A stretch of 64,000 nt of DNA, taken from Bacillota bacterium (GTDB taxonomy: Bacteria > Bacillota_C > Negativicutes > JAEYSJ01). Below are positions 1 through 64,000 of this stretch, piece after piece. Numbering within the stretch: the first letter of the stretch is position 1; every line of letters begins with the position of its first letter. The translations under genes were made by a program, and so were the position numbers. A model generated the notes under the pieces. That model did not search any database. It saw nothing but the letters and a program-made list of their open reading frames with translations, and had not been told where the DNA came from. The DNA lies in assembly GCA_023434855.1 (NCBI GenBank), contig JAEYSJ010000073.1, positions 1 to 64,000 of the forward strand, read 5' to 3'.

Positions 1-80
1 ATTGAAAAGGTATTCAAAGATAGGACTTTAGTCCTATTTAAAAACAAAAAAATTTTGGTCTAATTCTAACATTCAAAATA

Positions 81-116
81 AAGAAGGGACTTCCCCAAAA
101 AGGAGGTTCCTTCTTG
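81..116. terminator. Hairpin upstream of rep gene
   Basis: An imperfect inverted repeat (AAGAAGGGACTTCC opposite GGAGGTTCCTTCTT) sits just before the ribosome site of the Rep gene. It could terminate transcription entering from the left or be a replicon control hairpin. Seen by eye only. Confidence 0.4.
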
Positions 117-135
117 AATGTTAGGAGGAACCAAA

Positions 136-846
136 ATGTCCAGACCCAGACTTGTATTCGTCGATAGAAAAGTAGTTGTATCAGGTGGTATGATTGAGGA
201 ATGGGTATACGAAATGCCATCAGTACGTGGCTTGTGCCCTAAAGCCAGACGTGGTCATTCATCTGAAAGTCAGAAAAAAAAGTGGGGAACCAAAAACAAA
301 AAGGAATCATTCCATCATTTTCTTCGGTTAGTATGTACCAATTTTGTTAAAACGAAAAGTCGTTTCATAACCTTAACATTCAAGGAAAATTTAACCGATG
401 TCGCTCAAGCCAATAAGAAATTTGAAAACTTCATAAAGCGCCTACGCCGAAAGTACGGTAATGGCTTTAAATATCTATCGTCAATCGAATTCCAAGAACG
501 TGGCGCGGTGCATTACCATATCATTAGCGATATTTGTTATGTAAAAAAGGAGGAACTAGAGAAAATCTGGGGACACGGTATTGCTGACGTCAGCTTCATA
601 AAAAGTGTAAAACATTCTGCCGTTTACGCAGGCAAATACATGCGGAAGGGCATTGCCGACGACCGCCTCAAAGGGAAAAAAGGCTACTGGACTTCGAAAA
701 ACCTTGTAAAGTCCGTTGAATTCCTCAACCAAAAAGCGGATGACTTTTTAAAAAGTCATCCGCGAAAAGAGCTATATACTGAAAAGAGTTATGAATCCGA
801 ATATAATGGGCGAGTTCTCTATCGAAAATTCTTCATCAATTCGTGA
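136..846 (+). CDS. Rolling-circle replication initiator (HUH endonuclease)
   Basis: A 236-residue Rep-like protein. The HUH metal motif is visible as HYH near residues 126-128, preceded by the strand FITLTF (about 77-82) that resembles Rep motif I, and followed by a tyrosine motif YAGKY (about 164-168) that would supply the nicking tyrosine. This family nicks a double-stranded origin and stays covalently bound to the 5' end. The start at 136 follows TTAGGAGG with good spacing; an upstream in-frame ATG at 118 has no ribosome site. The last 28 bases overlap the convergent gene at 819-1304. With the recombinase at 1748-2647 it suggests an integrated rolling-circle plasmid or phage-like element. 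Confidence 0.75.
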   Translation: MSRPRLVFVDRKVVVSGGMIEEWVYEMPSVRGLCPKARRGHSSESQKKKWGTKNKKESFHHFLRLVCTNFVKTKSRFITLTFKENLTDVAQANKKFENFIKRLRRKYGNGFKYLSSIEFQERGAVHYHIISDICYVKKEELEKIWGHGIADVSFIKSVKHSAVYAGKYMRKGIADDRLKGKKGYWTSKNLVKSVEFLNQKADDFLKSHPRKELYTEKSYESEYNGRVLYRKFFINS

Positions 847-1304
847 TAAGTTGCCCGCAGGTACGAGAACGAAATTTCCTTACGATAATAGACTTGCAGG
901 TATTTGGCAATCTGTCGCCAGCCTAAACCTTCTTTTTGTAACTTTTCAATAGTCGTCAGATGGCGTTCAATAAATTTGCGTAAAGGTGCTTTGCGTCTAT
1001 CCAAATCATTGTGAACTTTTCTTATCCTCATTTCCTCAATCCGTTCCAGTTCGGCAGGCAGTGGCTTTTTCTTCTGCCTGCTCTTGTATTCGGAAATAGC
1101 CAATAGCCATATTGAATAGTAAAAGACGGTCGGCAGAATTTTTAATTCCTCTCCCTTGGGTCGATAATTCTTTACCAGTGCCGATTTGTTTTCCTCAATC
1201 ATCAGCTTTTCGTCCAACGTTAGTTGGGCGAAATAATAAGGTAAGCCAGTTTGTTCGTCGGTAGAAAGTCGCGTTAGCGACTGAATAATAAGTGTAGTAT
1301 TCAT
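819..1304 (-). CDS. Hypothetical protein with HTH-like C-terminus
   Basis: A 161-residue protein that I do not recognise. It is rich in charged residues, and its last 45 residues (GWRQIAKYL, then SYLRATYHEL) look like a helix-turn-helix of the kind found in small plasmid or phage regulators. The ATG at 1304 follows TAGGAGG with eight-base spacing, so translation is credible. It converges on and overlaps the rep gene, which suggests it belongs to the same mobile module, possibly as copy-number or excision control. That role is inference. Confidence 0.5.
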   Translation of the reverse strand: MNTTLIIQSLTRLSTDEQTGLPYYFAQLTLDEKLMIEENKSALVKNYRPKGEELKILPTVFYYSIWLLAISEYKSRQKKKPLPAELERIEEMRIRKVHNDLDRRKAPLRKFIERHLTTIEKLQKEGLGWRQIAKYLQVYYRKEISFSYLRATYHELMKNFR

Positions 1305-1435
1305 AAAATTAATCCTCCTAACTGTGCATTTCTATGAATTGTAGCAAAAAGTTGACAGCACACCAAATCATAATGATAAGCACGGAAGAGGATTTATTTG
1401 GGTCAGCAACAGCAAGGAGTTTGCCACAAGACAAA

Positions 1436-1464
1436 GCCTCTTTAGGTAGCAGACCTAAAGAGGC
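1436..1464. repeat. 12-bp perfect inverted repeat, candidate replication or recombination site
   Basis: Twelve-base arms (GCCTCTTTAGGT at 1436-1447, ACCTAAAGAGGC at 1453-1464) flank a 5-base loop. There is no U-run on either side, so it is a poor terminator. It lies in the 400-base noncoding gap between the Rep module and the recombinase, where a double-strand origin or a recombination site could sit. Confidence 0.45.
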
Positions 1465-1747
1465 GTAGGGGAACGGGGAGGCAAACAATTTTTGTGTAAA
1501 CAGTGTGTTTAAATTGGAAATTGGCGCAGCCGATTGGTATAGTTTAATAGAATACATTTGTCAAAAAAAATGAAGCTGGTTGTTTAAATAAATGAAGCTG
1601 GAGAAGTATAGTAATCCAAGTATTTAACAGTTGGGGAGCCGACACGAAAAAGGCAAGATGCCGAAGGCTTCAACACAACTTAATACAGGAGGGTAGCAAC
1701 CTCGCAAAAAAAAGATGCTTTGGGTTAAGAAAGAGGGGGTGGGGGCA

Positions 1748-2647
1748 ATGAGGGGAAATACCAGATGGCAGGTTAATCAATCATTAGATGCACTTGATAC
1801 CTTTGGAACATCGAAACACGAAATTAAACTTTCTCTACGGGAAAGTGGTATCAAGGACTGGCACGAAATTGGGCAGTCAACAGGCATTTTTCATTCTCGC
1901 ACAAAAGACAGTTATCGGGATGCAATCCTGCAATTTTGTAACTGGGTAAAAGGCGAATATGGCATAAAAGATATAACCAAGCTGGACGCAAGTCACGCCG
2001 AAGCGTGGCTTGAAAAAAAAGTGTTCGCAGACGGCATCGCCCTGCGAACCTTCAACGTCTACGCCAGTTCCTTGGAAAAGTTCAGTGTTGGATTAGAACA
2101 ATTAACAGGCAAAGAATATAACTGGTCGACAAATATTAATAAAATGCGGGAAATCGCTCACAACGTTTGCGGTAATGAACATATAGACAGGGCTTTTAAA
2201 AATCCAATGGCGGTCATTCAGGCAATCACGCCACAATTCCGCATTTATGCGGAAATACAATATCAGTGTGGTTGCCGAATTAATGAGCTTCATACCCTGC
2301 GAATAGATGAAAACGGACAATGCTGGGTCACGGGAAAAGGCAATTACACAAGGGAGGTCTTTCCTTCCGAGAATCTAAAAAGCCAAGTGACAACCCATAT
2401 TGCTGAAAGCGGTATGGGTTTATGCACAAAATCAGAGCAAGACGAATACCGTAATGTGATTAAAACCGCTTGCCTTCAAGCAGGCGAACACTACAGCGGT
2501 TCGCATTCCTTCCGTCATAATTTTTCGCAGGAGAAATTTAGTTCCTGCCTTGCCGAAGGCAAAGGCTATCATAGAAGTTTGCAGGAAACAAGCGAAGCAC
2601 TCGGGCATCACAGGGAAGATGTGGTAAAAATATATTATCTTAAGTGA
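1748..2647 (+). CDS. Tyrosine recombinase / site-specific integrase
   Basis: A 299-residue tyrosine recombinase. Catalytic residues are recognisable: Arg in CGCRINEL (about 177), His and Arg in SHSFRH (about 253 and 256), the second His in LGHHRED (about 287) and the nucleophile in IYY near the C-terminus (about 296-297). The N-terminal half contains a SAM-like core-binding region. An ATG at 1715 is in frame, but the ATG at 1748 has a purine-rich G-run just upstream and is preferred. It is probably the integrase of the small mobile element that also carries Rep; no att duplication was identified. Confidence 0.8.
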   Translation: MRGNTRWQVNQSLDALDTFGTSKHEIKLSLRESGIKDWHEIGQSTGIFHSRTKDSYRDAILQFCNWVKGEYGIKDITKLDASHAEAWLEKKVFADGIALRTFNVYASSLEKFSVGLEQLTGKEYNWSTNINKMREIAHNVCGNEHIDRAFKNPMAVIQAITPQFRIYAEIQYQCGCRINELHTLRIDENGQCWVTGKGNYTREVFPSENLKSQVTTHIAESGMGLCTKSEQDEYRNVIKTACLQAGEHYSGSHSFRHNFSQEKFSSCLAEGKGYHRSLQETSEALGHHREDVVKIYYLK

Positions 2648-2666
2648 TAGTATTTTTACTGTTATC

Positions 2667-3305
2667 TCACCAAAATTTAAACCGTGATAAAAATGAGCAT
2701 TTTTTTGTTTCTTTCCCGTCACGAATTGCCCGTATCAAAAGCTTGTCATGACGGTTTAATATTTTCTCAAACCGATTTTCATTTTCATCAGGACAATGCT
2801 TGCAAGCAGGAAAAGCTAACATTTCACTAGAATGATAGCTTTTCTCATTACTTTGACGTTCTTCTTCATGTTTATCACAGGCGAACAAGTATCTCTTAAA
2901 CAGCCAGCCCATTGTCGCTCCGTAGGAAGTCGCGCCAATAAGGTGGACGTAATAGTCGCTGAATGGGCGAATATCAATGTATCGACCTTCAATGGTAGAG
3001 GTAAATATTGTTTCGGAGAGAATCCAGAAAAATAGGCTGGCACAGATTGCTTTTAAAAACAAGTAATCGCGGCCCAAGAGGATAAGGGAGTAATAAAAGA
3101 CTACCCCGAAAAAGCCGCCGATTATGAAGTTGTTTATTAGCCCGATAAATTCATGGGGTCTGTTCATGGTAACGATAAGGCTAATAAGCTGGTATACACT
3201 GTATTTACCGATGCCATATGAAACCAGACCTCGCGTTATTACTTCACCCGCTATTGTTGATATTGCTCCGAGGACACCTGCTATCAATGGTTTATCATAT
3301 TTCAA
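2667..3305 (-). CDS. Integral membrane protein, paralogue of the next gene
   Basis: A 212-residue protein of unknown function with about four hydrophobic segments (near residues 7-29, 53-78, 83-105 and 120-142) followed by a charged cytoplasmic tail of about 60 residues containing CKHC. The core shares layout with the protein encoded at 3327-3779, including a conserved GRDY-(F/L) segment after the second hydrophobic stretch. The two genes are tandem, 21 bp apart, and probably cotranscribed. Its 3' end lies close to the convergent integrase gene. No enzyme motif is visible. Confidence 0.55.
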   Translation of the reverse strand: MKYDKPLIAGVLGAISTIAGEVITRGLVSYGIGKYSVYQLISLIVTMNRPHEFIGLINNFIIGGFFGVVFYYSLILLGRDYLFLKAICASLFFWILSETIFTSTIEGRYIDIRPFSDYYVHLIGATSYGATMGWLFKRYLFACDKHEEERQSNEKSYHSSEMLAFPACKHCPDENENRFEKILNRHDKLLIRAIRDGKETKKCSFLSRFKFW

Positions 3306-3326
3306 AATATCTTCATCCTTTTCTCA

Positions 3327-3779
3327 TTACTTTGCCGCATGCTCCTCAAACCAAACTAAGCTCAAAGACATAACCGCACCCCATGTTGCTGATATAAAAA
3401 GATAGGAAGCAACGCTAATCCATGAGAGATTAAAAAATAATGGGACTTTAAGTAGAGAGCCAATTCCAAACACTATAGACCAGATGAACGCTCCAAATGT
3501 TGCTCCTTTAAATACAAAATAATCTCTTCCAATCAGTGGAAATATATATGCGAATGAAATACCTATCAATGCAGCGTGACCAAGGTGAATCACTTCAGAA
3601 ATAAATTGTTCTCCAATAGTATTAGGGACATATCCTAAATAAATCATAGCTGAAATGTCAAAAAATCTTGAAGAAGCAAAACCAAGTGAAAACAATATTT
3701 GATTAATAATTGTCATCGCAATTCCGCCAATAACGCCCGCCATGTAACCTCTTACAAATGTATCTCTCAAGCATATCAC
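3327..3779 (-). CDS. Small integral membrane protein
   Basis: A 150-residue protein with four predicted membrane segments (near residues 12-34, 62-85, 89-111 and 119-143). It resembles the downstream paralogue at 2667-3305 but lacks the charged tail. The N-terminal glycine-rich segment (GYMAGVIGGIA) is similar to small Firmicute membrane proteins of unknown function. The start is assigned at the ATG at 3779 without a strong ribosome site. It probably heads a two-gene unit. Confidence 0.55.
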   Translation of the reverse strand: MICLRDTFVRGYMAGVIGGIAMTIINQILFSLGFASSRFFDISAMIYLGYVPNTIGEQFISEVIHLGHAALIGISFAYIFPLIGRDYFVFKGATFGAFIWSIVFGIGSLLKVPLFFNLSWISVASYLFISATWGAVMSLSLVWFEEHAAK

Positions 3780-3936
3780 CTATTTCTATCTTTTTTATAT
3801 TATTTGCATCTGGTACAGATTTCAATCGTTAACGATTATTGCTATGCAAATATTTACCACAAGAATCGTGATTAGCACCAGGCCAAAACCCAACGGCAAC
3901 GCAGTTCGTTGCTTCCTTAAAAAAAACCTTGACAGT

Positions 3937-4110
3937 CGTCTAACATCTATTATGTAAAAGCGTTAAGAAAATGGCGTAAAAATTGCCGATTTGAGCTTTG
4001 GCTAATGTATTTCATTTCATGAATGCAATTTTTATGACGTTTTCTGGGAGCGACTGGGATTAAGAAGGCCCCCCCTTCTTTACAGTTTACATAATAGATA
4101 TTATCGGACG
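3937..4110. mobile_element. MITE-like element with about 22-bp terminal inverted repeats
   Basis: The ends match as inverted repeats: ATCTATTATGTAAA at the left (ending 3958) and TTTACATAATAGAT at the right (starting 4086), with CGTC / GACG at the outer termini. Inside is a second imperfect inverted pair (GTAAAAATTGC and GCAATTTTTATGAC) and a GAAGG-CCCC-CCTTC hairpin. There is no gene inside. The structure fits a miniature transposable element; the mobilising transposase is unknown and I saw no second copy in the window. The rest of the gap from 3780 holds only A/T-rich sequence. Confidence 0.5.
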
Positions 4111-4139
4111 TAAAAAATATACTTACTATCTATTTGTTC

Positions 4140-4275
4140 AGCCACACAAATATACTCCCATTAACGACACAAAAATACTCTTATTCATCAATATCAATTT
4201 GCGACATAGTAATACTTTCATTAATGAGCGACACCAAGACACTCTTGTTGAGCAGCACAAAGATATTAAGCCATG
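4140..4275. repeat. Degenerate direct repeats, possible insertion-sequence end
   Basis: Read on the minus strand, GAGTATTT-TGTGTCG-like units recur about four times with variable spacing (near 4144, 4164, 4201 and 4227). Multiple short terminal repeats of this kind occur at the ends of some insertion sequences. No transposase is present, so this may be a remnant. An open frame across this stretch is not credible as a gene. Confidence 0.3.
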
Positions 4276-4374
4276 GGAATGTTTTATCCCTTGGCTTACT
4301 TGTCTATCAAGCTAAAATTTATGACTTCCATAAATATTCCAATCATAGAATAACCTCTAATTAATAGTTCAATG

Positions 4375-5115
4375 CTATATTTCTCCTATTGTTACTATGC
4401 TAAGAAATCTATGTTTTTCGGAAGTTACATCGACAAGAACAAAATCCAATTTACCTCCTAGAGGTAAATTAACAATTATATCGCCTGTTTCTCCCCCTTT
4501 TGCGACAAGAGGACCAGAAACTGATCCGACATGAATTTCTACTGTTTTGATATCATGCATTTTAGATACATCCCAGTGGAGTGTCGTTGATCTTGTCGCG
4601 TCCGATACTCTTGCAGGATTCGGGTTGCCGAAAAAGCGCAGGTTCAGATTGCCTGAATGGTTGGCAATTGCCTACTGGACCCAGCGCCCCTTAATTGTTG
4701 GTTCGGTGTAAGTCCACTGTCCATATGAGGAAGATAATATATCATTGGCTTCATGGAAACTTGCGGGATCACCATAAGAGCTGCCCTTTTCGTGCCAATG
4801 CCATGAAATACCTGGCGGCAATCCAGTATATTTTCGAGTTCCAACTGGTGAAAATGCGGTTTCAAACAAATCATAGCCGGGAGTTACTACCGCAAGCATA
4901 GGCTCTCCCTGATTATTTTTCGTATTGCCTAGAGTATCTGTGACCCAGAATTGAATACCGCGAAGACCTCTATCTGTAAGCAGTTGGATTACATCTTGAA
5001 AATATTGATTGATTGCCGGTGTTACCGTCTGACTTGTATTCCCCTCTCCTAAAAATATTCGATTAGGAGGAATGGCAAAGTCATTGTGAAACTGAGAAGA
5101 CTCATCATTTTCCAT
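4375..5115 (-). pseudogene. Hypothetical protein interrupted by an in-frame TAG
   Basis: The reading frame from the ATG at 5115 runs 147 codons to TAG at 4672-4674, then continues open in the same frame for a further 99 codons to the stop at 4375. The sequence after the TAG (about 37 codons before the next ATG) looks like normal protein (AIANHSGNLNLRFFG), so this is probably one gene of about 246 residues with a nonsense mutation, or a read-through amber. The function is not recognised; the first half has a GRGIQFW-like core and many aromatic residues. A GGAG precedes the start. Confidence 0.55.
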
Positions 5116-5284
5116 TGCTCCGACTACTAGATCAAGATCTTTATATATTCATTTACCATTTTTCTAAAATCCCTCACTTACCTTAAAATACGCAGGATTC
5201 CTTAGTCTGTTCTTTTAACTTTGATTTTGGAACAGACAAAATTTAATCGTCAAAAATTTCGGGGGTTTGCGCATAGAACCCTTA

Positions 5285-5305
5285 ACTGAAAAATCAATTT
5301 TCAGT
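5285..5305 (-). terminator. Hairpin downstream of isochorismatase-like gene
   Basis: ACTGAAAA / TTTTCAGT arms, 60 bases past the stop of the gene ending at 5363. The U-tract is weak. A second 8-bp inverted repeat (GTCTGTTC / GAACAGAC) lies at 5205-5237. The gap 5116-5362 holds nothing else I can support. Confidence 0.4.
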
Positions 5306-5362
5306 ACAGCCCCTTTTGATTCAAAGTTTATGCCAAATTTTTATAGTACTTTTAAGTGGGCT

Positions 5363-6067
5363 CTATTTTATATAGTTCTTAAAAAACTCATCATTCGACA
5401 TTGTTACTCCGAAATGTGGCATAATGTATTTTTTAATATAGCTATCTTGACAATCTTCGAATGCCGCAACATCATCGTCAAGTAGGATCACTTTGTACCC
5501 TCGATCATAAGCGTCGCGAATTAGCGACTCAACGCATACATGGGTTGCAAAACCAGCCACCCCAATCGTCGTATAGCCTCCAGCCCTCAACAGTTGCTCC
5601 AGATTACTCCCAACAAAAGGGCTTACGCCCACTCGCCCCCGAGCAACATAGTCACCTTCCTTGGGAGCAGTCGCCGGATAAAATTCCGCCCCAAAACTCC
5701 CCTCTTCAAACCGCTTTTTAGTCTTGGCGTAATAATTTATGCCAATTGGATCGGAGGCGATTTCAGGATGTCCAATAGAATAGCTAAGTGGAGCATAAAT
5801 AAGCTTTATTCCGACTTCCCGGGCTTTATTGACTAATTCAACAGATTTTTCCATCACTTTTTTCTTTTCTAGCTGATTCTTAATCAACGGATTCAAATCT
5901 CCTTTAGGATCCAACCAGATATTTTGGAATTCGACCATAACAATCGCTATTTTATCTTTAGGTACTTTTGTGATAATCTCCTCTGGAGTAGCTGCTTCAG
6001 CAAATCCACTCCATAATGCACAAATAATTAGAGTGAAAGATATTACTAGCAAATTTTTCATAGACAT
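5363..6067 (-). CDS. Secreted isochorismatase-family cysteine hydrolase
   Basis: A 234-residue isochorismatase-fold protein with an N-terminal signal peptide (hydrophobic core about 6-20, cleavage after AEA near residue 26), so it is exported, which is unusual for the family. The nucleophile cysteine is present in THVCVESL (about 178). At the positions of the usual catalytic Asp and Lys it appears to have Glu (VEFQN, about 46) and Arg (about 143), so activity is uncertain. The start at 6067 follows TAGGAGGT with good spacing; the longer frame to 6145 lacks one. It lies downstream of the MerR regulator on the same strand and may be cotranscribed. Substrate unknown. Confidence 0.7.
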   Translation of the reverse strand: MSMKNLLVISFTLIICALWSGFAEAATPEEIITKVPKDKIAIVMVEFQNIWLDPKGDLNPLIKNQLEKKKVMEKSVELVNKAREVGIKLIYAPLSYSIGHPEIASDPIGINYYAKTKKRFEEGSFGAEFYPATAPKEGDYVARGRVGVSPFVGSNLEQLLRAGGYTTIGVAGFATHVCVESLIRDAYDRGYKVILLDDDVAAFEDCQDSYIKKYIMPHFGVTMSNDEFFKNYIK

Positions 6068-6168
6068 GTATTGACCTCCTAATAATTTAAATATATATAT
6101 GATTAACAGTATCTCGCTTAAAATACCTCTACTTGTCAGCACCAAAGAATAAGATGATCAAGTAATTC

Positions 6169-6531
6169 TTATTCTTTGATCACAATAGATTGATTCAAAC
6201 GTTCAATTTTTGCATTTAAACGATCTACTACTTTTTGCATTTCTATGATACGCTCTGTTAATTGGTCTCGCTGCTTAACCAGCAATTCCTTTCTTGCTTC
6301 TTTTGTTGCATCACCTTGTTGGAATAGAGGGACATATTCAATTAGTACCTCTATTGGCATTCCTACGTCTCTCATACATTTTATAAACTCTACCCATCGA
6401 CAATCTTTTTCCGAATAATCACGAATACCACTCTTGGTACGTGTAACATTAGGTAGCACCCCAATTCGTTCATAATAACGCAGAGTAGTTGGTGAAATAT
6501 CAAATTTTTTACTAACCTCAGTAATAGTCAT
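6169..6531 (-). CDS. MerR-family transcriptional regulator
   Basis: A 120-residue regulator. Residues 1-70 form the MerR winged helix (TITEVSKKFDISPTTLRYYE, then GIRDYSEKD), and residues 80-118 form a dimerising coiled coil. There are no cysteines placed for metal sensing, so it is closer to the AdhR/YhdM group than to metal regulators. The ATG follows AGGAGC. The 20-bp palindrome at 6579-6598 in its own promoter fits the usual MerR arrangement and implies autoregulation. The likely target is this gene and the isochorismatase-like gene downstream. Confidence 0.8.
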   Translation of the reverse strand: MTITEVSKKFDISPTTLRYYERIGVLPNVTRTKSGIRDYSEKDCRWVEFIKCMRDVGMPIEVLIEYVPLFQQGDATKEARKELLVKQRDQLTERIIEMQKVVDRLNAKIERLNQSIVIKE

Positions 6532-6578
6532 TTTTCTGCTCCTAATATAGTCTCATTGCCTATTGATTTTAGAGTAAC

Positions 6579-6598
6579 ACTTATAGTTAACTATAAGT
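6579..6598 (-). promoter_or_regulatory. MerR operator within the merR promoter
   Basis: A perfect 20-bp palindrome, ACTTATAGTTAACTATAAGT. On the minus strand it lies between TTGACT and a TTACTC-like -10, giving the long spacer typical of MerR-activated promoters. It is about 50 bp upstream of the MerR gene start. Confidence 0.7.
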
Positions 6599-6737
6599 CA
6601 AGAAAAATTTTTTGTCCAAAAAACAGCACTTTTGAGAAAATACCACCTTTAGACTGGCAACAAAAATAAAAAGTCTGCTAAAAGCAAATTCAGACCCTTA
6701 CAACCTTTTGTACAGTCTTAACGTGCTTTATATTCCG

Positions 6738-6826
6738 TTTCGTGAGGCGACCGTATTTCTGTATGTATTTCACGAAAAAGTATGCACCCTTCAACGAAAA
6801 ATTCGCGTAAACCACGTCTACGCGAA
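6738..6826. repeat. Two neighbouring inverted repeats in a gene-free stretch
   Basis: TTTCGTGA (6738-6745) pairs with TCACGAAA (6770-6777), and TTCGCGTA (6802-6809) pairs with TACGCGAA (6819-6826). They lie in the 560-base gap between the MerR gene and the glycosidase. Neither has a U-run. The pattern could be a recombinase or transposon end. Nothing else is evident in 6600-7095. Confidence 0.35.
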
Positions 6827-7095
6827 CATAAAACACAGTTATTAATAATTCCAAAAACCAGCAAACCCTTGTAAATCAAGCTACTGTATAGCCGTAGTGG
6901 CTTTTAATGACTTATCAAAATTTTTAACATGAGAGAAAAAATTAAGCAATTTTTTTTACAGGATTTTCCCATATTATATCAAAAATTATATCTATATTAG
7001 AACCAAAATGTGGAAAGAAGGCGATTTACATTAATGCCATTAGCCGGGTCATCATCAAAGTAAAAAAAGGCTCATTTCTGACATTTTCAATCTTT

Positions 7096-8190
7096 ATGGC
7101 AATGACTACCCTGCTCCTGACGATTTTCCCCAGCTCAACTCACGCCCAGGATATAGTAGTTGGCGTCTGTTTTGTGCATCCGCTCCAATTCAGCGAACAA
7201 GAGCAGGAAACGCGGTTGGCCGAACTCCAGTCCCTGGGCGTGCATGTCATCCGCTTTGGCATGTATGCGGAAGACGAAGACAAGAACATCACTTTCATAA
7301 AGCGGGCGTATGCTCACAATATCTCGTCGGATATCATCCTTCATGGGCTTTACAATCCCAATGCGCCGCAGCGGCCCTACCGACCAAAGGAGTTTCCAGG
7401 CATGTGGGCCGGTTCACCCATGTCCTCTCTTGATCCCGACAGATCGTCCCAATACTTTCAGGACCTGGTGAATAAATTGGAAAGCGGTGGGATCGTGCTG
7501 GCAGGAATTGAGTTGGAGAACGAGATCAACATGGCTGGGAATAATCCGGACTTCAGCCTGCCTGGTGAAGGGCGCGTGCTCGGCCAGGCCGACCTCGAAC
7601 ACGATCCCGAAGGCCAGCAGGTAGCAAAAGGCTATCTGCAATATCTGAAGGTTCTCGCTGCGCTAAAACAGGTACGCGACAACTCAAAACTCAATAAGCG
7701 CACGCCATTGCTGCCAACAAGTCTCGTCGACATTGAGCAGGAAGGGCCGTGGCCAACACCGAAAAACTATGATGGCGTCAGCCTTGGTGCAACGCTGGCC
7801 TTCATGCGTGCTAACGGCCTCGATGATCTCGTCGATGCCTATAATTTGCATACCTATCCTTGGGCCGACGGCCCTGGCAACCAGGCTTCGGCAATCCATC
7901 GCATGCGGCGATTGCGTGGGCTGGTTGAGCCAATCTGCAGGCTTGGCAGCAAGCCCTGCTGGATTACGGAGTGGGGCTTCAGCTATGCGACCAAAACCGA
8001 CTCTCCAGCTGAAGACAAAGATCATGCCCTGTTAGTGAAGGAGATGCTGGGCGACTTTCGCCAACTGGCACAGGAGGGACGGATTGCAGTGCTGATCTAT
8101 TACTCCTGGATCGGCGACACGCAGTTTGACGTAAACCGTGGTGGCGGCCCCACCGAGGCAGGAAAGCTTGTTATCCTCCCAATGCAATAA
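7096..8190 (+). CDS. Exported TIM-barrel glycoside hydrolase (clan GH-A-like)
   Basis: A protein of about 364 residues with an exported N-terminus (hydrophobic stretch ending in THAQ near residue 18). Two glutamates fit clan GH-A: the acid/base in ELENEIN (about Glu143) and the nucleophile in CWITEWGF (about Glu292). HTYPW (about 252) is typical of sugar-binding loops. The start is uncertain: the ATG at 7096 gives a signal peptide without basic residues, while the frame continues open upstream with basic residues but no ATG, GTG or TTG, so an unusual start or a damaged 5' end is possible. By eye it is richer in G+C than its left neighbours. The substrate is unknown. Confidence 0.65.
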   Translation: MAMTTLLLTIFPSSTHAQDIVVGVCFVHPLQFSEQEQETRLAELQSLGVHVIRFGMYAEDEDKNITFIKRAYAHNISSDIILHGLYNPNAPQRPYRPKEFPGMWAGSPMSSLDPDRSSQYFQDLVNKLESGGIVLAGIELENEINMAGNNPDFSLPGEGRVLGQADLEHDPEGQQVAKGYLQYLKVLAALKQVRDNSKLNKRTPLLPTSLVDIEQEGPWPTPKNYDGVSLGATLAFMRANGLDDLVDAYNLHTYPWADGPGNQASAIHRMRRLRGLVEPICRLGSKPCWITEWGFSYATKTDSPAEDKDHALLVKEMLGDFRQLAQEGRIAVLIYYSWIGDTQFDVNRGGGPTEAGKLVILPMQ

Positions 8191-8279
8191 TGGAGATCGC
8201 TATGAGATCGATATCAGCGACATACATATACTTCCTAGGCTCCCGCGAGAGTACCTTTAAACCTGGAGGGAAAAAGGTT

Positions 8280-10217
8280 ATGAAAAAAAGGATTATATTT
8301 TTTACAGTAACAGTGATGTTATTGGTTTTGATTTTTTCAGCAATGACCATAACCTCGGCTGCCAATCATCAAGGTACCTTGCGAATTCGAAACATGAAAA
8401 TTATTCATGGCAGTGGCTGGACAACGTTGCCTTTGGAGCGCGCTACCGGAGGGGCGCAGCCAGCTGCACTGCCAACTGGCGCACAAGACTTTACGGTGGA
8501 TGCTCCCGCTAATCCGAACGGTCCCGTTCTCGATCTAGCGGACTTTGGAGCTATCGCCGATGGCAATTCTCCACCCTCATCAGGTCCTGATCGAAACCTT
8601 GCGGCGTTAAAGGCAGCGATTGCCAAGTGCCGTGAGACCAAAGCTTCTAAACTCATTATACCAAAAGGAGTCTATCGAATCGCGTCAGGTGAAAGCATTG
8701 TTTTTGACGGATTAAGCGATTTTATCTTCGACGGCGGTGGCTCAACCTTTCTTTTTAATCAAATCAAAGGAGGTGCCGGGATTGTGATCAAAAATTGCAC
8801 CCGCACTGTCTTTTTAAATTTCAACCTTGACTGGGATTGGAAGATCGACCCGCTGGCTTCTGTTGGTAGAATTACCGCAACAGCTCCGGATTCCTCCTTT
8901 TTCGAGATGCATTTTGAGACTTCCGCACCACTGGATCCCAAACGATGGGTGACGATGAACCCTCTGGACGAAAAGCTGCGCGCCCCTGGAACCGGCAAAG
9001 AGTTCAGCGGATTTACTCCGATTAAAATCGAATCAATCGATCCGCAAACTGTCCGCGTCTGGCCCTCTCGCCCCATCGCTCCGACAATAGGACAACTCTA
9101 TCTGTTGCGCCACTATACCTATGAGAAACACGGCATTGTAATGGCGAACAACACCCAACTGTCGCTTCGGGATATGACCATTTTCTCATTTCCCGGAATT
9201 GGATTTATTGTCTCCGGTGATCAGCATCACTTTGAACTGCTGCGCTGTCGCATCACCTATCCCGACAATGAGCGTCGGTCAATCACTACCACTGCCGACG
9301 GATTTCATGTTGAGCAGTCCCAAGGTTTCATCAAATTGGACGACTGTGATTTTGGCTATATGGGTGATGATTGCATCAACATTCATGATAATTTCCATCA
9401 GGGAGTTCGCCGTGTGGACGCCCGCATAATCGTGGCCACCAATATTGTTCCTTGGCGGTGTCCCTATGCGGCGGGAGACATGATAGAAATTCGCAATGGC
9501 GACTATTCGCCGACAGGTTTTACTGGGAAACTAACAGAAGCAAGGGCGGACTATAAAAACAACGAAACAACGTTAGTTTTCGACCAGGAACTGCCCAGTC
9601 ACGTCGCTTCTGACGCGATCCTTTTCAATCACCGCTACAACTCGCACAACTGCATTATTCGGAACTCTTATTTTCATGAAAATCGGGCGCGCGCCATTCT
9701 TTGTAACACTGCCGATTGGCTTATCGACGGGAACAGGTTCTTTCATAATCAATACTCGGCGCTACATCTGTTGGCAGATAGTAATAGCTCCTGGAACGAG
9801 GGATTTGGAGCGCAAAACATTATTATTCGTAACAACCAATTTATGGCGGAAAACCCCGCAGGAGCGCATGACGGCGCTGTTGTTTATGTAAGCGCCGATA
9901 TCAATGGTAGGCCATCCTACTATCCCCTTTTGGAAAATATCCTGTTTGAGAAAAATGTTTTAGAAGAAACGCCTGGCCCCGCCATTGAGGCGGCCTCATT
10001 CAAAAATTTGATCATCCACAATAATCGCTTTATTAACCGTGAGAAAGCTCTAATTGCTTTTAAGATGCGCGGCAGCATCCGTGCCGAGCTTGGCAGCGGC
10101 CTTTGGGTGGAAGGAAATGAGTGGACAACTCAAAATGGCAATGCTTCGCCCAGCATCTTCTTTGATGCCGAAACCACCCAAAATATCGTTTGTCATGGCA
10201 ATCGCCTGACAAATTGA
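8280..10217 (+). CDS. Exported parallel beta-helix carbohydrate-active protein (GH110-like)
   Basis: A 645-residue protein with a signal peptide (MKKR followed by a long hydrophobic core, cleavage near TSA). It begins with a pectate-lyase-type entry segment (LADFGAIADG, about 86-95) and continues with many right-handed beta-helix turns. The stretch TTADGFHVE (about Asp340) followed by GYMGDDCINIH (about Asp363, Asp364 and His369) resembles the active-site strand of GH110 alpha-galactosidases. The ATG at 8280 follows TGGAGGG; an in-frame ATG at 8190 is less likely. It lies 89 bp behind the glycosidase and is probably coexpressed with it. Confidence 0.65.
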   Translation: MKKRIIFFTVTVMLLVLIFSAMTITSAANHQGTLRIRNMKIIHGSGWTTLPLERATGGAQPAALPTGAQDFTVDAPANPNGPVLDLADFGAIADGNSPPSSGPDRNLAALKAAIAKCRETKASKLIIPKGVYRIASGESIVFDGLSDFIFDGGGSTFLFNQIKGGAGIVIKNCTRTVFLNFNLDWDWKIDPLASVGRITATAPDSSFFEMHFETSAPLDPKRWVTMNPLDEKLRAPGTGKEFSGFTPIKIESIDPQTVRVWPSRPIAPTIGQLYLLRHYTYEKHGIVMANNTQLSLRDMTIFSFPGIGFIVSGDQHHFELLRCRITYPDNERRSITTTADGFHVEQSQGFIKLDDCDFGYMGDDCINIHDNFHQGVRRVDARIIVATNIVPWRCPYAAGDMIEIRNGDYSPTGFTGKLTEARADYKNNETTLVFDQELPSHVASDAILFNHRYNSHNCIIRNSYFHENRARAILCNTADWLIDGNRFFHNQYSALHLLADSNSSWNEGFGAQNIIIRNNQFMAENPAGAHDGAVVYVSADINGRPSYYPLLENILFEKNVLEETPGPAIEAASFKNLIIHNNRFINREKALIAFKMRGSIRAELGSGLWVEGNEWTTQNGNASPSIFFDAETTQNIVCHGNRLTN

Positions 10218-10252
10218 CCCCTCTACTTTATGTCAATTACCCTATTCAATTT

Positions 10253-11059
10253 TTATATCAGATTCATGCTGCCTGTGCGGTAACCGGCCAAATCTAATGT
10301 TACGAAAGTAAAGCCCAGTTTAGCAAATAAATGGTTAATGGCAACAAGGTTAGCCGGTTGGATAATAATCGGAAATTCACCAGGTTCTACTTCAATACGC
10401 GCCGTTGTGCCGTAGTGCCTTACTCGTACCTGACCGGTGCATAATCGTTTCAGTAATTCCTCCGCCGCTTCCACTTGGTGCAGCCGCTCATCAGTTACCT
10501 GCAGCCCATAAGCGATGCGGGAAGATAAACAAGCCGCGCTGGACTTATTCCATGTCGACAGTCCCCATTCGCGGGAGATTTGTCTAATTTCCTCCTTGCT
10601 CAATCCCGCTTCCAGCAATGGACTTCGTACTGTAGGCATCTCAGAAACTGCCCGCATGCCTGGCCGGTAGTCATGACGGTCATCGGCGTTGGACCCTTCC
10701 AGTACCCACGCCAAACCTTGCTCCTCAGCCCATCTGGCCAATACGCCAAATCGTTGTTTTTTGCAAAAATAGCAGCGATTTGGCGTATTGGCCGCAAACT
10801 CCGGACTCTCCAGTTCATTAATAGTAATTAAATAATGCTTAACGTTTATTTCTTCGGCAATACGGATAGTATCTTGCCGCTCACTTTCCGGCAAAGTTGA
10901 TGAACACGCTGTTACGGCCACCACCTTATCACCCAAAACCCGTTTAGCCGCCGCTGCCAGGAAACTGCTGTCCACACCGCCGGAGAAACCTACCACTGCG
11001 CTGCCTAATGATTCTAATATCTGATTAAGTTCGCTTAATTTTTCTGTTATTGATTTCAT
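10253..11059 (-). CDS. larE: ATP-dependent sacrificial sulfur transferase LarE
   Basis: 268 residues, the usual LarE length. The PP-loop ATP site is SGGVDSS (26-32). Cys177 in SAACLSSR matches the cysteine that Lactobacillus LarE sacrifices as sulfur donor for the nickel-pincer cofactor. A Cys pair (RCYFCK, 96 and 99) is also present. The start overlaps by ATGA the stop of a 19-codon reading frame, so translation may be coupled. The unit is preceded by a copy of the repeated attenuator leader, tying it to the sulfur genes. No larA, larB or larC is in the window, so the acceptor is unknown. Confidence 0.85.
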   Translation of the reverse strand: MKSITEKLSELNQILESLGSAVVGFSGGVDSSFLAAAAKRVLGDKVVAVTACSSTLPESERQDTIRIAEEINVKHYLITINELESPEFAANTPNRCYFCKKQRFGVLARWAEEQGLAWVLEGSNADDRHDYRPGMRAVSEMPTVRSPLLEAGLSKEEIRQISREWGLSTWNKSSAACLSSRIAYGLQVTDERLHQVEAAEELLKRLCTGQVRVRHYGTTARIEVEPGEFPIIIQPANLVAINHLFAKLGFTFVTLDLAGYRTGSMNLI

Positions 11060-11115
11060 ATGTACATAACCAGCTCTTCGCTGTGCTCAAGCCCACAATG
11101 ATTGTTATTAGACAT
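11056..11115 (-). CDS. 19-residue leader peptide overlapping larE
   Basis: A very short frame whose ATG (11115) is six bases after GGGGAG, the only strong ribosome site of the transcript. Its TGA overlaps the larE ATG. The peptide contains one Cys and two His (HCGLEH). It may exist to couple translation to larE or to bind a metal; both are inference. Confidence 0.5.
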   Translation of the reverse strand: MSNNNHCGLEHSEELVMYI

Positions 11116-11261
11116 GTTCATCTCCCCTTTATAAGTATTTATGGAAAATCAAAGTTGTCTTATTGTAACCTATCTGTTTCCACCAGACCGAAAATGTAAT
11201 TAATACTGCCGTACCCTTTCCCACTCCTTTTTTGATATTCCTGCTCAATTGGGACAAATAA

Positions 11262-11330
11262 AGCAAATAAAATAAACAAGGCAATCGAATTGCTTACGCA
11301 CTCGATTGCCTCCGGTTTACCGGTCAACAA
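11262..11330 (-). promoter_or_regulatory. Attenuator leader copy 1 (larE)
   Basis: GUUGA, stem CCGGU/ACCGG, then AGGC, which begins a terminator (AGGCAAUCGA ... UCGAUUGCCUU) followed by a U-rich run. It is about 150 bases upstream of the small reading frame and larE. Confidence 0.8.
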
Positions 11331-11380
11331 TTAAATTCACCAAATTGCTCAAATTTGAAGCATTTTTCCTTCTAAGTTAG

Positions 11381-11409
11381 AAGGTAGCACATTTACCTTG
11401 TAAAGTCAA
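11381..11409 (-). promoter_or_regulatory. Sigma-A promoter of larE unit
   Basis: TTGACT (11404-11409), 17-base spacer, TACCTT (11381-11386), read on the minus strand, upstream of leader copy 1. Confidence 0.55.
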
Positions 11410-11442
11410 TATATTTCTGCATTTTTTCTTCCCTTTTCTAAT

Positions 11443-11556
11443 CCACAGGTTGAGCTACGGCAACGCTTGGGTATCGATGACCGTTTGTTGCGCTTGTCTG
11501 TCGGCATTGAAAATGAAGAGGATATCATTGCCGATCTATCACAGGCTCTGGCCTAA
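11443..11556 (+). pseudogene. C-terminal remnant of a Cys/Met-metabolism PLP enzyme
   Basis: The plus-strand frame ending at TAA 11554-11556 encodes about 37 residues matching the C-terminal signature of cystathionine gamma-synthase/lyase or O-acetylhomoserine sulfhydrylase (RQRLGIDD, RLSVGIE, then a DIIADL segment). Nothing upstream codes for the rest. It is a decayed trans-sulfuration gene, left just upstream of the methyltransferase operon promoter. Confidence 0.65.
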
Positions 11557-11580
11557 TAAAACTACCGAATAAAATATTGC

Positions 11581-11610
11581 TTGACATCTACCAGATAATT
11601 ATGGCAAAAT
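11581..11610 (+). promoter_or_regulatory. Promoter of methyltransferase-RACo operon
   Basis: TTGACA (11581-11586), 18-base spacer, CAAAAT (11605-11610), about 30 bases before leader copy 2. Confidence 0.5.
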
Positions 11611-11639
11611 GATTAAAACCTTATTATTTCCTATTAAGC

Positions 11640-11700
11640 GGCTGATCAGAAAACTGAAGGCCACAGAAGTTTATCCAAACTTCTGTGGCCTTTTTTATTT
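11640..11700 (+). promoter_or_regulatory. Attenuator leader copy 2 (methyltransferase-RACo operon)
   Basis: GCUGA (11641-11645), stem UCAG/CUGA with an AAAA loop, AGGC (11658-11661), then a strong terminator (GGCCACAGAAGUUU pairing with AAACUUCUGUGGCC) and a U-run. One of two copies on the plus strand, and the cleanest example. Confidence 0.85.
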
Positions 11701-11768
11701 TCGCAAAATCAGATCATAAAAAGAAGAATATTTGTGAGGAAGAAATCCCCATTTACAGGAGGCAATAC

Positions 11769-12848
11769 ATGATGATAATTGATGGCATGACCCCCGTTGA
11801 ACGCTTTGCGGCCTACGGTCGGGGAGAAAAAATTGACCGTCTCCCCTGCGTACCCATTGTGGGCAATACTGCCGCCCGGGTAATTAACGTCAAAGTTTCT
11901 GAGCTTTCGCTTGATGGCGCGTTGCTGGCCAAAGCCCAAATTGCAGCCTACCGCCGTTTTAAGTATGATGTCATTCGCATTTTTACCGATCTCTATGTCC
12001 AGGCCGAAGCCATGGGCGCCAAAGTACGGTATCCGGACGACGAAACTGCCTATCTGGAATGTCCGGCAATTAATGAAATCTCTGAAATCAATCGGTTACA
12101 GCCTGCCGACCCTTATCGTGACGGCAACCTGCCCCGTCACCTTGAAGCGCTGCGTATTGTCCTGGACGCTGTGGGCAAGGAAGTGGCTGTGACCAGCGCA
12201 ATTACCTGCCCCTTTACCAATGCGGCTTTCTTGATTGGAACAGAGGAACTTGTCCGGCTAGTAGGGAAGAATCCGGAAGCTGTTCACCGTCTATGCGCAG
12301 TATCGCTGGAAACAAACCTGAATTATGCAAAAGCTATTATTGATGCCGGCGGTTCACCCAGTCTCACTGATGCCATGTCTTCTTCCACCATCATCAGTCC
12401 CAAACAATTCAAAGAATTTGCCTTTCCCTACCTGCAAAAATTGATTGCCTATATTCATTCCCGGGGTAAAGCAGTGACGCTGCATATCTGCGGCAAAACC
12501 AGCAAAATATGGGATCTGATGGTTGAAGCCGGTGCTGATTGCATCAGCATCGATAACGCCGCCAATTTGCTGGAAGCCAAACAAAAAGTCGGACACAGGG
12601 TCCGCCTCATGGGGAACGTAAAACCTGCTGAGATCATGCTGCAAGGCACACCTGACGATGTGCGCCATGCGGTCATTGATTGTGTTCGGCAAGCCTGTGA
12701 TAATCCTAAAGGCTATATTGTTGCCTCAGGATGCAGCCTGCCTACTGAAACCCCGTTTGCCAATATTGATGCTATGCTTAACACTGTGCGGGAAATCGGC
12801 TATCCCGTTGATCCGGCACAGCTGGAGAAATTAGCATATCAATTCTAA
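11769..12848 (+). CDS. MtaA/CmuA-type methyltransferase (uroporphyrinogen decarboxylase fold)
   Basis: A 359-residue protein of the UroD/MtaA/CmuA family, which moves methyl groups between a corrinoid protein and a thiol or tetrahydrofolate. Zinc-ligand positions are visible: His239 and Cys241 (LHICG) and Cys322 (SGCSLPTE). The ATG at 11769 follows ACAGGAGG; the frame extends to 11685 through the leader but that part is untranslated. It heads a plus-strand operon with a second paralogue, a RACo-like activator and an ABC importer. The operon has no corrinoid protein, the nearest being at 60562-61215. Confidence 0.75.
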   Translation: MMIIDGMTPVERFAAYGRGEKIDRLPCVPIVGNTAARVINVKVSELSLDGALLAKAQIAAYRRFKYDVIRIFTDLYVQAEAMGAKVRYPDDETAYLECPAINEISEINRLQPADPYRDGNLPRHLEALRIVLDAVGKEVAVTSAITCPFTNAAFLIGTEELVRLVGKNPEAVHRLCAVSLETNLNYAKAIIDAGGSPSLTDAMSSSTIISPKQFKEFAFPYLQKLIAYIHSRGKAVTLHICGKTSKIWDLMVEAGADCISIDNAANLLEAKQKVGHRVRLMGNVKPAEIMLQGTPDDVRHAVIDCVRQACDNPKGYIVASGCSLPTETPFANIDAMLNTVREIGYPVDPAQLEKLAYQF

Positions 12849-12863
12849 TGGAGGTATATCCGC

Positions 12864-13910
12864 ATGAATGGCTTAAACCCTAAAGAGCGCCTGCTCAAAG
12901 TACTCTGCAAAGAATCTGTAGACAGACCACCTGTCATCTGCCCCGGTGGCATGATGAACGCCGCTGTCGTCGATGTCATGAACGCCAGTGGCCACACCCT
13001 GCCGGCCGCCCATAGCGACGCGGCAATGATGGCGGCGCTTGCCGCTGCCGTACATCAATATACCGGTTTTGAAAATCTGGGAATTCCCTTCTGCATGACG
13101 GCAGAAGCGGAAGTTTTGGGCAGTACCGTTGATTGCGGTACAATTTCCTGTGAACCCAAAATTGTTAAAGAAATATTTTCATCCGCGGCCGACGCTTCGT
13201 TTAAGGATATAGACGCAATGCTGAACTCCGGCAGAATTCAAGCTGTTGCCAAAGCAGCGCAGCTGCTGGCGGCGCAATACCCTGCTGTTCCGGTGGCCGG
13301 CAATTTAACCGGTCCCGTCAGTGCGGCAGCTTCAATCATTGATCCTATGCGTTTTTTAAAAGACCTGCGCAAAAATTCCGCGGCTTCGCATCGTGTAATG
13401 GACTATGTCACCGCTTTTTTGATTGCCTTCGCCACTTTGCTCATTGACAACGGCGTAACACTAATTTCTATTGCCGACCCAACTGCCACAGGTGAAATAC
13501 TCGGCCCGAAAATATTTAACGAGTATGCCCTTACGTATTTAAACAAGCTCATTGATGCCATTCATGCTCATAAATCCCCTGATGGCCATAACATTCCGGT
13601 GATTGTTCATATCTGCGGTGACATGAATGCCGTAAAACAGCTAATTCCCGCCATCAAAGCTGATGCCATCAGTACAGACGCAGTCGTTAACCTGCGGCAG
13701 CTAAAGGAAGAATTTCCCGGACTCGTTACCATGGGGAATCTCAGTACCTATCTGTTGGAGTTCGGCCCAACTGACAAAATAATTAGCCAAACCAAACGCC
13801 TGGCGGCTGATGGTATTAACATCATATCCCCCGCCTGCGGTTTGAGTACCTCCACTGCTATCCAACACATCCAGGCGATGACTGATGCTGTAAAAAGCGG
13901 AAAGGAGTGA
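12864..13910 (+). CDS. MtaA/CmuA-type methyltransferase, second copy
   Basis: A 348-residue paralogue of the preceding gene, from which it is separated by 15 bp. Zinc-ligand candidates are His249 and Cys251 (VHICGD) and Cys325 (PACGLS). The N-terminal third, with a PVICPGGMMN segment, differs from its neighbour, so the two may act on different partners, for example one on the substrate side and one on the folate or coenzyme side. The ATG follows TGGAGG. The next gene begins with GTG four bases after this stop. Confidence 0.75.
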   Translation: MNGLNPKERLLKVLCKESVDRPPVICPGGMMNAAVVDVMNASGHTLPAAHSDAAMMAALAAAVHQYTGFENLGIPFCMTAEAEVLGSTVDCGTISCEPKIVKEIFSSAADASFKDIDAMLNSGRIQAVAKAAQLLAAQYPAVPVAGNLTGPVSAAASIIDPMRFLKDLRKNSAASHRVMDYVTAFLIAFATLLIDNGVTLISIADPTATGEILGPKIFNEYALTYLNKLIDAIHAHKSPDGHNIPVIVHICGDMNAVKQLIPAIKADAISTDAVVNLRQLKEEFPGLVTMGNLSTYLLEFGPTDKIISQTKRLAADGINIISPACGLSTSTAIQHIQAMTDAVKSGKE

Positions 13911-13914
13911 AATT

Positions 13915-15621
13915 GTGGCTTTAGTTCGTTTTTTGAACAGTCAGGCTGATGCTGCCGCTCAGTCCTCGGACAGCGAGATCCAAGTTCCGTTTGGAACTAC
14001 TATTTTAGAAGCAGCCCGGGCCGCCGGCATACTTATCGAGTCCCCGTGCAACTGTGCCGGAACTTGTGGCAAATGCAAAGTACAGGTAGCTGCGCAATCC
14101 TTACCTTATATCATTTATAAAGCCAATACGGAAGAACAACTTCTGTCCCAAAGTGAAATCAGCCAAGGTATTGTTTTGGCCTGCCGCACTGAAATCCAGG
14201 GAGACATTGACGTCACGCTCATCCACCGCCGCGACAACAAGGATGTACAAATTCTCAGCGATGGCCTTAACCTGGATGTACAACTGGACAGCTTTATCAA
14301 AAAACAATACCTGCCCGACTGCCGGGAAACGCTGGTGCTGGCCGGCGGCGAGCTTTTAGCGCGGGAAACAGGTGATACCACGGAAAGAAATTACGGCATG
14401 GTTGTAGACATTGGTACTACAACACTAGTGCTATCCTTGCTAAACCTGAATACCGGCCGGGAGCTTGCCGCCGTCTCAGCTCTTAATCCCCAAAGCCTGT
14501 ACGCCCAGGATGTCCTGTCGCGCATAAATTTTGCTGCAAAAGAGACCGGCTTATCAGTTATGTATACCGGCATAATTGATGCTATCAATGCCATGATTGA
14601 AGAAGCACTGACGAAAACAGGTATCAGTTCCGGCAACATTTATGATGTGGTATTCAGCGGTAATACCTGCATGCTGCACCTTGCCGTGAATACAAACCCG
14701 GCTCCACTAGGAAAATACCCCTACACACCGGTCATATACGGCGGAAATCGGATTGCAGCAAGTGAGCACAATCTCAATGTCGCTCCCTGCGCCCAGCTAT
14801 ACTTACCGCCAATCATCTCCGCCTACGTGGGAGCGGATATTACCTCAGGGATTCTCGCCGCCGACCTACAGCATTTGGAAGGTACTACACTGTTTGTCGA
14901 TATCGGAACTAATGGCGAAATGGCATTGGCGGTTGATGGACAGCTCACCGCCACTTCTACAGCCGCCGGGCCAGCCTTTGAAGGCATGAACATTGCCTGC
15001 GGCATGCGGGCGGCGCCGGGAGCAATAGAAAAATTCCAAATCAAGGGTAATAATAGTGTCTTTATTAAAACTATCGGCAACGAAGCAGCTGCCGGTATTT
15101 GCGGCAGCGGTCTGGTGGATATTGTTGGAGAACTGGCTGCTCATAAGATTATTGGTACAAACGGTAAATTTGCTTCAGCAAGTGTTCTGGAATTTCCACT
15201 ACTTACCGCTAGAATGGCAAAAATTGATGATAAAACTATTTTCCGGTTACAAAACAACATATACCTGTCACAGAAAGACGTCCGCCAGGTACAACTGGCT
15301 AAAGGAGCCATCCGGGCAGGTATTGAAAGCCTGCTGGCAGCAAAACAACTCAATGCTAACCAGGTAGACCGCGTATATATTGCCGGTTCCTTTGGCTACC
15401 ATCTGAATGCCGCCAGCCTCATTCACATCGGCCTGCTGCCTGAAGCATTCCGGGACAAGATCAGTTTCCTTGGCAACACATCCAAAACTGGCGGGCAGGC
15501 TTTTTTATTAAACCAGGCGGCCAGAAGTCAAATGGCTGATTTGGTTAAAACAGTAGAAGTGCTGGAGCTGGCAACAACCAATGATTTTGATAAGTTATTT
15601 GTCAAGTGCCTCAATTTCTAG
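13915..15621 (+). CDS. Reductive activator of corrinoid proteins (RACo-like)
   Basis: A 568-residue ASKHA-type ATPase with an N-terminal plant-type ferredoxin domain. Cys45, Cys51, Cys54 and Cys90 fit a [2Fe-2S] site (C-x5-C-x2-C...C). The actin-like core starts at VVDIGTTT (about 162), with a second phosphate loop FVDIGTNGE (about 325) and the adenosine motif IAGSFG near the C-terminus. Such proteins reduce inactive Co(II) corrinoids with ATP. The start is GTG with AAAGGAG five bases upstream. Its presence supports corrinoid-dependent methyl transfer by this operon together with a corrinoid protein encoded elsewhere. Confidence 0.85.
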   Translation: MALVRFLNSQADAAAQSSDSEIQVPFGTTILEAARAAGILIESPCNCAGTCGKCKVQVAAQSLPYIIYKANTEEQLLSQSEISQGIVLACRTEIQGDIDVTLIHRRDNKDVQILSDGLNLDVQLDSFIKKQYLPDCRETLVLAGGELLARETGDTTERNYGMVVDIGTTTLVLSLLNLNTGRELAAVSALNPQSLYAQDVLSRINFAAKETGLSVMYTGIIDAINAMIEEALTKTGISSGNIYDVVFSGNTCMLHLAVNTNPAPLGKYPYTPVIYGGNRIAASEHNLNVAPCAQLYLPPIISAYVGADITSGILAADLQHLEGTTLFVDIGTNGEMALAVDGQLTATSTAAGPAFEGMNIACGMRAAPGAIEKFQIKGNNSVFIKTIGNEAAAGICGSGLVDIVGELAAHKIIGTNGKFASASVLEFPLLTARMAKIDDKTIFRLQNNIYLSQKDVRQVQLAKGAIRAGIESLLAAKQLNANQVDRVYIAGSFGYHLNAASLIHIGLLPEAFRDKISFLGNTSKTGGQAFLLNQAARSQMADLVKTVEVLELATTNDFDKLFVKCLNF

Positions 15622-15657
15622 AGAACTGCTTGAATTTTAAATTAGGGAGGGTATATC

Positions 15658-16737
15658 ATGACTCGACGAATCATTGCCGTACTATGCCTGATTTCTTTGT
15701 TTTCCCTTGTTCTTATAGGATGCAGTCAGAATTCCGAGAAAAAGTCGGTGGCTCCATCTGCGACAGCCCAGGCGCCGACGGACAAAATCAAGTTTAATAT
15801 CGGCTACTTGCCGGCTGTAGGACATGTGTTGTATTTTATCGCTAAAGAAAAAGGCTTTTATGAACAGGAAGGCCTGGATGTGGAACTCTTTCAATTTACC
15901 AATTCAGGCGAAGGCTTGAACGCGATTAAAAGCGGTAAATTGGACGCAGGTTCCTTTGGCACTGCAGCGCCGCAAACTTTCATTGCCAAAGGAACACCTT
16001 TTGTGAACATTGGCGGAATGCAAAGCGAAGGCCATGCGGTTGTCACCAAACCGGAAAATGCCGATCAGTTCAAAAACCCTCAAAGCTTTGTCGGCAAAAA
16101 AATTGCCACCGTTCGCTTAGCCACTGGTGATGCTGTTTGGCGGTCGGCCCTCTCTAAAGCAGGGATTGACTGGAAAACACAGGTGACCATTCAGGAACTG
16201 GATTCACCGGCTGCCGTACTGGAAGCTGTTAAAAAAGGATCAGCCGATGCCGGACTGGTTTGGGTACCATTCTCCGAAATGGCTGAGCAGCAGGGTTTGA
16301 AAATTGCCGCTTGGTCGTCGGATTATATGGAAAACCATGTCTGCTGCCGGATAGTTGCCTTACAAGATCGTCTCCAAGCTAATAAAGAAGCATATATCCG
16401 TTTTTCCCGGGCCCAGATCCGTGCTTATGATTTTTACCTTAACAACCAGGCGGAAACTGTAGACATTCTAAGTAAATACGTAAAACTTGATAAGGATTTG
16501 CTGAAAAAGGCTGCCTATAGCGGTCACATTCACAGTATACCTGATCCGGATAAAAAACGTTTTGCTGCTTTCTGGGAAGCTATGAAAAATGCCGGCTACC
16601 TGCAAAGTGATCTGGACATCAATAATTTTGTTAATACGGATATTTATAAAGAAGCGTTGACCGGACTGCGTGGACGTGATCCGCAAAACCCTACCTATAT
16701 TGAGTTAGAGAAAGATTTTGCTATAAATGACCTGTAA
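15658..16737 (+). CDS. ABC importer substrate-binding lipoprotein (sulfonate/nitrate/taurine type)
   Basis: A 359-residue binding protein of the SsuA/TauA/NMT1 group. A lipoprotein signal ends at LIGC (Cys22). The ligand-domain opening FNIGYLPAVGH and the segment GSFGTAAPQ are typical. It is followed at once by ATPase and permease genes, giving a full importer. The operon context (methyltransferases, RACo, attenuator leader) suggests a methylated sulfur or sulfonate compound, but the substrate cannot be read from sequence. Confidence 0.8.
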   Translation: MTRRIIAVLCLISLFSLVLIGCSQNSEKKSVAPSATAQAPTDKIKFNIGYLPAVGHVLYFIAKEKGFYEQEGLDVELFQFTNSGEGLNAIKSGKLDAGSFGTAAPQTFIAKGTPFVNIGGMQSEGHAVVTKPENADQFKNPQSFVGKKIATVRLATGDAVWRSALSKAGIDWKTQVTIQELDSPAAVLEAVKKGSADAGLVWVPFSEMAEQQGLKIAAWSSDYMENHVCCRIVALQDRLQANKEAYIRFSRAQIRAYDFYLNNQAETVDILSKYVKLDKDLLKKAAYSGHIHSIPDPDKKRFAAFWEAMKNAGYLQSDLDINNFVNTDIYKEALTGLRGRDPQNPTYIELEKDFAINDL

Positions 16738-16758
16738 TGAACTAAGGGGGTACGCCAT

Positions 16759-17559
16759 ATGCTGAACCTTGAAAATGTTTCACTGACCTATCCCGGCGAT
16801 GACCGCCCGGCTGTCACTGACATGTCCCTAAATATTGCGGAAGGCGAATTTATCGCTGTCGTCGGTCCCAGCGGCTGCGGCAAAAGTTCGACTGTCAGCC
16901 TCCTGGCGGGCCTGCTTCCACCCAGCGCAGGCAGTATTAATTTAAATGGGGCAGCCATCCGGGGGCCGGGACCGGACCGGGCTGTTGTTTTTCAGGATTA
17001 CTCACTGTTTCCCTGGATGACTGCTGTGGAAAACATTATTTTTGCGTTAAAGCAGCGTAAACAATCAGGTGTTTCAAGAGACGTACGGAAAGAAGCTCTC
17101 CGCTACCTGGATTTAGTTGGCTTGTCTGATGCGAAAAATAAGTATCCCGGAGAGTTGTCCGGCGGTATGCGGCAGAGAGTAGCTATCGCCCGCGCCTTCG
17201 CCCTGGATGCTCCGGTATATCTTATGGATGAACCCTTCGGCGCGGTAGATGCAAAAAACCGTGTTTCCCTCCAGGATTTATTGCTGCGGCTCTGGATGGG
17301 AACCGGCCGGCAAAAAACGATTTTTCTGGTAACTCACGATATTGATGAAGCCTTATATCTGGCTGACCGGATTGTAGTGTTTACACCCGGGCCGGGACGC
17401 ATCCGCCAGATTGTTACCGTCCCGTTTCCCCGGCCAAGACGTCGGTATTTTCTCGTACAAGAACCGGCCTATATCGGATTACGCAACGAAATCATGACAT
17501 TGCTGCAACATGAAATTCTGGAAGAGATACAAAAAGTTGAAGGAGGCGCCGGCATATGA
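16759..17559 (+). CDS. ABC importer ATPase (SsuB/TauB type)
   Basis: 266 residues. Walker A GPSGCGKS (36-43), Q-loop in VVFQDYSLFPW, signature LSGGMRQRVAIARA and Walker B VYLMDEP are all intact. The D-loop and switch histidine (TLVTHD-like, here LVTHDIDEA) follow. The gene starts 21 bp after the binding-protein gene and overlaps the permease gene by 4 bp (ATGA). Confidence 0.85.
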   Translation: MLNLENVSLTYPGDDRPAVTDMSLNIAEGEFIAVVGPSGCGKSSTVSLLAGLLPPSAGSINLNGAAIRGPGPDRAVVFQDYSLFPWMTAVENIIFALKQRKQSGVSRDVRKEALRYLDLVGLSDAKNKYPGELSGGMRQRVAIARAFALDAPVYLMDEPFGAVDAKNRVSLQDLLLRLWMGTGRQKTIFLVTHDIDEALYLADRIVVFTPGPGRIRQIVTVPFPRPRRRYFLVQEPAYIGLRNEIMTLLQHEILEEIQKVEGGAGI

Positions 17560-18305
17560 CGCAAGCTGTCCGCGATCGTCTGTTCTTAGCCGCTTTGTTT
17601 CTTATCTGCTGGCAAGCAGCTACTGCCTGGTTCGCAATCCTGGATCCGCTGCTCTTCCCTGAGCCCCGGAAAATACTTGCTATTCTGGTTGAAGACCGGG
17701 CCGTCTTTGTCAAAAGCTTGATCAGTTCGTTCAATTTACTGTTTTTCGGCTATTTTTTGGCGGTAGTCTCTGCCATACCGCTTGGCCTGATAGTTGGCTG
17801 GCGCCGCCGTTTACACCTGGCCCTTGAACCGGCAACCAACCTGCTTGGCCCCATCCCCCCTATTGTCTATATCCCTTATGCCATTGCCATTTTACCAACT
17901 TTCACTCTCTCCTCCATCTTTGTTATTTTTGTCGGCGCTTTTTGGCCGTTGTTTATTAACACCGTTTCAGGAGTGCAAGCTGTAGAAAAAGGCTTAATTG
18001 ACTCCGCCAGAACGCTGGGCGTCAGCCAATGGACCATGTTAACCAAGATTCTCCTGCCCGGAGCTATGCCTCATATCCTGACAGGCGGCACAGTCAGCCT
18101 GGTATTGGCTTTCATCCTGCTTACGGCGGCGGAAATGATTGGCGCTACCAGCGGGCTAGGCTGGTATGTAAAATATTTTTCCGATTTTGCCGACTACGCC
18201 CGCGTGGTAGCCGGCATTCTCGTTATCGGGTTTGTCGTATTAGCACTCATGACATTCTATCGGCGCCTGTCCGCCTATTTGCTCCGCTGGAAGAAAACTA
18301 TGTAA
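17556..18305 (+). CDS. ABC importer permease (SsuC/TauC type)
   Basis: 249 residues with about six membrane spans. The EAA-type cytoplasmic loop is visible (GLIDSARTLGVSQWTMLTKILLP). The start overlaps the ATPase stop. It is the last gene of the plus-strand operon and is followed by a perfect palindromic terminator shared with the convergent methyltransferase gene. Confidence 0.85.
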   Translation: MTQAVRDRLFLAALFLICWQAATAWFAILDPLLFPEPRKILAILVEDRAVFVKSLISSFNLLFFGYFLAVVSAIPLGLIVGWRRRLHLALEPATNLLGPIPPIVYIPYAIAILPTFTLSSIFVIFVGAFWPLFINTVSGVQAVEKGLIDSARTLGVSQWTMLTKILLPGAMPHILTGGTVSLVLAFILLTAAEMIGATSGLGWYVKYFSDFADYARVVAGILVIGFVVLALMTFYRRLSAYLLRWKKTM

Positions 18306-18320
18306 TGCGATATACTCCAA

Positions 18321-18358
18321 AAGAGAAAACCCGGTTCAATTGAACCGGGTTTTCTCTT
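18321..18358. terminator. Bidirectional palindromic terminator
   Basis: A perfect 38-bp palindrome (AAGAGAAAACCCGGTTCAA plus its complement) between two convergent operons. GC-rich inner arms and A/T flanks give U-runs in both directions. Confidence 0.85.
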
Positions 18359-19389
18359 CATGCCGGCAGTTTATTGACTGTGTTAAGAAAAGCCTTTACG
18401 TTTTCCAGCGGTACACCGGGAGGAATATCGCATCCTGGCATTAACACATAATTGTGATACCTGCCAACCTGGTCTATACATTCTTGTGCGGCCTTGGTCA
18501 CTTGCTCCGGGGTTCCCTCCTTCAATAGCACAGGATTAACATTACCGGCAAAGGCTACCTTGCCGTCTAAAATCTTTTGCGCCAGCCTTAAGTCCACCTT
18601 GTAGTCCACTGATAAAAAATCCACCGACAGGTCAGATACCATCGCCAAACGGTTTTCATGAAGCTTACCGCAGATATGCAAAGTGACCAATGCCCCCCTA
18701 TCTTTGATCCTTCTGTTGATTTTTGCCAGGTATGGTGCAACAAATTCTGCAAAATGCTGATAGGAGATTAGGTCCCCCGAAGCGGTCGGCTCAGCAATCG
18801 ATAGAATATTTGCTCCCAGATCAATCGCCGGAGCCAGATATCGAAAACATAGTTCAGTTGTGAAATCCAAGAGCGCATGAATTGCCGCTTTATCTTTATA
18901 TAAGCCACTCATCAGCCTTTCCACACCGAATAATTGCCCGGCCAGTGTAAACGGCCCCCAGCTCGATGTCCCCACTAGAAATTCATTACCAACAGCTGCG
19001 CTAACCTCGGCGATAATCCTGCGTAAAGCAATTATCCACTCATGTTCATCCACTTGATCCAGATTTATTTGATCAATGACTGCGACATTATCTAATAAGG
19101 GCTCCAAAACATCAATGTTGCCCTGTGGCCTGAATTTAATTTTTCCGCCCAAAACGTGCACCAGTAAATTGTGGTAGCCGGAACCAGGCCATACTATGTC
19201 CGAACCAATCTGACGGTTAATTTCCACAATCACAGGGGCAGCCAGTTCCGGTTTATCCAGAATTTCTTTGAGAGTCAGGCCCTTTTGCCGAAACGTCCAA
19301 GTCCCCCCGGACAAAAGCGCTGAGGGCAGCCTGGAATCTTTGGGTGACTGCCTATTGATAGCCTGTAACACGATTTCCCGGGATGTCAT
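18358..19389 (-). CDS. MtaA/CmuA-type methyltransferase linked to nitrogenase-like pair A
   Basis: A 343-residue UroD-fold methyltransferase. Zinc-ligand candidates are His and Cys in LHICGKL and a late Cys in MPGCDIP. It is the third gene of the unit behind pair A, 14 bp downstream of the NifK-like gene, so it is almost certainly cotranscribed with it. A methyltransferase in the same transcript as a nitrogenase-like enzyme suggests that methylated substrates or products are handled. The proximal ATG at 19389 follows a GGGGGTAGG stretch. Confidence 0.75.
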   Translation of the reverse strand: MTSREIVLQAINRQSPKDSRLPSALLSGGTWTFRQKGLTLKEILDKPELAAPVIVEINRQIGSDIVWPGSGYHNLLVHVLGGKIKFRPQGNIDVLEPLLDNVAVIDQINLDQVDEHEWIIALRRIIAEVSAAVGNEFLVGTSSWGPFTLAGQLFGVERLMSGLYKDKAAIHALLDFTTELCFRYLAPAIDLGANILSIAEPTASGDLISYQHFAEFVAPYLAKINRRIKDRGALVTLHICGKLHENRLAMVSDLSVDFLSVDYKVDLRLAQKILDGKVAFAGNVNPVLLKEGTPEQVTKAAQECIDQVGRYHNYVLMPGCDIPPGVPLENVKAFLNTVNKLPA

Positions 19390-19403
19390 CTCGCACCTAC
19401 CCC

Positions 19404-20750
19404 CTATCGACCTATGATGATAGTACTTATCAAATCCTCTATCAGCCGCAAGCCGCCCTGATAACCGGTATACCCCCGGTCAAGCACCGCCCGGTTGGCT
19501 ACAGGAAAACTGACGCTTAAATGTCCTGCTCCCAGTTCTTGGGCCAGTTCCCGGTCAAGAGAGCTGCCAACCACAAAAGCCGGGCTTAACGGATTGGCAT
19601 ATTTCGTTCCTGGCGTTTGCCTCTGTGACCAGTGGTCTGTTACCTGGCGGCGAATTTCACTGCTGTCGGTACTAAAAATGACCTTAGGCTTAATTCCTGA
19701 TTCCAGGGTCGCTAGCCTGCCGGCCAGTTGGTCTTGTTGTTCCGCTGTTAAGATATCGGTGACCGCCACCGCCTCCGGCAGCCATCCCAGATCATCGGCG
19801 AGAAACCGGGTAAGACCCACCGCGTAGTTGGCGTCACCAACGATTGCTGCGTACCGTTGTAGATCCATGTCGTTATAGCAATCAGTCAGAGCTTCAAGTA
19901 GGTTATAGTACCGTTGGTTTTCGTGGGCAATCAACTCTTCTACCGCTCCCTGCCTGATTGCCAAAGCCTGACCAACGATGCGCAGAAACGCATCGGTTGC
20001 GGACGGACCGACAGGCAGCGGGGTAACAATATAAGGAATGCCATGTATTTCCTGGCAGACTTCGGCAGCGCCCTGCCCGTAAATTTCAGACAGCACAATG
20101 TTTAATTCAGCGCTGCCGACCTGGCGAATTCCCTCCAGCGTGTCGTCCAGCGTAAAAAAGCTGTTAACCTGCAAACCGAGTTTCTCCAACAGCTGCCGGA
20201 CATTAGCCAAATTACCCCGCCAGAAGGTGTCGATAAAGGGAGCGACACCCCATACATTCACTCGCCGCTGCACCTTTTCTTTGGTCTGGGACACAAAATT
20301 ACGGAAAAGACTTTGCAGGACCAAATCATAGCCATGATAGGAATTACCTTTAAATCCGCCCGTTTCGGCAAAAATAACCGGCACGCCCTGATCCTGTAAG
20401 GGACGAACCACTGCGGCAACGTCGTCGCCAATCATTTCGGTAACACAACTGGTAAGGATAAAATACAAATCACCCTGCATAACGTCCAGCGCATTTTTCA
20501 ATACTATTTCCAGCCGGTCGGCGCCGCCGAAAACCACTTCGCGTTCCTGAACATTGGAGCCAGGCATACTAAGTCCTCCACAGTAGCCTCCGGTCTGCAG
20601 GCCGCAGCCGCCGGACTGCGTCCAAAGCAAATTACTGGCACAGCCGGATGGTGCATGCAGCACAGGAACTGTCTGCGGCAGGGCAGTTGCCGTCGCAATA
20701 GCCCCGCCTAAAGCGCAGGTATAGCGTGGTCTCTCAATAAAATTACTCAT
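19404..20750 (-). CDS. Nitrogenase component 1 beta-like (NifK-like), pair A
   Basis: A 448-residue member of the NifK/NifN/BchB superfamily. Cys12 (YTCALGG), Cys37 (PSGC) and Cys102 (TSCVTEMIGDD) are spaced like the three NifK P-cluster ligands. The N-terminal extension of true NifK (about 55 residues) is missing, as in nitrogenase-like enzymes. It overlaps the NifD-like gene by 8 bp. Electrons would come from the single NifH-like protein encoded at 55574-56449. The metal content and the reaction are inferred, not visible. Confidence 0.8.
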   Translation of the reverse strand: MSNFIERPRYTCALGGAIATATALPQTVPVLHAPSGCASNLLWTQSGGCGLQTGGYCGGLSMPGSNVQEREVVFGGADRLEIVLKNALDVMQGDLYFILTSCVTEMIGDDVAAVVRPLQDQGVPVIFAETGGFKGNSYHGYDLVLQSLFRNFVSQTKEKVQRRVNVWGVAPFIDTFWRGNLANVRQLLEKLGLQVNSFFTLDDTLEGIRQVGSAELNIVLSEIYGQGAAEVCQEIHGIPYIVTPLPVGPSATDAFLRIVGQALAIRQGAVEELIAHENQRYYNLLEALTDCYNDMDLQRYAAIVGDANYAVGLTRFLADDLGWLPEAVAVTDILTAEQQDQLAGRLATLESGIKPKVIFSTDSSEIRRQVTDHWSQRQTPGTKYANPLSPAFVVGSSLDRELAQELGAGHLSVSFPVANRAVLDRGYTGYQGGLRLIEDLISTIIIGR

Positions 20751-22239
20751 CGTCTTCCCCCCCGTTTACAGCCGCTTTAATATACTTAAATGGATTTTCG
20801 CCATACCAGGTTTCCTGGTATGGCAGTTTTGCCCACCGGCTTAAATTTTTATTGAAGCGGGGGTTGGACAGTTGACGGTGCAGGCGCCGGGCTAATTCAT
20901 AGGCTCCCCGGTAACCGACATAATGCAGTCCTGAGTTATAAATAACATGGGTGGCAATGCCCATTTTCGCTGCCGTAGTATTGCCATTCATGTGCCCGAG
21001 AAAAAGGTCAGGTTTTAGCCGCTGCAGCAGGTTGGCTTCCTCAAAGGGCTGACAATTGGCAATATTCAAGGGAAAGTCGTTGCCGGTAATCCTCGCTAAT
21101 TTTTCATATTCAATTTCGGCAAACTCATCATGGTGGAAAGACCGGACCGCGGCAACTTCAAAACCCAGCTCAGCCAACAAAATGGCGGTTGACAGCGCCC
21201 TAAATTCTCCGGCACTGACGAAAACCTTTTTCCCGGCAAACAGTGGTCTCAACGGTTCCAGAGCGGCGTACAGTTCCGCTTGTTCAGCGGCAATCAGTTC
21301 TTCCGCTTGCGCCGTTTTGCCCAAAAAGGCGGCCACATCCCGCAGCCAGTTGGATGTATTCTCAATCCCAATCGGCATGTGACGAATAATAAAGGGAATA
21401 CCGTATTTCTCCTGTAAATGATTCAACATATAGTCATCATGAGTGGGGCAAGTGCTCACCGACAAATCGGCAGAGATCATCTTTGACATATTTTCCGGAC
21501 GGGCAAATACCGGAAATATGTTGACATCAGCTCCCAGTAAATTCAGCAGCCGTTCCAATTCCACTTCATCCACCCGTCCCATTGACGACATATTCATCAA
21601 GTTGACGATCGGCCGCGTTTTGATTTCCGTCTTCGATTCTGCGGCTTCCTTCAGGAGAACGCGGCCAATTGCATGGTACACTGCATCATAGGAGGTAGCC
21701 CAAATTTTCGTTTTAAATCCCTCGCAATGAACGGGAAGAATCTTAGCATTAACCTGTGGTTGGATTTGCTCCACTATCCCATCGACATCATCACCGATAA
21801 TTCCCGGCACACAACTGGCTACAACAAAAATCACCTTAGGCTGATAACGACGGTCTGCCGCCAAAATGGCTGCTTCCAGCTTTTGCTCGCCACCGCCGAT
21901 TACATCACTCTCCGTCAGCCCGGTGGATAACCATGTCCCGTCTTTTACCACTCCCCAGCGATGGTTGTTGCCTGCCCGCACTGCGGCATTACCGCCATGA
22001 CTGGAAGAGCCGCAGCCCAGCCCCCCATGCATCAGTACCACACTGTCGGGAATGCTGTTCATTGTTCCTAAAGCGGGCAACAGCAGGCAAATAGAATTCT
22101 GGGTAAATGTCCGTTCACCGTCAGACAGGCAGCAGCGCATGCGCCGGTTAGCTAGCTGACCTATGGTCGTTCCATGGGCAATGCAGGCCTTGAGCCGTTC
22201 TTCGCGTTTCGGTGGTTCTTTCAAATCAAAATAGCTCAT
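20743..22239 (-). CDS. Nitrogenase component 1 alpha-like (NifD-like), pair A
   Basis: A 498-residue NifD/NifE-like protein. Cys51, Cys76 (GGLGC) and Cys143 (ASCVPGIIGDD) match the NifD P-cluster cysteine spacing (62, 88 and 154). A cysteine in STCPTHDDY occupies the place of FeMo-co ligand Cys275 and is followed, as in NifD, by YGIPF. The cofactor histidine region is not clearly conserved. It is closely collinear with the pair D alpha-like protein (same Cys numbering). It is preceded by leader copy 3; ATG 22239 follows AGAGGTTG. Confidence 0.8.
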   Translation of the reverse strand: MSYFDLKEPPKREERLKACIAHGTTIGQLANRRMRCCLSDGERTFTQNSICLLLPALGTMNSIPDSVVLMHGGLGCGSSSHGGNAAVRAGNNHRWGVVKDGTWLSTGLTESDVIGGGEQKLEAAILAADRRYQPKVIFVVASCVPGIIGDDVDGIVEQIQPQVNAKILPVHCEGFKTKIWATSYDAVYHAIGRVLLKEAAESKTEIKTRPIVNLMNMSSMGRVDEVELERLLNLLGADVNIFPVFARPENMSKMISADLSVSTCPTHDDYMLNHLQEKYGIPFIIRHMPIGIENTSNWLRDVAAFLGKTAQAEELIAAEQAELYAALEPLRPLFAGKKVFVSAGEFRALSTAILLAELGFEVAAVRSFHHDEFAEIEYEKLARITGNDFPLNIANCQPFEEANLLQRLKPDLFLGHMNGNTTAAKMGIATHVIYNSGLHYVGYRGAYELARRLHRQLSNPRFNKNLSRWAKLPYQETWYGENPFKYIKAAVNGGEDDE

Positions 22240-22272
22240 CTTTCAACCTCTTTTCCATTTTCATTTCTGTTA

Positions 22273-22345
22273 AATAAAAAAAGGCAGTAAATTACCACGA
22301 ACTGAGTAATTCACTGGCCTTTAGCTTTAATAGTCTAATCAGCCA
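22273..22345 (-). promoter_or_regulatory. Attenuator leader copy 3 (pair A)
   Basis: GCUGA, stem UUAG/CUAA, AGGC, then a terminator (CCAGUGAAUUAC with GUAAUUUACUG) and U7. No promoter fits between it and the upstream gene end at 22369, so it may act as an internal attenuator on read-through from the transporter unit. Confidence 0.8.
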
Positions 22346-22368
22346 AATATGCTGTTTGAATCAGGTGA

Positions 22369-22713
22369 TCACATCATGCCCCATTTACGCGCATATTCCA
22401 AATATATTTGGAATTCGTGCTCGTGAAAGCCTTTCTCCAATAAATAATTCTTGGCATCCCAAGCACCCAATTCAGTAGAATCCGCGTAAATATAACCTTG
22501 TCTAGCCTTAAAGGAAAATCCTTTATCAGCTAAAGCATCCATCATCGCCGCTACCCGCTCAGTACGCTGCGCAAGAGAGTCACCAAATGCACGGACATTA
22601 TCCGCTGTAGGTGGCTGTTCCGTAGAGATCATATCATAAGGCAGCGGTTGTTCAACAAGGCTTAAAATAATGCGGGTAACATGATCAACAACCGGTTTAT
22701 ATTTGCTTCCCAA
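22369..22713 (-). CDS. Hypothetical 114-residue protein downstream of YeiH-type transporter
   Basis: Not recognised. A soluble, mixed-charge protein with an aromatic C-terminus (FQIYLEYARKWGMM). The start seems to be TTG at 22713, since no in-frame ATG lies between it and the upstream stop, and GAAGGAAG lies about ten bases before it. It is 22 bp behind the transporter gene and 130 bp ahead of pair A, so it belongs to the same cluster. Residues 40-90 look like a small alpha/beta domain. Confidence 0.55.
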   Translation of the reverse strand: MGSKYKPVVDHVTRIILSLVEQPLPYDMISTEQPPTADNVRAFGDSLAQRTERVAAMMDALADKGFSFKARQGYIYADSTELGAWDAKNYLLEKGFHEHEFQIYLEYARKWGMM

Positions 22714-22735
22714 TTGCCCATCACTTCCTTCATTA

Positions 22736-24094
22736 TCATTTTATACCCAGCCAGTATTCTACGAAGACGACATTTGATAACAAGTAGCCCAAAGGAACAT
22801 TAATAGCCACACCAATGGCGAAAGCGGCAAACGGCTTCCAACCGAAGGACGTAAGCTCACGAAAACGGGTAGTAAAACCAATGCACAGGAACGTCCAGGT
22901 AAACGCCCAGCCGCGCAGAATTTTGATAGTGCCAATCACTTCCTTGGAATACAATGTGCCTAACTTTGGTTCTAAACTGAAAATGACCAAGGTGGTAAAA
23001 ATCGAAGCAATGAAGAAGCCAATAACAAATTTAGGAAAGCGATTCCAAATCTCAGCAATATTAATTGGTTCGCATTGATTTGGCAGCGTTGTCTGAAAAG
23101 TTTCTTCCTTTTTGTCCTTTTCCCAAACTGCAACTGATAAAATAGCAGTAACCAACGCCCATACACCTATGAACATATCCCGGCCGATAACTTTCATCAG
23201 GGTAAAAGTTTTTACCGCCCGTTCGTCGGCAATGGCTTCCGCTGCAGCGAAGCCTGCAGCATCGGCAAATTCGGAAGTACCAATCCATGCGCCGGCCGGC
23301 CCGGGAAGCAAGCCTAAAGATTTACATATTGCCGGCAGCACGAAAATCATGGCTACAGCCCAAATAATTACCAATGATATCGCAACAGACACATGTTCTT
23401 TCTCAGCGCGGCACGCACCGCCAACGGCAATCGAGGCTGATACGCCACAAATCGACCCGCCCGCGCCTAACGTAGCGCCAAATCGAGGGTCTAACCCAAA
23501 AAGTTTGGTGGCTGCGAAATAAATAGCAACAAAGGTTACCACTGATACAATGGTTGCTTGTATGATAGCCAGCGGACCAGCCTGGAGAATAATAGTGAAA
23601 GGTAAGGTAGCTCCCATTAGAATAATACCGGTTTTCACATAAAACTCTGTCCGCAATGCCGAATGAAACCACTGTGGCAATGTTAATGTATTGCTGATGA
23701 TCAAACCAAACAAAAGAGCCAGCAATGGACTTTCTAATTGCCAATCCTTCACAAACTTGTTTGCGGCAACAACCGCTATCAGCACAGACACAATGTAAAG
23801 AACGGTAAAGCCCGCAATGTAATGTTTTATTTCAAAGCCCATAATTCTTGCTGCCAGACTAAATAGTATGAGGAAAAAACCGAATAAATAAATTAGACCC
23901 CATGAATTTTGCACAAGGCTGGCTAGCACTTTACCACCGTCAGACCAGCCGGGAAAGTTAACTGCCATGGTTTTAAAAATACTAATACCACCGCTGAAGA
24001 ATGTAAGGGTCGTTATCAGAACTAACCCCAACGCAATAATAATTGACCAATAATCTTCTTTTTTGTACCATGCATTGATCCCAAAGCCTGCCAT
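22736..24094 (-). CDS. YeiH-family putative sulfate exporter / anion transporter
   Basis: A 452-residue membrane protein with about ten spans, matching the YeiH (Cons_hypoth698) family often annotated as a putative sulfate exporter. The glycine-rich segment GATLGAGGSICGVSASIA near the middle is characteristic. The ATG at 24094 follows a GGGGGG ribosome site; the frame is open to 24142 but unsupported. It is controlled by leader copy 4. Presence in a sulfur-type regulon fits export or import of sulfite, sulfate or an organic anion. Confidence 0.75.
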   Translation of the reverse strand: MAGFGINAWYKKEDYWSIIIALGLVLITTLTFFSGGISIFKTMAVNFPGWSDGGKVLASLVQNSWGLIYLFGFFLILFSLAARIMGFEIKHYIAGFTVLYIVSVLIAVVAANKFVKDWQLESPLLALLFGLIISNTLTLPQWFHSALRTEFYVKTGIILMGATLPFTIILQAGPLAIIQATIVSVVTFVAIYFAATKLFGLDPRFGATLGAGGSICGVSASIAVGGACRAEKEHVSVAISLVIIWAVAMIFVLPAICKSLGLLPGPAGAWIGTSEFADAAGFAAAEAIADERAVKTFTLMKVIGRDMFIGVWALVTAILSVAVWEKDKKEETFQTTLPNQCEPINIAEIWNRFPKFVIGFFIASIFTTLVIFSLEPKLGTLYSKEVIGTIKILRGWAFTWTFLCIGFTTRFRELTSFGWKPFAAFAIGVAINVPLGYLLSNVVFVEYWLGIK

Positions 24095-24154
24095 GAAATT
24101 CCCCCCATTTTTTCGACAATATTGAATCCGAATGCCCCGCAATTACACCAGGGC

Positions 24155-24220
24155 AAACAAAAAAGACCAAGGTGTTCCCTCAAGCGGAACATCCTTAGCC
24201 TTTGGTTTTCCAATCAGCCA
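24155..24220 (-). promoter_or_regulatory. Attenuator leader copy 4 (YeiH-type transporter)
   Basis: GCUGA (24214-24218), stem UUGG/CCAA with an AAAA loop, AGGC, terminator (UAAGGAUGUUCC with GGAACACCUUG) and a U-run. It starts about 15 bases after the predicted transcription start. Confidence 0.85.
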
Positions 24221-24239
24221 GCATATACAATTCATATAT

Positions 24240-24268
24240 AAAATACCATGAACGACAAACATTGTCAA
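24240..24268 (-). promoter_or_regulatory. Sigma-A promoter of YeiH-type unit
   Basis: TTGACA (24263-24268), 17-base spacer, TATTTT (24240-24245) on the minus strand. Confidence 0.65.
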
Positions 24269-24345
24269 TAAGCATTTAACCTCTCGGCAGGTCACATCAA
24301 GATCGAGGCAATGTGAATATTACCGGCAACGTAAACGTCATATAC

Positions 24346-25017
24346 CTAATTGCACGCAACAGGCTGCAGTTTCCCCTGTTCAAGACAAAATGTCTTATCG
24401 GCTTTTGCCGCCAGACCGGCATCATGGGTAACAATAACTACGCCGGTTCCGTTTGCCCGCGCTGCGAGCAGGCATCCGGCAACCTCACCGGCCAAAACCG
24501 GATCAAGATCATTAGTAGGCTCATCCGCCAGCAAAATCGGCGGTTTGAGCAGCAAGGCCCTGGCAAGGGAAACCCGGCGCAATTGGCCAAGACTAAGTTC
24601 CTGCGGCTTATGGTACAACCGGTGGCCCATATCGAAGCTTTCCAGCAAATCTTTTGCCTGCTGCTCTACATTTTTTTCACCGTTCATAATAAACCAAGCA
24701 GGCGCCATGACGTTCTCAAGCGCTGTAAGCGAATTGATCAAACGGGCTCTTTGAAATACAAAGCCCAGGTATTTCCCCCGCAATTTAGCCAGACTCTGCG
24801 GGTCCAAGCCCTCAATATCGGTGCCGTCCACCAGCACTTTGCCGGAAGTCGCCTTTTGTAAAAGACCCATTATGGACAACAAAGTGGTTTTTCCGCCGCC
24901 GGAATCTCCGACAATGGCTGTTGCCGTTCCCTGGGTCAGGGTAAACGACACGTCCGATAATATTACGTCCTCCGTATAATTCTTACCGATGTTTTGCAAC
25001 TCCAGCAAGATGCTCAT
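24346..25017 (-). CDS. ABC transporter ATPase (LolD/MacB-type exporter)
   Basis: 223 residues with Walker A GDSGGGKT, signature LSLGQLRRVSLARA and Walker B ILLADEPTNDLDP. The signature departs from LSGGQ. It pairs with the FtsX-fold permease upstream, forming an ATPase/permease set of the MacB/LolCD type, which usually exports peptides or lipoproteins or acts as a mechanotransducer. The ATG at 25017 follows GGAGGGGG, overlapping the permease gene end by a few bases less than the longer frame. Last gene of a four-gene unit under leader copy 5. Confidence 0.8.
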   Translation of the reverse strand: MSILLELQNIGKNYTEDVILSDVSFTLTQGTATAIVGDSGGGKTTLLSIMGLLQKATSGKVLVDGTDIEGLDPQSLAKLRGKYLGFVFQRARLINSLTALENVMAPAWFIMNGEKNVEQQAKDLLESFDMGHRLYHKPQELSLGQLRRVSLARALLLKPPILLADEPTNDLDPVLAGEVAGCLLAARANGTGVVIVTHDAGLAAKADKTFCLEQGKLQPVACN

Positions 25018-25031
25018 GTTTCCCCCTCCAA

Positions 25032-26231
25032 TCAATCAAATTCGCCCCGTGTCATAATGGTGCCGGGATCAGTGCGGCTGCCCCGGTATGCAGGCAGCCA
25101 GGCAGCCAATGCTCCGAGGCCGGTGAACAGCACTGTAATCCCAACTGCAGTTGTAATGATAAAACTCCATTCCGGCGGAACAAAGGGAAAGGACTGATAG
25201 GCTTCCAGCAGCTTCAGGCTTCCTTTGTACAACACACCTCCCAGCAGCAGGCCGGCAACAGATCCTGCTAACGTGATCGCCATTGCTTCGCCGACAATAA
25301 CGGCGGCAATGTCCCGTCCGGAGGCACCAAAGGCCAGATATAGTCCCCACTCCGCCTGCCGCTCCAGCGTCAATGAATAAAACCGGGAGAAAAGCTGCAG
25401 CAAAGATGTCACCACAGCCAAAATGCCGACACCGCCGATAAGCAGCAGAAACACAGTAAACTGGTCGGCAATGCGTTTTTTCACTTCGGCAGCCACAATC
25501 GGCTTCATTAATCCTACATTCTGGATATCGCTTACTATTTTATTAATATCCGCTCCCTCATCAACCTGCACCAATATGGTTGAGATCAATTCAGATGGCG
25601 GGCCCATTCTGTCCCACACCCGCTTCAAAGTCCTGTCACTGGCAACCACCCGCCTGGCCTCATCCATACTGACCAGCAGGGAATAATCAAGGGTCGTCCC
25701 GGTTTCTTCAGCCACGGTGACAATATTGTACCACTTGCCTAAAATTGATATTTTGCTCTCCGTCCACGTGGGCACCTTAGCCCCCAGAATAACCTCGTCG
25801 TCTTTAAGCTCAGTTTTATGCGCTTTTTTGAGCCAGGGAGCAATAATCCAGTCGCTGGCCGGATCATAACCGATCATCCGGTTGTTTGTCCCGATGTCAT
25901 GGCAGTCTGCTGTTAAAGAATGGGTGAAAAACTGGGGCGTGGCTGTCCGGACTCCGTGAACACCCCGCACGCCATCCACCAGCTCTTTCGGCATATAGGT
26001 GTTTGTAGCTGCTCCGCCAAACAAAATTAAACTTGGTTCCAGTGTCGCATCAAACGGCACAATGACAATATCGGCTCCCATACGCCGTTTGGACAACTCC
26101 ATACCTGAAGCAACCCCGTTATAAACGGTTATTACGCTAAAAACAATGGCTACGCCCACGGCAATGGAAAAAATGACGGCAATACTTTGCAGTTTGCGAT
26201 GCAACAGACTTTTCCAAATAAGCAACAACAT
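25032..26231 (-). CDS. FtsX-family ABC permease (MacB/LolC-like)
   Basis: 399 residues with the FtsX/MacB topology: one N-terminal span (about 14-40), a large periplasmic domain (about 45-260) and three C-terminal spans (about 265-290, 315-340 and 355-385). The periplasmic domain contains the MacB_PCD type segment GADIVIVPFDAT. It is followed within 15 bp by its ATPase gene. Placement with the DUF4418-like and small membrane genes suggests a dedicated exporter complex. Confidence 0.75.
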   Translation of the reverse strand: MLLLIWKSLLHRKLQSIAVIFSIAVGVAIVFSVITVYNGVASGMELSKRRMGADIVIVPFDATLEPSLILFGGAATNTYMPKELVDGVRGVHGVRTATPQFFTHSLTADCHDIGTNNRMIGYDPASDWIIAPWLKKAHKTELKDDEVILGAKVPTWTESKISILGKWYNIVTVAEETGTTLDYSLLVSMDEARRVVASDRTLKRVWDRMGPPSELISTILVQVDEGADINKIVSDIQNVGLMKPIVAAEVKKRIADQFTVFLLLIGGVGILAVVTSLLQLFSRFYSLTLERQAEWGLYLAFGASGRDIAAVIVGEAMAITLAGSVAGLLLGGVLYKGSLKLLEAYQSFPFVPPEWSFIITTAVGITVLFTGLGALAAWLPAYRGSRTDPGTIMTRGEFD

Positions 26232-26264
26232 CTATTTTACCTTCTCCTCTCTCTGCTAACAGAG

Positions 26265-26663
26265 TCAGTCATCCTTGCTGTTCCATGTCAGCCAGACAAT
26301 CCCCGCTCCCGCCAAAGCAAGCAGACTTGCACTGATAGTGGCAAAAAAAGTGGTTTTTTGGCAGGCCCCATCCTCACATATACCAATAGCCCATGGCTCC
26401 GGCAGGACGATAATGATAATTGCCAGCAATATGATGATAAAGCCGGTCAGCAACCGCGCCTCCGCAGTGCGCAGCACCAACAGGGCGGAGGCCAGGATTA
26501 CGGCCAACAGCATAACAATAAACTCCGCCTGATACGCATAATGACAGTTCATCGGACTGCCGCTTTTGGAAAGCCCATTGCAAATCGGTATAATCCTCGG
26601 CAAAATCAGCAGCCATATACTAATAATGACAGCACCCCAGGAAAATATTTTATATTTATTCAT
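26265..26663 (-). CDS. DUF4418-like membrane protein
   Basis: 132 residues with four predicted spans and conserved-looking Cys in the two extracellular loops (about ICNG and NCHY; then ICEDGACQK). The arrangement fits DUF4418 proteins, which are found beside FtsX-type ABC exporters. The start at 26663 (MNKYK) is preferred because AGGAG lies nine bases before it; the upstream ATG at 26672 directly abuts AGGAG. It is translated 20 bp after the small membrane protein gene. Function unknown. Confidence 0.65.
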   Translation of the reverse strand: MNKYKIFSWGAVIISIWLLILPRIIPICNGLSKSGSPMNCHYAYQAEFIVMLLAVILASALLVLRTAEARLLTGFIIILLAIIIIVLPEPWAIGICEDGACQKTTFFATISASLLALAGAGIVWLTWNSKDD

Positions 26664-26683
26664 CCATATCATCTCCTATTCAG

Positions 26684-26866
26684 CTACTTGTTTAATCCAC
26701 AACCCTGTCCGGCGTCTGCAACTGCAGCAGGCAGCGACGACTTGTGCATTTCGTGATTGCCGCTATGCCGGAATGGCACCCGGTTAACCCCGGCATACAA
26801 AACTCCAATCCCCAACAAGAAAACCAAAAACGCGATAACCAAAAATCTCTGCAGCGTCATATTCAT
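26684..26866 (-). CDS. 60-residue single-span membrane protein
   Basis: One hydrophobic segment (about residues 7-26) followed by a short outward tail with His residues and one Cys (GQGCG). It is the first gene after leader copy 5 and precedes the DUF4418-like, FtsX and ATPase genes with short gaps. The ATG has GGAGAGGGAAGG upstream. The function is unknown; it could be a small subunit of the exporter. Confidence 0.6.
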   Translation of the reverse strand: MNMTLQRFLVIAFLVFLLGIGVLYAGVNRVPFRHSGNHEMHKSSLPAAVADAGQGCGLNK

Positions 26867-26921
26867 CCTTCCCTCTCCTTGAAATTGTTTAGAAATTTAT
26901 ATTTTCTCACAGGCGAAAAAT

Positions 26922-26976
26922 TACAAAGCCGGGAATGCTGTAAGCAATCCCGGCCTTCAGTTTTTCTAATCAGCCT
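26922..26976 (-). promoter_or_regulatory. Attenuator leader copy 5 (FtsX exporter unit)
   Basis: GCUGA, stem UUAG/CUGA (one G-U pair), AGGC, terminator (GCCGGGAUUGC with GCAUUCCCGGC) and a short U-run. It begins about 12 bases after the stop of the pair B NifK-like gene, so it may terminate pair B or gate read-through into the exporter genes. Confidence 0.8.
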
Positions 26977-26987
26977 GGAAACAGTAA

Positions 26988-28304
26988 TTATCTATAAGTG
27001 TCCAGCACCCTATCGTAGATATCCTCTATGACTCTGAGTCCGCCATTGTAACCGGCATACCCGCAATTTAACACAAGTCTATAGGTAATCGGAACACTGA
27101 CAATCAGAAGATCAGCCCCTACCTCCTTCGCTAAATCCCTTTCCCAGCCACTGCCGACAATTAACGCCCTGTTTTTGTGGGCATCTGTCCTGATTTCTTC
27201 CTGAATTGCACCGGCGTCAACGTCAAAGCTGACTACAGCGGAACGAAACTCAGAGATATTTTCAAATTGCTCCTGTACCTGCGCCTGAAATTCTGCCGGT
27301 GTATCATCAATAATATACTGTTTGGCCGGAAGAATGCCAAGCTCGTTCAACAGGTATTTAGAAAAACCGATGGCATAAGAAGCATCCAGTATGGTATAAA
27401 ACCGCCGGGGAAGGCCGTATCTGAATTCAAGCATGAAGTCGGCCGTTCTCTCAATATGCATGTAGAACCTTTCCTCTTCCTTGGTAATAAAAGCTTCAGC
27501 TTTTTCTTTGTCCAGGGCGGCAAAATCGGCGACCTGCCTTAAGAATTTCGTTGTTTCCACCCCGCCGATCGGCAGATAGGGAAAATGAACATAGGGCGTG
27601 CCGTATTTGCTTTCCAGATGTTTGGCAATGCCCAGGCCGGGCCAGGCGCTGACAACGATGTTAAACTCGGCCTGCGGGATGGTCTTCCATTCCTCGACGC
27701 CCCCGGAGCCTGAACCAAAAAGAACATTAACCTTAAGTCCAATCCCTTCCAATACCCTTTTGATTTCCTCCAGATTGCCGTTCCAGAAAGGATCTTGATA
27801 CGGAATTGTGGCAAACACATTGGCCAGGCCCTTGGTTTTCGCTGTTCCCGGCTTGAATTTATCGACATATTGGTCAACAATTGCCTTGACTACCGTCTCA
27901 TGGCTTACATAGTTATTGCTTTTGAAACCGCCTGTTTCGACATATACGATGGGTTTATCCTGTTCCTGGTACTCACCGGTTACCTGCCCGGTATCATCCC
28001 CGACAATATCCGAAGTGCAGCCGGTGAGCACCACATACAGGTCAGCGTCAATAACTTTAAAAGCGCCCTCAATCACGCTTCTTAATTTTTCTTCGCCGCC
28101 AAATACAATTTCAGCTTCGCTGGCGTTCGTACAAGGTACGGTGTTTCCACCCGCATAGCCTTCTCCCTGTCCAAGCAGCCTGCTGACTTTCTCACCGCAG
28201 CCCGGGCCGGAGTGCAGAATAGGCACAGCTCTGGTTATGGCGATCACCGTCTGTTGTGCGCCTAACGCGCAAGAATAGCGCGGTTGTTCAATAAACGTCG
28301 ACAT
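26988..28304 (-). CDS. Nitrogenase component 1 beta-like (NifK-like), pair B
   Basis: 438 residues. Cys12 (YSCALG), Cys36 (GPGC) and the Cys in VLTGCTSDIVGDD sit at NifK P-cluster spacing. It ends with the family motif CGYAGYNGGLRVIEDI. It overlaps the pair B NifD-like gene by 17 bp. It is closest by eye to the pair C beta-like protein (both share LHSGPGC), whereas pairs A and D have LHAPSGC or LHASAGC. Predicted partner of the alpha-like protein encoded upstream. Confidence 0.8.
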   Translation of the reverse strand: MSTFIEQPRYSCALGAQQTVIAITRAVPILHSGPGCGEKVSRLLGQGEGYAGGNTVPCTNASEAEIVFGGEEKLRSVIEGAFKVIDADLYVVLTGCTSDIVGDDTGQVTGEYQEQDKPIVYVETGGFKSNNYVSHETVVKAIVDQYVDKFKPGTAKTKGLANVFATIPYQDPFWNGNLEEIKRVLEGIGLKVNVLFGSGSGGVEEWKTIPQAEFNIVVSAWPGLGIAKHLESKYGTPYVHFPYLPIGGVETTKFLRQVADFAALDKEKAEAFITKEEERFYMHIERTADFMLEFRYGLPRRFYTILDASYAIGFSKYLLNELGILPAKQYIIDDTPAEFQAQVQEQFENISEFRSAVVSFDVDAGAIQEEIRTDAHKNRALIVGSGWERDLAKEVGADLLIVSVPITYRLVLNCGYAGYNGGLRVIEDIYDRVLDTYR

Positions 28305-29769
28305 CTAAGTCACCCCTGAGAAAAGAGAATGGATTTTGCTCCAGCCACCATTTGGTGTAAGGCATACTGCTGTGTTTGGCAAGATTTGTGACAAACTCTT
28401 TATTATCAAGGGTTCCCAAAATTCTTTCCGCATAATTCAGTATGCCCTGATAACCAAAGCCAAACTGTTCATCCCCAATTAAAAGTGTAGGAATTCCCAA
28501 TTTTGCTCCCCACAGTGTCATGCCTCCATGTCTGGCAATCATAATATCCGGCCGCACTTTATTTAAAATATTCACAAGTTCATAGGCTTGTTTGTTGCAA
28601 ACATTATAATTGGGAACATCACCATACGTATTCACAGCATGGGCCAAGGCATCGGAAACGGTATCCCCGTTGTCATAAATAGGATCATGGTGAAAGATTG
28701 CCGCGCCCTGAACCTCCATGCCCAGTTCCCGCAACAAAGCGATCAACGCGTGTCCGTGAGCGGCTCCTGCGGTTAGATAGGCGGTCTTCCCCTGCAGCTT
28801 GGCGCGATATTCCTTAATTTTCGGCAACACCCGTTCATGTTCTTTGGCAATGACTGCCTCGATTTCTTCTTGCCTGTCAAGCACTTTTCCCAGTTCTCTC
28901 ATCCACAGATCGGTGCCTGCAATACCGTAAGCCGGCGGAGACTTAATTTCCGGCACTCCATAAACCTGCTCCAGTGCGGCACCGATGTATGTGCCGAGAG
29001 TCGGACAAATCTGAATGGTTGCCGCCGCTTCGGAAATGTGTTCCAATTGGGCAATTGTTGAAAATGGCACAATATAATCAGCTTCGTATCCTAACGGGTT
29101 CAACAGTTCGTCAAATATTTGGCTGCCCCAAAAGTTCACAATGTTAACCTTATTGGACTTTTTCTGCGGCGGCTTTACGATCTTTCGCACAATGGAATGG
29201 TATGCCGAATCAAAGCCTGTCGTCCAGATTTTGGACTTAAAACCTTCACAGAAGCAGGCTACTACAGGAATTCCAAGTTCCTCAGTCAAAGCGTTAGCCA
29301 CCCCTTCCACATCATCACCGATGATTCCTGAAGCGCAGGATGTTGTAATAAATATGGCATTCGGCCGTACTCTTTGATAAACGCCGCGGATGGTACTCTC
29401 CAGTTTCTGCGTCGCGCCAAAAATAGTGTCCTGTTCCTCAATGTTTGTATTAAAATACCGTCCTATTACCGGTGGCAGCTTTCTTTCCATCTGACCTACC
29501 CGGTATACAAAATTAAATGTAAAAAAATCTCCCGCGCAGCCTACCGGAGCGTGGTTGATGACGGCAGCATCCTTAATCATGGAAAGCTGACAAAAAGCAT
29601 TTACTGAACTGCATCCCATACACTGGCTGAAACTTCTTGCACTGTCTTTAAGGCTGCCTGCCCGCGCACATTGGACAAGTTCTCCTGCAGTTCCCTCAAA
29701 CCCAGTAATAGAGCCAAGACGAACTTCCCTGATTTGTACTTCAGATTCTTTGAGGTTAACGGCACTCAT
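28288..29769 (-). CDS. Nitrogenase component 1 alpha-like (NifD-like), pair B
   Basis: 493 residues. P-cluster-type cysteines are Cys53 (or Cys50), Cys78 (APVGC) and Cys145 (TTSCASGIIGDD). A cysteine in QICPTLGTY occupies the Cys275 position. The N-terminal entry VRLGSITGFEG is shared with pair C but not with A or D, so two alpha subfamilies are present. The ATG at 29769 follows TGGGAGG. The unit has a consensus promoter and leader copy 6. Confidence 0.8.
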   Translation of the reverse strand: MSAVNLKESEVQIREVRLGSITGFEGTAGELVQCARAGSLKDSARSFSQCMGCSSVNAFCQLSMIKDAAVINHAPVGCAGDFFTFNFVYRVGQMERKLPPVIGRYFNTNIEEQDTIFGATQKLESTIRGVYQRVRPNAIFITTSCASGIIGDDVEGVANALTEELGIPVVACFCEGFKSKIWTTGFDSAYHSIVRKIVKPPQKKSNKVNIVNFWGSQIFDELLNPLGYEADYIVPFSTIAQLEHISEAAATIQICPTLGTYIGAALEQVYGVPEIKSPPAYGIAGTDLWMRELGKVLDRQEEIEAVIAKEHERVLPKIKEYRAKLQGKTAYLTAGAAHGHALIALLRELGMEVQGAAIFHHDPIYDNGDTVSDALAHAVNTYGDVPNYNVCNKQAYELVNILNKVRPDIMIARHGGMTLWGAKLGIPTLLIGDEQFGFGYQGILNYAERILGTLDNKEFVTNLAKHSSMPYTKWWLEQNPFSFLRGDLDVDVY

Positions 29770-29789
29770 AATTGGACCTCCCAGTATTG

Positions 29790-29857
29790 AAAAAATAAAG
29801 AGACTCCGGGTAAGTACGCACTTTACCCGAAGCCTCTGTTTTACTCACAGTCAGCTT
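29790..29857 (-). promoter_or_regulatory. Attenuator leader copy 6 (pair B)
   Basis: GCUGA, stem CUGU/ACAG, AGGC, terminator (CUUCGGGUAA with UUACCCGGAG) and a U-rich tail. The CUGU/ACAG stem differs at all four pairs from the UCAG/CUGA form and keeps pairing. Confidence 0.85.
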
Positions 29858-29885
29858 GCATAAGTCATTGATTAAAGTTTGCTAA

Positions 29886-29914
29886 ATTATAACATTCATT
29901 TTTTCAAGTGTCAA
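29886..29914 (-). promoter_or_regulatory. Consensus sigma-A promoter of pair B
   Basis: TTGACA (29909-29914), 17-base spacer, TATAAT (29886-29891) on the minus strand; a perfect consensus. Confidence 0.8.
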
Positions 29915-29954
29915 TTGGTTCTTATTCATCTGTGCGTTATTCATCTGATTTCTT

Positions 29955-30089
29955 TCATTTCTGCCCCATAGCTTCCCGGGCATAACGTTTGGCCGCGTCA
30001 AGCTCCTGCAGGGTAAGCATCGAGTCGCGCAGCCTGCTGACTCTTCTGCCGATCATGTCACTGAGAAAACGAAAGCCTGAACAGAACTT
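29955..30089 (-). other. Short open frame, possible gene remnant
   Basis: A minus-strand frame of 44 codons ending at TGA 29955-29957 reads as ordinary protein (FCSGFRFLSDMIGRR, then LQELDAAKRYAREAMG). It has no ribosome site and begins after a stop, so it is probably a fragment of a lost gene. The family was not identified. Confidence 0.3.
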
Positions 30090-30128
30090 GGACGTTTAAC
30101 AAATACCCTATCCTCCCTGAATTATTCC

Positions 30129-30545
30129 TTATTTGCACCCGTGGGAGCAGCCGCCGCACGAACCATCACTGCCTGACGGCTGACAGTCTGCAGCTGTTTT
30201 CGGAATAATGTTTCTAATATATTTCCCCCTTTTCCCATAAGCCTTTAACGCTTTATCAATTGGACTGGTCACCGCTAAAGCAATAATGTTATAACTCCGT
30301 AGCTCTTTCTCCGCCCGGGGTCCGATCTGGGTTACCAGCACTGCTTCCACATCGGCCAGCAACTGAGCTGTGGCACCGGCAGTGTGAGCATTGGTGCTAT
30401 CAACGCAGTGAGGATTATTTTCCCGGCGTTCAAGAAATGTGTACACTTCGCTTTCATCCACTTCATAAATCCAGAATTCCTTTGACCTGCCAAAATGCTC
30501 GTTAATAAATACACCGTCTGTACTGGCTACCGCAACTTTAGCCAT
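30129..30545 (-). CDS. NifX/NafY-type cofactor-binding domain protein
   Basis: 138 residues. The first 100 residues are a dinitrogenase iron-molybdenum cofactor biosynthesis domain (KVAVASTDG, EHFGRSKEFWIYEV). The C-terminus is a short Cys-rich tail (CGGCSHGC preceded by another Cys), which may bind a cluster. Family members carry NifB-co or related metalloclusters. It lies 23 bp behind the M20 peptidase gene and is cotranscribed with it. A plausible cofactor shuttle for the nitrogenase-like pairs. Confidence 0.75.
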   Translation of the reverse strand: MAKVAVASTDGVFINEHFGRSKEFWIYEVDESEVYTFLERRENNPHCVDSTNAHTAGATAQLLADVEAVLVTQIGPRAEKELRSYNIIALAVTSPIDKALKAYGKRGKYIRNIIPKTAADCQPSGSDGSCGGCSHGCK

Positions 30546-30568
30546 ATTCTCACTCCTCTAACCTATAT

Positions 30569-31834
30569 TCACCGCGCGAGTTCATAAATAGCGTGCGCGT
30601 AAATTTCTGTCGCTTTAAGCAATGTGTCAATCGAAATAGACTCATTTTTGCAGTGGGCACTGTGAGCGTTACCGGGAAAATGCGCGCCAAAGGCTACAAA
30701 ATTGCCTAATACGCGAGCGTAAGTCCCACCACCGAGCGCCAGCGGCTTGCCGGTAAGACCTGTCACCCTGGTATAAATGCCAAGCAGGGTTGATACAAGC
30801 TGGGACTCTTTAGACACATAGTGCGGCGGTGAATCACTATAAGATTCAAATGAGAAGTCGTACGCCTTACCGGCTGCTTTAAGTTTTTCTATTATTTCCG
30901 CAGCATTATGGGTAACAGGATACCGAATATTGACTGTAAGGGTTGCTGTCCGTTCATCCACTTTGATTAATCCCAAGTTATAAGTCAAATGTCCGGAAAC
31001 CTCATCTTGTGCAGTAATGCCCAGACTTTCGGAATCGGAGGCAATTTTCAGGAAATCAAGCACTGGATGATTGATAACATTTTGCAATTCCCTGGCCAGC
31101 TTAATAATAGCATTGTCCCCCAACTCAGGAGTTGAAGCGTGTGCAGCCACCCCGGTTGCTTCATAGATTATTCCTTCGAACGCGGCTTTCGCGTATGCCG
31201 GCACGACGTTATGGGCAGTGCCACCTGTAAAAGTCAATTTTATTGTTCCTTCAGAAAGAGTTGTTACAAAATCTCCGCTTAGCACTCCTTTCTCGGCATG
31301 AACGACAGGAAATACGCCATCCGGTGTAAATCCGCCTGTAGGAAGTCCTTCTGTTTTTATATAATGTTTAACGCATTTGAAACCGCTCTCCTCATCGCAT
31401 CCGAATACGAGACGCACCCGCTTTTTAACAGCCAAACCGCTGTCACGTACGAGCTTGAAACCATAAAGGGCCGCTACTGCCGGTCCTTTATTGTCCGAAG
31501 CGCCGCGGCCATATATGCTGCCGTTATGGATTTCCCCGCCGAAAGGCGGATAATCCCAGCCAGTTCCTTCAGGTACTACATCTAAATGCGGCATAATGAC
31601 AATGACTTCTTCACCTTCGCCAAATTCAAAATATCCGGCATAGCCGTCCAAATCTTTAATTGTAAACCCCCATTGCTTGCCAATAGCTAAAACATAATCT
31701 AACGCTTCTCTGTTGCCTTTGCCGAAGGGAGCGTTAGGCAGAGGTTCTGTTTCAACAGTATTAAATTGAATCAGTTTTTGGGTTGTTTCTATAATTTCGT
31801 CTTTGATGGCAAGGACTTCATTCTTAAAGGCCAT
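30569..31834 (-). CDS. pepV: M20-family dipeptidase (PepV-like)
   Basis: 421 residues. Metal-site motifs are intact: IMPHLDVVPEG (His and Asp), SDNKGP, DEESGFK with the catalytic Glu, and a late AHSAHCKNE. This is the Xaa-His/PepV group of zinc dipeptidases; the protein is somewhat shorter than typical PepV. The ATG at 31834 follows GGAGGAG placed only a few bases after the leader U-run. Cotranscription with a NifX-like gene under an attenuator shared with sulfur genes suggests a sulfur-containing dipeptide (for example Cys-Gly) as substrate. That is inference. Confidence 0.8.
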   Translation of the reverse strand: MAFKNEVLAIKDEIIETTQKLIQFNTVETEPLPNAPFGKGNREALDYVLAIGKQWGFTIKDLDGYAGYFEFGEGEEVIVIMPHLDVVPEGTGWDYPPFGGEIHNGSIYGRGASDNKGPAVAALYGFKLVRDSGLAVKKRVRLVFGCDEESGFKCVKHYIKTEGLPTGGFTPDGVFPVVHAEKGVLSGDFVTTLSEGTIKLTFTGGTAHNVVPAYAKAAFEGIIYEATGVAAHASTPELGDNAIIKLARELQNVINHPVLDFLKIASDSESLGITAQDEVSGHLTYNLGLIKVDERTATLTVNIRYPVTHNAAEIIEKLKAAGKAYDFSFESYSDSPPHYVSKESQLVSTLLGIYTRVTGLTGKPLALGGGTYARVLGNFVAFGAHFPGNAHSAHCKNESISIDTLLKATEIYAHAIYELAR

Positions 31835-31852
31835 AAAATTTTCTCCTCCAGA

Positions 31853-31918
31853 GAAAAAACAAAGACCTGTGCAAGTTTCACCCTTGCATAGGCCTTCAGT
31901 TTTTTTACTGATCAGCTT
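31853..31918 (-). promoter_or_regulatory. Attenuator leader copy 7 (pepV-nifX unit)
   Basis: GCUGA, stem UCAGU/ACUGA with an A6 loop, AGGC, terminator (GGCCUAUGCAAG with CUUGCACAGGUC) and a U-run. It begins about 8 bases after the predicted start site. The U-run ends next to the ribosome site of the gene. Confidence 0.85.
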
Positions 31919-31930
31919 TATTTCGCTTTT

Positions 31931-31960
31931 ATACTACCACTTATTAATAAAAGCTGTCAA
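31931..31960 (-). promoter_or_regulatory. Sigma-A promoter of pepV unit
   Basis: TTGACA (31955-31960), 18-base spacer, TAGTAT (31931-31936). Confidence 0.65.
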
Positions 31961-31964
31961 TACT

Positions 31965-32804
31965 TTAGAACGCAGGAACAACTGCAACTCCATACTTATC
32001 CTGAATATATTTTTTGACATCCGGTGAAGTTAAAATTTCGGCTAATATTTTGATCTCCGGCCGGTTCTCGTCACCTTTTCTCACAAATAAATCATTGGCA
32101 TAGGGAGAGTTTGCATCTTCTCTAAATAATGCGGTTTTAGGGTCTATTTTGGCATCAAGAATAAAGTTGGTGTTAATGACAGCGCCCTCGACATCAGGCA
32201 AAGATCTGGTAAGCTGCGCCGCCTCCACTTCGACAAATTTCAGATTCCTGGGATTATCAACAATATCCCGGGGAGTTGCAGAAAAATTAGTTATGCCGTC
32301 TTTCAGTCTAATCAGGCCGTTCGCCTGCAATAGGACCAGTGACCTGTATTCGTTGGACGGATTGTTAGGAATGGCGATTTTAGCGCCCTCTTTCAGTTCA
32401 TCCTTGGATTTTATTTTCTGCGAGTAAAAGCCAATCGGTTCTACGTGTACTTTGGCGGCAACAACAAAATCATAGCCCTTCTCTTTGGCCACCGACTCGT
32501 AGTAGGGAACATGTTGGAAATAGTTAGCATCAATTTGTTTGTTTTGCAGCGCCGGATTCAATTGCCCCTCGTCATCCAACACGACAATTTCGAGATTGAT
32601 CCCTTCCTGTTTTAGTTTAGGTTTAATAAAGTTCAATATTTCGGCATGGGGTACTACCGCTGCCCCTACTTTAACGGTAACTTCCGGTTTCGCCGTGGGT
32701 TGTGCAGTTTCTTTGTGGGATGAGCACCCGGTAAATACACCGGCAGCAACTACTACGCAGATAATTGCCAATATCGCTTTTAAAATAATGCCTTTTTTGA
32801 ACAT
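31965..32804 (-). CDS. metQ: Methionine ABC importer binding lipoprotein MetQ
   Basis: 279 residues of the NlpA/MetQ family. The lipobox is FTGC. Family segments VGAAVVPHAEIL, FQHVPY and AIPNNPSNEYRSL are clear. The start at 32804 follows AAAGGA; the frame to 32840 is unsupported. It is the last gene of metN-metI-metQ. The importer takes up methionine and some related sulfur compounds. Confidence 0.9.
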   Translation of the reverse strand: MFKKGIILKAILAIICVVVAAGVFTGCSSHKETAQPTAKPEVTVKVGAAVVPHAEILNFIKPKLKQEGINLEIVVLDDEGQLNPALQNKQIDANYFQHVPYYESVAKEKGYDFVVAAKVHVEPIGFYSQKIKSKDELKEGAKIAIPNNPSNEYRSLVLLQANGLIRLKDGITNFSATPRDIVDNPRNLKFVEVEAAQLTRSLPDVEGAVINTNFILDAKIDPKTALFREDANSPYANDLFVRKGDENRPEIKILAEILTSPDVKKYIQDKYGVAVVPAF

Positions 32805-32832
32805 AATAATCATCCTTTCGCAAATAGATTTT

Positions 32833-33501
32833 CTAATCAAATTTATAGCGTTTCCTGTTTATGTATTTAGCTATCGAGTCACCTCCCCACTGTACTCCTT
32901 GCACCAGAATAATCAGAATAACGACAGTGGCGATCATGATATCATCCCGGTACCGCATGTACCCGAAACGGATGGCCAGACTTCCCAGTCCGCCGGCGCC
33001 AATTGCCCCGGCTACTGCCGTAAAGCCGGTAATCGCTATAATGGCCAGCGTCACGCCGCGGACAAGGGATGGAAGGGCCTCAGGAATCAGCACTTTGGTA
33101 ATGATCGTAAGCGGATTGGCGCCAATTGCCATGGCGGCTTCGATTTTACCAAAGCTGACTTCTTTTAAGCAGTTTTCAATAATCCTGGCCAAAAAGGGAG
33201 CTGATCCGATCGACAGAGGCACCACGGCTGCTGTAGCGCCAAGGGTTGTTCCCACGATAAATCTTGCCAGGGGAAGCAGGACAACAATTAAAATAATAAA
33301 CGGAAAAGAACGCACAATATTAATGATTGTTCCAAGCCCCTTATTGACTCTGGGAGCCTCCAGCACATGTCCCTTCTCGGTGACCACAAGAATGATACCC
33401 AGCGGCAAGCCAATCGCCAGCGCTGCAAGAGTGGACAGTATTACCATGTATGCGGTTTCTCCCAGACCGGTTAACAGCAGCTCTAACAAATCGTCGTTCA
33501 A
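32833..33501 (-). CDS. metI: Methionine ABC importer permease MetI
   Basis: 222 residues with five to six spans. Strong family features: GETAYMVILSTL at the N-terminus and the EAA loop KIEAAMAIGANPLTIITKVLIPEALPS-like region (about 140-165), ending RYKF. It overlaps the metN gene by 4 bp. Confidence 0.9.
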   Translation of the reverse strand: MNDDLLELLLTGLGETAYMVILSTLAALAIGLPLGIILVVTEKGHVLEAPRVNKGLGTIINIVRSFPFIILIVVLLPLARFIVGTTLGATAAVVPLSIGSAPFLARIIENCLKEVSFGKIEAAMAIGANPLTIITKVLIPEALPSLVRGVTLAIIAITGFTAVAGAIGAGGLGSLAIRFGYMRYRDDIMIATVVILIILVQGVQWGGDSIAKYINRKRYKFD

Positions 33502-34277
33502 ATTCCCTCCCCCTCCCTGTATATTCTTTGGGCCTGGAAACCCTGCAGGATACTAATAAACCTTTTGGCAGTATCACTTTCAGGGTTTAGGAAAAACTTT
33601 TCCACAGGCCCGCTTTCAACGATTTGTCCGTCCTCAATAACAGCCATATTGTTGCAAATATGTTTCAATACATCAAGTTCGTGAGTAATTAATACAATAG
33701 TTAGTCCCAGTTTTTTGTTGATATCTTTCAGCAGTTCCAATATGGAAAAGGTTGTTTGCGGATCAAGGGCTGAAGTGGCTTCATCGCTAAGCAGTACGTC
33801 AGGTTTATTGGAAAGTGCCCGTGCGATACCCACCCTTTGCTTTTGTCCGCCGCTTAATTGCAGTGGATAAGCCTTGGCTTTATCTGTCAAGCCCACCAAA
33901 TCTAAAATCTGTTCCACCCTGCTGTTTATAAGGTTTGAGGGATAACCGGCAACTTCCAGGGGAAACGCCACATTTTCAAATACCGTTTTAGCATCAAACA
34001 AATTAAATTGCTGAAAAATCATGCCTATTTTTCTTCTCGCCAGTCTCAGCTGTTTCTTACTCATGGCAGTAATGTCCTGATCCTCAATAAGAATAGTGCC
34101 GGAATCCGGTTCTTCCAGTCGGTTCAGACACCTGATCAGCGTTGACTTTCCTGCCCCACTAAAGCCGATAATACCAAAGATATCCCCCTTTTGAATCTTC
34201 AGGTTTATATTATTTAGTGCTTTGATGCTGGCATGTGGTGTAAGATAGGTTTTGTTAACATTTTTTATGGTTATCAT
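33498..34277 (-). CDS. metN: Methionine ABC importer ATPase MetN, without NIL domain
   Basis: 259 residues: Walker A GFSGAGKS, signature LSGGQKQRVGIARA, Walker B VLLSDEATSALDP. Typical MetN has about 340 residues with a C-terminal NIL domain that senses methionine; that domain is missing here, so allosteric trans-inhibition is probably lost. The start at 34277 follows GAGGTGGG; the extended frame to 34340 is unlikely. Two tandem attenuator leaders precede it. Confidence 0.85.
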   Translation of the reverse strand: MITIKNVNKTYLTPHASIKALNNINLKIQKGDIFGIIGFSGAGKSTLIRCLNRLEEPDSGTILIEDQDITAMSKKQLRLARRKIGMIFQQFNLFDAKTVFENVAFPLEVAGYPSNLINSRVEQILDLVGLTDKAKAYPLQLSGGQKQRVGIARALSNKPDVLLSDEATSALDPQTTFSILELLKDINKKLGLTIVLITHELDVLKHICNNMAVIEDGQIVESGPVEKFFLNPESDTAKRFISILQGFQAQRIYREGEGI

Positions 34278-34363
34278 GGATTCCCACCTCACTGTGCTAA
34301 TTTCTGTGCATCGATCCCTGGCTAATAAAACTCCTCTCATTAAATTTAACTCATACTGGACCT

Positions 34364-34433
34364 GAGAAGGCTTGGTTCCGCACCTATTTTACAATACATG
34401 CGAAACCAAGCCTCCAGTATTTCTGGTCAACTT
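34364..34433 (-). promoter_or_regulatory. Attenuator leader copy 8 (metN, promoter-distal)
   Basis: GUUGA, stem CCAG/CUGG, AGGC, hairpin (UUGGUUUCGCA with UGCGGAACCAA). The U-run is weak (UUCUC). Second of two tandem copies ahead of metNIQ. Confidence 0.75.
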
Positions 34434-34482
34434 CGGGTAATGCGAATATTTACTTACTGTTGCGAAATTCGTAATTTCCGGC

Positions 34483-34548
34483 AAAATGAAAAAGCTGTAT
34501 CCCATAATAAATGGGACACAGCCTCTAGTTCTTTTGACCAGTCAGCAT
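34483..34548 (-). promoter_or_regulatory. Attenuator leader copy 9 (metN, promoter-proximal)
   Basis: GCUGA, stem CUGGU/ACUAG (one G-U pair), AGGC, terminator (UGUGUCCCAU with AUGGGAUACA) and U5. First of two tandem copies. Confidence 0.85.
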
Positions 34549-34574
34549 GCCTCTTTGCATTTCGAATTAAAAAT

Positions 34575-34603
34575 ATTTTACATCTGTCAAAAATAATTGT
34601 CAA
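34575..34603 (-). promoter_or_regulatory. Sigma-A promoter of metNIQ
   Basis: TTGACA (34598-34603), 17-base spacer, TAAAAT (34575-34580). Confidence 0.7.
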
Positions 34604-34758
34604 TACCCATACCGGGTTTCGTTTTCATTGCTTTAGCTTCTCATTGTTTTAGCTATACGGTTTTTTAGTACTGATTGGGTTCAAACTCTTTTTAGGAAGA
34701 TATACTAACTCCATATTTTACATCTACTTTGCCCCTAGCTGTCATTATCTAAACTAAG

Positions 34759-34799
34759 AAAGAAACAACCTAGTGTTATCACAGATTATTTCTTTCTGT
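34759..34799 (-). terminator. Possible terminator after Fe-S protein gene
   Basis: AGAAAGAAA and TTTCTTTCT arms about 30 bases past the stop of the gene ending at 34826. A/T-rich and therefore weak. Confidence 0.3.
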
Positions 34800-34825
34800 A
34801 TATTCTGAGCGACAACCATGACATT

Positions 34826-35644
34826 CTAACTTTTTGCTGTATACCGTCTTGACTGCCCAATGGGACATGAGTTTCGGCAATTGAAACAAACATACATGTA
34901 CTGCACAATGCCTGCTTGCCACAGTTCCCAAAAGGAATTATCCATAAACAATTCTTTTTGCTCTCTAGGAGGGCTGTTCACGAACTTTTGCCAGAAAGAG
35001 ATGGTACCCCTTAATCCATGAGGCTGAATATATGGGCTGCATTTGCCGATATCGGTTTTGCCTTCCTCATCGAGAGCCCCTACAGGACAGCTTTCAACGC
35101 AAAAGTTGCAGTGGTTACACAAATCCTCTTTCACCGGAGAATCAGCAGGCAGATCGAGATCGGAGAGCACTGCTGAAAAGATCATCCGAGCACCATGCTT
35201 GGGGTGAATCACCAAGTTGTGCCGGCCAAAAGTACCCAACCCTGCAGCAACCGCTGCATGGCGCAGGGATACTTCCGCGATCCCGCCTTTGCTCATATCT
35301 ATTGGAAATGAATACGGCACAGTCATGGCCCTGGCATCGTATTCTCTTTCAATAAACCGCGCCAATCTGTAATTACAAGTTTGGGAAAACCTAATAAGAT
35401 CCAGTCTGCCGTTCGTGGCAATCTGCCTGTTCGGACTGTCACAGTTGGAGGTTTCTTTATAGGCGAGTACGATCATGGACTTGGCTTCAGGGAAGATTGA
35501 TTCCATTTTCGTCGACTTGGGGCTGTTGTAGCTGGATACCGCTGCGATACCGACATCATCCACGCCAAGCCTGATAACGAAATCCTTGATTTTTCCCTTC
35601 ATCTCCGTCAACTCATCTTTAATTTTTTCACCGATAGTGCTCAT
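34826..35644 (-). CDS. Double 4Fe-4S protein related to epoxyqueuosine reductase
   Basis: 272 residues. An N-terminal domain resembles QueG and reductive-dehalogenase-like proteins (LGVDDVGIAAV, then AAGLGTFGRHNLVIHPKHGAR). One ferredoxin motif is complete (CNHCNFCVESCPVGAL, about 178-193) and a second lies at the C-terminus (CFNCRNSCPIG). It is shorter than QueG (about 380), lacks its HEAT-repeat tail and has no Tat signal. No leader copy precedes it. It follows the ECF sigma gene by 45 bp and may be its target. The reaction is unknown. Confidence 0.7.
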   Translation of the reverse strand: MSTIGEKIKDELTEMKGKIKDFVIRLGVDDVGIAAVSSYNSPKSTKMESIFPEAKSMIVLAYKETSNCDSPNRQIATNGRLDLIRFSQTCNYRLARFIEREYDARAMTVPYSFPIDMSKGGIAEVSLRHAAVAAGLGTFGRHNLVIHPKHGARMIFSAVLSDLDLPADSPVKEDLCNHCNFCVESCPVGALDEEGKTDIGKCSPYIQPHGLRGTISFWQKFVNSPPREQKELFMDNSFWELWQAGIVQYMYVCFNCRNSCPIGQSRRYTAKS

Positions 35645-35689
35645 AAGATCAGTCCTCCTAAATTTATTCTCTATTTAGTTAGACTGTTC

Positions 35690-36502
35690 CTAGAACAAAA
35701 GGTTAGGTAAAAGTGGCCCACTTTTTTTTGCAAATCCTTCTTTGAGCATCTCTGCCATTTCTTCATCAGTTCTTGCCCAATAAACGTTCCGATATATATC
35801 GCGCAAGTCGCGCAGGTATATTTTTAGCTTGTCTGGAATAGTAATCTTGGCCGTAGGATTGGTTATACAATCTTTTGTAACTCCCCCATGTGATCGAACC
35901 GCTTTAACCCACTGTTCACAACGGCAGGAATTTGATTTATTAATGAAAGAACACCTGCTTTCCATGTAGCCGATTAATCTTTTTTTAGCCTGATGCAGTG
36001 TTGTTTTGAGTGTACCGACAGTGCATTCCAATATTTCGGCGGCAATTTTATAGGGTAAATCTAATCCTATTACCAAGAAAAAGGCCTTTCTCTGGTGAAG
36101 CGGCAGGCATTCCGTAAAGCCAATCATGCAGATCCGCATTACTTCATTAGCCACTAATTTGCTTTCCGGATCGTTAGCGGGATTAGGATCGATCAATTCC
36201 GTTTCAGAGCAACCCAACCTTTCGAGAGTTTCATAAATGGGTAATTTCGCTCTTTGTCTCATATAATCGCTGGCAACATTGATGGTGATGCGACATATCC
36301 AGGTAAAAAATGAACTGTCTGCCCGAAAGGTATGAAAGGAACGAAAAGCCCGTAAAAAAGCTTCCTGGGTTATATCTTCGGCATCATTACGACGGTCGGC
36401 AGCTGAGACTCCTCTGTTGGCTAGCCCGAAAGCCAGTCTATATACCTTGACATAGTTGTCACGGTATAGTTGCTCAAAAAGCTCGGAGGAGTTATCATAC
36501 AT
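35690..36502 (-). CDS. ECF-type RNA polymerase sigma factor with extended C-terminus
   Basis: 270 residues. Region 2 (DAEDITQEAFLRAFRSF, about 40-56) and region 4 (LPYKIAAEILECTVGTLKTTLHQAKKRL, about 150-177) are recognisable. About 85 residues follow region 4, including SCRCEQWVKAVRSHGG, so the protein is longer than usual for ECF factors and the Cys pair could sense redox or metal. There is no anti-sigma gene adjacent; the next gene is an Fe-S protein. The ATG follows GAGGTGA. Confidence 0.7.
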   Translation of the reverse strand: MYDNSSELFEQLYRDNYVKVYRLAFGLANRGVSAADRRNDAEDITQEAFLRAFRSFHTFRADSSFFTWICRITINVASDYMRQRAKLPIYETLERLGCSETELIDPNPANDPESKLVANEVMRICMIGFTECLPLHQRKAFFLVIGLDLPYKIAAEILECTVGTLKTTLHQAKKRLIGYMESRCSFINKSNSCRCEQWVKAVRSHGGVTKDCITNPTAKITIPDKLKIYLRDLRDIYRNVYWARTDEEMAEMLKEGFAKKSGPLLPNLLF

Positions 36503-36867
36503 AATATCACCTCGTTTTTGCTATCATCCAAAGGATAACAATATGTATCTTAATTATTATCAGAAGTAATAATCGATTCAACTCTCATATTCATTCAACT
36601 AATTTCTATAAATTTCCTGTACAAGATTACTTCAATATACTATAGCGACTTTGATAATACAATTAAGTTATTATATAAAAAGAAAGGATCTCCAGTAACT
36701 CCCCCTATACCCAGCGACGGTGATCTGCCAGCTTGAGTCTGTCGTCTATTCGTTGATATTGTAAAAGAAGAAGCCGTCCTGGTGCGTATACCGCTGCCGT
36801 TGATACTGTCGGTAAGTCTGGCATTATTACGCTATCGGATGTTAAGCTCTTCCCCTAAGGTAAAATT
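36503..36867. other. Gene-free region upstream of pair C
   Basis: A/T-rich sequence with no credible gene. A short plus-strand frame around 36765-36858 (ending in SGIITLSDV...LFP) looks protein-like and may be a tail of a lost gene, but it is too short to assign. Confidence 0.3.
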
Positions 36868-36897
36868 CTTGACACATATTAAAATAGGCGATTATAA
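36868..36897 (+). promoter_or_regulatory. Sigma-A promoter upstream of pair C
   Basis: TTGACA (36868-36873), 18-base spacer, TATAAT (36892-36897). It lies about 95 bases before leader copy 10, farther than at other copies. Confidence 0.65.
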
Positions 36898-36990
36898 TAA
36901 GAATACAAAATAAATTCTATCACTTTAACTGTTCAATAAGCATATTCATACCTAAAGTCTGCTTGTGATATTTAAATTTAATATCGAGGA

Positions 36991-37066
36991 ACGCTGATTA
37001 GTCAAAGAACTAAAGGCTAGTGAAACATTGTGAGAGATGTTTCATTAGCCTTTGTTTTATTTTAAT
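36991..37066 (+). promoter_or_regulatory. Attenuator leader copy 10 (pair C)
   Basis: GCUGA (36993-36997), stem UUAGU/ACUAA with a six-base loop, AGGC (37014-37017), terminator (UAGUGAAACAU with AUGUUUCAUUA) and a U-rich tail. The second plus-strand copy; it shows the motif follows gene orientation. Confidence 0.85.
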
Positions 37067-37120
37067 GCGAAATAATGATTATTAAGAAAACCCAGAACCA
37101 TAAGAGGAGGAGGAAAATTT

Positions 37121-38584
37121 ATGCCCATTAACTTAAATGTTACTTCGGCAGGAACCCGTGAAACCAGGTTAGGATCAATTACAGGTTATTCCGGCAATCT
37201 TCAGGACTTGGTTCACCAGAGTAAGTGCGGAACACTGCAGGAAAAAGAACGTTGCTTTAGTCAGTCAAGTTCTTGTGACGCCGGTTGCGCGTTAAGCCAG
37301 CTTGCCTACATTAGGGATGTTGCCGTGATCAATCACGCGCCCTCGGGATGCACAGCGATGTCTTCAACGATTATTGTCAATCATACTCAGCTTGCAGCGA
37401 AAAGGGGCGTTTCCTATAATACTGTTTTCCTGGGAACGGATATGGACGAATCTGATACGATTTTTGGCGCTACAGCCGATCTTCGAGAAATAATTATTCA
37501 AGCATATAACCGTTACAAACCTAAAGCGATTTTCGTGGGGACTTCCTGTGTGTCCGGTATTATCGGTGAAGACGTGGACAGTGTTATTACCGAACTAAAA
37601 TCCGAACTGCCTATTCCTTTAGCGCCGGTCCATTGTGAAGGATTCAAATCAAGAGTGTGGGCATCCGGCTTTGACGCCGCGGATCATGCTGTGATTACCA
37701 GCATTGTAAAGCCGCCGCAAACAAAGCGAAATGTAATCAACTTTAAGAATTTTAATGAAAGCGCCAGAAAAGAAATTATTGAAATTTTTGCCAATTTTGG
37801 TGTTGAACCCTTTTTCCTTTATGCCAATACAACGGTGGAAGAACTTACTCATCTGTCGGAAGCGCTGGCCACCGTGTCAATATGCGGCACGTTGGGAACA
37901 TATTTAGGCAACGGCTTGGAACAAGAATATGGCATCCCGTATGTTAAGACCATCAATCCGTTAGGCATTGTCGGCTTCGAAACCTGGCTCAGGGAAATCG
38001 GCCGGGTTATCCATAAAGAAGCCGAAGTAGAAGCTTATATTGAACAGGAACGGGCATTTTACCTGCCTAAAATTGAAGAAATTAAAAAAGAACTCAAAGG
38101 AATTCGCGCGGTTCTGGGAATGGGAGCAAGCTTTGCTTTTCAGGTATCACGTGTACTGCAAGAGCTTGGAATAGAAGTAGCCTGGGTAGCTTCCTGGCAT
38201 TTTGACAGAAAATACGACAATAATGAAATTCCCCCCTACCTTGAATATTTGTTAAAAGAAAATCCTGATTTAAAAGTAAGTGTCAGCGATCAGCAAAATT
38301 TCGAAATTCTGAATATATTAAACACCCATAAACCAGATATTTATATTGCCAGGCACCCAGGTACCACCGTCTGGGCCATCAAACAAGGGATTCCGGCCTT
38401 CTTTCACGCTGATGAATATAAGACGTTTGGCTATAGAGGCACCCTGGACTTTGCCCAGACAATACTTGATACTATCCGCAACAGAAGCTTTGAGCAAAAT
38501 CTGGCAGCCAGAATTACGCTTCCTTATTCCGATTGGTGGTATAAACAGGATAATGCATCATTCCTAAAGGAGGATTTGAAATAG
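37121..38584 (+). CDS. Nitrogenase component 1 alpha-like (NifD-like), pair C
   Basis: 487 residues. Cys52, Cys77 (APSGC) and the Cys in GTSCVSGIIGED follow P-cluster spacing. A cysteine in SICGTLGTY fills the Cys275 position, followed by YGIPY. The N-terminal TRLGSITGYSG pattern groups it with pair B. The ATG follows AGGAGGAGG. The pair is a two-gene unit with no accessory gene and its own terminator. Confidence 0.8.
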   Translation: MPINLNVTSAGTRETRLGSITGYSGNLQDLVHQSKCGTLQEKERCFSQSSSCDAGCALSQLAYIRDVAVINHAPSGCTAMSSTIIVNHTQLAAKRGVSYNTVFLGTDMDESDTIFGATADLREIIIQAYNRYKPKAIFVGTSCVSGIIGEDVDSVITELKSELPIPLAPVHCEGFKSRVWASGFDAADHAVITSIVKPPQTKRNVINFKNFNESARKEIIEIFANFGVEPFFLYANTTVEELTHLSEALATVSICGTLGTYLGNGLEQEYGIPYVKTINPLGIVGFETWLREIGRVIHKEAEVEAYIEQERAFYLPKIEEIKKELKGIRAVLGMGASFAFQVSRVLQELGIEVAWVASWHFDRKYDNNEIPPYLEYLLKENPDLKVSVSDQQNFEILNILNTHKPDIYIARHPGTTVWAIKQGIPAFFHADEYKTFGYRGTLDFAQTILDTIRNRSFEQNLAARITLPYSDWWYKQDNASFLKEDLK

Positions 38585-39886
38585 ATGCCGAAAATATTGG
38601 ATCAACCCAGATACAAATGCGCCATGGCTGCCATGCAGACAGTCCAGGGAATCACCAAGGCCTTGCCGATATTGCATTCAGGCCCCGGCTGCGCCGATAA
38701 GCTTCAGGCAGGAAATTATGGCGGTTCAGGACATTTTGCGCCCCGGGTTTTCCCTTGCACCAATCTAAATGAAAAAGACGTGGTTTTTGGCGGCTCAGAA
38801 CGCTTACGGGAAACCATTGAAAACGCGCTTAAAGTAATCAATGCCGACATGTATATTGTATTAAGCAGTTGCTCTTCGGAAATCATCGGCGACGACATGG
38901 AAGAGGTAATCCGCTCCTTCCGGGATGCGGAAAAACCCGTGATTTTTGCTTCAACAGCGGGATTTAAGGGAAATAATTATCTGGGCCACGAATGGGTTGT
39001 TCAGGCGATTATCGAGCAATATCTAAAGCCCGCGCCGCAAAAAACCAAAGGGCTCGTGAATATATGGGCCAGTGTCCCTCAACACGACCCCTTCTGGTAT
39101 GGAAATTTGTTTGAATTGGAAAACCTGGTTGCCCAGCTTGGCCTGACCCCTAATACAATTTTCGGCTATGACCGGGGCGTCAAGAATATCGATAAAATCC
39201 CGGCAGCCGAACTTAATCTGCTTGTATCGCCTTGGGTTGGTCTGAATAATGTGAAGCTTTTACAAGAGAAATTTGGCACACCTTATTTGCATCTTCCCAC
39301 TCTTCCTATCGGCTCTTTTGAGACAAGTAAATTTTTACGGGCCGTGGGAGAATTTGCGGGCGTCGATAAGCAAAAAGTTGAAGACATTATCACAGAGAAT
39401 GAGAGAAAATATTACTATTTTATTGAACGGTTCGCCGATGTATTTCTGGAAACCCGTGTTATGTCCAAACGGTTTGTTGTCGTTTCCGATGCTCAATACT
39501 CATTAGCCGTAACCAAGTTCCTGGTTAATGATGTCGGTTTATTTCCTTCAAAGCAATATATCACCGATAACACGCCAATTGAACATCAGGAGCAGATTAA
39601 ACAGGAATTTAAAAAATTGAACTATGGGATTGAAGCGGAAGTAGCCTTCCTCTCTGACGGCTATCTAATCCAGAATGAAATTCAAGATACGTATTTCCCC
39701 GGGTATCCTCTAATAATCGGCAGCTCGTGGGAAAAAAAAGCAGCGGAAAAAACTCAGGCACATTACCTGGCAGTTTCCTGGCCGGTGAATGAAAGGCTGG
39801 TTATTAACAGCTCCTATGTCGGGTATGGTGGTGGACTTAAGCTTCTCGAAGACATTTATTCAGTAGTTCTTACCAGATTTAATTAA
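38585..39886 (+). CDS. Nitrogenase component 1 beta-like (NifK-like), pair C
   Basis: 433 residues. Cys12 (YKCAM), Cys36 (GPGC) and the Cys in LSSCSSEIIGDD match NifK P-cluster spacing. The ATG immediately follows the TAG of the alpha-like gene, with an AAGGAGG inside that gene's end. The C-terminal motif SSYVGYGGGLKLLEDI is conserved among the four beta-like proteins. Closest by eye to pair B. Confidence 0.8.
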   Translation: MPKILDQPRYKCAMAAMQTVQGITKALPILHSGPGCADKLQAGNYGGSGHFAPRVFPCTNLNEKDVVFGGSERLRETIENALKVINADMYIVLSSCSSEIIGDDMEEVIRSFRDAEKPVIFASTAGFKGNNYLGHEWVVQAIIEQYLKPAPQKTKGLVNIWASVPQHDPFWYGNLFELENLVAQLGLTPNTIFGYDRGVKNIDKIPAAELNLLVSPWVGLNNVKLLQEKFGTPYLHLPTLPIGSFETSKFLRAVGEFAGVDKQKVEDIITENERKYYYFIERFADVFLETRVMSKRFVVVSDAQYSLAVTKFLVNDVGLFPSKQYITDNTPIEHQEQIKQEFKKLNYGIEAEVAFLSDGYLIQNEIQDTYFPGYPLIIGSSWEKKAAEKTQAHYLAVSWPVNERLVINSSYVGYGGGLKLLEDIYSVVLTRFN

Positions 39887-39943
39887 ATAGAGTGTAAATG
39901 GCATTTTTGTAGAGGAAAAAAAGTGAAAAGTCTCCTAAAAATC

Positions 39944-39986
39944 TGCCCGACCAATTTATTAATTCGTCGGGCATTATTGCTTTATT
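39944..39986 (+). terminator. Terminator after pair C
   Basis: TGCCCGAC / GTCGGGCA arms followed by a T-rich stretch, about 60 bases after the stop. Confidence 0.75.
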
Positions 39987-40171
39987 ACCCCTAAAGCCTA
40001 ACCCCATGTTCCCCGATTTCCTATTTTATGATATCATAATTCTTAGCATATCAATTTGTATGTTAAGGTGGTTAAGTAATTCTGATTCCCAATTAGCCGG
40101 TAATGCTTTTGAAAGAGCATATTTGTTATTATTTTGCAACGATGAGGTTTTAGTGAAAGAACATGGTGATG

Positions 40172-40519
40172 TCATCCATTTCCCTGCTTTACCTGACCAA
40201 AAAATCCATCATAAAATCCGGTGATAAAACAAATTACCGGGATTTTTAACGGCAGCATTTTAGGAGGCTCTCCGGCCTCCTCTTCTTTGTTTATGCAGGG
40301 TATAACGGTTGCCAAAAATGCCATCGGCAAAAAAAACAGGATAATTTTGACCACAGTCTCATTGGGAAACAACAGAATAACCTTGGAACCGAGAAAACCG
40401 CCCAGCAGCGAAAATACAATTCCTCTACTGACTACTTCCCAAATTACTTTTTTATTTATGACAAAATTAAGAAGAGGGCCGGAAAGCCCCAGCGTTGGCT
40501 GTCCCCTCCATTTTGGGGA
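40172..40519 (-). pseudogene. TauE/SafE-family permease fragment
   Basis: A minus-strand frame from 40519 to 40172 encodes an internal part of a TauE/SafE anion exporter: GLSGPLLNFVINKK, a membrane span (LLGGFLGSKVILLF), then FITGFYDGFFG, where the family continues GPGTG but this frame diverges and stops. The N-terminal half is missing and there is no proper start. The region 39990-40170 holds nothing else credible. TauE/SafE proteins move sulfite or sulfonates, consistent with the sulfur theme. Confidence 0.6.
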
Positions 40520-40583
40520 TTAGCGTCTTTATTTCTCAGCTACACAAACAAATAATCCCGTGATTGGTACCGGCGCAGAATAA

Positions 40584-41498
40584 TTATTCAACAACTCCCC
40601 AGGCATAGTGAGTGTGGTCAGTCGCATGATAGTCATCTGAACGTCCTTGGAAGTAACGTCTTTCGATTTCAGACGGATCTAAGTTCTCATGGAGACATAA
40701 ACCTAAACTTGCAATGTCTATAGCAAGTTTAGACGGTTCAAAGCCTGTGATAATTGGTTCACCTGTCCGTTGCGTATATTGTTTCCATCCTTGCATACGA
40801 GGAGCCACTTTCTCAGGTATAAATGCATCGGCATCGTAATAATCGAAAATAATACTGCTGCCTGTTGGTACGATATTGGCAATAGTACGTAATGTGGCAA
40901 ATACTGTGTCACGCGATAAGTAATAGGTGACACCCAGCCAGCTAAAAAAAGTTAAAGCATTTGAGTCAAAGAATGAACGGTTAAGTGCTGTTTTCAAATT
41001 TTCCTTTGTAAAATCCACTGGGACAAAGTGTAGGTTCAATGGTTTCTCCCAGCCTAACTCGTCAATACGTTGGCACTTGGACGCTTGGGTTGCGGGATGG
41101 TCGACCTCAAACACACGAAGCTGATTTACCATGTCCGGACGACGAAACGCAAAGGTATCCAGTCCTGCCCCAAGGATAACATATTGTTGCACTCTCTGTT
41201 TTTTTACCGCTTCTTCAAGATTGTCTTCTGTAAATCTTGCGCGACTAATCATGTCGGGTGTCGACGTGACGTTCTGAATAAAAAACGCCAAGGCGTTCGC
41301 TTGGCTAGAAAACGTCTTATCAGGGAATCTGTTTTCCGCTATCTTCGTAAATTGCTGAATGAATAATTCACGTTCTGCGTGCGAAAGTAATTGAAACGCC
41401 AAAAAGTCGTTAAATATTTTCGGGTCATCATGTTCGGCATGATAACCACGCTCGAAAGCAGCCATCAATGCAGTAATACTTACTTGATTTTCCTCCAT
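40584..41498 (-). CDS. LCMT-type SAM-dependent methyltransferase
   Basis: 304 residues of the leucine carboxyl methyltransferase-like family (TIGR00027 type). The SAM site is VILGAGLDTFAFR with an acidic residue at the end of the next strand (FEVDHP). These proteins are often linked to secondary metabolism in bacteria. There is no leader copy and no operon link; the ATG at 41498 follows GGAGGAGATGAG. Substrate unknown. Confidence 0.75.
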   Translation of the reverse strand: MEENQVSITALMAAFERGYHAEHDDPKIFNDFLAFQLLSHAERELFIQQFTKIAENRFPDKTFSSQANALAFFIQNVTSTPDMISRARFTEDNLEEAVKKQRVQQYVILGAGLDTFAFRRPDMVNQLRVFEVDHPATQASKCQRIDELGWEKPLNLHFVPVDFTKENLKTALNRSFFDSNALTFFSWLGVTYYLSRDTVFATLRTIANIVPTGSSIIFDYYDADAFIPEKVAPRMQGWKQYTQRTGEPIITGFEPSKLAIDIASLGLCLHENLDPSEIERRYFQGRSDDYHATDHTHYAWGVVE

Positions 41499-41530
41499 CT
41501 CATCTCCTCCTTTGTTTCACGACACCCTCT

Positions 41531-42358
41531 TTATTTTTCACATTCGATATACGCCATAGGAACTTTCAATGCCAACTCACCATTTTTATCTGCAATATCA
41601 TTTAATCTATTTTCAAGATTAGAGAATACTATATTCCAATTCTCTTTTTTTATAACTTCTTTCCAGTCTTGTAAAAAAGCCAACTTGATGAAATAGTGAT
41701 TCAAAAAGGCGTTGCCATCCACAAACCTCATAACATAACTGGCCTCGACGATATTCTCTACCGTAAACCGGTTCCTGTTTACGAGTTTTTCAATACCATC
41801 TAATGTGTACCTTTTTTTCATATGTTCATCCAGTTTCTTGATTTCATCATAGAATTTTAAATCATTTAAAACTTCTATCCATACAGAATAAAACTGACTG
41901 AAATGATTATACAGATTTGTTGTAAAAATCAGTTTTCCTTTTGACCTTAATACTCTAAAGCATTCAGCAATAACTTCATCCGGATTCTTAAAATTATTTA
42001 TCCCCAGATTTGATATTACAATATCGATATACTCTTCAGTAAACGGCATTGTTTCCCCAATACCTTGTACAATTTCTACATTCCTGATTCTGTATTGCCT
42101 TTTCTTTGCTTTAGCCCTGTCAAGCGCCAATTTCCAGGGATCAATGCCAAATAGTTTACATGTCTTACCATATCTCTGCGAAAGTTCAAGTAAAGGAAAA
42201 CCGGTTCCACAGCCAACATCAACAATTTTTGCATTTTTTATAAATGGAATATTATTTAATAATAGAATTCCAAAAGGGGACGACCATAAAGGCATTTCAT
42301 CGTAATAGTTAACCATTTCATCATCAAAGTCTATCTGGTCATCTAAAAAATCAATCAT
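41531..42358 (-). CDS. Class I SAM-dependent methyltransferase
   Basis: 275 residues. The SAM-binding motif I is VDVGCGTGFPLLEL with acidic motif FGIDPWK, and motif IV IDIVISNLGINNF. The start at 42358 follows GAGGTGA at suitable distance; the frame to 42397 is longer but unsupported. It lies 32 bp upstream of the LCMT-type gene and may be cotranscribed. Substrate unknown. Confidence 0.75.
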   Translation of the reverse strand: MIDFLDDQIDFDDEMVNYYDEMPLWSSPFGILLLNNIPFIKNAKIVDVGCGTGFPLLELSQRYGKTCKLFGIDPWKLALDRAKAKKRQYRIRNVEIVQGIGETMPFTEEYIDIVISNLGINNFKNPDEVIAECFRVLRSKGKLIFTTNLYNHFSQFYSVWIEVLNDLKFYDEIKKLDEHMKKRYTLDGIEKLVNRNRFTVENIVEASYVMRFVDGNAFLNHYFIKLAFLQDWKEVIKKENWNIVFSNLENRLNDIADKNGELALKVPMAYIECEK

Positions 42359-42399
42359 TACATACTTCACCTCAATAACCCAAATTAAGCAATTCACTG

Positions 42400-42735
42400 C
42401 CGCCAGGAACTCTTACCACATTTAAACAATCGGCTATCATTGGGCACCATTAAGAGCTTCTAGAGCCGCCACCGGAAAGATTTACTTTAGTAATTTTACG
42501 AGGTATATTGGCGTAACTGTATTTAATAGCCAGGCCAATTCCTTCAAATAGAGACCGCAGAACACCCAAATAACCCTCCATAAATTTTTCTTTCCCAAAA
42601 CTGAATCATACCAGGCCCGAAGTTTTCATTAGGCCGTTTCCAAAAATCAAATTTATCATAAAAATCCTCTTTTCCCTTAGCTGCCATCAATCCGATAACA
42701 GCACCTAAGCACGCTGTTTTGCTGATAAAATTTCA
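42400..42735 (-). pseudogene. Scrambled remnants of an FGGY-type carbohydrate kinase
   Basis: Two minus-strand segments resemble FGGY kinase C-terminal domains: one with LGAVIGLMAAKGKEDFYDKF (from about 42725) and one with RSLFEGIGLAIKYS then VNLSGGGSRSS, a stop, and MIADCLN (about 42600-42410). They are broken by stops and appear in reversed order relative to an intact kinase, so the gene has decayed or rearranged. Confidence 0.45.
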
Positions 42736-43019
42736 AATGGTATGCCTACTGTCATATCAAATAGTTTTGTCATCGGTTTTTCAATAAAAAATCCCAGCCT
42801 TTGCAGCGCTTCACTGAAAAAATCGCATGGAATAACCGGATAACCCCGCTCATGCAAGTATAAAGTGTCATTGCCAAATCCGCACCCTAAATCAATGATT
42901 GGAACACCTTGAGAACTCTCCAAAACATCAGCATATTTGTCTAACCATAAATCATACACGGGTTTTTTATTACCGCGGGAAAGATATAGTTCATTCCAAT
43001 AATTTCTTTGATCGTTCAT
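42705..43019 (-). pseudogene. Truncated class I methyltransferase
   Basis: 104 residues of a TehB-like SAM methyltransferase: YWNELYLSRG, then motif I IIDLGCGFGNDTLYL and PCDFF. After FDMTVGIPFE the frame leaves the family and ends inside the kinase remnant, so the C-terminal half is missing. The ATG has GGAGG upstream, so a short product may still be made. Confidence 0.55.
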
Positions 43020-43109
43020 TTTTCTCCTCCAACATCATTCTGTATAATGTGCTGTTTAGCTTGAACGAGTTTTATCGCTCTAAGACCCTGGATAAGGCCG
43101 ACTAAACTT

Positions 43110-43133
43110 CAGGTGGGGTTAAAACCCCACCTG
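43110..43133 (-). terminator. Terminator of O-acetylhomoserine sulfhydrylase gene
   Basis: A perfect palindrome CAGGTGGGGTT / AACCCCACCTG about 30 bases past the stop at 43162. Confidence 0.75.
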
Positions 43134-43161
43134 ATAACTAAGTCTATGTTAATAAAGTACA

Positions 43162-44475
<1,314 letters not shown>

Positions 44476-44489
44476 CTATTGTATTTATA

Positions 44490-44562
44490 TATAAAAAGGC
44501 AAAGAATGAGCTTCTTCCCGGAAACTCATTCTTTGCCTTCAGCTTGGCTAACTGATCAGTCA
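44490..44562 (-). promoter_or_regulatory. Attenuator leader copy 11 (metY)
   Basis: ACUGA (variant first base), stem UCAG/CUGA with a long loop, AGGC, terminator (AAAGAAUGAG with CUCAUUCUUU, closed by GCCUUUUU). The UGA of the conserved element is also the stop codon of the upstream NifX-like gene. Confidence 0.8.
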
Positions 44563-44966
44563 AATCTTAATTCTTTTGTCCCATATATATTGTTACAATT
44601 GCGGTGACACTTTGAATTTTTTTTCTTCTCAAAAAACCGTCTTTTCTTATGAATCCATAAAATCCGGCTTAAGGCGTCCTCAAGTTTATTCTCAATGGCA
44701 AAATACTGGATTCCTTTATTCCCCAAAAGCATGGCAGCGCCAGGACAAATCTCACTGGCAATTACAATTTCGCAATCATCAATAATTTCAATTATCTTAA
44801 TTAGCTGGCTCTTGCGATGCCCCTGGCAGGGAATACTTATTCTTCGGTTCTCCAAAAATTGCAGCCTGTTGTCACTTAACTCAAACACAAAAAACTGATC
44901 TGTACCGACAAAATCCCTGTCGACAGATTTGCCGTCATAGCTCGCCACCGCTACTCGGAATGACAT
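44556..44966 (-). CDS. NifX/NafY-type cofactor-binding domain protein, second copy
   Basis: 136 residues. The N-terminal domain (FRVAVASYDGKSVDRDFVGTDQFFVFEL) belongs to the dinitrogenase cofactor biosynthesis family. The tail is basic with Cys and His (KCHRNC). The start at 44966 lies six bases after GAGGGTG; upstream ATGs at 44972 and 44981 are less well placed. It shares a transcript with metY, separated by leader copy 11, and is itself preceded by leader copy 12. Confidence 0.65.
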   Translation of the reverse strand: MSFRVAVASYDGKSVDRDFVGTDQFFVFELSDNRLQFLENRRISIPCQGHRKSQLIKIIEIIDDCEIVIASEICPGAAMLLGNKGIQYFAIENKLEDALSRILWIHKKRRFFEKKKNSKCHRNCNNIYGTKELRFD

Positions 44967-45065
44967 TTGCATCACCCTCACTTTTGTATTACTTATACCA
45001 TTAATATATCTATCAGGTATGTTATTGCGGATTACAAAAAGCCGCCTATATTTATACTCTCATAG

Positions 45066-45126
45066 CCAAAAAAGGCTAATCAATTACACGCTGTGTGTTT
45101 GTTTAGCCTTCGTTTTTGATCAGCAC
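45066..45126 (-). promoter_or_regulatory. Attenuator leader copy 12 (second nifX-like gene)
   Basis: GCUGA, short stem UC/GA with an A-rich loop, AGGC, terminator (UAAACAA with UUGAUUA, closed by AGGC/GCCU) and U6. The P1 stem is the weakest of the set. A TACAAT -10 lies just upstream (about 45130). Confidence 0.7.
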
Positions 45127-45158
45127 ATTGTATCATATCATTATCAGAATAGTACGGT

Positions 45159-46040
45159 TTATAATGCAGCCGAAGGAGATATAGAGTCCGCCACATTCTG
45201 ACCTTCTTTGTTTATTTTTTCGCCGGCAGGCAAATCGTTTTGCAATAGTTCCCAGATTTTATGCCTAATCCAGCCAAATTCAGCCGATGAACGAATGCCA
45301 TCCCGCGGCCGCGGCAGGTTGATGTTGATAATTTCTTTGATCGTCCCCGGATTAGCCGTCATGACAGCCACCCGGTCAGCTAAAAATACCGCTTCATCGA
45401 TACCATGTGTAACAAATACAATAGTCTTTTGGGTTTTTTCCCAAATGCGCAGCAGTTCTTCCTGCAGTGTCTCCCGGGTTTGAGCATCAACAGCTGCAAA
45501 CGGTTCATCCATAAGAAGCACTTCCGGGTCATATGCCAGTGCCCTGGCAATGGCCACCCGCTGCTTCATGCCGCCGGATAATTCATGCGGATAGCGGTCT
45601 TCAAAGTTTTGCAGCCCGACCAGTTCAATATACCGCCGGCTTATATCCTGCCGTTCCTTGACCGGTATTTTTTTTATTTCCAGGCCAAATTCCACATTCT
45701 TGCGGACAGTGCGCCAGGGAAACAACGCATACCCTTGCAGCACAATGCCTCTGTCAAGAGCCGGACCGGTAATGCGATTGCCGTCAATAAATATTTCCCC
45801 CGAACTGGGGTGCGCCAGTCCGGCAATCATGTCCAGAAATGTAGACTTCCCGCAGCCGCTGGGACCGACAATCGCCAAAAACTCGCCCTGTTGTACAGTG
45901 AGATTCAATTGCTTAATGGCTTCAAATTCGGTCCGGGTGCCATCGCTTGCTCGCTTTATTTGAAATACCCGGCGAATATCCCGGGCAATAATCTTATCTT
46001 TCTTTTCTAAAACAGCTGCCGTTGCATTTTGACTGGACAT
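45159..46040 (-). CDS. ABC importer ATPase (SsuB/TauB/NrtD type)
   Basis: 293 residues: Walker A GPSGCGKS, Q-loop QGYALFPW, signature LSGGMKQRVAIARA, Walker B VLLMDEP and switch VTHGIDEA. The histidine-to-glycine context of the switch (THG) is usual in this subgroup. It is the last gene of the pair D unit and is separated from its probable permeases and binding proteins (50356-54155) by pair D and cysK. The ATG at 46040 follows GGGGTGAGG. Confidence 0.85.
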   Translation of the reverse strand: MSSQNATAAVLEKKDKIIARDIRRVFQIKRASDGTRTEFEAIKQLNLTVQQGEFLAIVGPSGCGKSTFLDMIAGLAHPSSGEIFIDGNRITGPALDRGIVLQGYALFPWRTVRKNVEFGLEIKKIPVKERQDISRRYIELVGLQNFEDRYPHELSGGMKQRVAIARALAYDPEVLLMDEPFAAVDAQTRETLQEELLRIWEKTQKTIVFVTHGIDEAVFLADRVAVMTANPGTIKEIININLPRPRDGIRSSAEFGWIRHKIWELLQNDLPAGEKINKEGQNVADSISPSAAL

Positions 46041-46055
46041 TAACCTCACCCCTTC

Positions 46056-46985
46056 CTATATGTCCTCAAACAGCACGGTACTAATATATCGTTCACCGGT
46101 ATCAGGTAATATCGCTACAACCAATTTGCCTGCATTTTCTTGCCGTTTAGCCAACTGTAAGGCCGTAAATGCTGCCGCCCCGGAAGAAATGCCCACAAGC
46201 ACTCCTTCTTCCCTGGCCAATCGCTGGGCCGTCTCCACCGCTTCTTCGTTCTTTACCTTATAAATTTCATCGATAATTTCAAGATTTAATACTTGTGGTA
46301 CAAAACCGGCGCCAATACCCTGAATTTTGTGCGGACCCGGCTTGCCGCCGGAAAGAACCGCCGAATCAAACGGCTCTACAGCTACCACTTTAATGGCAGG
46401 ATTGTGTTTTTTTAGTATCTCGCCAACACCGGTTATTGTGCCGCCTGTGCCCACACCGCCCACGACAACACCAACCTTGCCTTCCGTATCCTCCCATATC
46501 TCTTCAGCCGTTGTAGCCCGGTGTATAGCCGGATTGGCGGGATTATTGAACTGTTGCGGAATAAAGGAATTAGGAATTTGGGCCGCTAACTCTTCCGCTT
46601 TGCGCACTGCTCCCTTCATCCCGTCGGCTCCTGGCGTCAATACCAGTTCCGCGCCATATACTTTCAATAAACTGCGGCGTTCCACACTCATCGTATCAGG
46701 CATTGTCAGTATCAGCCGGTAACCGCGCGCCGCAGCAATAAATGCTAAAGCAATGCCGGTGTTGCCGCTGGTAGGCTCGATAATTACCGTATCCTTGGTA
46801 ATCAGCCCTTTTTCTTCCGCAGCTTTCAACATACTGAAACCAATGCGGTCTTTCACGCTGCCGCCGGGATTAAATAATTCTAATTTTACGGCAACATCGG
46901 CAACTGCTCCTTCGGTTAAACGGTTAAGCCTTAACAGTGGAGTGCCGCCAATCAGATCAGTAACACTATTTGCTATTTTCGCCAT
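46056..46985 (-). CDS. cysK: Cysteine synthase A, copy 1
   Basis: 309 residues of O-acetylserine sulfhydrylase. The PLP lysine is Lys45 in [17 protein letters not shown] and the late GTGGTITG phosphate loop are intact. It sits 26 bp behind the pair D alpha-like gene, so sulfide released by that enzyme could be captured at once. A close paralogue is encoded at 62077-63012. Confidence 0.9.
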
Positions 46986-47011
46986 GAAATCTCCTCCTCG
47001 GAATATTAATT

Positions 47012-48535
47012 TTATCCTCTCTGCTCTAACGGTAAATCTCCTTCATCAATGTAAGAGAAAGCATCCTTTTTATACCATTCGGCAAAATAAGGGAGATTCA
47101 CATTAGCGCCTAAATTGCGGTTAAAAGACGGATTTCGCAATATCCTGGCCAACCGTCTGGCAAATTCAAAAACACCGGCATAACCCAAATACATCAGGCT
47201 TTGATGAAACAAGGGCGCAACAGGAATCCCCTGCTTGGCTGCCCAGACATTGCCGCCTACATGACCGACATATACGTCAGGTTTTAAATTAGCAATTAAA
47301 TTTGCCTGTTCAAAAGGCTGACCTGTCGCCACATTAAAAGGAACTTGTGAGATGGCTTCCTGCTCACTCAGCATCTCATCGGCAAATTGGTCGTAATGAT
47401 ATGTCCGGAGGCCTACAACCTCCAAACCTAGATAGGTCAGTAATTCGGCATTGGCGATAACACGAATCTCACCACCGCCGATCAACACGCGTTTTCCTTT
47501 GAATATTTCACGGAAAGGTGCCAGAGCTTCTTCCAAATGTTTTATTTCCTGATCAATAAACCGCTGAGCTTCTTTTTCGATGCCGAAGAATTGAGCAATA
47601 TCCATAATCCAGCGGTTGGTATATTTAACGCCGATGGGAATGGTGCGCAGAATAAACGGAATATTGTACTGTTCTTGCAGATGTTCTACAAAATAATCAT
47701 CATGGGTAGCGCAAATACTGACGTTTAGAGCAGCCTCCGTAGCTTTTTGGAAATCTTCAGGATGAGCATAGCAAGGCAGAATATTGAGATTTAAGTCCAA
47801 CGCTTTAAGCAAACGGACCAGCTCATATTCATCAATGCGGCTCATGGATGACACATTGAGCACATTAACCGTACGGCTGTCACGATATTTCTCTTGCAGA
47901 ATCTCAAGTTCGGATCGCATTTCTTGCCCATTGACCGGTTCCGGTTTAATTAAACTGCGTAATATGCCATGATACACCGCATCATAAGCGGTCGCCGCAA
48001 TTTTGGTTTTAAATCCTTCACAATGCACAGGCACAATCCTGGCTTGAACTTCTTTTTGCGCCTGTTCAACCACGCTGTCCACATCATCGCCGATGATGGC
48101 CGGTACACAACTGTTCACAATGACAATAGCGCTGGGACGGAACTCCTTATCGGCATACAGAATGGCTTCACGTAAATTGTTTTCCCCGCCGTTTATGACT
48201 TCGTTTTCACCCAAATTGGTATTAACCCATAATAGGCCGCGGGAAGTGCTGTCCCGGAGCTGCTTGAAATTTTTATTGACCCCTGCCTGAGCCAGACTGC
48301 CTCCGGCGCAGCCAACCGGTCCATGGACAATAACCACTATATCCCGGATGGTGTTTATAATGGCCAAACTTAAGTTCAACTGGCATATTTGTGTCTGGGC
48401 AAACTTCCGCTTAATCCCATTAAGGCAGCCTTTTTTGGCTTTATCCACCACGCTGCAGCAGGAGCCGCCATAAGCGCTGCAGGCTTTCAACCTGTCTTCC
48501 CGTACTGGTGGCGCTTTTTCTTTGATGTAGTTCAT
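47012..48535 (-). CDS. Nitrogenase component 1 alpha-like (NifD-like), pair D
   Basis: 507 residues. Cys51, Cys76 (GPVGC) and Cys143 ([11 protein letters not shown]) are at exactly the same positions as in pair [10 protein letters not shown] supplies the Cys275 equivalent. Extra N-terminal cysteines (Cys19, Cys26, Cys27 and Cys37) could bind another cluster. The ATG at 48535 follows GGAGGAGG; the open frame continues to 48634 through the repeat element but is not the gene start. Unlike pairs A-C, the beta-like gene comes first here. Confidence 0.8.
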
Positions 48536-48550
48536 CTTAAATCCTCCTCC

Positions 48551-48676
48551 AGAGGCAGTTTTAAAACATCCATCTACTTCGTTGCTCTTGCGGTTGCTTA
48601 CTTGCGTACAACCCCCGTACGCGGCGTTGCGCAATCCTCATCGCGCCTCGTATCTGAATATTTTAAAACTGCCTCT
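48551..48676. mobile_element. 126-bp palindromic repeat element between pair D genes
   Basis: Perfect 16-base arms (AGAGGCAGTTTTAAAA at 48551 and its complement ending 48676) extend imperfectly inward to a central GCGTAC / GTACGC hairpin. It fills the gap between the beta-like stop (48710) and the alpha-like ribosome site. It looks like a MITE or REP-type element. No second copy is in the window. As RNA it would fold into a long hairpin inside the operon. Confidence 0.6.
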
Positions 48677-48709
48677 TTTCATTAATGTTGCGTGTTTTAT
48701 AACACGCTC

Positions 48710-50050
48710 TTATCTGCTACCTACCAACAGTCCCACCGCATCTTCCACCAAGCGCAATGCCCCGCTGCAACCTGCATAAGCCCGGTCAAGCACGATCCGG
48801 TTGGAAATGGGATATGCCACACTTAAATGCGCAGCCCCCAACGCCTCGGCGAAATCCCGGTCCAGGCTGCTGCCGAACACAAAAGCCGGACTGAAGGAAT
48901 CGTAATACCGGGCGTTACTATTGCGCGGCCATACGGCATTCAAATGTTTGCTGACATTGGTTGTATCGGTGTCAAACACCACCTTGGGCTTAATACCTGA
49001 AACGAAGTCGTCAAAGCGGTTTGTCACCAGCTGCTGCTCTTCCTCACTGAGAACATCGGTAATGACTACTAGTTCCGGCAGCCATCCTAAATCATCGGCA
49101 ATAAACCTGGTCAAAGCCTGAGCATAGTTGGCATCAGCTACAACTACACTGTACCGCTGTAAATCCAAATCATTATACACATCGCCCAGGCGTTCCACAT
49201 AGCTGTAATACCGGGCTTTCTCGTCAGCAACCACCTTATCAACAAACTTTTTGTCAACTCCCAGCGCCGCTCCCACCTGGTGCAGAAATTGTTCCGTACC
49301 TGCAGGCCCGATAGGCAGCGACGCAATAATATATGGCACCCCGTGAGTTTCCTCAAAGACTCTGGCCGGCTGTACTCCATACACGTCAGATACTACAATA
49401 TTTAAACCGGCGGCGGCAGATTTTCTTAGATTTTCAATGGTTTCACCTTCGCCAAAGAAGGTGTTGACTTTATATCCCAATTTGTTAATTAGTGCTTTCA
49501 GTGCATTTAAATTGCCTTTCCAAAACACATCCTGGATGGGCACCAAACCGAATAAATTCACTGTTTGTTTATCTTTTACCGGATTCTTCTCGACAAATTC
49601 GGCAACTAATTTACTTAAAACAATATCATACCCTTTAAAGGAATTGCCCTTAAAACCGCCTGTCTCAGCGGCAAATACCGGTTTACCCTGCTGCCGGAAC
49701 CGGTTGGCGATGGAAACGGAATCGTCGCCAATTATATCCACCATGCAGCCGGTAACGACAAAATACAAGTCACCATCGACAACCTCTAATGTATTGGCAA
49801 TTTGTTCCTCCAACCGGTCTTCACCGCCAAATACAATATCATTTTCGCAGACGTTGGTGCTTGGCAGTGCTTGCCCGGCACAATAGCCGCTGCCCAGGTA
49901 TCCTGCCGCGCCATTGAGAGCATTGGCAAAGTTGCCGCCGCAGCCGGCTGACGCGTGCAAAATTGAAATAGTTCTCGGCAAAGCTTTCAGTGTCGCAACC
50001 GCTCCTCCCATTGTGCAGAGATAACGTGGTCTTTCGATAAATTTGCTCAT
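48710..50050 (-). CDS. Nitrogenase component 1 beta-like (NifK-like), pair D
   Basis: 446 residues. Cys12 (YLCTMGG), Cys37 (SAGC) and the Cys in VVTGCMVDIIGDD fit NifK P-cluster ligands. It is collinear with the pair A beta-like protein, including the start FIERPRY and the long central segment. The ATG at 50050 follows TGGAGGCA. First gene of the unit nifK-like, nifD-like, cysK, ABC ATPase under leader copy 13. Confidence 0.8.
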   Translation of the reverse strand: MSKFIERPRYLCTMGGAVATLKALPRTISILHASAGCGGNFANALNGAAGYLGSGYCAGQALPSTNVCENDIVFGGEDRLEEQIANTLEVVDGDLYFVVTGCMVDIIGDDSVSIANRFRQQGKPVFAAETGGFKGNSFKGYDIVLSKLVAEFVEKNPVKDKQTVNLFGLVPIQDVFWKGNLNALKALINKLGYKVNTFFGEGETIENLRKSAAAGLNIVVSDVYGVQPARVFEETHGVPYIIASLPIGPAGTEQFLHQVGAALGVDKKFVDKVVADEKARYYSYVERLGDVYNDLDLQRYSVVVADANYAQALTRFIADDLGWLPELVVITDVLSEEEQQLVTNRFDDFVSGIKPKVVFDTDTTNVSKHLNAVWPRNSNARYYDSFSPAFVFGSSLDRDFAEALGAAHLSVAYPISNRIVLDRAYAGCSGALRLVEDAVGLLVGSR

Positions 50051-50138
50051 AGATGTGCCTCCATGTATAAAATCAATTTATCACTAATTCAACCTTACCG
50101 GATTGACCGGTATCGGCCTCCCTTCATTTATCTATCTA

Positions 50139-50212
50139 AAACAAAAAGGCAAAGATTGAATTTCCTTAGGGAAACCCTATCTTTGCCTTCAGTATTTTAT
50201 ACTGACCAGTCA
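50139..50212 (-). promoter_or_regulatory. Attenuator leader copy 13 (pair D unit)
   Basis: Variant ACUGG in place of GCUGA, then the longest P1 stem of the set (UCAGUAU/AUACUGA, AAA loop), AGGC, terminator (AAAGAUAGGG with CAAUCUUU-type arm, closed by GCCUUUUU). A TTGACA lies just upstream (about 50228-50233). Confidence 0.75.
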
Positions 50213-50355
50213 AATACATGCTTTATGATAATTTGTCAATATATTTTAGGTAAAATTATCAGAACTGATTGACGTCATCGAACACTGCGTGATATATGAC
50301 TATCGGAACCTTAAAGAATTAGTTATGGCCATAAAGTGTTCACTCCCTCACTTTT

Positions 50356-51390
50356 TTATAAATTAACAATATTTACGAGATCCGAAACTTTAACTTTTCC
50401 TTTGGGGATTACGCCGGTTTTTTCCAAATCTTCAATCCATGGAACAACTAAATCTTCACTGATTTCAGTGTCAACGGCATAATAATGGGTTGCGTTAACC
50501 GGCACATGAATCCAGTCTTCTGTAATTTTACGGGCTTCTTCCGGATTATCATTGGCCCATTTTTGCGCCTTAGAGATTGCCCGGGCAAAACGTTTAACAA
50601 TATCGGGATTTTTCGCAATAAAATTATTATTAAAGTAGTAATACCCAACGCCGCCGCCTACTCCGAAGCCAGCATCAAGACTATCGGCAATTTTTACCAT
50701 GCCGGCATCATCCATCGACTTATAATACGGCGGATGTACACCGGCGACCGTTACCAGGCCTTGTTTCAATGCCTGAACAGCCTGAACGTCAGGCATGCTT
50801 ACCCACTCAATTTTATCGCGGGGAACGCCTTGTTTGTCAGCGATATTGTTTGCCAAAAAATCCGCGCAAATATTATTGGTGATGGTCGAAAATTTGAGTT
50901 GTCCGGACAGCTTGTTCAGATCGGCGAAGGTATGGATGTCAGGATTGACCTTGGGATTGACGTACCAAATCATGTGGCGCAACTTGGGGTCTTTATCCGG
51001 CGTAGGATCAATCCCGGCTTTTACCACGCCTTTTATAGCGGCACCGCCGGCAATGGCCACTGCCAGGGTATTGGGATGAGCATCACCAACATCATTGTTA
51101 CCATTAAGAACTGACGGTATTGCCTGCGCCGGTTGAGTATCGCCTGTATAGACTATTTTAAGCCCCTCCTCGGCAAAAAAGCCCTTTAAATCTGCTACCA
51201 CCCAAGGGGTGGAAGAGCAGTCAGTCTTAGACCAGGTTTTGACTGGAATCAAGCCGTCGCTTCCTTTACTTCCCTGGGTAGCGGCAGCATTCTGTTTATT
51301 ACTGAAATTAGCGCCATAGACAATTGCTGCTAATATAACCAGTCCGATTATACCTATAAGAATTTTCTTCACATTTTTTTTGTCAGCCAT
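50356..51390 (-). CDS. ABC importer binding protein, copy 2 of a tandem pair
   Basis: 344 residues of the SsuA/TauA type, anchored or secreted by an N-terminal hydrophobic segment (about 9-25) without a clear lipobox. Ligand-domain features: VKTWSKTDCSSTPWVVADLKGFF and NDVGDAHPNTLAVAIAGG. It is a close paralogue of the protein encoded at 51443-52489. The start at 51390 follows GGAGGGG. Last gene of the nifB-permease-permease-binding protein unit. Confidence 0.8.
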   Translation of the reverse strand: MADKKNVKKILIGIIGLVILAAIVYGANFSNKQNAAATQGSKGSDGLIPVKTWSKTDCSSTPWVVADLKGFFAEEGLKIVYTGDTQPAQAIPSVLNGNNDVGDAHPNTLAVAIAGGAAIKGVVKAGIDPTPDKDPKLRHMIWYVNPKVNPDIHTFADLNKLSGQLKFSTITNNICADFLANNIADKQGVPRDKIEWVSMPDVQAVQALKQGLVTVAGVHPPYYKSMDDAGMVKIADSLDAGFGVGGGVGYYYFNNNFIAKNPDIVKRFARAISKAQKWANDNPEEARKITEDWIHVPVNATHYYAVDTEISEDLVVPWIEDLEKTGVIPKGKVKVSDLVNIVNL

Positions 51391-51442
51391 GATATTTATC
51401 CCCTCCCCATATTTCTCAATATAGTATCTAACTACACTTTTA

Positions 51443-52489
51443 CTAAATTTTGCCGGCATTAACCGTATCGGAAACAACGAGGTCTGAAGGCTTAACCTTT
51501 CCCTTGGGAATTACGCCGGAATTCTCCAGATCTTTAATCCAGGGAATAACTTGCGATTCATCTATTCCGGTACCGGCGGCATAATAATGGGTAGCGCTAA
51601 CCGGCACACCAATCCAATCTTCTGTAATTTTCCGCGCTTCCTCCGGATGCTCATTAGACCATTTTTGCGCCTTGACGATGGCCCGTGAGAATTTTTGAAT
51701 GATATCAGGATGTTTTTCGATAAAATCAGTATTGAAGACATAATAAGTTATACCGCCGGCAGTGCCTACCTGCGCATCCAGACTGTCGGCGATTTTTACC
51801 ATGCCGGCGTCTTCCATTGATTTATAAAACGGCGGATGTACGCCGGCTACCGTCACCAGTTCCTGTTTCAAAGCCTGAACGGCCTGAATGTCCGGCATGG
51901 TAACCCACTCAATTTTATCTCTGGCTAAGCCTTGATGATCGGCTATATTATTTGCCAGAAAATCGGCGCAAATATTATTGGTTATTGTTGAAAACTTAAC
52001 CGGTCCTGACAGCTTGCTCACATCGGCAAATGAATGAACGTCAGGGTTAACCTTCGGATTTACGTACCAATTCATATGCCGCAATTTAGGATCTTGATCC
52101 GGTGTTGGGTCAATCCCGCCTGTCACCACGCCTTTGATCCTAGCTCCTCCGGCTATTGCCACCGCCAGTTGGTTGGGATGGAAACCACCGCCAATATCAT
52201 TGTCGCCATTGAGTACTGACGGAATTTGTTGTGCCGGCTGCGTTTCTCCCGTAAAGACGATCTCCAGTCCCTCTTCTTTAAAAAACCCTTGCGTCACCCC
52301 TACAGCAAAGGGAGTAGAGCCGCAGTCCTTTCTCGTCCAGGTCTTAAGTGGAAATAGGCCGTTACTTTTAACAGATACATCACTGCCGGCCTGCTTATTG
52401 CCAAGACTGGCGCCATAGGCTATTCCGGCAATAACGGCTAAGCCGACAATACCGGCCAGTATTTTTTTAACTGTTTTCTTTTCTGCCAT
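51443..52489 (-). CDS. ABC importer binding protein, copy 1 of a tandem pair
   Basis: 348 residues, the same architecture as the next gene: hydrophobic N-terminus, then TWTRKDCGSTPFAVG and NDIGGGFHPNQLAVAIAGG. The ligand-facing loops differ modestly between the two copies, which suggests related but distinct substrates. The ATG at 52489 follows TGGAGGG. A recent tandem duplication is likely, matching the duplicated permeases upstream. Confidence 0.8.
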   Translation of the reverse strand: MAEKKTVKKILAGIVGLAVIAGIAYGASLGNKQAGSDVSVKSNGLFPLKTWTRKDCGSTPFAVGVTQGFFKEEGLEIVFTGETQPAQQIPSVLNGDNDIGGGFHPNQLAVAIAGGARIKGVVTGGIDPTPDQDPKLRHMNWYVNPKVNPDVHSFADVSKLSGPVKFSTITNNICADFLANNIADHQGLARDKIEWVTMPDIQAVQALKQELVTVAGVHPPFYKSMEDAGMVKIADSLDAQVGTAGGITYYVFNTDFIEKHPDIIQKFSRAIVKAQKWSNEHPEEARKITEDWIGVPVSATHYYAAGTGIDESQVIPWIKDLENSGVIPKGKVKPSDLVVSDTVNAGKI

Positions 52490-52509
52490 CGTTTTACCCT
52501 CCACAATTT

Positions 52510-53343
52510 TTAGTACTGCGGTCCATTTTCTTGCCAATTAATCACTTTTCGTTCCAGCCTTTCAAACAGGTAGTTCAGTGAAAGTCCCAAAGCTGATATA
52601 GTAATAGTTGCCGCAAATAACTTGGGAATTTGATAATTGATCTGCGCATTCCATACCAGCCATCCCAAGCCGCTGCTGGCTCCAATCATTTCTGCGGCAA
52701 TCAGCATAAAAAAGGCCACACCTGAACTCATTTTTACGCCATGGAAGATACCCGGCGATGATGCCGGGAGAATTACTTTGAAAAACAAGTGCCAACCAGC
52801 AACTCCCATTGAGCGGGCCGACTTAATTAATAGAGGATCAACCCCTTTCACTCCGGTAATGGTGTTGAGCAGTATGGGCCACAGGCAAACCCAAAAAATC
52901 ATTGCTTCTTTTGATACTTCACCAATACCGAACAATAGGATAAATACCGGAAACAAGGCAAAAGGGTTTACTTCTCCCAACAACCGTAAAACCGGAGTAA
53001 TGATCCGTTCAAACAACTTGAATGAACCTCCCAGCAAAAAGCCCAGAGGAATACCGATAACAATTGCCAGCAAAAAACCAATAAGCGCCCGACTTAAGCT
53101 CACCCCGATGTGTTTGGCTAACACGCCATCGACCAGTAATTGCCAAATAGTAGCCAGTACCACCGACGGCGGTGAAATAAAAGTTTCCGGCACCCACCCG
53201 GCGCGGGGCGCTATTTCCCAGATAATGATAAAAGCAAAGATGGATGTGCCATTTTTTAGCAAAGACAAGATTTTTCCCGGCCACTTTTGTTTGTATGAGC
53301 TGCCGTCAATCTCTGCCGGTGCCTTCTTTAAAGCCGTTTCCAT
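52510..53343 (-). CDS. ABC importer permease, copy 2
   Basis: 277 residues, about six spans, SsuC/TauC type with the EAA loop (LLIKSARSMGVAGWHLFFKVILP). Paralogue of the upstream permease at 53370-54155. The ATG at 53343 follows AGGAGG. It may form a heterodimeric channel with its neighbour or a second transporter using the same ATPase. Confidence 0.8.
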   Translation of the reverse strand: METALKKAPAEIDGSSYKQKWPGKILSLLKNGTSIFAFIIIWEIAPRAGWVPETFISPPSVVLATIWQLLVDGVLAKHIGVSLSRALIGFLLAIVIGIPLGFLLGGSFKLFERIITPVLRLLGEVNPFALFPVFILLFGIGEVSKEAMIFWVCLWPILLNTITGVKGVDPLLIKSARSMGVAGWHLFFKVILPASSPGIFHGVKMSSGVAFFMLIAAEMIGASSGLGWLVWNAQINYQIPKLFAATITISALGLSLNYLFERLERKVINWQENGPQY

Positions 53344-53369
53344 TATTAATTCCTCCTTTCTAAACATTT

Positions 53370-54155
53370 TCAGGCATTTGTTTCGGAATCTTGACGCCAA
53401 CCCACAAAGGACTCTTCCAGCCAGTGGAGCAAGTAATTTATTCCCATTCCCAGCAAGGCAATGATTATTGTTCCCGCAAAGAGGCGTGGCATGATATTAT
53501 TCATCGCCGAATTAAGAATGATCCAGCCCAAACCGGCACTGGCGCCAATCATTTCCGCGGCTATAAGCATGAGAAAAGCATAACTTGCCCCGGTTCGTAT
53601 TCCGGTAAAAATAACCGGTGCCGTTCCCGGCAAGATGACCTTGCTAAAAATGGTTAACCGGTCTGCGCCCATTGACCGGGCGCTCTTAATATACAGCGGA
53701 TCTATCTGTTGAATTCCGGCAATGGTGGTAAAAAGCACCGGCCAGATGCTGGACCAAAAAATAATGCTTATTTTGGCTACTTCGCCGATGCCGAAAAACA
53801 GAATAAAAATTGGAAATAACGAAAAAGCATTGACTTGCCCCAGTATACGCAGCAATGGACGCATTTGCCGGGACATCCCCGGAAAAACACCGCCCAGTAA
53901 AAAGCCTGCCGGCACTGCAAGAGCAACCGCCATAGCTAAACCAATGAAGGTCCGCTGCAAACTGGCTGCAATGTGAATAAAGAGCTCCCCATTGGCCGCC
54001 AGTTTACCAATGGCTATAGCTACTGCGGACAAGGGTGGGATAAATTGCCCGTCAACCAGACCAACGCGGGGAGCAATTTCCCACAACAGAAAAAAGCCAA
54101 TGATCCCGGAAACATCAATTAACTGCCCTATAAGATTGTGCTGCGGCTCCTTCAT
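53370..54155 (-). CDS. ABC importer permease, copy 1
   Basis: 261 residues, about six spans, EAA loop LYIKSARSMGADRLTIFSKVILP. The start lies 40 bp inside the end of nifB, so the two are translated together. No ATPase gene is adjacent; the nearest suitable one is 45159-46040. Confidence 0.8.
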   Translation of the reverse strand: MKEPQHNLIGQLIDVSGIIGFFLLWEIAPRVGLVDGQFIPPLSAVAIAIGKLAANGELFIHIAASLQRTFIGLAMAVALAVPAGFLLGGVFPGMSRQMRPLLRILGQVNAFSLFPIFILFFGIGEVAKISIIFWSSIWPVLFTTIAGIQQIDPLYIKSARSMGADRLTIFSKVILPGTAPVIFTGIRTGASYAFLMLIAAEMIGASAGLGWIILNSAMNNIMPRLFAGTIIIALLGMGINYLLHWLEESFVGWRQDSETNA

Positions 54156-55440
54156 GAAATTCCGCCTCCTTTTCTGCCGGCGTCTTGTTTGCCAATTGAT
54201 TTACCGCAAAGCGCAAGCCAGCTTCGACCGTATTGCAAAACTCCACACTGTAAATACCTCTTCTATCCAGCTTCTCTTTCGCATGATAGCCAATGCGCAT
54301 GGTCAGTACCGCATTACAATCCTGTAAAATATCAAGAATGTTGTCCCGCCGCTCCTCTTCTTCGTCGCATTCAGCCATACCAGCGCAATATTTACTGGCA
54401 GAGCGGTTCTCCAGTATGTGAAAATTCTGACCGTCCCCCTGATAAATAATAAAATTTTCCGCATGCCCAAAATGCTGGTCAACCAATCTTCCATATTTGG
54501 ATGTCACTGCAATCTTATATTGTTTCTTGGTCAAATTCTGCACCTCTTTATCTGCCGGCGACCGATTGCACATACGAAACTCCAGTGAACGGTCTTCATC
54601 CAACCGTCCGATGGCGTCAGCCCGGCATTGCTGACAATGGCACATTTGCTGGATATCCAGTTGGCAAATATTACGCAGCTCATTAATTTCTTTCATGCTG
54701 GTCTGGGGAAAATCTGCAAAAGCACTGCCCTGAGCGGGAATGAGCGGCATGATATTAGTAATAAATGCGCCTAATTCTTTTACTTTCCTGACCACTTCGG
54801 GAATATGACGGTCATTGAGTCCTTTTATCATCACAATATTAATTTTGACCAATACCCCATGTTCCGCTAAATACTCAATGCCTGCCAATTGGTTTTGGAG
54901 CAGCAATTCAGCTGCGGCAATTCCCTCATAGATCGTTCCTTTATATAAAACATGTTTATAGATTTGCGCGCCTATTGCCGGATCAATAGCATTTACGGTA
55001 ACAGTAACGTGATTAATGCCAAGGGCAACGATTTCCGGCCCATATTCCGGCAACATCAGGCCGTTGGTGGATAAACAAAAAGTTATATCCGGATTTGTTT
55101 GTTTAATATTTTCGATGGTCTTCCTGGTAAAGCACCAGTCAGCCAACGCATCTCCCGGTCCGGCAATGCCGACAACGCTTAGTTCTTCAATATTTTCTTT
55201 GACCCATTCAAATTTTTTCCCGGCAAGCTCAGGTGTTAACACTTCGCTGGTTACCCCTGGCCGGCTTTCATTTACACAATCAAACTTGCGGTTGCAATAA
55301 TTGCATTGTATATTGCAGCTCGGGGCTACTGGCAGATGAATGCGTGCATACTTATGATGCGCTTCGGCGGAGTAGCAGGGATGCCTTTTGGTTTTTTCTA
55401 AAAGATCCTGGTTTACGCTGTCTGGACAAATGCAAGCCAT
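54115..55440 (-). CDS. nifB: NifB radical-SAM cofactor synthase with fused NifX domain
   Basis: 441 residues. The radical-SAM cysteines are Cys42, Cys46 and Cys49 (CNIQCNYC). NifB hallmarks HPCYS, AHHKYAR and CHCQQCRADAIG, which supply ligands for the two precursor clusters, are intact. From about residue 312 a NifX-like domain follows (KIAVTSKYGRLVDQHFGHAENF). NifB makes the 8Fe-9S-carbide precursor of nitrogenase cofactors, so the alpha-like subunits here may carry such a cluster. It overlaps the permease gene by 41 bp. Leader copy 14 lies between nifH and nifB. Confidence 0.9.
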   Translation of the reverse strand: MACICPDSVNQDLLEKTKRHPCYSAEAHHKYARIHLPVAPSCNIQCNYCNRKFDCVNESRPGVTSEVLTPELAGKKFEWVKENIEELSVVGIAGPGDALADWCFTRKTIENIKQTNPDITFCLSTNGLMLPEYGPEIVALGINHVTVTVNAIDPAIGAQIYKHVLYKGTIYEGIAAAELLLQNQLAGIEYLAEHGVLVKINIVMIKGLNDRHIPEVVRKVKELGAFITNIMPLIPAQGSAFADFPQTSMKEINELRNICQLDIQQMCHCQQCRADAIGRLDEDRSLEFRMCNRSPADKEVQNLTKKQYKIAVTSKYGRLVDQHFGHAENFIIYQGDGQNFHILENRSASKYCAGMAECDEEEERRDNILDILQDCNAVLTMRIGYHAKEKLDRRGIYSVEFCNTVEAGLRFAVNQLANKTPAEKEAEFHEGAAAQSYRAVN

Positions 55441-55457
55441 TGCAGCACCTCCTTATG

Positions 55458-55518
55458 GTAAAATAAAGGCTGCAGAAATTGATTTCTGCAGCCTTCAGTT
55501 CTATTAGCTGATCAGCTT
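55458..55518 (-). promoter_or_regulatory. Attenuator leader copy 14 (nifB unit)
   Basis: GCUGA, stem UCAG/CUGA, AGGC, terminator (UGCAGAAAUC with AUUUCUGCA, closed by GCCUUUA). Only about 55 bases separate it from the nifH-like stop and no promoter is evident, so it may attenuate nifH-nifB read-through. Confidence 0.8.
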
Positions 55519-55573
55519 TTTCGCACCGTTCATTTTTTTCGGCTCAATTATTAATACCCCCCTGCGGTTAGGC

Positions 55574-56449
55574 TTAAATCGCTGCAGCCTGACTGCGCAC
55601 TTCGCCTGTTTCCAATGCCAGCAAATGATCAGCCCACTGGGCGGCCCATGCTCTTAATTCGGCAGTATCCAGTGGAGATGGAACTTTTGATTCAGTGGTG
55701 TCAACTATTTTTTGCGCCAGACGGCTGTAAATTTTCGCCTGTTCTGAATTAGGCGCTGATTCCACCGTTGTTTTGCCTTGCAGTTCGGCTTGCGTTACCG
55801 TGACTGAGCGGGGAATATATTCTACCACCCGGGTGCTTGTTCTCTGTACGAAGTCATCCACGATTTCTTTAGCATAGGGAGCATTAATAGAATTTGCAAT
55901 TAAACCGCCAAGCAAAGCACCGCCAGAATTTGAATATTTTTTAATCCCTTTAAACAAGTTATTGGCCGCATAAATGGCCATAAAGTCGGCCGAAGATACG
56001 GTAAACACGTGCTCAGCAATCCCTTCACGGATAGGTACGGCAAAGCCCCCGCATACTACGTCCCCCAAAACATCATAGATGATTACATCCAGATCCAATT
56101 CTTCATATACTTTCAACTGTTTTAGCAGTTGGACGGCAGTGATGATACCCCGGCCGGCACAGCCCACACCCGGCGCCGGTCCGCCGGCCTCTACGCAGTA
56201 AACACCGTTAAAGCCTTTGAAAATTACGTCTTCTGCTTTTACCTGTGTCTTTTCCCGCATAGTATCCAAAACGGTGGGAATATACGTACCACCTCTGAGG
56301 GTATTTGTCGAATCGGCTTTAGGATCGCAGCCAAACTGCATAACTTTCAGCCCTAATCTGGATAAAGCCGCACTGATATTGGAAGTAGTAGTTGATTTAC
56401 CAATTCCACCTTTACCGTAAATTGCAATTTGCTTAATTTTTTTGCTCAT
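55574..56449 (-). CDS. Nitrogenase reductase-like protein (NifH-like)
   Basis: 291 residues, full NifH length. Walker A GKGGIGKS (12-19), switch DPKADS (42-47), and the [4Fe-4S] ligands Cys97 (GVGCAGRG, with Arg100) and Cys133 (DVVCGGF) are intact. It would pass electrons with ATP to component 1. It is the only NifH-like gene in the window for four DK-like pairs. The ATG follows AGGAGGAG; it has its own promoter and leader copy 15. Confidence 0.9.
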
Positions 56450-56472
56450 ATTTTACTCCTCCTAATATTTCA

Positions 56473-56549
56473 AAAATAAAAAGACCAGGAAGACATTTCC
56501 CTTAAAAAGAAACATCTTACTGGCCTTTAGCTTTTTTACTAATCAGCAC
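56473..56549 (-). promoter_or_regulatory. Attenuator leader copy 15 (nifH-like)
   Basis: GCUGA, stem UUAG/CUAA, AGGC, terminator (CAGUAAGAUGU with ACAUCUUCCUG) and U5. It ends about 25 bases before the ATG. Confidence 0.85.
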
Positions 56550-56580
56550 TTATTTAAGTATTAAAGTGTCTTTTTTCTTT

Positions 56581-56608
56581 ATTATACTCAAAACCTTTAG
56601 AAATGCAA
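56581..56608 (-). promoter_or_regulatory. Sigma-A promoter of nifH-like gene
   Basis: TTGCAT (56603-56608), 16-base spacer, TATAAT (56581-56586). Confidence 0.65.
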
Positions 56609-56668
56609 GCGATTTTTATGAGAATGTAAAGATTCGATAATCACAATTATCTGCCAATTACCTTAAGT

Positions 56669-57097
56669 CTATATTCCGTCCCCATGAGCTCCTTCCATTT
56701 TATTCTCATTGACACGGCGCTTCTCCGTAGTTTCAATTTGTTCTACTTTTCCATTATTTAAACGAATTACTAGTTGCCCATACTGAATTTTCTTGAGTTC
56801 CTGCACAATTTTATCCTGAAGTGGATGAGTAGTTGTTGGCTTGCCGTATTTTATATAACCGGTTGATTTGTTTTTATTGGTAATAATAAATTTTTCAGCC
56901 TTTTCAATCTTTACGACAAAGCCATCCTGTATGCCGGCAATTAAAGATCCGTTGTCGGCCGTAAATAGAAAATGATTGATGATTTCCAGTATTTGGGGTA
57001 ATGGCTGCCTGACCGGATTGCTCCTCCCTTCGCCACGTTCTGACTGAAACTCAACCGGTCTGTTTGCATTTTTTCTGTTGGCAAAGGACTCTGCCAT
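56669..57097 (-). CDS. YezD/DUF2292-like protein with two repeat units
   Basis: 142 residues. The C-terminal segment IQYGQLVIRLNNGKVEQIETTEK matches the YezD (DUF2292) pattern of small proteins often found beside sulfur-assimilation genes. A similar unit with weaker resemblance occurs at about residues 37-72 (NGSLIAGIQDGFVVKIEK), so the protein looks like a duplicated domain. The ATG follows AGGAGGAGG. Two tandem leader copies precede it. Function unknown; a nucleic-acid-binding or regulatory role is possible. Confidence 0.65.
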   Translation of the reverse strand: MAESFANRKNANRPVEFQSERGEGRSNPVRQPLPQILEIINHFLFTADNGSLIAGIQDGFVVKIEKAEKFIITNKNKSTGYIKYGKPTTTHPLQDKIVQELKKIQYGQLVIRLNNGKVEQIETTEKRRVNENKMEGAHGDGI

Positions 57098-57198
57098 AAA
57101 AACTCCTCCTCCTGTTAAAAAAACTAGTTACGCCGGGACAAGGCAACAGCGGCAGTCATCAGCTTTCCTATGTCTTGGAAATTAATAATTTCAATAAT

Positions 57199-57261
57199 GC
57201 AAAAGGCAAAGGTTGTTCCCGCTGGAACCGCCTTTGCCTTCAGTTTATTCCTGATCAGCCG
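57199..57261 (-). promoter_or_regulatory. Attenuator leader copy 16 (yezD-like, promoter-distal)
   Basis: GCUGA, stem UCAG/CUGA, AGGC, terminator (AAAGGCGGUUCC with GGAACAACCUUU, closed by GCCUUUU). About 100 bases before the gene. Confidence 0.85.
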
Positions 57262-57282
57262 TGCGAAAACATCATATTAAAT

Positions 57283-57355
57283 TAAAAAGGCTAAAACCCT
57301 CTTCTTTACAAAAATAAAGAAGAAAACTTTTAGCCTTCAGTTATCTGATTAGCTG
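57283..57355 (-). promoter_or_regulatory. Attenuator leader copy 17 (yezD-like, promoter-proximal)
   Basis: Variant GCUAA, stem UCAG/CUGA with an AUAA loop, AGGC, terminator (UAAAAGUUUUCUUCUUU with AAAGAAGAGGGUUUUA) and U5. First of a tandem pair. Confidence 0.85.
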
Positions 57356-57372
57356 TTATATTATTATAGTAT

Positions 57373-57401
57373 AATATAGCATATGTGAAAAATTGCGTCA
57401 A
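57373..57401 (-). promoter_or_regulatory. Sigma-A promoter of yezD-like gene
   Basis: TTGACG (57396-57401), 17-base spacer, TATATT (57373-57378). Confidence 0.7.
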
Positions 57402-57537
57402 TGGATTTATTGAATAAATTCTAGAATTACAAAAGCTTCCCTTATTTCATTCATACGGCAAATATGTATATCGTTACTTGAAAATGACCATTCATTCCTT
57501 CCTGATAATAACTGCCTTCCACTAGTGGGTATAGTTT

Positions 57538-57564
57538 TAAGCCCCGCAAATTAGCGAGGCTTAA
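57538..57564 (-). terminator. Terminator of porin gene
   Basis: TAAGCC(C)CGC / GCG(A)GGCTTA arms followed on the minus strand by a short U-rich run, about 65 bases past the porin stop. Confidence 0.6.
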
Positions 57565-57629
57565 ACAGAATCTATTACCTTTGTGGTCGGAATGCGCTAA
57601 TTTCCCCTTTTATAAACACTTAAACATCT

Positions 57630-58937
57630 TTAGAATTTAAGTTGGATGCTGGTGCAAACGCTTGTATTATATTTGATAAACCCATCATAAGATTTTACAT
57701 TAGTAACGGTTATCGCATATTTAGCATTTTTGGCAAAGACGTAATTGAAGCCGGCACCAAATCCCTTAACACCTGTTGCGCTATTAAAAGTGCATAATGT
57801 AGTAATGCCGCCATCAACTGCATTTGCTCCGACTTTCCGGTAATCTACATACGCACCCCATGAGCCGACTTTATTATAGTCAGAACCCTTATAAGCAAGT
57901 GAGTAATATTCCCCCTTATTTTGGTCTAAATTATCTCGATAGGTATTTTTTACATAATCGCCAACCACGGTCCAATCCGGGGTGAGTTTATAGGATACGC
58001 CAATAAAGCTTTGTTTGTAAGGGTAATTATCAGTATTGCTTGATAATATACCGGTAGTTAGGCGAAACTTCTCATCTGGATCCCAAAATAATGTGCCAAA
58101 TTTTACATTTTTGGCATCGGCAGCTGTATTATCGGTATATTCATAGCCGTTAATGTCTGCCAGAGCGGCAAATCCGCTGATTTTTCCATTTTTGTAACTT
58201 ATGCGGACGTTATCAACCCCGCCTACCGGTGTTGTATCTGCCACTAAACCGCTCTGACTTAAAAATAAAGGCTCACGTCCAGCTGTCAGGTCAGCACCCG
58301 GGAAGAGATTCTTAAACTTAAAATAGGCGCTGCCGAAGTTAAGATCTGTTGTGCTGGATTTTGTTGTTCCATAAGTTGGAGAAGAAGGATTGCCATCATA
58401 ATAACTAAGTTTATGGTATCCATTAATAGCACCTACGAAATCGATTTTATCATTTATGGACGATGTGAGGTTTAGCTGTACAAGCTCTTCCAACCTGTGA
58501 GATGACGTATTAGAAGTAGGAGAACTAGTGCCAGTCAACCAGCAGTTTTGCATGTAACGCAGTCTGGCATAACCGGAAAACTTCACACTGGAAGCATTTT
58601 GCTCCAACTTGTCTAATCGCACTCCGATCGTGTTAAGTTCAGTTGCAAATTCCGCCGATAACTTGTCGATAAGCTCTTTTTGTCCAGCATTGGCTTTGCT
58701 GTACCTTTCAATAGCGCGGGCCGTGATCGTTGCGAATTCATATCGTGTTAGATATCTATCACCCCGAAACGTACCATCGCCATATCCATCGATAATGCCA
58801 GCTTTAGCAAGTTGACTCACAGCATCGTAAGCCCAGTGCTTAGCAGGCACATCTGTAAAATTATTTGCTGCAAAAGCCGTACCGCTAATTCCTGATAAGA
58901 AAACGAGTATAATTGTCAAAAGGGTAAATTTCCTCAT
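57630..58937 (-). CDS. Outer-membrane porin with S-layer homology domain
   Basis: 435 residues. Signal peptide (about 1-23, ending AFAA), one SLH domain (FTDVPAKHWAYDAVSQLAKAG, then TRYEFATITARAIERY; about 25-80), a short coiled linker (about 85-110), then a beta-barrel of alternating strands ending in a terminal aromatic residue (SIQLKF). This architecture is characteristic of Negativicutes, where the SLH domain tethers the porin to peptidoglycan-linked polyamines. The start at 58937 follows AAGGAGGAG. Two tandem leader copies place it in the same regulon as the sulfur genes, suggesting it admits their substrates. Confidence 0.85.
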   Translation of the reverse strand: MRKFTLLTIILVFLSGISGTAFAANNFTDVPAKHWAYDAVSQLAKAGIIDGYGDGTFRGDRYLTRYEFATITARAIERYSKANAGQKELIDKLSAEFATELNTIGVRLDKLEQNASSVKFSGYARLRYMQNCWLTGTSSPTSNTSSHRLEELVQLNLTSSINDKIDFVGAINGYHKLSYYDGNPSSPTYGTTKSSTTDLNFGSAYFKFKNLFPGADLTAGREPLFLSQSGLVADTTPVGGVDNVRISYKNGKISGFAALADINGYEYTDNTAADAKNVKFGTLFWDPDEKFRLTTGILSSNTDNYPYKQSFIGVSYKLTPDWTVVGDYVKNTYRDNLDQNKGEYYSLAYKGSDYNKVGSWGAYVDYRKVGANAVDGGITTLCTFNSATGVKGFGAGFNYVFAKNAKYAITVTNVKSYDGFIKYNTSVCTSIQLKF

Positions 58938-59189
58938 CGATGCTCCTCCTTGAATAATACTATGTTTCATGAATGTCTCCCCGCAAATATTTTTATTGCC
59001 TATTTGCCTGAACCAGGAAAGAATTTAATTAAGTATCCTTGTTTCCTCAGGTTCTTCCGGTCCATAGGATATATATCTATCACTTACGGAAAGAACTATT
59101 GGTAGAGATGGGAATGGCGCCTGCTTCCCCCAATCGTCCCCGCTGTGTAGATTACAAAGTGTGACAGTAATTGTGTATCAATGATACAA

Positions 59190-59254
59190 ATATAAGGCTA
59201 ATGATTCCTTAGCTTACTAAGGTCATTAGCCTTCATCCTGCTCATGATCAGCTG
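59190..59254 (-). promoter_or_regulatory. Attenuator leader copy 18 (porin, promoter-distal)
   Basis: GCUGA, stem UCAU/AUGA, AGGC, terminator (UAAUGACCUUAG with CUAAGGAAUCAUUA, closed by GCCUUA). About 250 bases before the porin start; 58960-59190 holds no other recognisable element. Confidence 0.85.
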
Positions 59255-59283
59255 TACCCATCAATTCAATTATTTAGAAATTA

Positions 59284-59343
59284 GAAAAGGCTAATGACCT
59301 AATCAATAGGTTCATTAGCCTTCATATTTTTTATGATCAGCTC
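59284..59343 (-). promoter_or_regulatory. Attenuator leader copy 19 (porin, promoter-proximal)
   Basis: GCUGA, stem UCAUA/UAUGA with an A5 loop, AGGC, terminator (UAAUGAACCUA with UAGGUCAUUA, closed by GCCUUUU). It is very similar to copy 18, so the pair is a local duplication. Confidence 0.85.
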
Positions 59344-59361
59344 AATATATAATTTATGAAA

Positions 59362-59390
59362 AATTTAGCACAAATCTTTCAATCTGTCAA
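59362..59390 (-). promoter_or_regulatory. Sigma-A promoter of porin unit
   Basis: TTGACA (59385-59390), 17-base spacer, TAAATT (59362-59367). Confidence 0.7.
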
Positions 59391-59447
59391 TGGATTTTAT
59401 CCGTAAATTAGGCCAAATGCCAGTATAATTTCTCATTTATATCAAAA

Positions 59448-60518
59448 TTAATATGCGCCATAGAATTTAGCAGCATCCACCATAGCAACTGCGCTAAGCA
59501 AATTGCCGTTCGGCGGAAACTCGCATCCGGTCGCCAAAATGAATCCTGCCCCGTTGTTGTGGAACAGTTCTATCTGCCCACGGCAGTCATCCAGTATTTC
59601 TTGCCGCGTCATCACTAAACCGGTATTAGCCGGATGAGAATAGCCGATTGTAACTACTTTTTTGCCCCATTTTTGCGCATGCTCTTCCCACGATTTGCAG
59701 CCATAAGCCGGATAGGCCACCGAGATAGCGGCTGGGTTCATCCATTTGATAACTTCTTCAAAATATACGCCATTGCCGCAATTATGTACTGTTACAATGC
59801 CACCGGCGCCGCGAATGGCATCGGCAATACGCTGGCAAAAAGGACCTTCAAAGGTTTCCCACTGTTTCTTGCTGAGTATCGTTGGGGAAGAATACAGCGG
59901 ATCGATGCAGACAGAATGAGCTCCGGCTTCTACTTGCGCTTTGGCAAATTCGACCAGCACCTCGGTAATTATTTCCACAGCCTGCAATACTTCCTGTGGA
60001 TGGCGGATCAGGTCTTTAAACAATTCCTTATGTCCTCGCATCTGGGACAATACCCCTAACGGCCCATAAATAAATCCCAATATCGCCACTTCTTTGCCTT
60101 TGGCTTCAGCAAGACCGGCGCAAATATCAATTATCGATTTCATTCGCTTCGTTTTTCTGGGGTTTACCAGCTCAACTTTACTATATTCTTTGGCATTATT
60201 TATCAACGGGTTGTTAAAATTCGGATAAGCTGTACTGTTTTTAGGATAGATAACTTCTTGTCCAAAATCAGCGGCTTCTACCGAAAGATCCACCAATGTG
60301 ACAAACGCATCAAATCCCAGCAATTCCTGTGATGCCAGCAAACTTTTAGTTGCCAGTTCCGCATCTGTAGACCACTTATCGTAGGTTATGCCCAACACCC
60401 GGTGGGAAGCGCCGCAAAATAACGGAGTGGCGGGAATTCTATCTGCTTTCTTAAACTGTAACGCCAAACCGACCCTTTCTAACGAGGTCAGTTGATCCTT
60501 TTTCTGGGTCAGACTCAT
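59448..60518 (-). CDS. MtaA/CmuA-type methyltransferase of corrinoid operon
   Basis: 356 residues, UroD fold. Zinc-ligand candidates: His and Cys in VHNCGNGVYF and Cys in ATGCEFPPN. The N-terminal segment ATPLFCGASHRVLG differs from the other three paralogues in the window. The ATG at 60518 follows ATGGAGG. It is the last gene after the DUF1638 and corrinoid protein genes, so it probably methylates or demethylates that corrinoid protein. Confidence 0.8.
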   Translation of the reverse strand: MSLTQKKDQLTSLERVGLALQFKKADRIPATPLFCGASHRVLGITYDKWSTDAELATKSLLASQELLGFDAFVTLVDLSVEAADFGQEVIYPKNSTAYPNFNNPLINNAKEYSKVELVNPRKTKRMKSIIDICAGLAEAKGKEVAILGFIYGPLGVLSQMRGHKELFKDLIRHPQEVLQAVEIITEVLVEFAKAQVEAGAHSVCIDPLYSSPTILSKKQWETFEGPFCQRIADAIRGAGGIVTVHNCGNGVYFEEVIKWMNPAAISVAYPAYGCKSWEEHAQKWGKKVVTIGYSHPANTGLVMTRQEILDDCRGQIELFHNNGAGFILATGCEFPPNGNLLSAVAMVDAAKFYGAY

Positions 60519-60561
60519 TGTCTTACCTCCATCCAACATTTTATTCACTTTTAATTATTAA

Positions 60562-61215
60562 TTAAACCGCAACTCCTAACAGTTTGCGGGAAAGCCGCAC
60601 TGCGTCCGCGGCATTCACGGCATAACCGTCTGCTCCTATTTTATCAGCGAAACTCTGGGAAATCGGCCCGCCGCCAATAATGATCTTATAGCGTTCTTTA
60701 ATATTCTCTTCCTGTAATATGCGGATAACTGCATCCATGCCATCCATAGTGGTTGTCATCAGTGTTGCCAAGGCAATAATATCGGCCTGAACTTCTTTAG
60801 CCTTTTCTACAAATTGCTGTGGTGGAATATCCCGGCCAAGGTCAAAGACTTCGAAGCCTGAGGTCTCCAGCATTATTTTTACTAAATTCTTGCCAATATC
60901 ATGGGTGTCGCCTTCAACCACCCCGATAACCACTTTACGTTTTTGTTCTTGTTCATTTACTTTTATATGTGGTTTTAATGTGTCAAGGCCGGCATACATC
61001 GCGTCTGAACACAACAGTAACTCCGGAATGAAATACTCCTCTTCCTCAAACAGTTTCCCGGCTCTTTCCATGCCGGCAGAAAGTCCTTGCTCAATCGCCT
61101 GATAGGCATCAATTTGCTGGGCGATAGTTTCATTGGCAAGTATTACAACCTCGTCTTCGTCCATCGCCACTACCGCATCAGCCAGTTTTTTAAATAGTTC
61201 TTCCTTAATTGACAT
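60562..61215 (-). CDS. Methyltransferase corrinoid-binding protein (MtaC/MtbC-type)
   Basis: 217 residues: an N-terminal helical cap (about 1-85) and a B12-binding domain with the cobalt-ligand motif D103-x-H105-x-x-G108 (EGDTHDIGKN), then LATLMTTTMDGM and IGGGPIS. It carries the methyl group on a base-off corrinoid. It is the only corrinoid protein in the window and overlaps the DUF1638 gene by 11 bp. The RACo-like protein encoded at 13915-15621 is its likely activator. Confidence 0.9.
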   Translation of the reverse strand: MSIKEELFKKLADAVVAMDEDEVVILANETIAQQIDAYQAIEQGLSAGMERAGKLFEEEEYFIPELLLCSDAMYAGLDTLKPHIKVNEQEQKRKVVIGVVEGDTHDIGKNLVKIMLETSGFEVFDLGRDIPPQQFVEKAKEVQADIIALATLMTTTMDGMDAVIRILQEENIKERYKIIIGGGPISQSFADKIGADGYAVNAADAVRLSRKLLGVAV

Positions 61216-61924
61216 CTAAAAGTCCTCCTTGTTTTTCATTATTGGTTTTATCTTTATTTGCTATTTCCCCCTGCATAAAATGTTCTTCCTTAACAATTTG
61301 CAAGGGAGGAACATGGATAAAATCAGCCTCGTCCCAAGGGCCGTTAACAATCTTTTGCAGATAAGTGTTATCACCTGTCATGATATGATGGCTCAAATTC
61401 AGTAAAGCAGCTATCTCAAGTGATTGCTGCAGACAGACGTCCAGGGTGCTGCAACCGGTTTTGATGAACAGCACTTTCTTATAACTGTCATACATCCTGG
61501 CGAGAATACTCCGTGCTTTTTTCTCTCCATACGTGTCGCAAATCCGCCGGTGTTCGGAAAGAATATTTTTTTCGGTGATCATCCACCCACAAGTTAAATA
61601 AAATGTGCCTCTTTCTTCACGGCTGTAACGCTCGTACGCTTGTTTCGAACCAAGCAGAATGGCAATACAATCATGCACCCGGGGGATAATCAACGGACTG
61701 TCGGCTGCTTTTAAATCCCTTGCCGCACCGCCGCACAGACCAAACGCCAAAACAACTTTATTATAGCCTGTCGAACGATGGAGTATATTCTGCAGTTCAT
61801 TGTGCAGCTTTTGAGGATGCAGGTGAAGACCCATGGAGATAAACTCATACTCAACTTGTTCATGTGGCGTTATTGCCAGCAACTCTTCTTTCATAACTTC
61901 ACAGGCGATGATTTTAACTGTCAT
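61205..61924 (-). CDS. DUF1638-like protein of corrinoid methyltransferase operon
   Basis: 239 residues. The sequence (IIACEVMKEELLAI, then VLAFGLCGGAARDL, then PRVHDCIAILLGSK and YLTCGWM) fits DUF1638, a family found beside corrinoid methyltransferases in methanogens and acetogens. Conserved Cys, Asp and His residues suggest a metal or corrinoid site. The ATG at 61924 follows GGGAGG; the longer frame to 61960 runs into the leader. First gene of the unit under leader copy 20. Function unknown. Confidence 0.75.
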   Translation of the reverse strand: MTVKIIACEVMKEELLAITPHEQVEYEFISMGLHLHPQKLHNELQNILHRSTGYNKVVLAFGLCGGAARDLKAADSPLIIPRVHDCIAILLGSKQAYERYSREERGTFYLTCGWMITEKNILSEHRRICDTYGEKKARSILARMYDSYKKVLFIKTGCSTLDVCLQQSLEIAALLNLSHHIMTGDNTYLQKIVNGPWDEADFIHVPPLQIVKEEHFMQGEIANKDKTNNEKQGGLLDVN

Positions 61925-61941
61925 GCAGACCTCCCTGTTTA

Positions 61942-62009
61942 TAAAAAAAACAGAGGCCAAGTCTCACCTCACGGGGGAATACTTAGCCTCCGGTTTTTCC
62001 GGTCAACTA
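61942..62009 (-). promoter_or_regulatory. Attenuator leader copy 20 (DUF1638-corrinoid unit)
   Basis: GUUGA, stem CCGG/CCGG, AGGC, terminator (AGGCUAAGU with ACUUGGCCU) and U8. It directly abuts the ribosome site. No clear promoter lies between it and the cysK stop at 62077, so read-through from cysK is possible. Confidence 0.8.
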
Positions 62010-62076
62010 ATAGAGTGTGTTTCAAAAACGCACTTTCCTTACTATTCTTTTAAACTGTTACAAAATATATTTATCA

Positions 62077-63012
62077 TTAATTCTCCTGGAAAAGAACGGT
62101 AGATAAATATCTCTCACCTGTATCAGGCAGTAACGCAACAATGGTTTTACCGCTATTTTCCGGTCTCTTGGCCAGTTCAGTGGCGGCAAAGGCGGCCGCG
62201 CCGCTGGATATACCCACAAGTAAACCTTCAAATTTAGCGATGTCCCTGGAAGTTGCAAAAGCATCTTCATTCTTTACTTTAATTATCTCGTCAATAATAT
62301 TTACATTCAAAACTTCCGGCACAAAGCCTGCTCCGATACCCTGAATTTTGTGGGGCCCAGTTTTCCCGCCAGATAACACCGGTGAATCAAACGGCTCAAC
62401 AGCAATAATTTTTACACCCGGCTTTCTGGCTTTCAGTACTTCACCTACGCCGGTCAATGTCCCGCCTGTGCCCACACCGGAAACAAATATGTCTACCTGC
62501 CCATCGGTGTCACGCCATATTTCTTCCGCAGTTGTTTTCCTGTGTATTTCCGGATTCGCAGGATTTTTAAACTGCTGCGGTATAAAAGAATTTGCCGTTT
62601 CTGCGGCTATTTCATCTGCTTTCTTAATTGCGCCTTTCATGCCTTCCGTTCCGGGGGTAAGAACCAGTTGGGCACCCAAGGCCTTTAACAAGCTGCGCCG
62701 TTCAATGCTCATTGTGTCAGGCATGGTGAGAATTAATTGGTATCCCTTGGCTGCGGCGACAAAGGCCAGAGCAATACCGGTGTTGCCACTGGTAGGCTCA
62801 ATTATGACTGTATTTTGGTTGATAAGGCCTTTATCTTCAGCATCCTTGATCATGGCATAGCCAATCCTGTCCTTGACACTGCTGAGAGGATTAAAATACT
62901 CCAGTTTTGCAATCAGCTTTGCATTTAGCTCCTGCTTTTTGTTATAATTAGCAAGTTCAAGCAGAGGGGTATTCCCAATAAGTTCTGTCAAACTCTTAGC
63001 AACATTAGACAT
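62077..63012 (-). CDS. cysK: Cysteine synthase A, copy 2
   Basis: 311 residues, a close paralogue of the gene at 46056-46985. PLP lysine is Lys47 (SSVKDR), [10 protein letters not shown] and GTGGTLTG are intact. It has its own promoter and leader copy 21. Two cysteine synthases under the same type of attenuator support a sulfur-responsive regulon. Confidence 0.9.
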
Positions 63013-63039
63013 TTTTCATCTCTCCTTTAGAATAATTTA

Positions 63040-63104
63040 AAAAATAAAAGGCTAAACCGACTCCTGCTGGAAGTCTGTTTAGCCTTTGGTTATCCAATCA
63101 GCTA
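63040..63104 (-). promoter_or_regulatory. Attenuator leader copy 21 (cysK copy 2)
   Basis: GCUGA, stem UUGG/CCAA with an AUAA loop, AGGC, terminator (UAAACAGACU with AGUCGGUUUA, closed by GCCUUUU). Confidence 0.85.
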
Positions 63105-63125
63105 TCAATTATCTCATTTGTTATT

Positions 63126-63154
63126 AATCTATCACCATCAGCAGCAAATGTCAA
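63126..63154 (-). promoter_or_regulatory. Sigma-A promoter of cysK copy 2
   Basis: TTGACA (63149-63154), 17-base spacer, TAGATT (63126-63131). Confidence 0.7.
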
Positions 63155-63169
63155 TAATATTTTCATAAC

Positions 63170-64000
63170 CTACCAGCCCCGTTCTTGCATGCGCTCATTG
63201 GTGGGAATGGTGGAAATTTCGATACCAACCATTGCCTCGCCAAGGTCTTTGGATATATCGGCTAGTACCGCTGGGTCCTGGTAATAGGTAGTAGCGGCAA
63301 CAATAGCTTTGGCGCGTTTTGCCGGATCACCGGATTTGAAAATACCGGAACCGACAAAAATCCCATCACAACCAAGTTTCATCATCAGGGCGGCATCGGC
63401 AGGCGTAGCAATCCCTCCGGCCGCAAAGTTGACCACCGGCAGCCGGCCCAGTCGCTTCGTTTCAACAACCAACTCCAGCGGCGCACCAATGTTTTTGGCA
63501 AAAGCCGCCACTTCTTCATCAGGCAAATTTTGCAACTGACGAATTTCACCTACCACCATTCGGATATGCTTGACTGCTTCAACGACATTGCCAGTGCCTG
63601 GTTCCCCTTTGGTCCGGATCATGGCCGCTCCTTCGCCGATACGCCGCAATGCTTCGCCGAGATTTTTGGCACCGCAGACAAAAGGAACCTTAAATGGATG
63701 TTTGTTAATATGAAACTTGTCATCCGCCGGGGTAAGCACTTCACTTTCATCAATATAATCAATCCCTACTGATTCCAAAATCTGTGCTTCAACAAAATGT
63801 CCAATCCGTGCCTTGGCCATAACCGGAATAGTTACCGCATCCATAATGCGCAAAATGATGGCGGGATCGGCCATTCGCGCCACCCCGCCAGCAGCCCGGA
63901 TATCAGCAGGCACGCGCTCAAGCGCCATGACAGCGCACGCCCCTGCCTGCTCGGCAATCTTCGCTTGTTCCGGTGTCGTTACATCCATTATTACGCCGCC
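63170..64000 (-). CDS. pdxS: Pyridoxal 5'-phosphate synthase PdxS, cut by the window edge
   Basis: 276 residues are visible; the N-terminus lies beyond 64000, since the frame stays open to the edge and PdxS normally has about 18 residues before [12 protein letters not shown]. Family signatures: [27 protein letters not shown] segment, [27 protein letters not shown] and [12 protein letters not shown]. It makes PLP with PdxT, the cofactor of both cysteine synthases and MetY nearby. No leader copy is associated with it in this window. Confidence 0.9.

Follow-up and report, generated by a model that had tools for sequence, protein, structure and literature searches.

In bacteria of several phyla, sulfur genes are preceded by a short hairpin fused to a terminator. 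It is frequently multicopy and nearly confined to genomes that have a gene for the very small, uncharacterised protein DUF2292 (YezD/OscA). In the window, the 64,000-nucleotide stretch of a Negativicutes contig analysed here, this element occurs 21 times; judged from its sequence it is an intrinsic-terminator attenuator, with a predicted leader terminator and a predicted, mutually exclusive alternative hairpin. Taken together, co-occurrence, linkage and covariation, which are the basis here for protein-dependent antitermination, suggest with a probability of roughly three in four that DUF2292 is an RNA-binding antiterminator of sulfur starvation, which would stabilise the GCU:GGC hairpin and so open the base of the terminator.

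Leader elements in the window

The element reads GCUGA–YYRG–loop–CYRR–AGGC, and its AGGC is also the start of an intrinsic terminator. A script pattern (GYUGA, a stem of at least 4 bp, AGGC, and a terminator starting at AGGC) matched the window 15 times strictly and 18 times with one mismatch. Block-shuffled versions of the window (n = 40) gave means of 0.025 and 0.125, and the reversed window gave 0. Inspection by eye together with the script gave 20 copies, and covariance model R1 added the one at 57353, for a total of 21 at E <= 7e-8 spanning 11273 to 63102, the same number as in the earlier note; the next-best R1 match in the window (2.2e-4) lies on the reverse strand of a known copy. Fifteen window copies were among the 57 sequences on which R1 was trained and match by construction, leaving six outside the training set (upper coordinates 34431, 45124, 50210, 55516, 57353 and 59252).

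The motif as originally worded holds for AGGC, present in 21/21 copies, but not for every start, which is ACUGA at 44560, ACUGG at 50210 and GCUAA at 57353. Likewise, the 4-7 bp stem described for all copies is found in most, but the copy at 45124 has an upper stem of 2 bp only. Promoters had been placed close upstream throughout; promoter-like sequence within 140 nt (hexamer score >= 9, a count that has no shuffle control) precedes 16/21 copies, including two tandem partners that share one site each, but not the other five.

Copies follow gene orientation, as had been claimed, and stand before sulfur, methyl-transfer and nitrogenase-like genes (minus strand unless marked +; R1 E-values in brackets). 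The first, 11273..11328 (1.5e-11), precedes a larE-like sulfur transferase gene (10253-11059, assigned by NCBIfam), and 11641..11697 (+; 2.4e-16) precedes genes for MtaA/CmuA-type methyltransferases, a corrinoid activase and an SsuABC-like transporter (11685-18305). Nitrogenase-like D/K pairs follow 22276..22343 (4.6e-10; with a methyltransferase, 18358-22239), 29795..29855 (3.2e-9; 26988-29769) and 36993..37057 (+; 4.5e-13; 37121-39886), and the ACUGG variant at 50141..50210 (3.4e-8) heads a nitrogenase-like pair with cysK and an SsuB-like ATPase (45159-50050). A nifB-like gene with SsuCA-like transporter parts (50356-55440) lies behind 55461..55516 (1.1e-11), a nifH-like reductase (55574-56449) behind 56476..56547 (1.4e-10), an M20 dipeptidase with a NifX-like protein (30129-31834) behind 31857..31916 (3.2e-12), and another NifX-like protein (44556-44981) behind the copy with the 2-bp stem, 45067..45124 (6.1e-8). 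Single copies also precede a YeiH-like transporter (22736-24142, below its NCBIfam cut-off) at 24158..24218 (8.9e-15), a DUF4418 protein and a permease-like protein (25032-26672) at 26921..26974 (4.3e-11), a metY-like gene (43162-44475) at 44491..44560 (the ACUGA variant; 1.9e-10), DUF1638, corrinoid and URO-D methyltransferase genes (59448-61960) at 61948..62007 (2.5e-13), and a cysteine-synthase-like (PALP) gene (62077-63012) at 63043..63102 (9.3e-13).

Three tandem pairs complete the set. The pair before metNIQ (31965-34340) consists of 34486..34546 (2.2e-10) followed by 34362..34431 (1.6e-8), and that before an SLH-domain protein (57630-58970) of 59282..59341 (1.6e-13) followed by 59189..59252 (7e-8). 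The third, 57282..57353 (the GCUAA variant; 8.5e-11) followed by 57198..57259 (6.7e-13), precedes a gene at 56669..57097 on the minus strand whose product has two DUF2292-like domains by PF10055 and AlphaFold2 and is the proposed trans-acting antiterminator.

Fold and covariation

AGGC is common to the alternative hairpin and the terminator. Across the 57 sequences both positions vary in each of the four upper-stem pairs. Stem and terminator both covary, their joint covariation score being matched by 0/500 shuffles and by no slid version; weaker measures were reached more often (pairs changed on both sides, 31/500; further pair types, 7/500). These rows had been pre-selected for having a stem. 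When that demand was dropped, a stem of at least 4 bp stood at 180/203 sites, 129 of these 180 stems being TCAG/CTGA, by which exact stem 119 loci had been fetched; with all 129 excluded, a stem remains at 51/74 sites in 15 other combinations, against 0/38 sites for four control motifs. Both the shuffles and this re-test bear out the covarying stem reported earlier. The GCU:GGC helix is almost invariant within this set, and its covariation backing comes from related Pseudomonadota hairpins, which support the antiterminator pairing across a GA/A internal loop that the earlier note had put forward. Computed energies are -16 to -34 kcal/mol for the terminator region and -1.4 to -6.8 for the alternative hairpin, so termination is the expected default. 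Script counts, covariation, R1 and the downstream genes thus all support the initial description: a functional-looking leader that covaries, overlaps a terminator and marks out a sulfur regulon.

Known RNA classes

No Rfam family matches the element, in agreement with the original statement that it resembles no known riboswitch: the window gave 0 matches at gathering score and nine chance-like matches at E <= 5, of which two overlie the 63102 copy and reach less than 40% of the gathering score, and a local scan gave one match, over 57353, at half its gathering score. The T-box family of Rfam gave no match either. ANTAR targets consist of two stem-loops with hexanucleotide loops bearing A1 and G4; the element is a single short hairpin of varying loop length and is not such a target. 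The SAM-I riboswitch (RF00162) is likewise a leader with a terminator for sulfur and methionine genes, but the element does not match it.

Distribution and co-occurrence with DUF2292

The earlier note had proposed a search of Negativicutes. Copies are found there (up to 53 per genome), but the range extends well past that class, to Bacillaceae, Heliophilum and Deltaproteobacteria MAGs, and copies outside the window again precede sulfur genes. The regulon is rich in these, and DUF2292 accounts for 3/102 downstream genes.

The window protein is a member of PF10055 (DUF2292; 44.8 bits, cut-off 22; second domain 9.5e-12), the Pfam family that also holds OscA of Pseudomonas and YezD of Bacillus. 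Its match to NF033785 (OscA, NCBIfam; 26.9 bits, 3.5e-6) falls under the cut-off of 85, and on these profile scores it is a relative of OscA rather than an OscA equivalog. An AlphaFold2 model predicts two alpha-beta-beta units; structure comparison gave no significant match and speaks neither for nor against RNA binding. The papers searched yielded neither an RNA target nor a mechanism for this family. A passage of PMC2996968 citing Viti et al. 2009, whose title as listed there mentions the sulphur starvation response, describes oscA and sbp as forming one unit that is induced by chromate, the oscA product as a small protein of unknown function, and Pseudomonas corrugata 28 with an oscA insertion as chromate-susceptible.

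We call an element strong at R1 E <= 1e-6, a cut-off chosen after the results were seen. In the order that includes Peribacillus (150 genomes), 55 genomes carry a strong element (5 picked earlier by RNA pattern, 50 new); DUF2292 is present in 55/55 of these, and the element in 0/84 genomes that lack DUF2292 (Fisher 2.5e-30, kinship ignored). In the class to which Pelosinus belongs (Negativicutes; 120 genomes), 54/54 element genomes (22 picked earlier, 32 new) have DUF2292, and 0/58 without it have the element. Genomes with DUF2292 and no element at this cut-off number 11/66 and 8/62, respectively, and three genomes that lack DUF2292 narrowly miss it (1.7e-6 and 2.4e-6 in the Peribacillus order, 3.2e-6 in the Pelosinus class). 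CysH, another frequent target, is no predictor of the element: where CysH is strongly matched (104 genomes), the element occurs in 54/64 genomes with DUF2292 and 0/40 without. Genomes chosen by RNA pattern alone contain DUF2292 in 29/29 cases in one set and 41/48 in another; in four of the seven without it the element scores weakly (16-29 bits; the other six loci scored reach 41-54), and the remaining three are MAGs (L029, L051 and L101) whose element is strong, where incompleteness of the MAG is possible. DUF2292 is otherwise far from universal: in a control panel of 14 well-known genomes it occurs in Bacillus subtilis alone. Of the two binders originally envisaged, a protein or a very small ligand, co-occurrence favours the protein, with DUF2292 as candidate.

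A same-strand element lies downstream of 44/81 DUF2292 genes, in 40 cases no more than 37 nt from where the domain matches. In the Peribacillus order an element stands within 1 kb of a DUF2292 gene in 44/55 element genomes, and the co-occurrence is therefore due in part to joint inheritance; in the other 11/55, DUF2292 is present with no element within 1 kb among the matches listed. A SAM riboswitch lies 92-384 nt upstream of DUF2292 on the same strand at 11/30 loci, and none was found within 400 nt upstream on that strand at the other 19/30. Loci with the riboswitch in this place include several of Bacillaceae type and two in Negativicutes. Seven Bacillaceae-type loci have the order SAM riboswitch, DUF2292, element, cysH-like gene.

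Related hairpins in Pseudomonadota

A hairpin with a GA/A-type internal loop lies downstream of the OscA-family gene at 12/15 Pseudomonadota loci examined and is absent at three (L150, L151 and L162); at L153-L155 the lower stems are poor. Over 13 sites, the innermost lower-stem pair is CG 7 times, AU 2, UA 2, UG 1 and unpaired 1; the second is CG 10 and unpaired 3; and the third CG 4, GC 3, GU 2 and unpaired 4. The lower-stem covariation score was reached in 0/500 shuffles, the weak measures in 23/500 (both-side changes) and 188/500 (further types), and what remains conserved is mainly the internal loop and the fold. A hairpin blocking a Shine-Dalgarno (SD) sequence begins in the 3' lower arm at 4/13 sites (reached by 10, 2, 0 and 0 of 500 shuffles), and no significant one was found at the other 9/13. 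At four Pseudomonadota loci, GGAG lies within the 3' half of the hairpin, directly before a small leader ORF.

Proposed mechanism and alternatives

We propose that the terminator is the default state and that DUF2292, accumulating when sulfur is low, would dock between the two short helices, at the GA/A internal loop, and keep the RNA in its alternative fold, GCU-GA-YYRG-loop-CYRR-A-GGC. GGC would then be kept from GCC, the terminator pairs beside the U-run would be lost, and RNA polymerase would read on. In some Pseudomonadota a like hairpin would free a Shine-Dalgarno sequence rather than oppose a terminator. At loci with a SAM riboswitch before the DUF2292 gene, the protein would relay the low-SAM signal in trans to operons that lack a riboswitch, and in the window, where its gene lies behind two tandem elements, positive feedback would result. 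The wider proposition, of an ancient antiterminator family in Bacillota, Deltaproteobacteria and Pseudomonadota that recognises the GA/A hairpin, relays the riboswitch's low-SAM signal in trans to a sulfur-starvation regulon and is coupled to terminators and SD-blocking hairpins alike, we consider somewhat more probable than its negation. BglG, SacY and LicT act in the same arrangement: these RNA-binding proteins stabilise RAT, a hairpin that has internal loops, overlaps a terminator on its 5' side and is shared by several operons. The proposed DUF2292 system differs in its GA/A loop, variable 4-bp stem, domains of about 50 residues, and concern with sulfur rather than sugars. HutP of Bacillus is a small protein whose gene lies just before a terminator, on which it acts to let the following operon be transcribed, a layout proposed here for DUF2292 as well; protein family, site and signal are different, and the present element reaches up to 53 copies per genome. 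If true, the proposal would give a molecular function to the widespread OscA/YezD family, linked to sulfur starvation and chromate resistance; add a new RNA-protein regulatory pair, present in distant phyla and potentially in control of dozens of operons in a single genome; provide a case of a riboswitch signal relayed in trans through an antiterminator; and help explain how anaerobes turn on nitrogenase-like methylthio-alkane-reductase and methyltransferase clusters.

Alternatively, the hairpin could be a very small riboswitch for a sulfur metabolite, with DUF2292 merely a near-universal member of the regulon. The abundance of sulfur genes would fit, as would the presence of DUF2292 itself behind the element (in the window and among the 102 downstream genes) and its linkage in 44/55 genomes. 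However, a pocket would have little to build on in some nine conserved bases plus a stem that varies, Pseudomonadota keep mainly internal loop and fold, DUF2292 is also present without an adjacent element among the matches listed (11/55) while CysH does not predict the element, and at some loci a SAM riboswitch already precedes DUF2292 in the same operon; we regard this explanation as unlikely. Quite improbable is a different protein that binds the hairpin and only co-occurs with DUF2292: the families tested across genomes were DUF2292/OscA and CysH only, and DUF2292 lacks a structural match suggestive of RNA binding, but DUF2292-family genes lie immediately 5' of the hairpin in both Bacillota and Pseudomonadota.

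For DUF2292 we infer activation rather than repression. A repressor that binds the hairpin to promote termination or block translation would suit the GGAG placement at four Pseudomonadota loci, and polarity is itself part of our inference; yet the predicted site is the very structure that excludes the terminator, DUF2292 behind a SAM riboswitch would be made at low SAM, and loss of oscA is described as harmful under chromate (PMC2996968, in the passage cited above), making repression very improbable. That the copies are mobile or REP-like terminators with no regulatory role, as high copy number per genome and the three tandem pairs might suggest, is scarcely credible, given that they follow gene orientation with promoter-like sites upstream, head sulfur genes in distant bacteria and have covarying stems.

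Element copies and fold

A covariance-model search with R1, which was trained on 57 sequences, finds 21 copies of the leader element in the window at E <= 7e-8, the number claimed by the earlier note; the next-best match is at 2.2e-4, and 15 of the 21 are training members whereas 6 lie outside the training set. The copies were first read by script and the list then completed with the model: the strict script finds 15, and 18 with one mismatch, against 0.025 and 0.125 per shuffled window. The element consists of GCUGA, a short stem that is mostly YYRG/CYRR, a loop of variable length, AGGC and an intrinsic terminator, at whose base AGGC pairs with GCCU, as described earlier, or with a GU-tolerant variant ahead of a U-run. 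The proposed G(C/U)UGA start and 4-7 bp stem fit most copies, but three do not begin with GYUGA, and in one the stem is just 2 bp long. Tandem pairs precede metNIQ, the DUF2292 gene and the SLH-protein gene.

The claim that the stem changes freely while staying paired stands. In 57 sequences, rows that were preselected for presence of the stem, both partners vary in all four upper-stem pairs while every cell stays paired (100%), and the upper terminator pairs also vary freely. When the stem was not demanded in selection it was present at 180/203 sites, 129 of these being TCAG/CTGA, the version that had fetched at least 119 loci; with those 129 removed it remains at 51/74 sites, versus 0/38 for four control motifs. 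The lower pairs GCU:GGC are near-invariant in these sequences because GGC must also pair with the terminator.

Target genes and distribution

The window targets include sulfur, methyl-transfer and nitrogenase-like genes, the classes named in the earlier note: a LarE-like sulfur transferase, SsuABC-like transporters, metNIQ, a metY-like gene and two cysteine-synthase-like genes; MtaA/CmuA-type methyltransferases with corrinoid activase; and NifB-, NifH- and NifX-like genes with four nitrogenase-like D/K pairs. Three further targets have no evident sulfur role: the M20 dipeptidase, the DUF4418 protein and the SLH-domain protein. The last (57630-58970), behind two tandem elements, is an unexpected gene to find in a sulfur regulon. 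The window proteins that were scanned include four D/K pairs (18358-39886 and 45159-50050) but just one NifH-like reductase, encoded at 55574-56449, and a single NifB-like protein; one reductase may be common to several paralogous pairs. An ECF-type sigma factor gene (35690-36502), with no element upstream, adjoins a QueG/RDH-like protein (34826-35644). In PMC10418091 such clusters are called type 1 mlp gene clusters, and some of those described there have MarHDK homologues.

A scan with one stem version, one genome per species, returned at least 119 stretches, and covariance-model searches likewise place the element in Negativicutes and beyond, with sulfur-type genes frequent downstream. The matches listed include Negativicutes (Pelosinus, Sporomusa, Propionispora, MAGs), Bacillaceae and relatives (Priestia, Peribacillus, Lysinibacillus, Niallia, Kurthia), Heliophilum and Deltaproteobacteria MAGs. 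Copies per genome range from 1 to 53 (R1, E <= 0.01, 29 pattern-matched genomes), lower bounds with the best candidates alone scored. Frequent Pfam families among 102 downstream genes (no suitable frame was available at 17 sites, and duplicates and four weak loci were excluded) are solute-binding proteins (18), CysK-type PALP enzymes (12), ABC ATPases (8), NMT1-like (6), TauE (5), Cys/Met PLP enzymes (4), nitrogenase-like (4), SDF symporters (3) and DUF2292 (3). A Calidifontibacillus locus, L096 (5882-6524 and 7010-7703), has an Rrf2-type regulator, from its start presumably CymR-like, behind the element, and also a CRISPR repeat array.

Co-occurrence with DUF2292

DUF2292 proteins are tiny (YezD in Bacillus, OscA in Pseudomonas). 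We know of no function for the family, and the literature searched, which takes in few preprints and subscription journals, names no RNA target. DUF2292 was present in 29/29 pattern-matched genomes searched and in 41/48 further genomes chosen by RNA pattern alone; the 39 remaining pattern loci appear, by accession, to lie in assemblies of these genomes. Of the seven exceptions, L023, L045, L059 and L092 score 16-29 bits with R1 and are likely chance matches, although L045 passes the element script despite its weak score. L029, L051 and L101, all MAGs, carry a strong-scoring element (41-54 bits) without a DUF2292 found, and are the remaining exceptions.

The order of Peribacillus was sampled with 150 genomes: all 55 with a strong element (E <= 1e-6) have DUF2292 and none of 84 DUF2292-less genomes has the element; in the class of Pelosinus the figures are 54/54 and 0/58. 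These are raw counts that include kin genomes, 5 of the 55 and 22 of the 54 being known beforehand from the pattern scan, and the cut-off was chosen after the results were seen, the best DUF2292-less genomes lying just above it. At looser cut-offs, DUF2292-less genomes with a match number 2 (1e-5), 7 (1e-4), 16 (1e-3) and 30 (0.01) in the first set, and 1 (1e-5) and 4 (1e-4) in the second. CysH, used as a control, does not predict the element: none of 40 genomes with CysH but without DUF2292 has it.

In the first set a same-strand element lies downstream of 44/81 DUF2292 genes; its distance from the domain match is at most 37 nt for 40 of them and 163-190 nt for the other four. Eleven of the 55 element genomes lack any listed element inside 1 kb of DUF2292, and the co-occurrence therefore cannot be due to linkage alone. 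In seven loci with frames read (L120-L123, L125, L126, L129) the order is DUF2292, element, CysH-like frame, and in three of these genomes a PAPS-reductase match falls on that frame. A same-strand SAM riboswitch lies 92-384 nt upstream of the DUF2292 domain in 11/30 loci (L120-L126, L129, L133 and, in the class of Pelosinus, L139 of Propionispora and L145), and is on the opposite strand in three and farther off or downstream in three more. By script the element follows DUF2292 in 9 of the 11, with none in L133 and a terminator-less hairpin only in L145. At the window locus, where a two-domain DUF2292 gene (56669-57097) stands behind two tandem elements, no SAM or other riboswitch was found. 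L141 and L145 have element-like hairpins without terminator between DUF2292 and a frame that we take to be metY-like; these may act at the Shine-Dalgarno level.

A predicted clamp on the hairpin

Computed energies are -16 to -34 kcal/mol for the terminator region versus -1.4 to -6.8 for the alternative hairpin, and the terminator is in the minimum-energy fold of 18/21 window copies by script, three being flagged for reading. In the antiterminator proposed earlier, GCU:GGC alone competes with the terminator, at pairs beside the U-run; the upper stem is compatible with it. A protein clamping GCU-GA...A-GGC would remove those terminator pairs, and we infer that this protein would be DUF2292. Each DUF2292 domain is modelled as a helix and two strands (mean pLDDT 72 for the single domain; for the two-domain window protein a mean of 70, with pTM 0.58 and about 87-93 within domain blocks), and structure comparison gave no significant match.

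OscA loci in Pseudomonadota

OscA-family genes occur in 13/249 Pseudomonadota genomes; two loci from separate searches bring the set to 15. Behind the gene in 12/15, about 10 to 90 nt away where its end was read, is a hairpin that shares the element's GA/A (once GG/A) internal loop and type of upper stem; in six loci the next gene is presumably sbp-like. The lower stem differs from the element's and covaries (GCCC:GGGC, AGCCC:GGGCU, CCGCA:UGUGG, UGCC:GGCA). Counted outward over 13 hairpins, pair 1 is CG 7, AU 2, UA 2, UG 1 and unpaired 1; pair 2, CG 10 and unpaired 3; pair 3, CG 4, GC 3, GU 2 and unpaired 4. At 4/13 sites a second hairpin from the 3' lower arm covers the next gene's Shine-Dalgarno or start codon. 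From these covarying stems and second hairpins, the predicted binding hairpin appears constant and the expression platform variable. An oscA-sbp unit, chromate induction and a chromate-sensitive oscA mutant (Viti et al. 2009, as cited in PMC2996968) fit an activator role.

In L153, L154, L155 and L157 the 3' half of the oscA hairpin contains an SD-like GGAG, and right behind the hairpin, before the next gene, starts a mini-ORF conserved as MTALPHRYCSCQPRMRG with variants, which may encode a leader peptide containing Cys.
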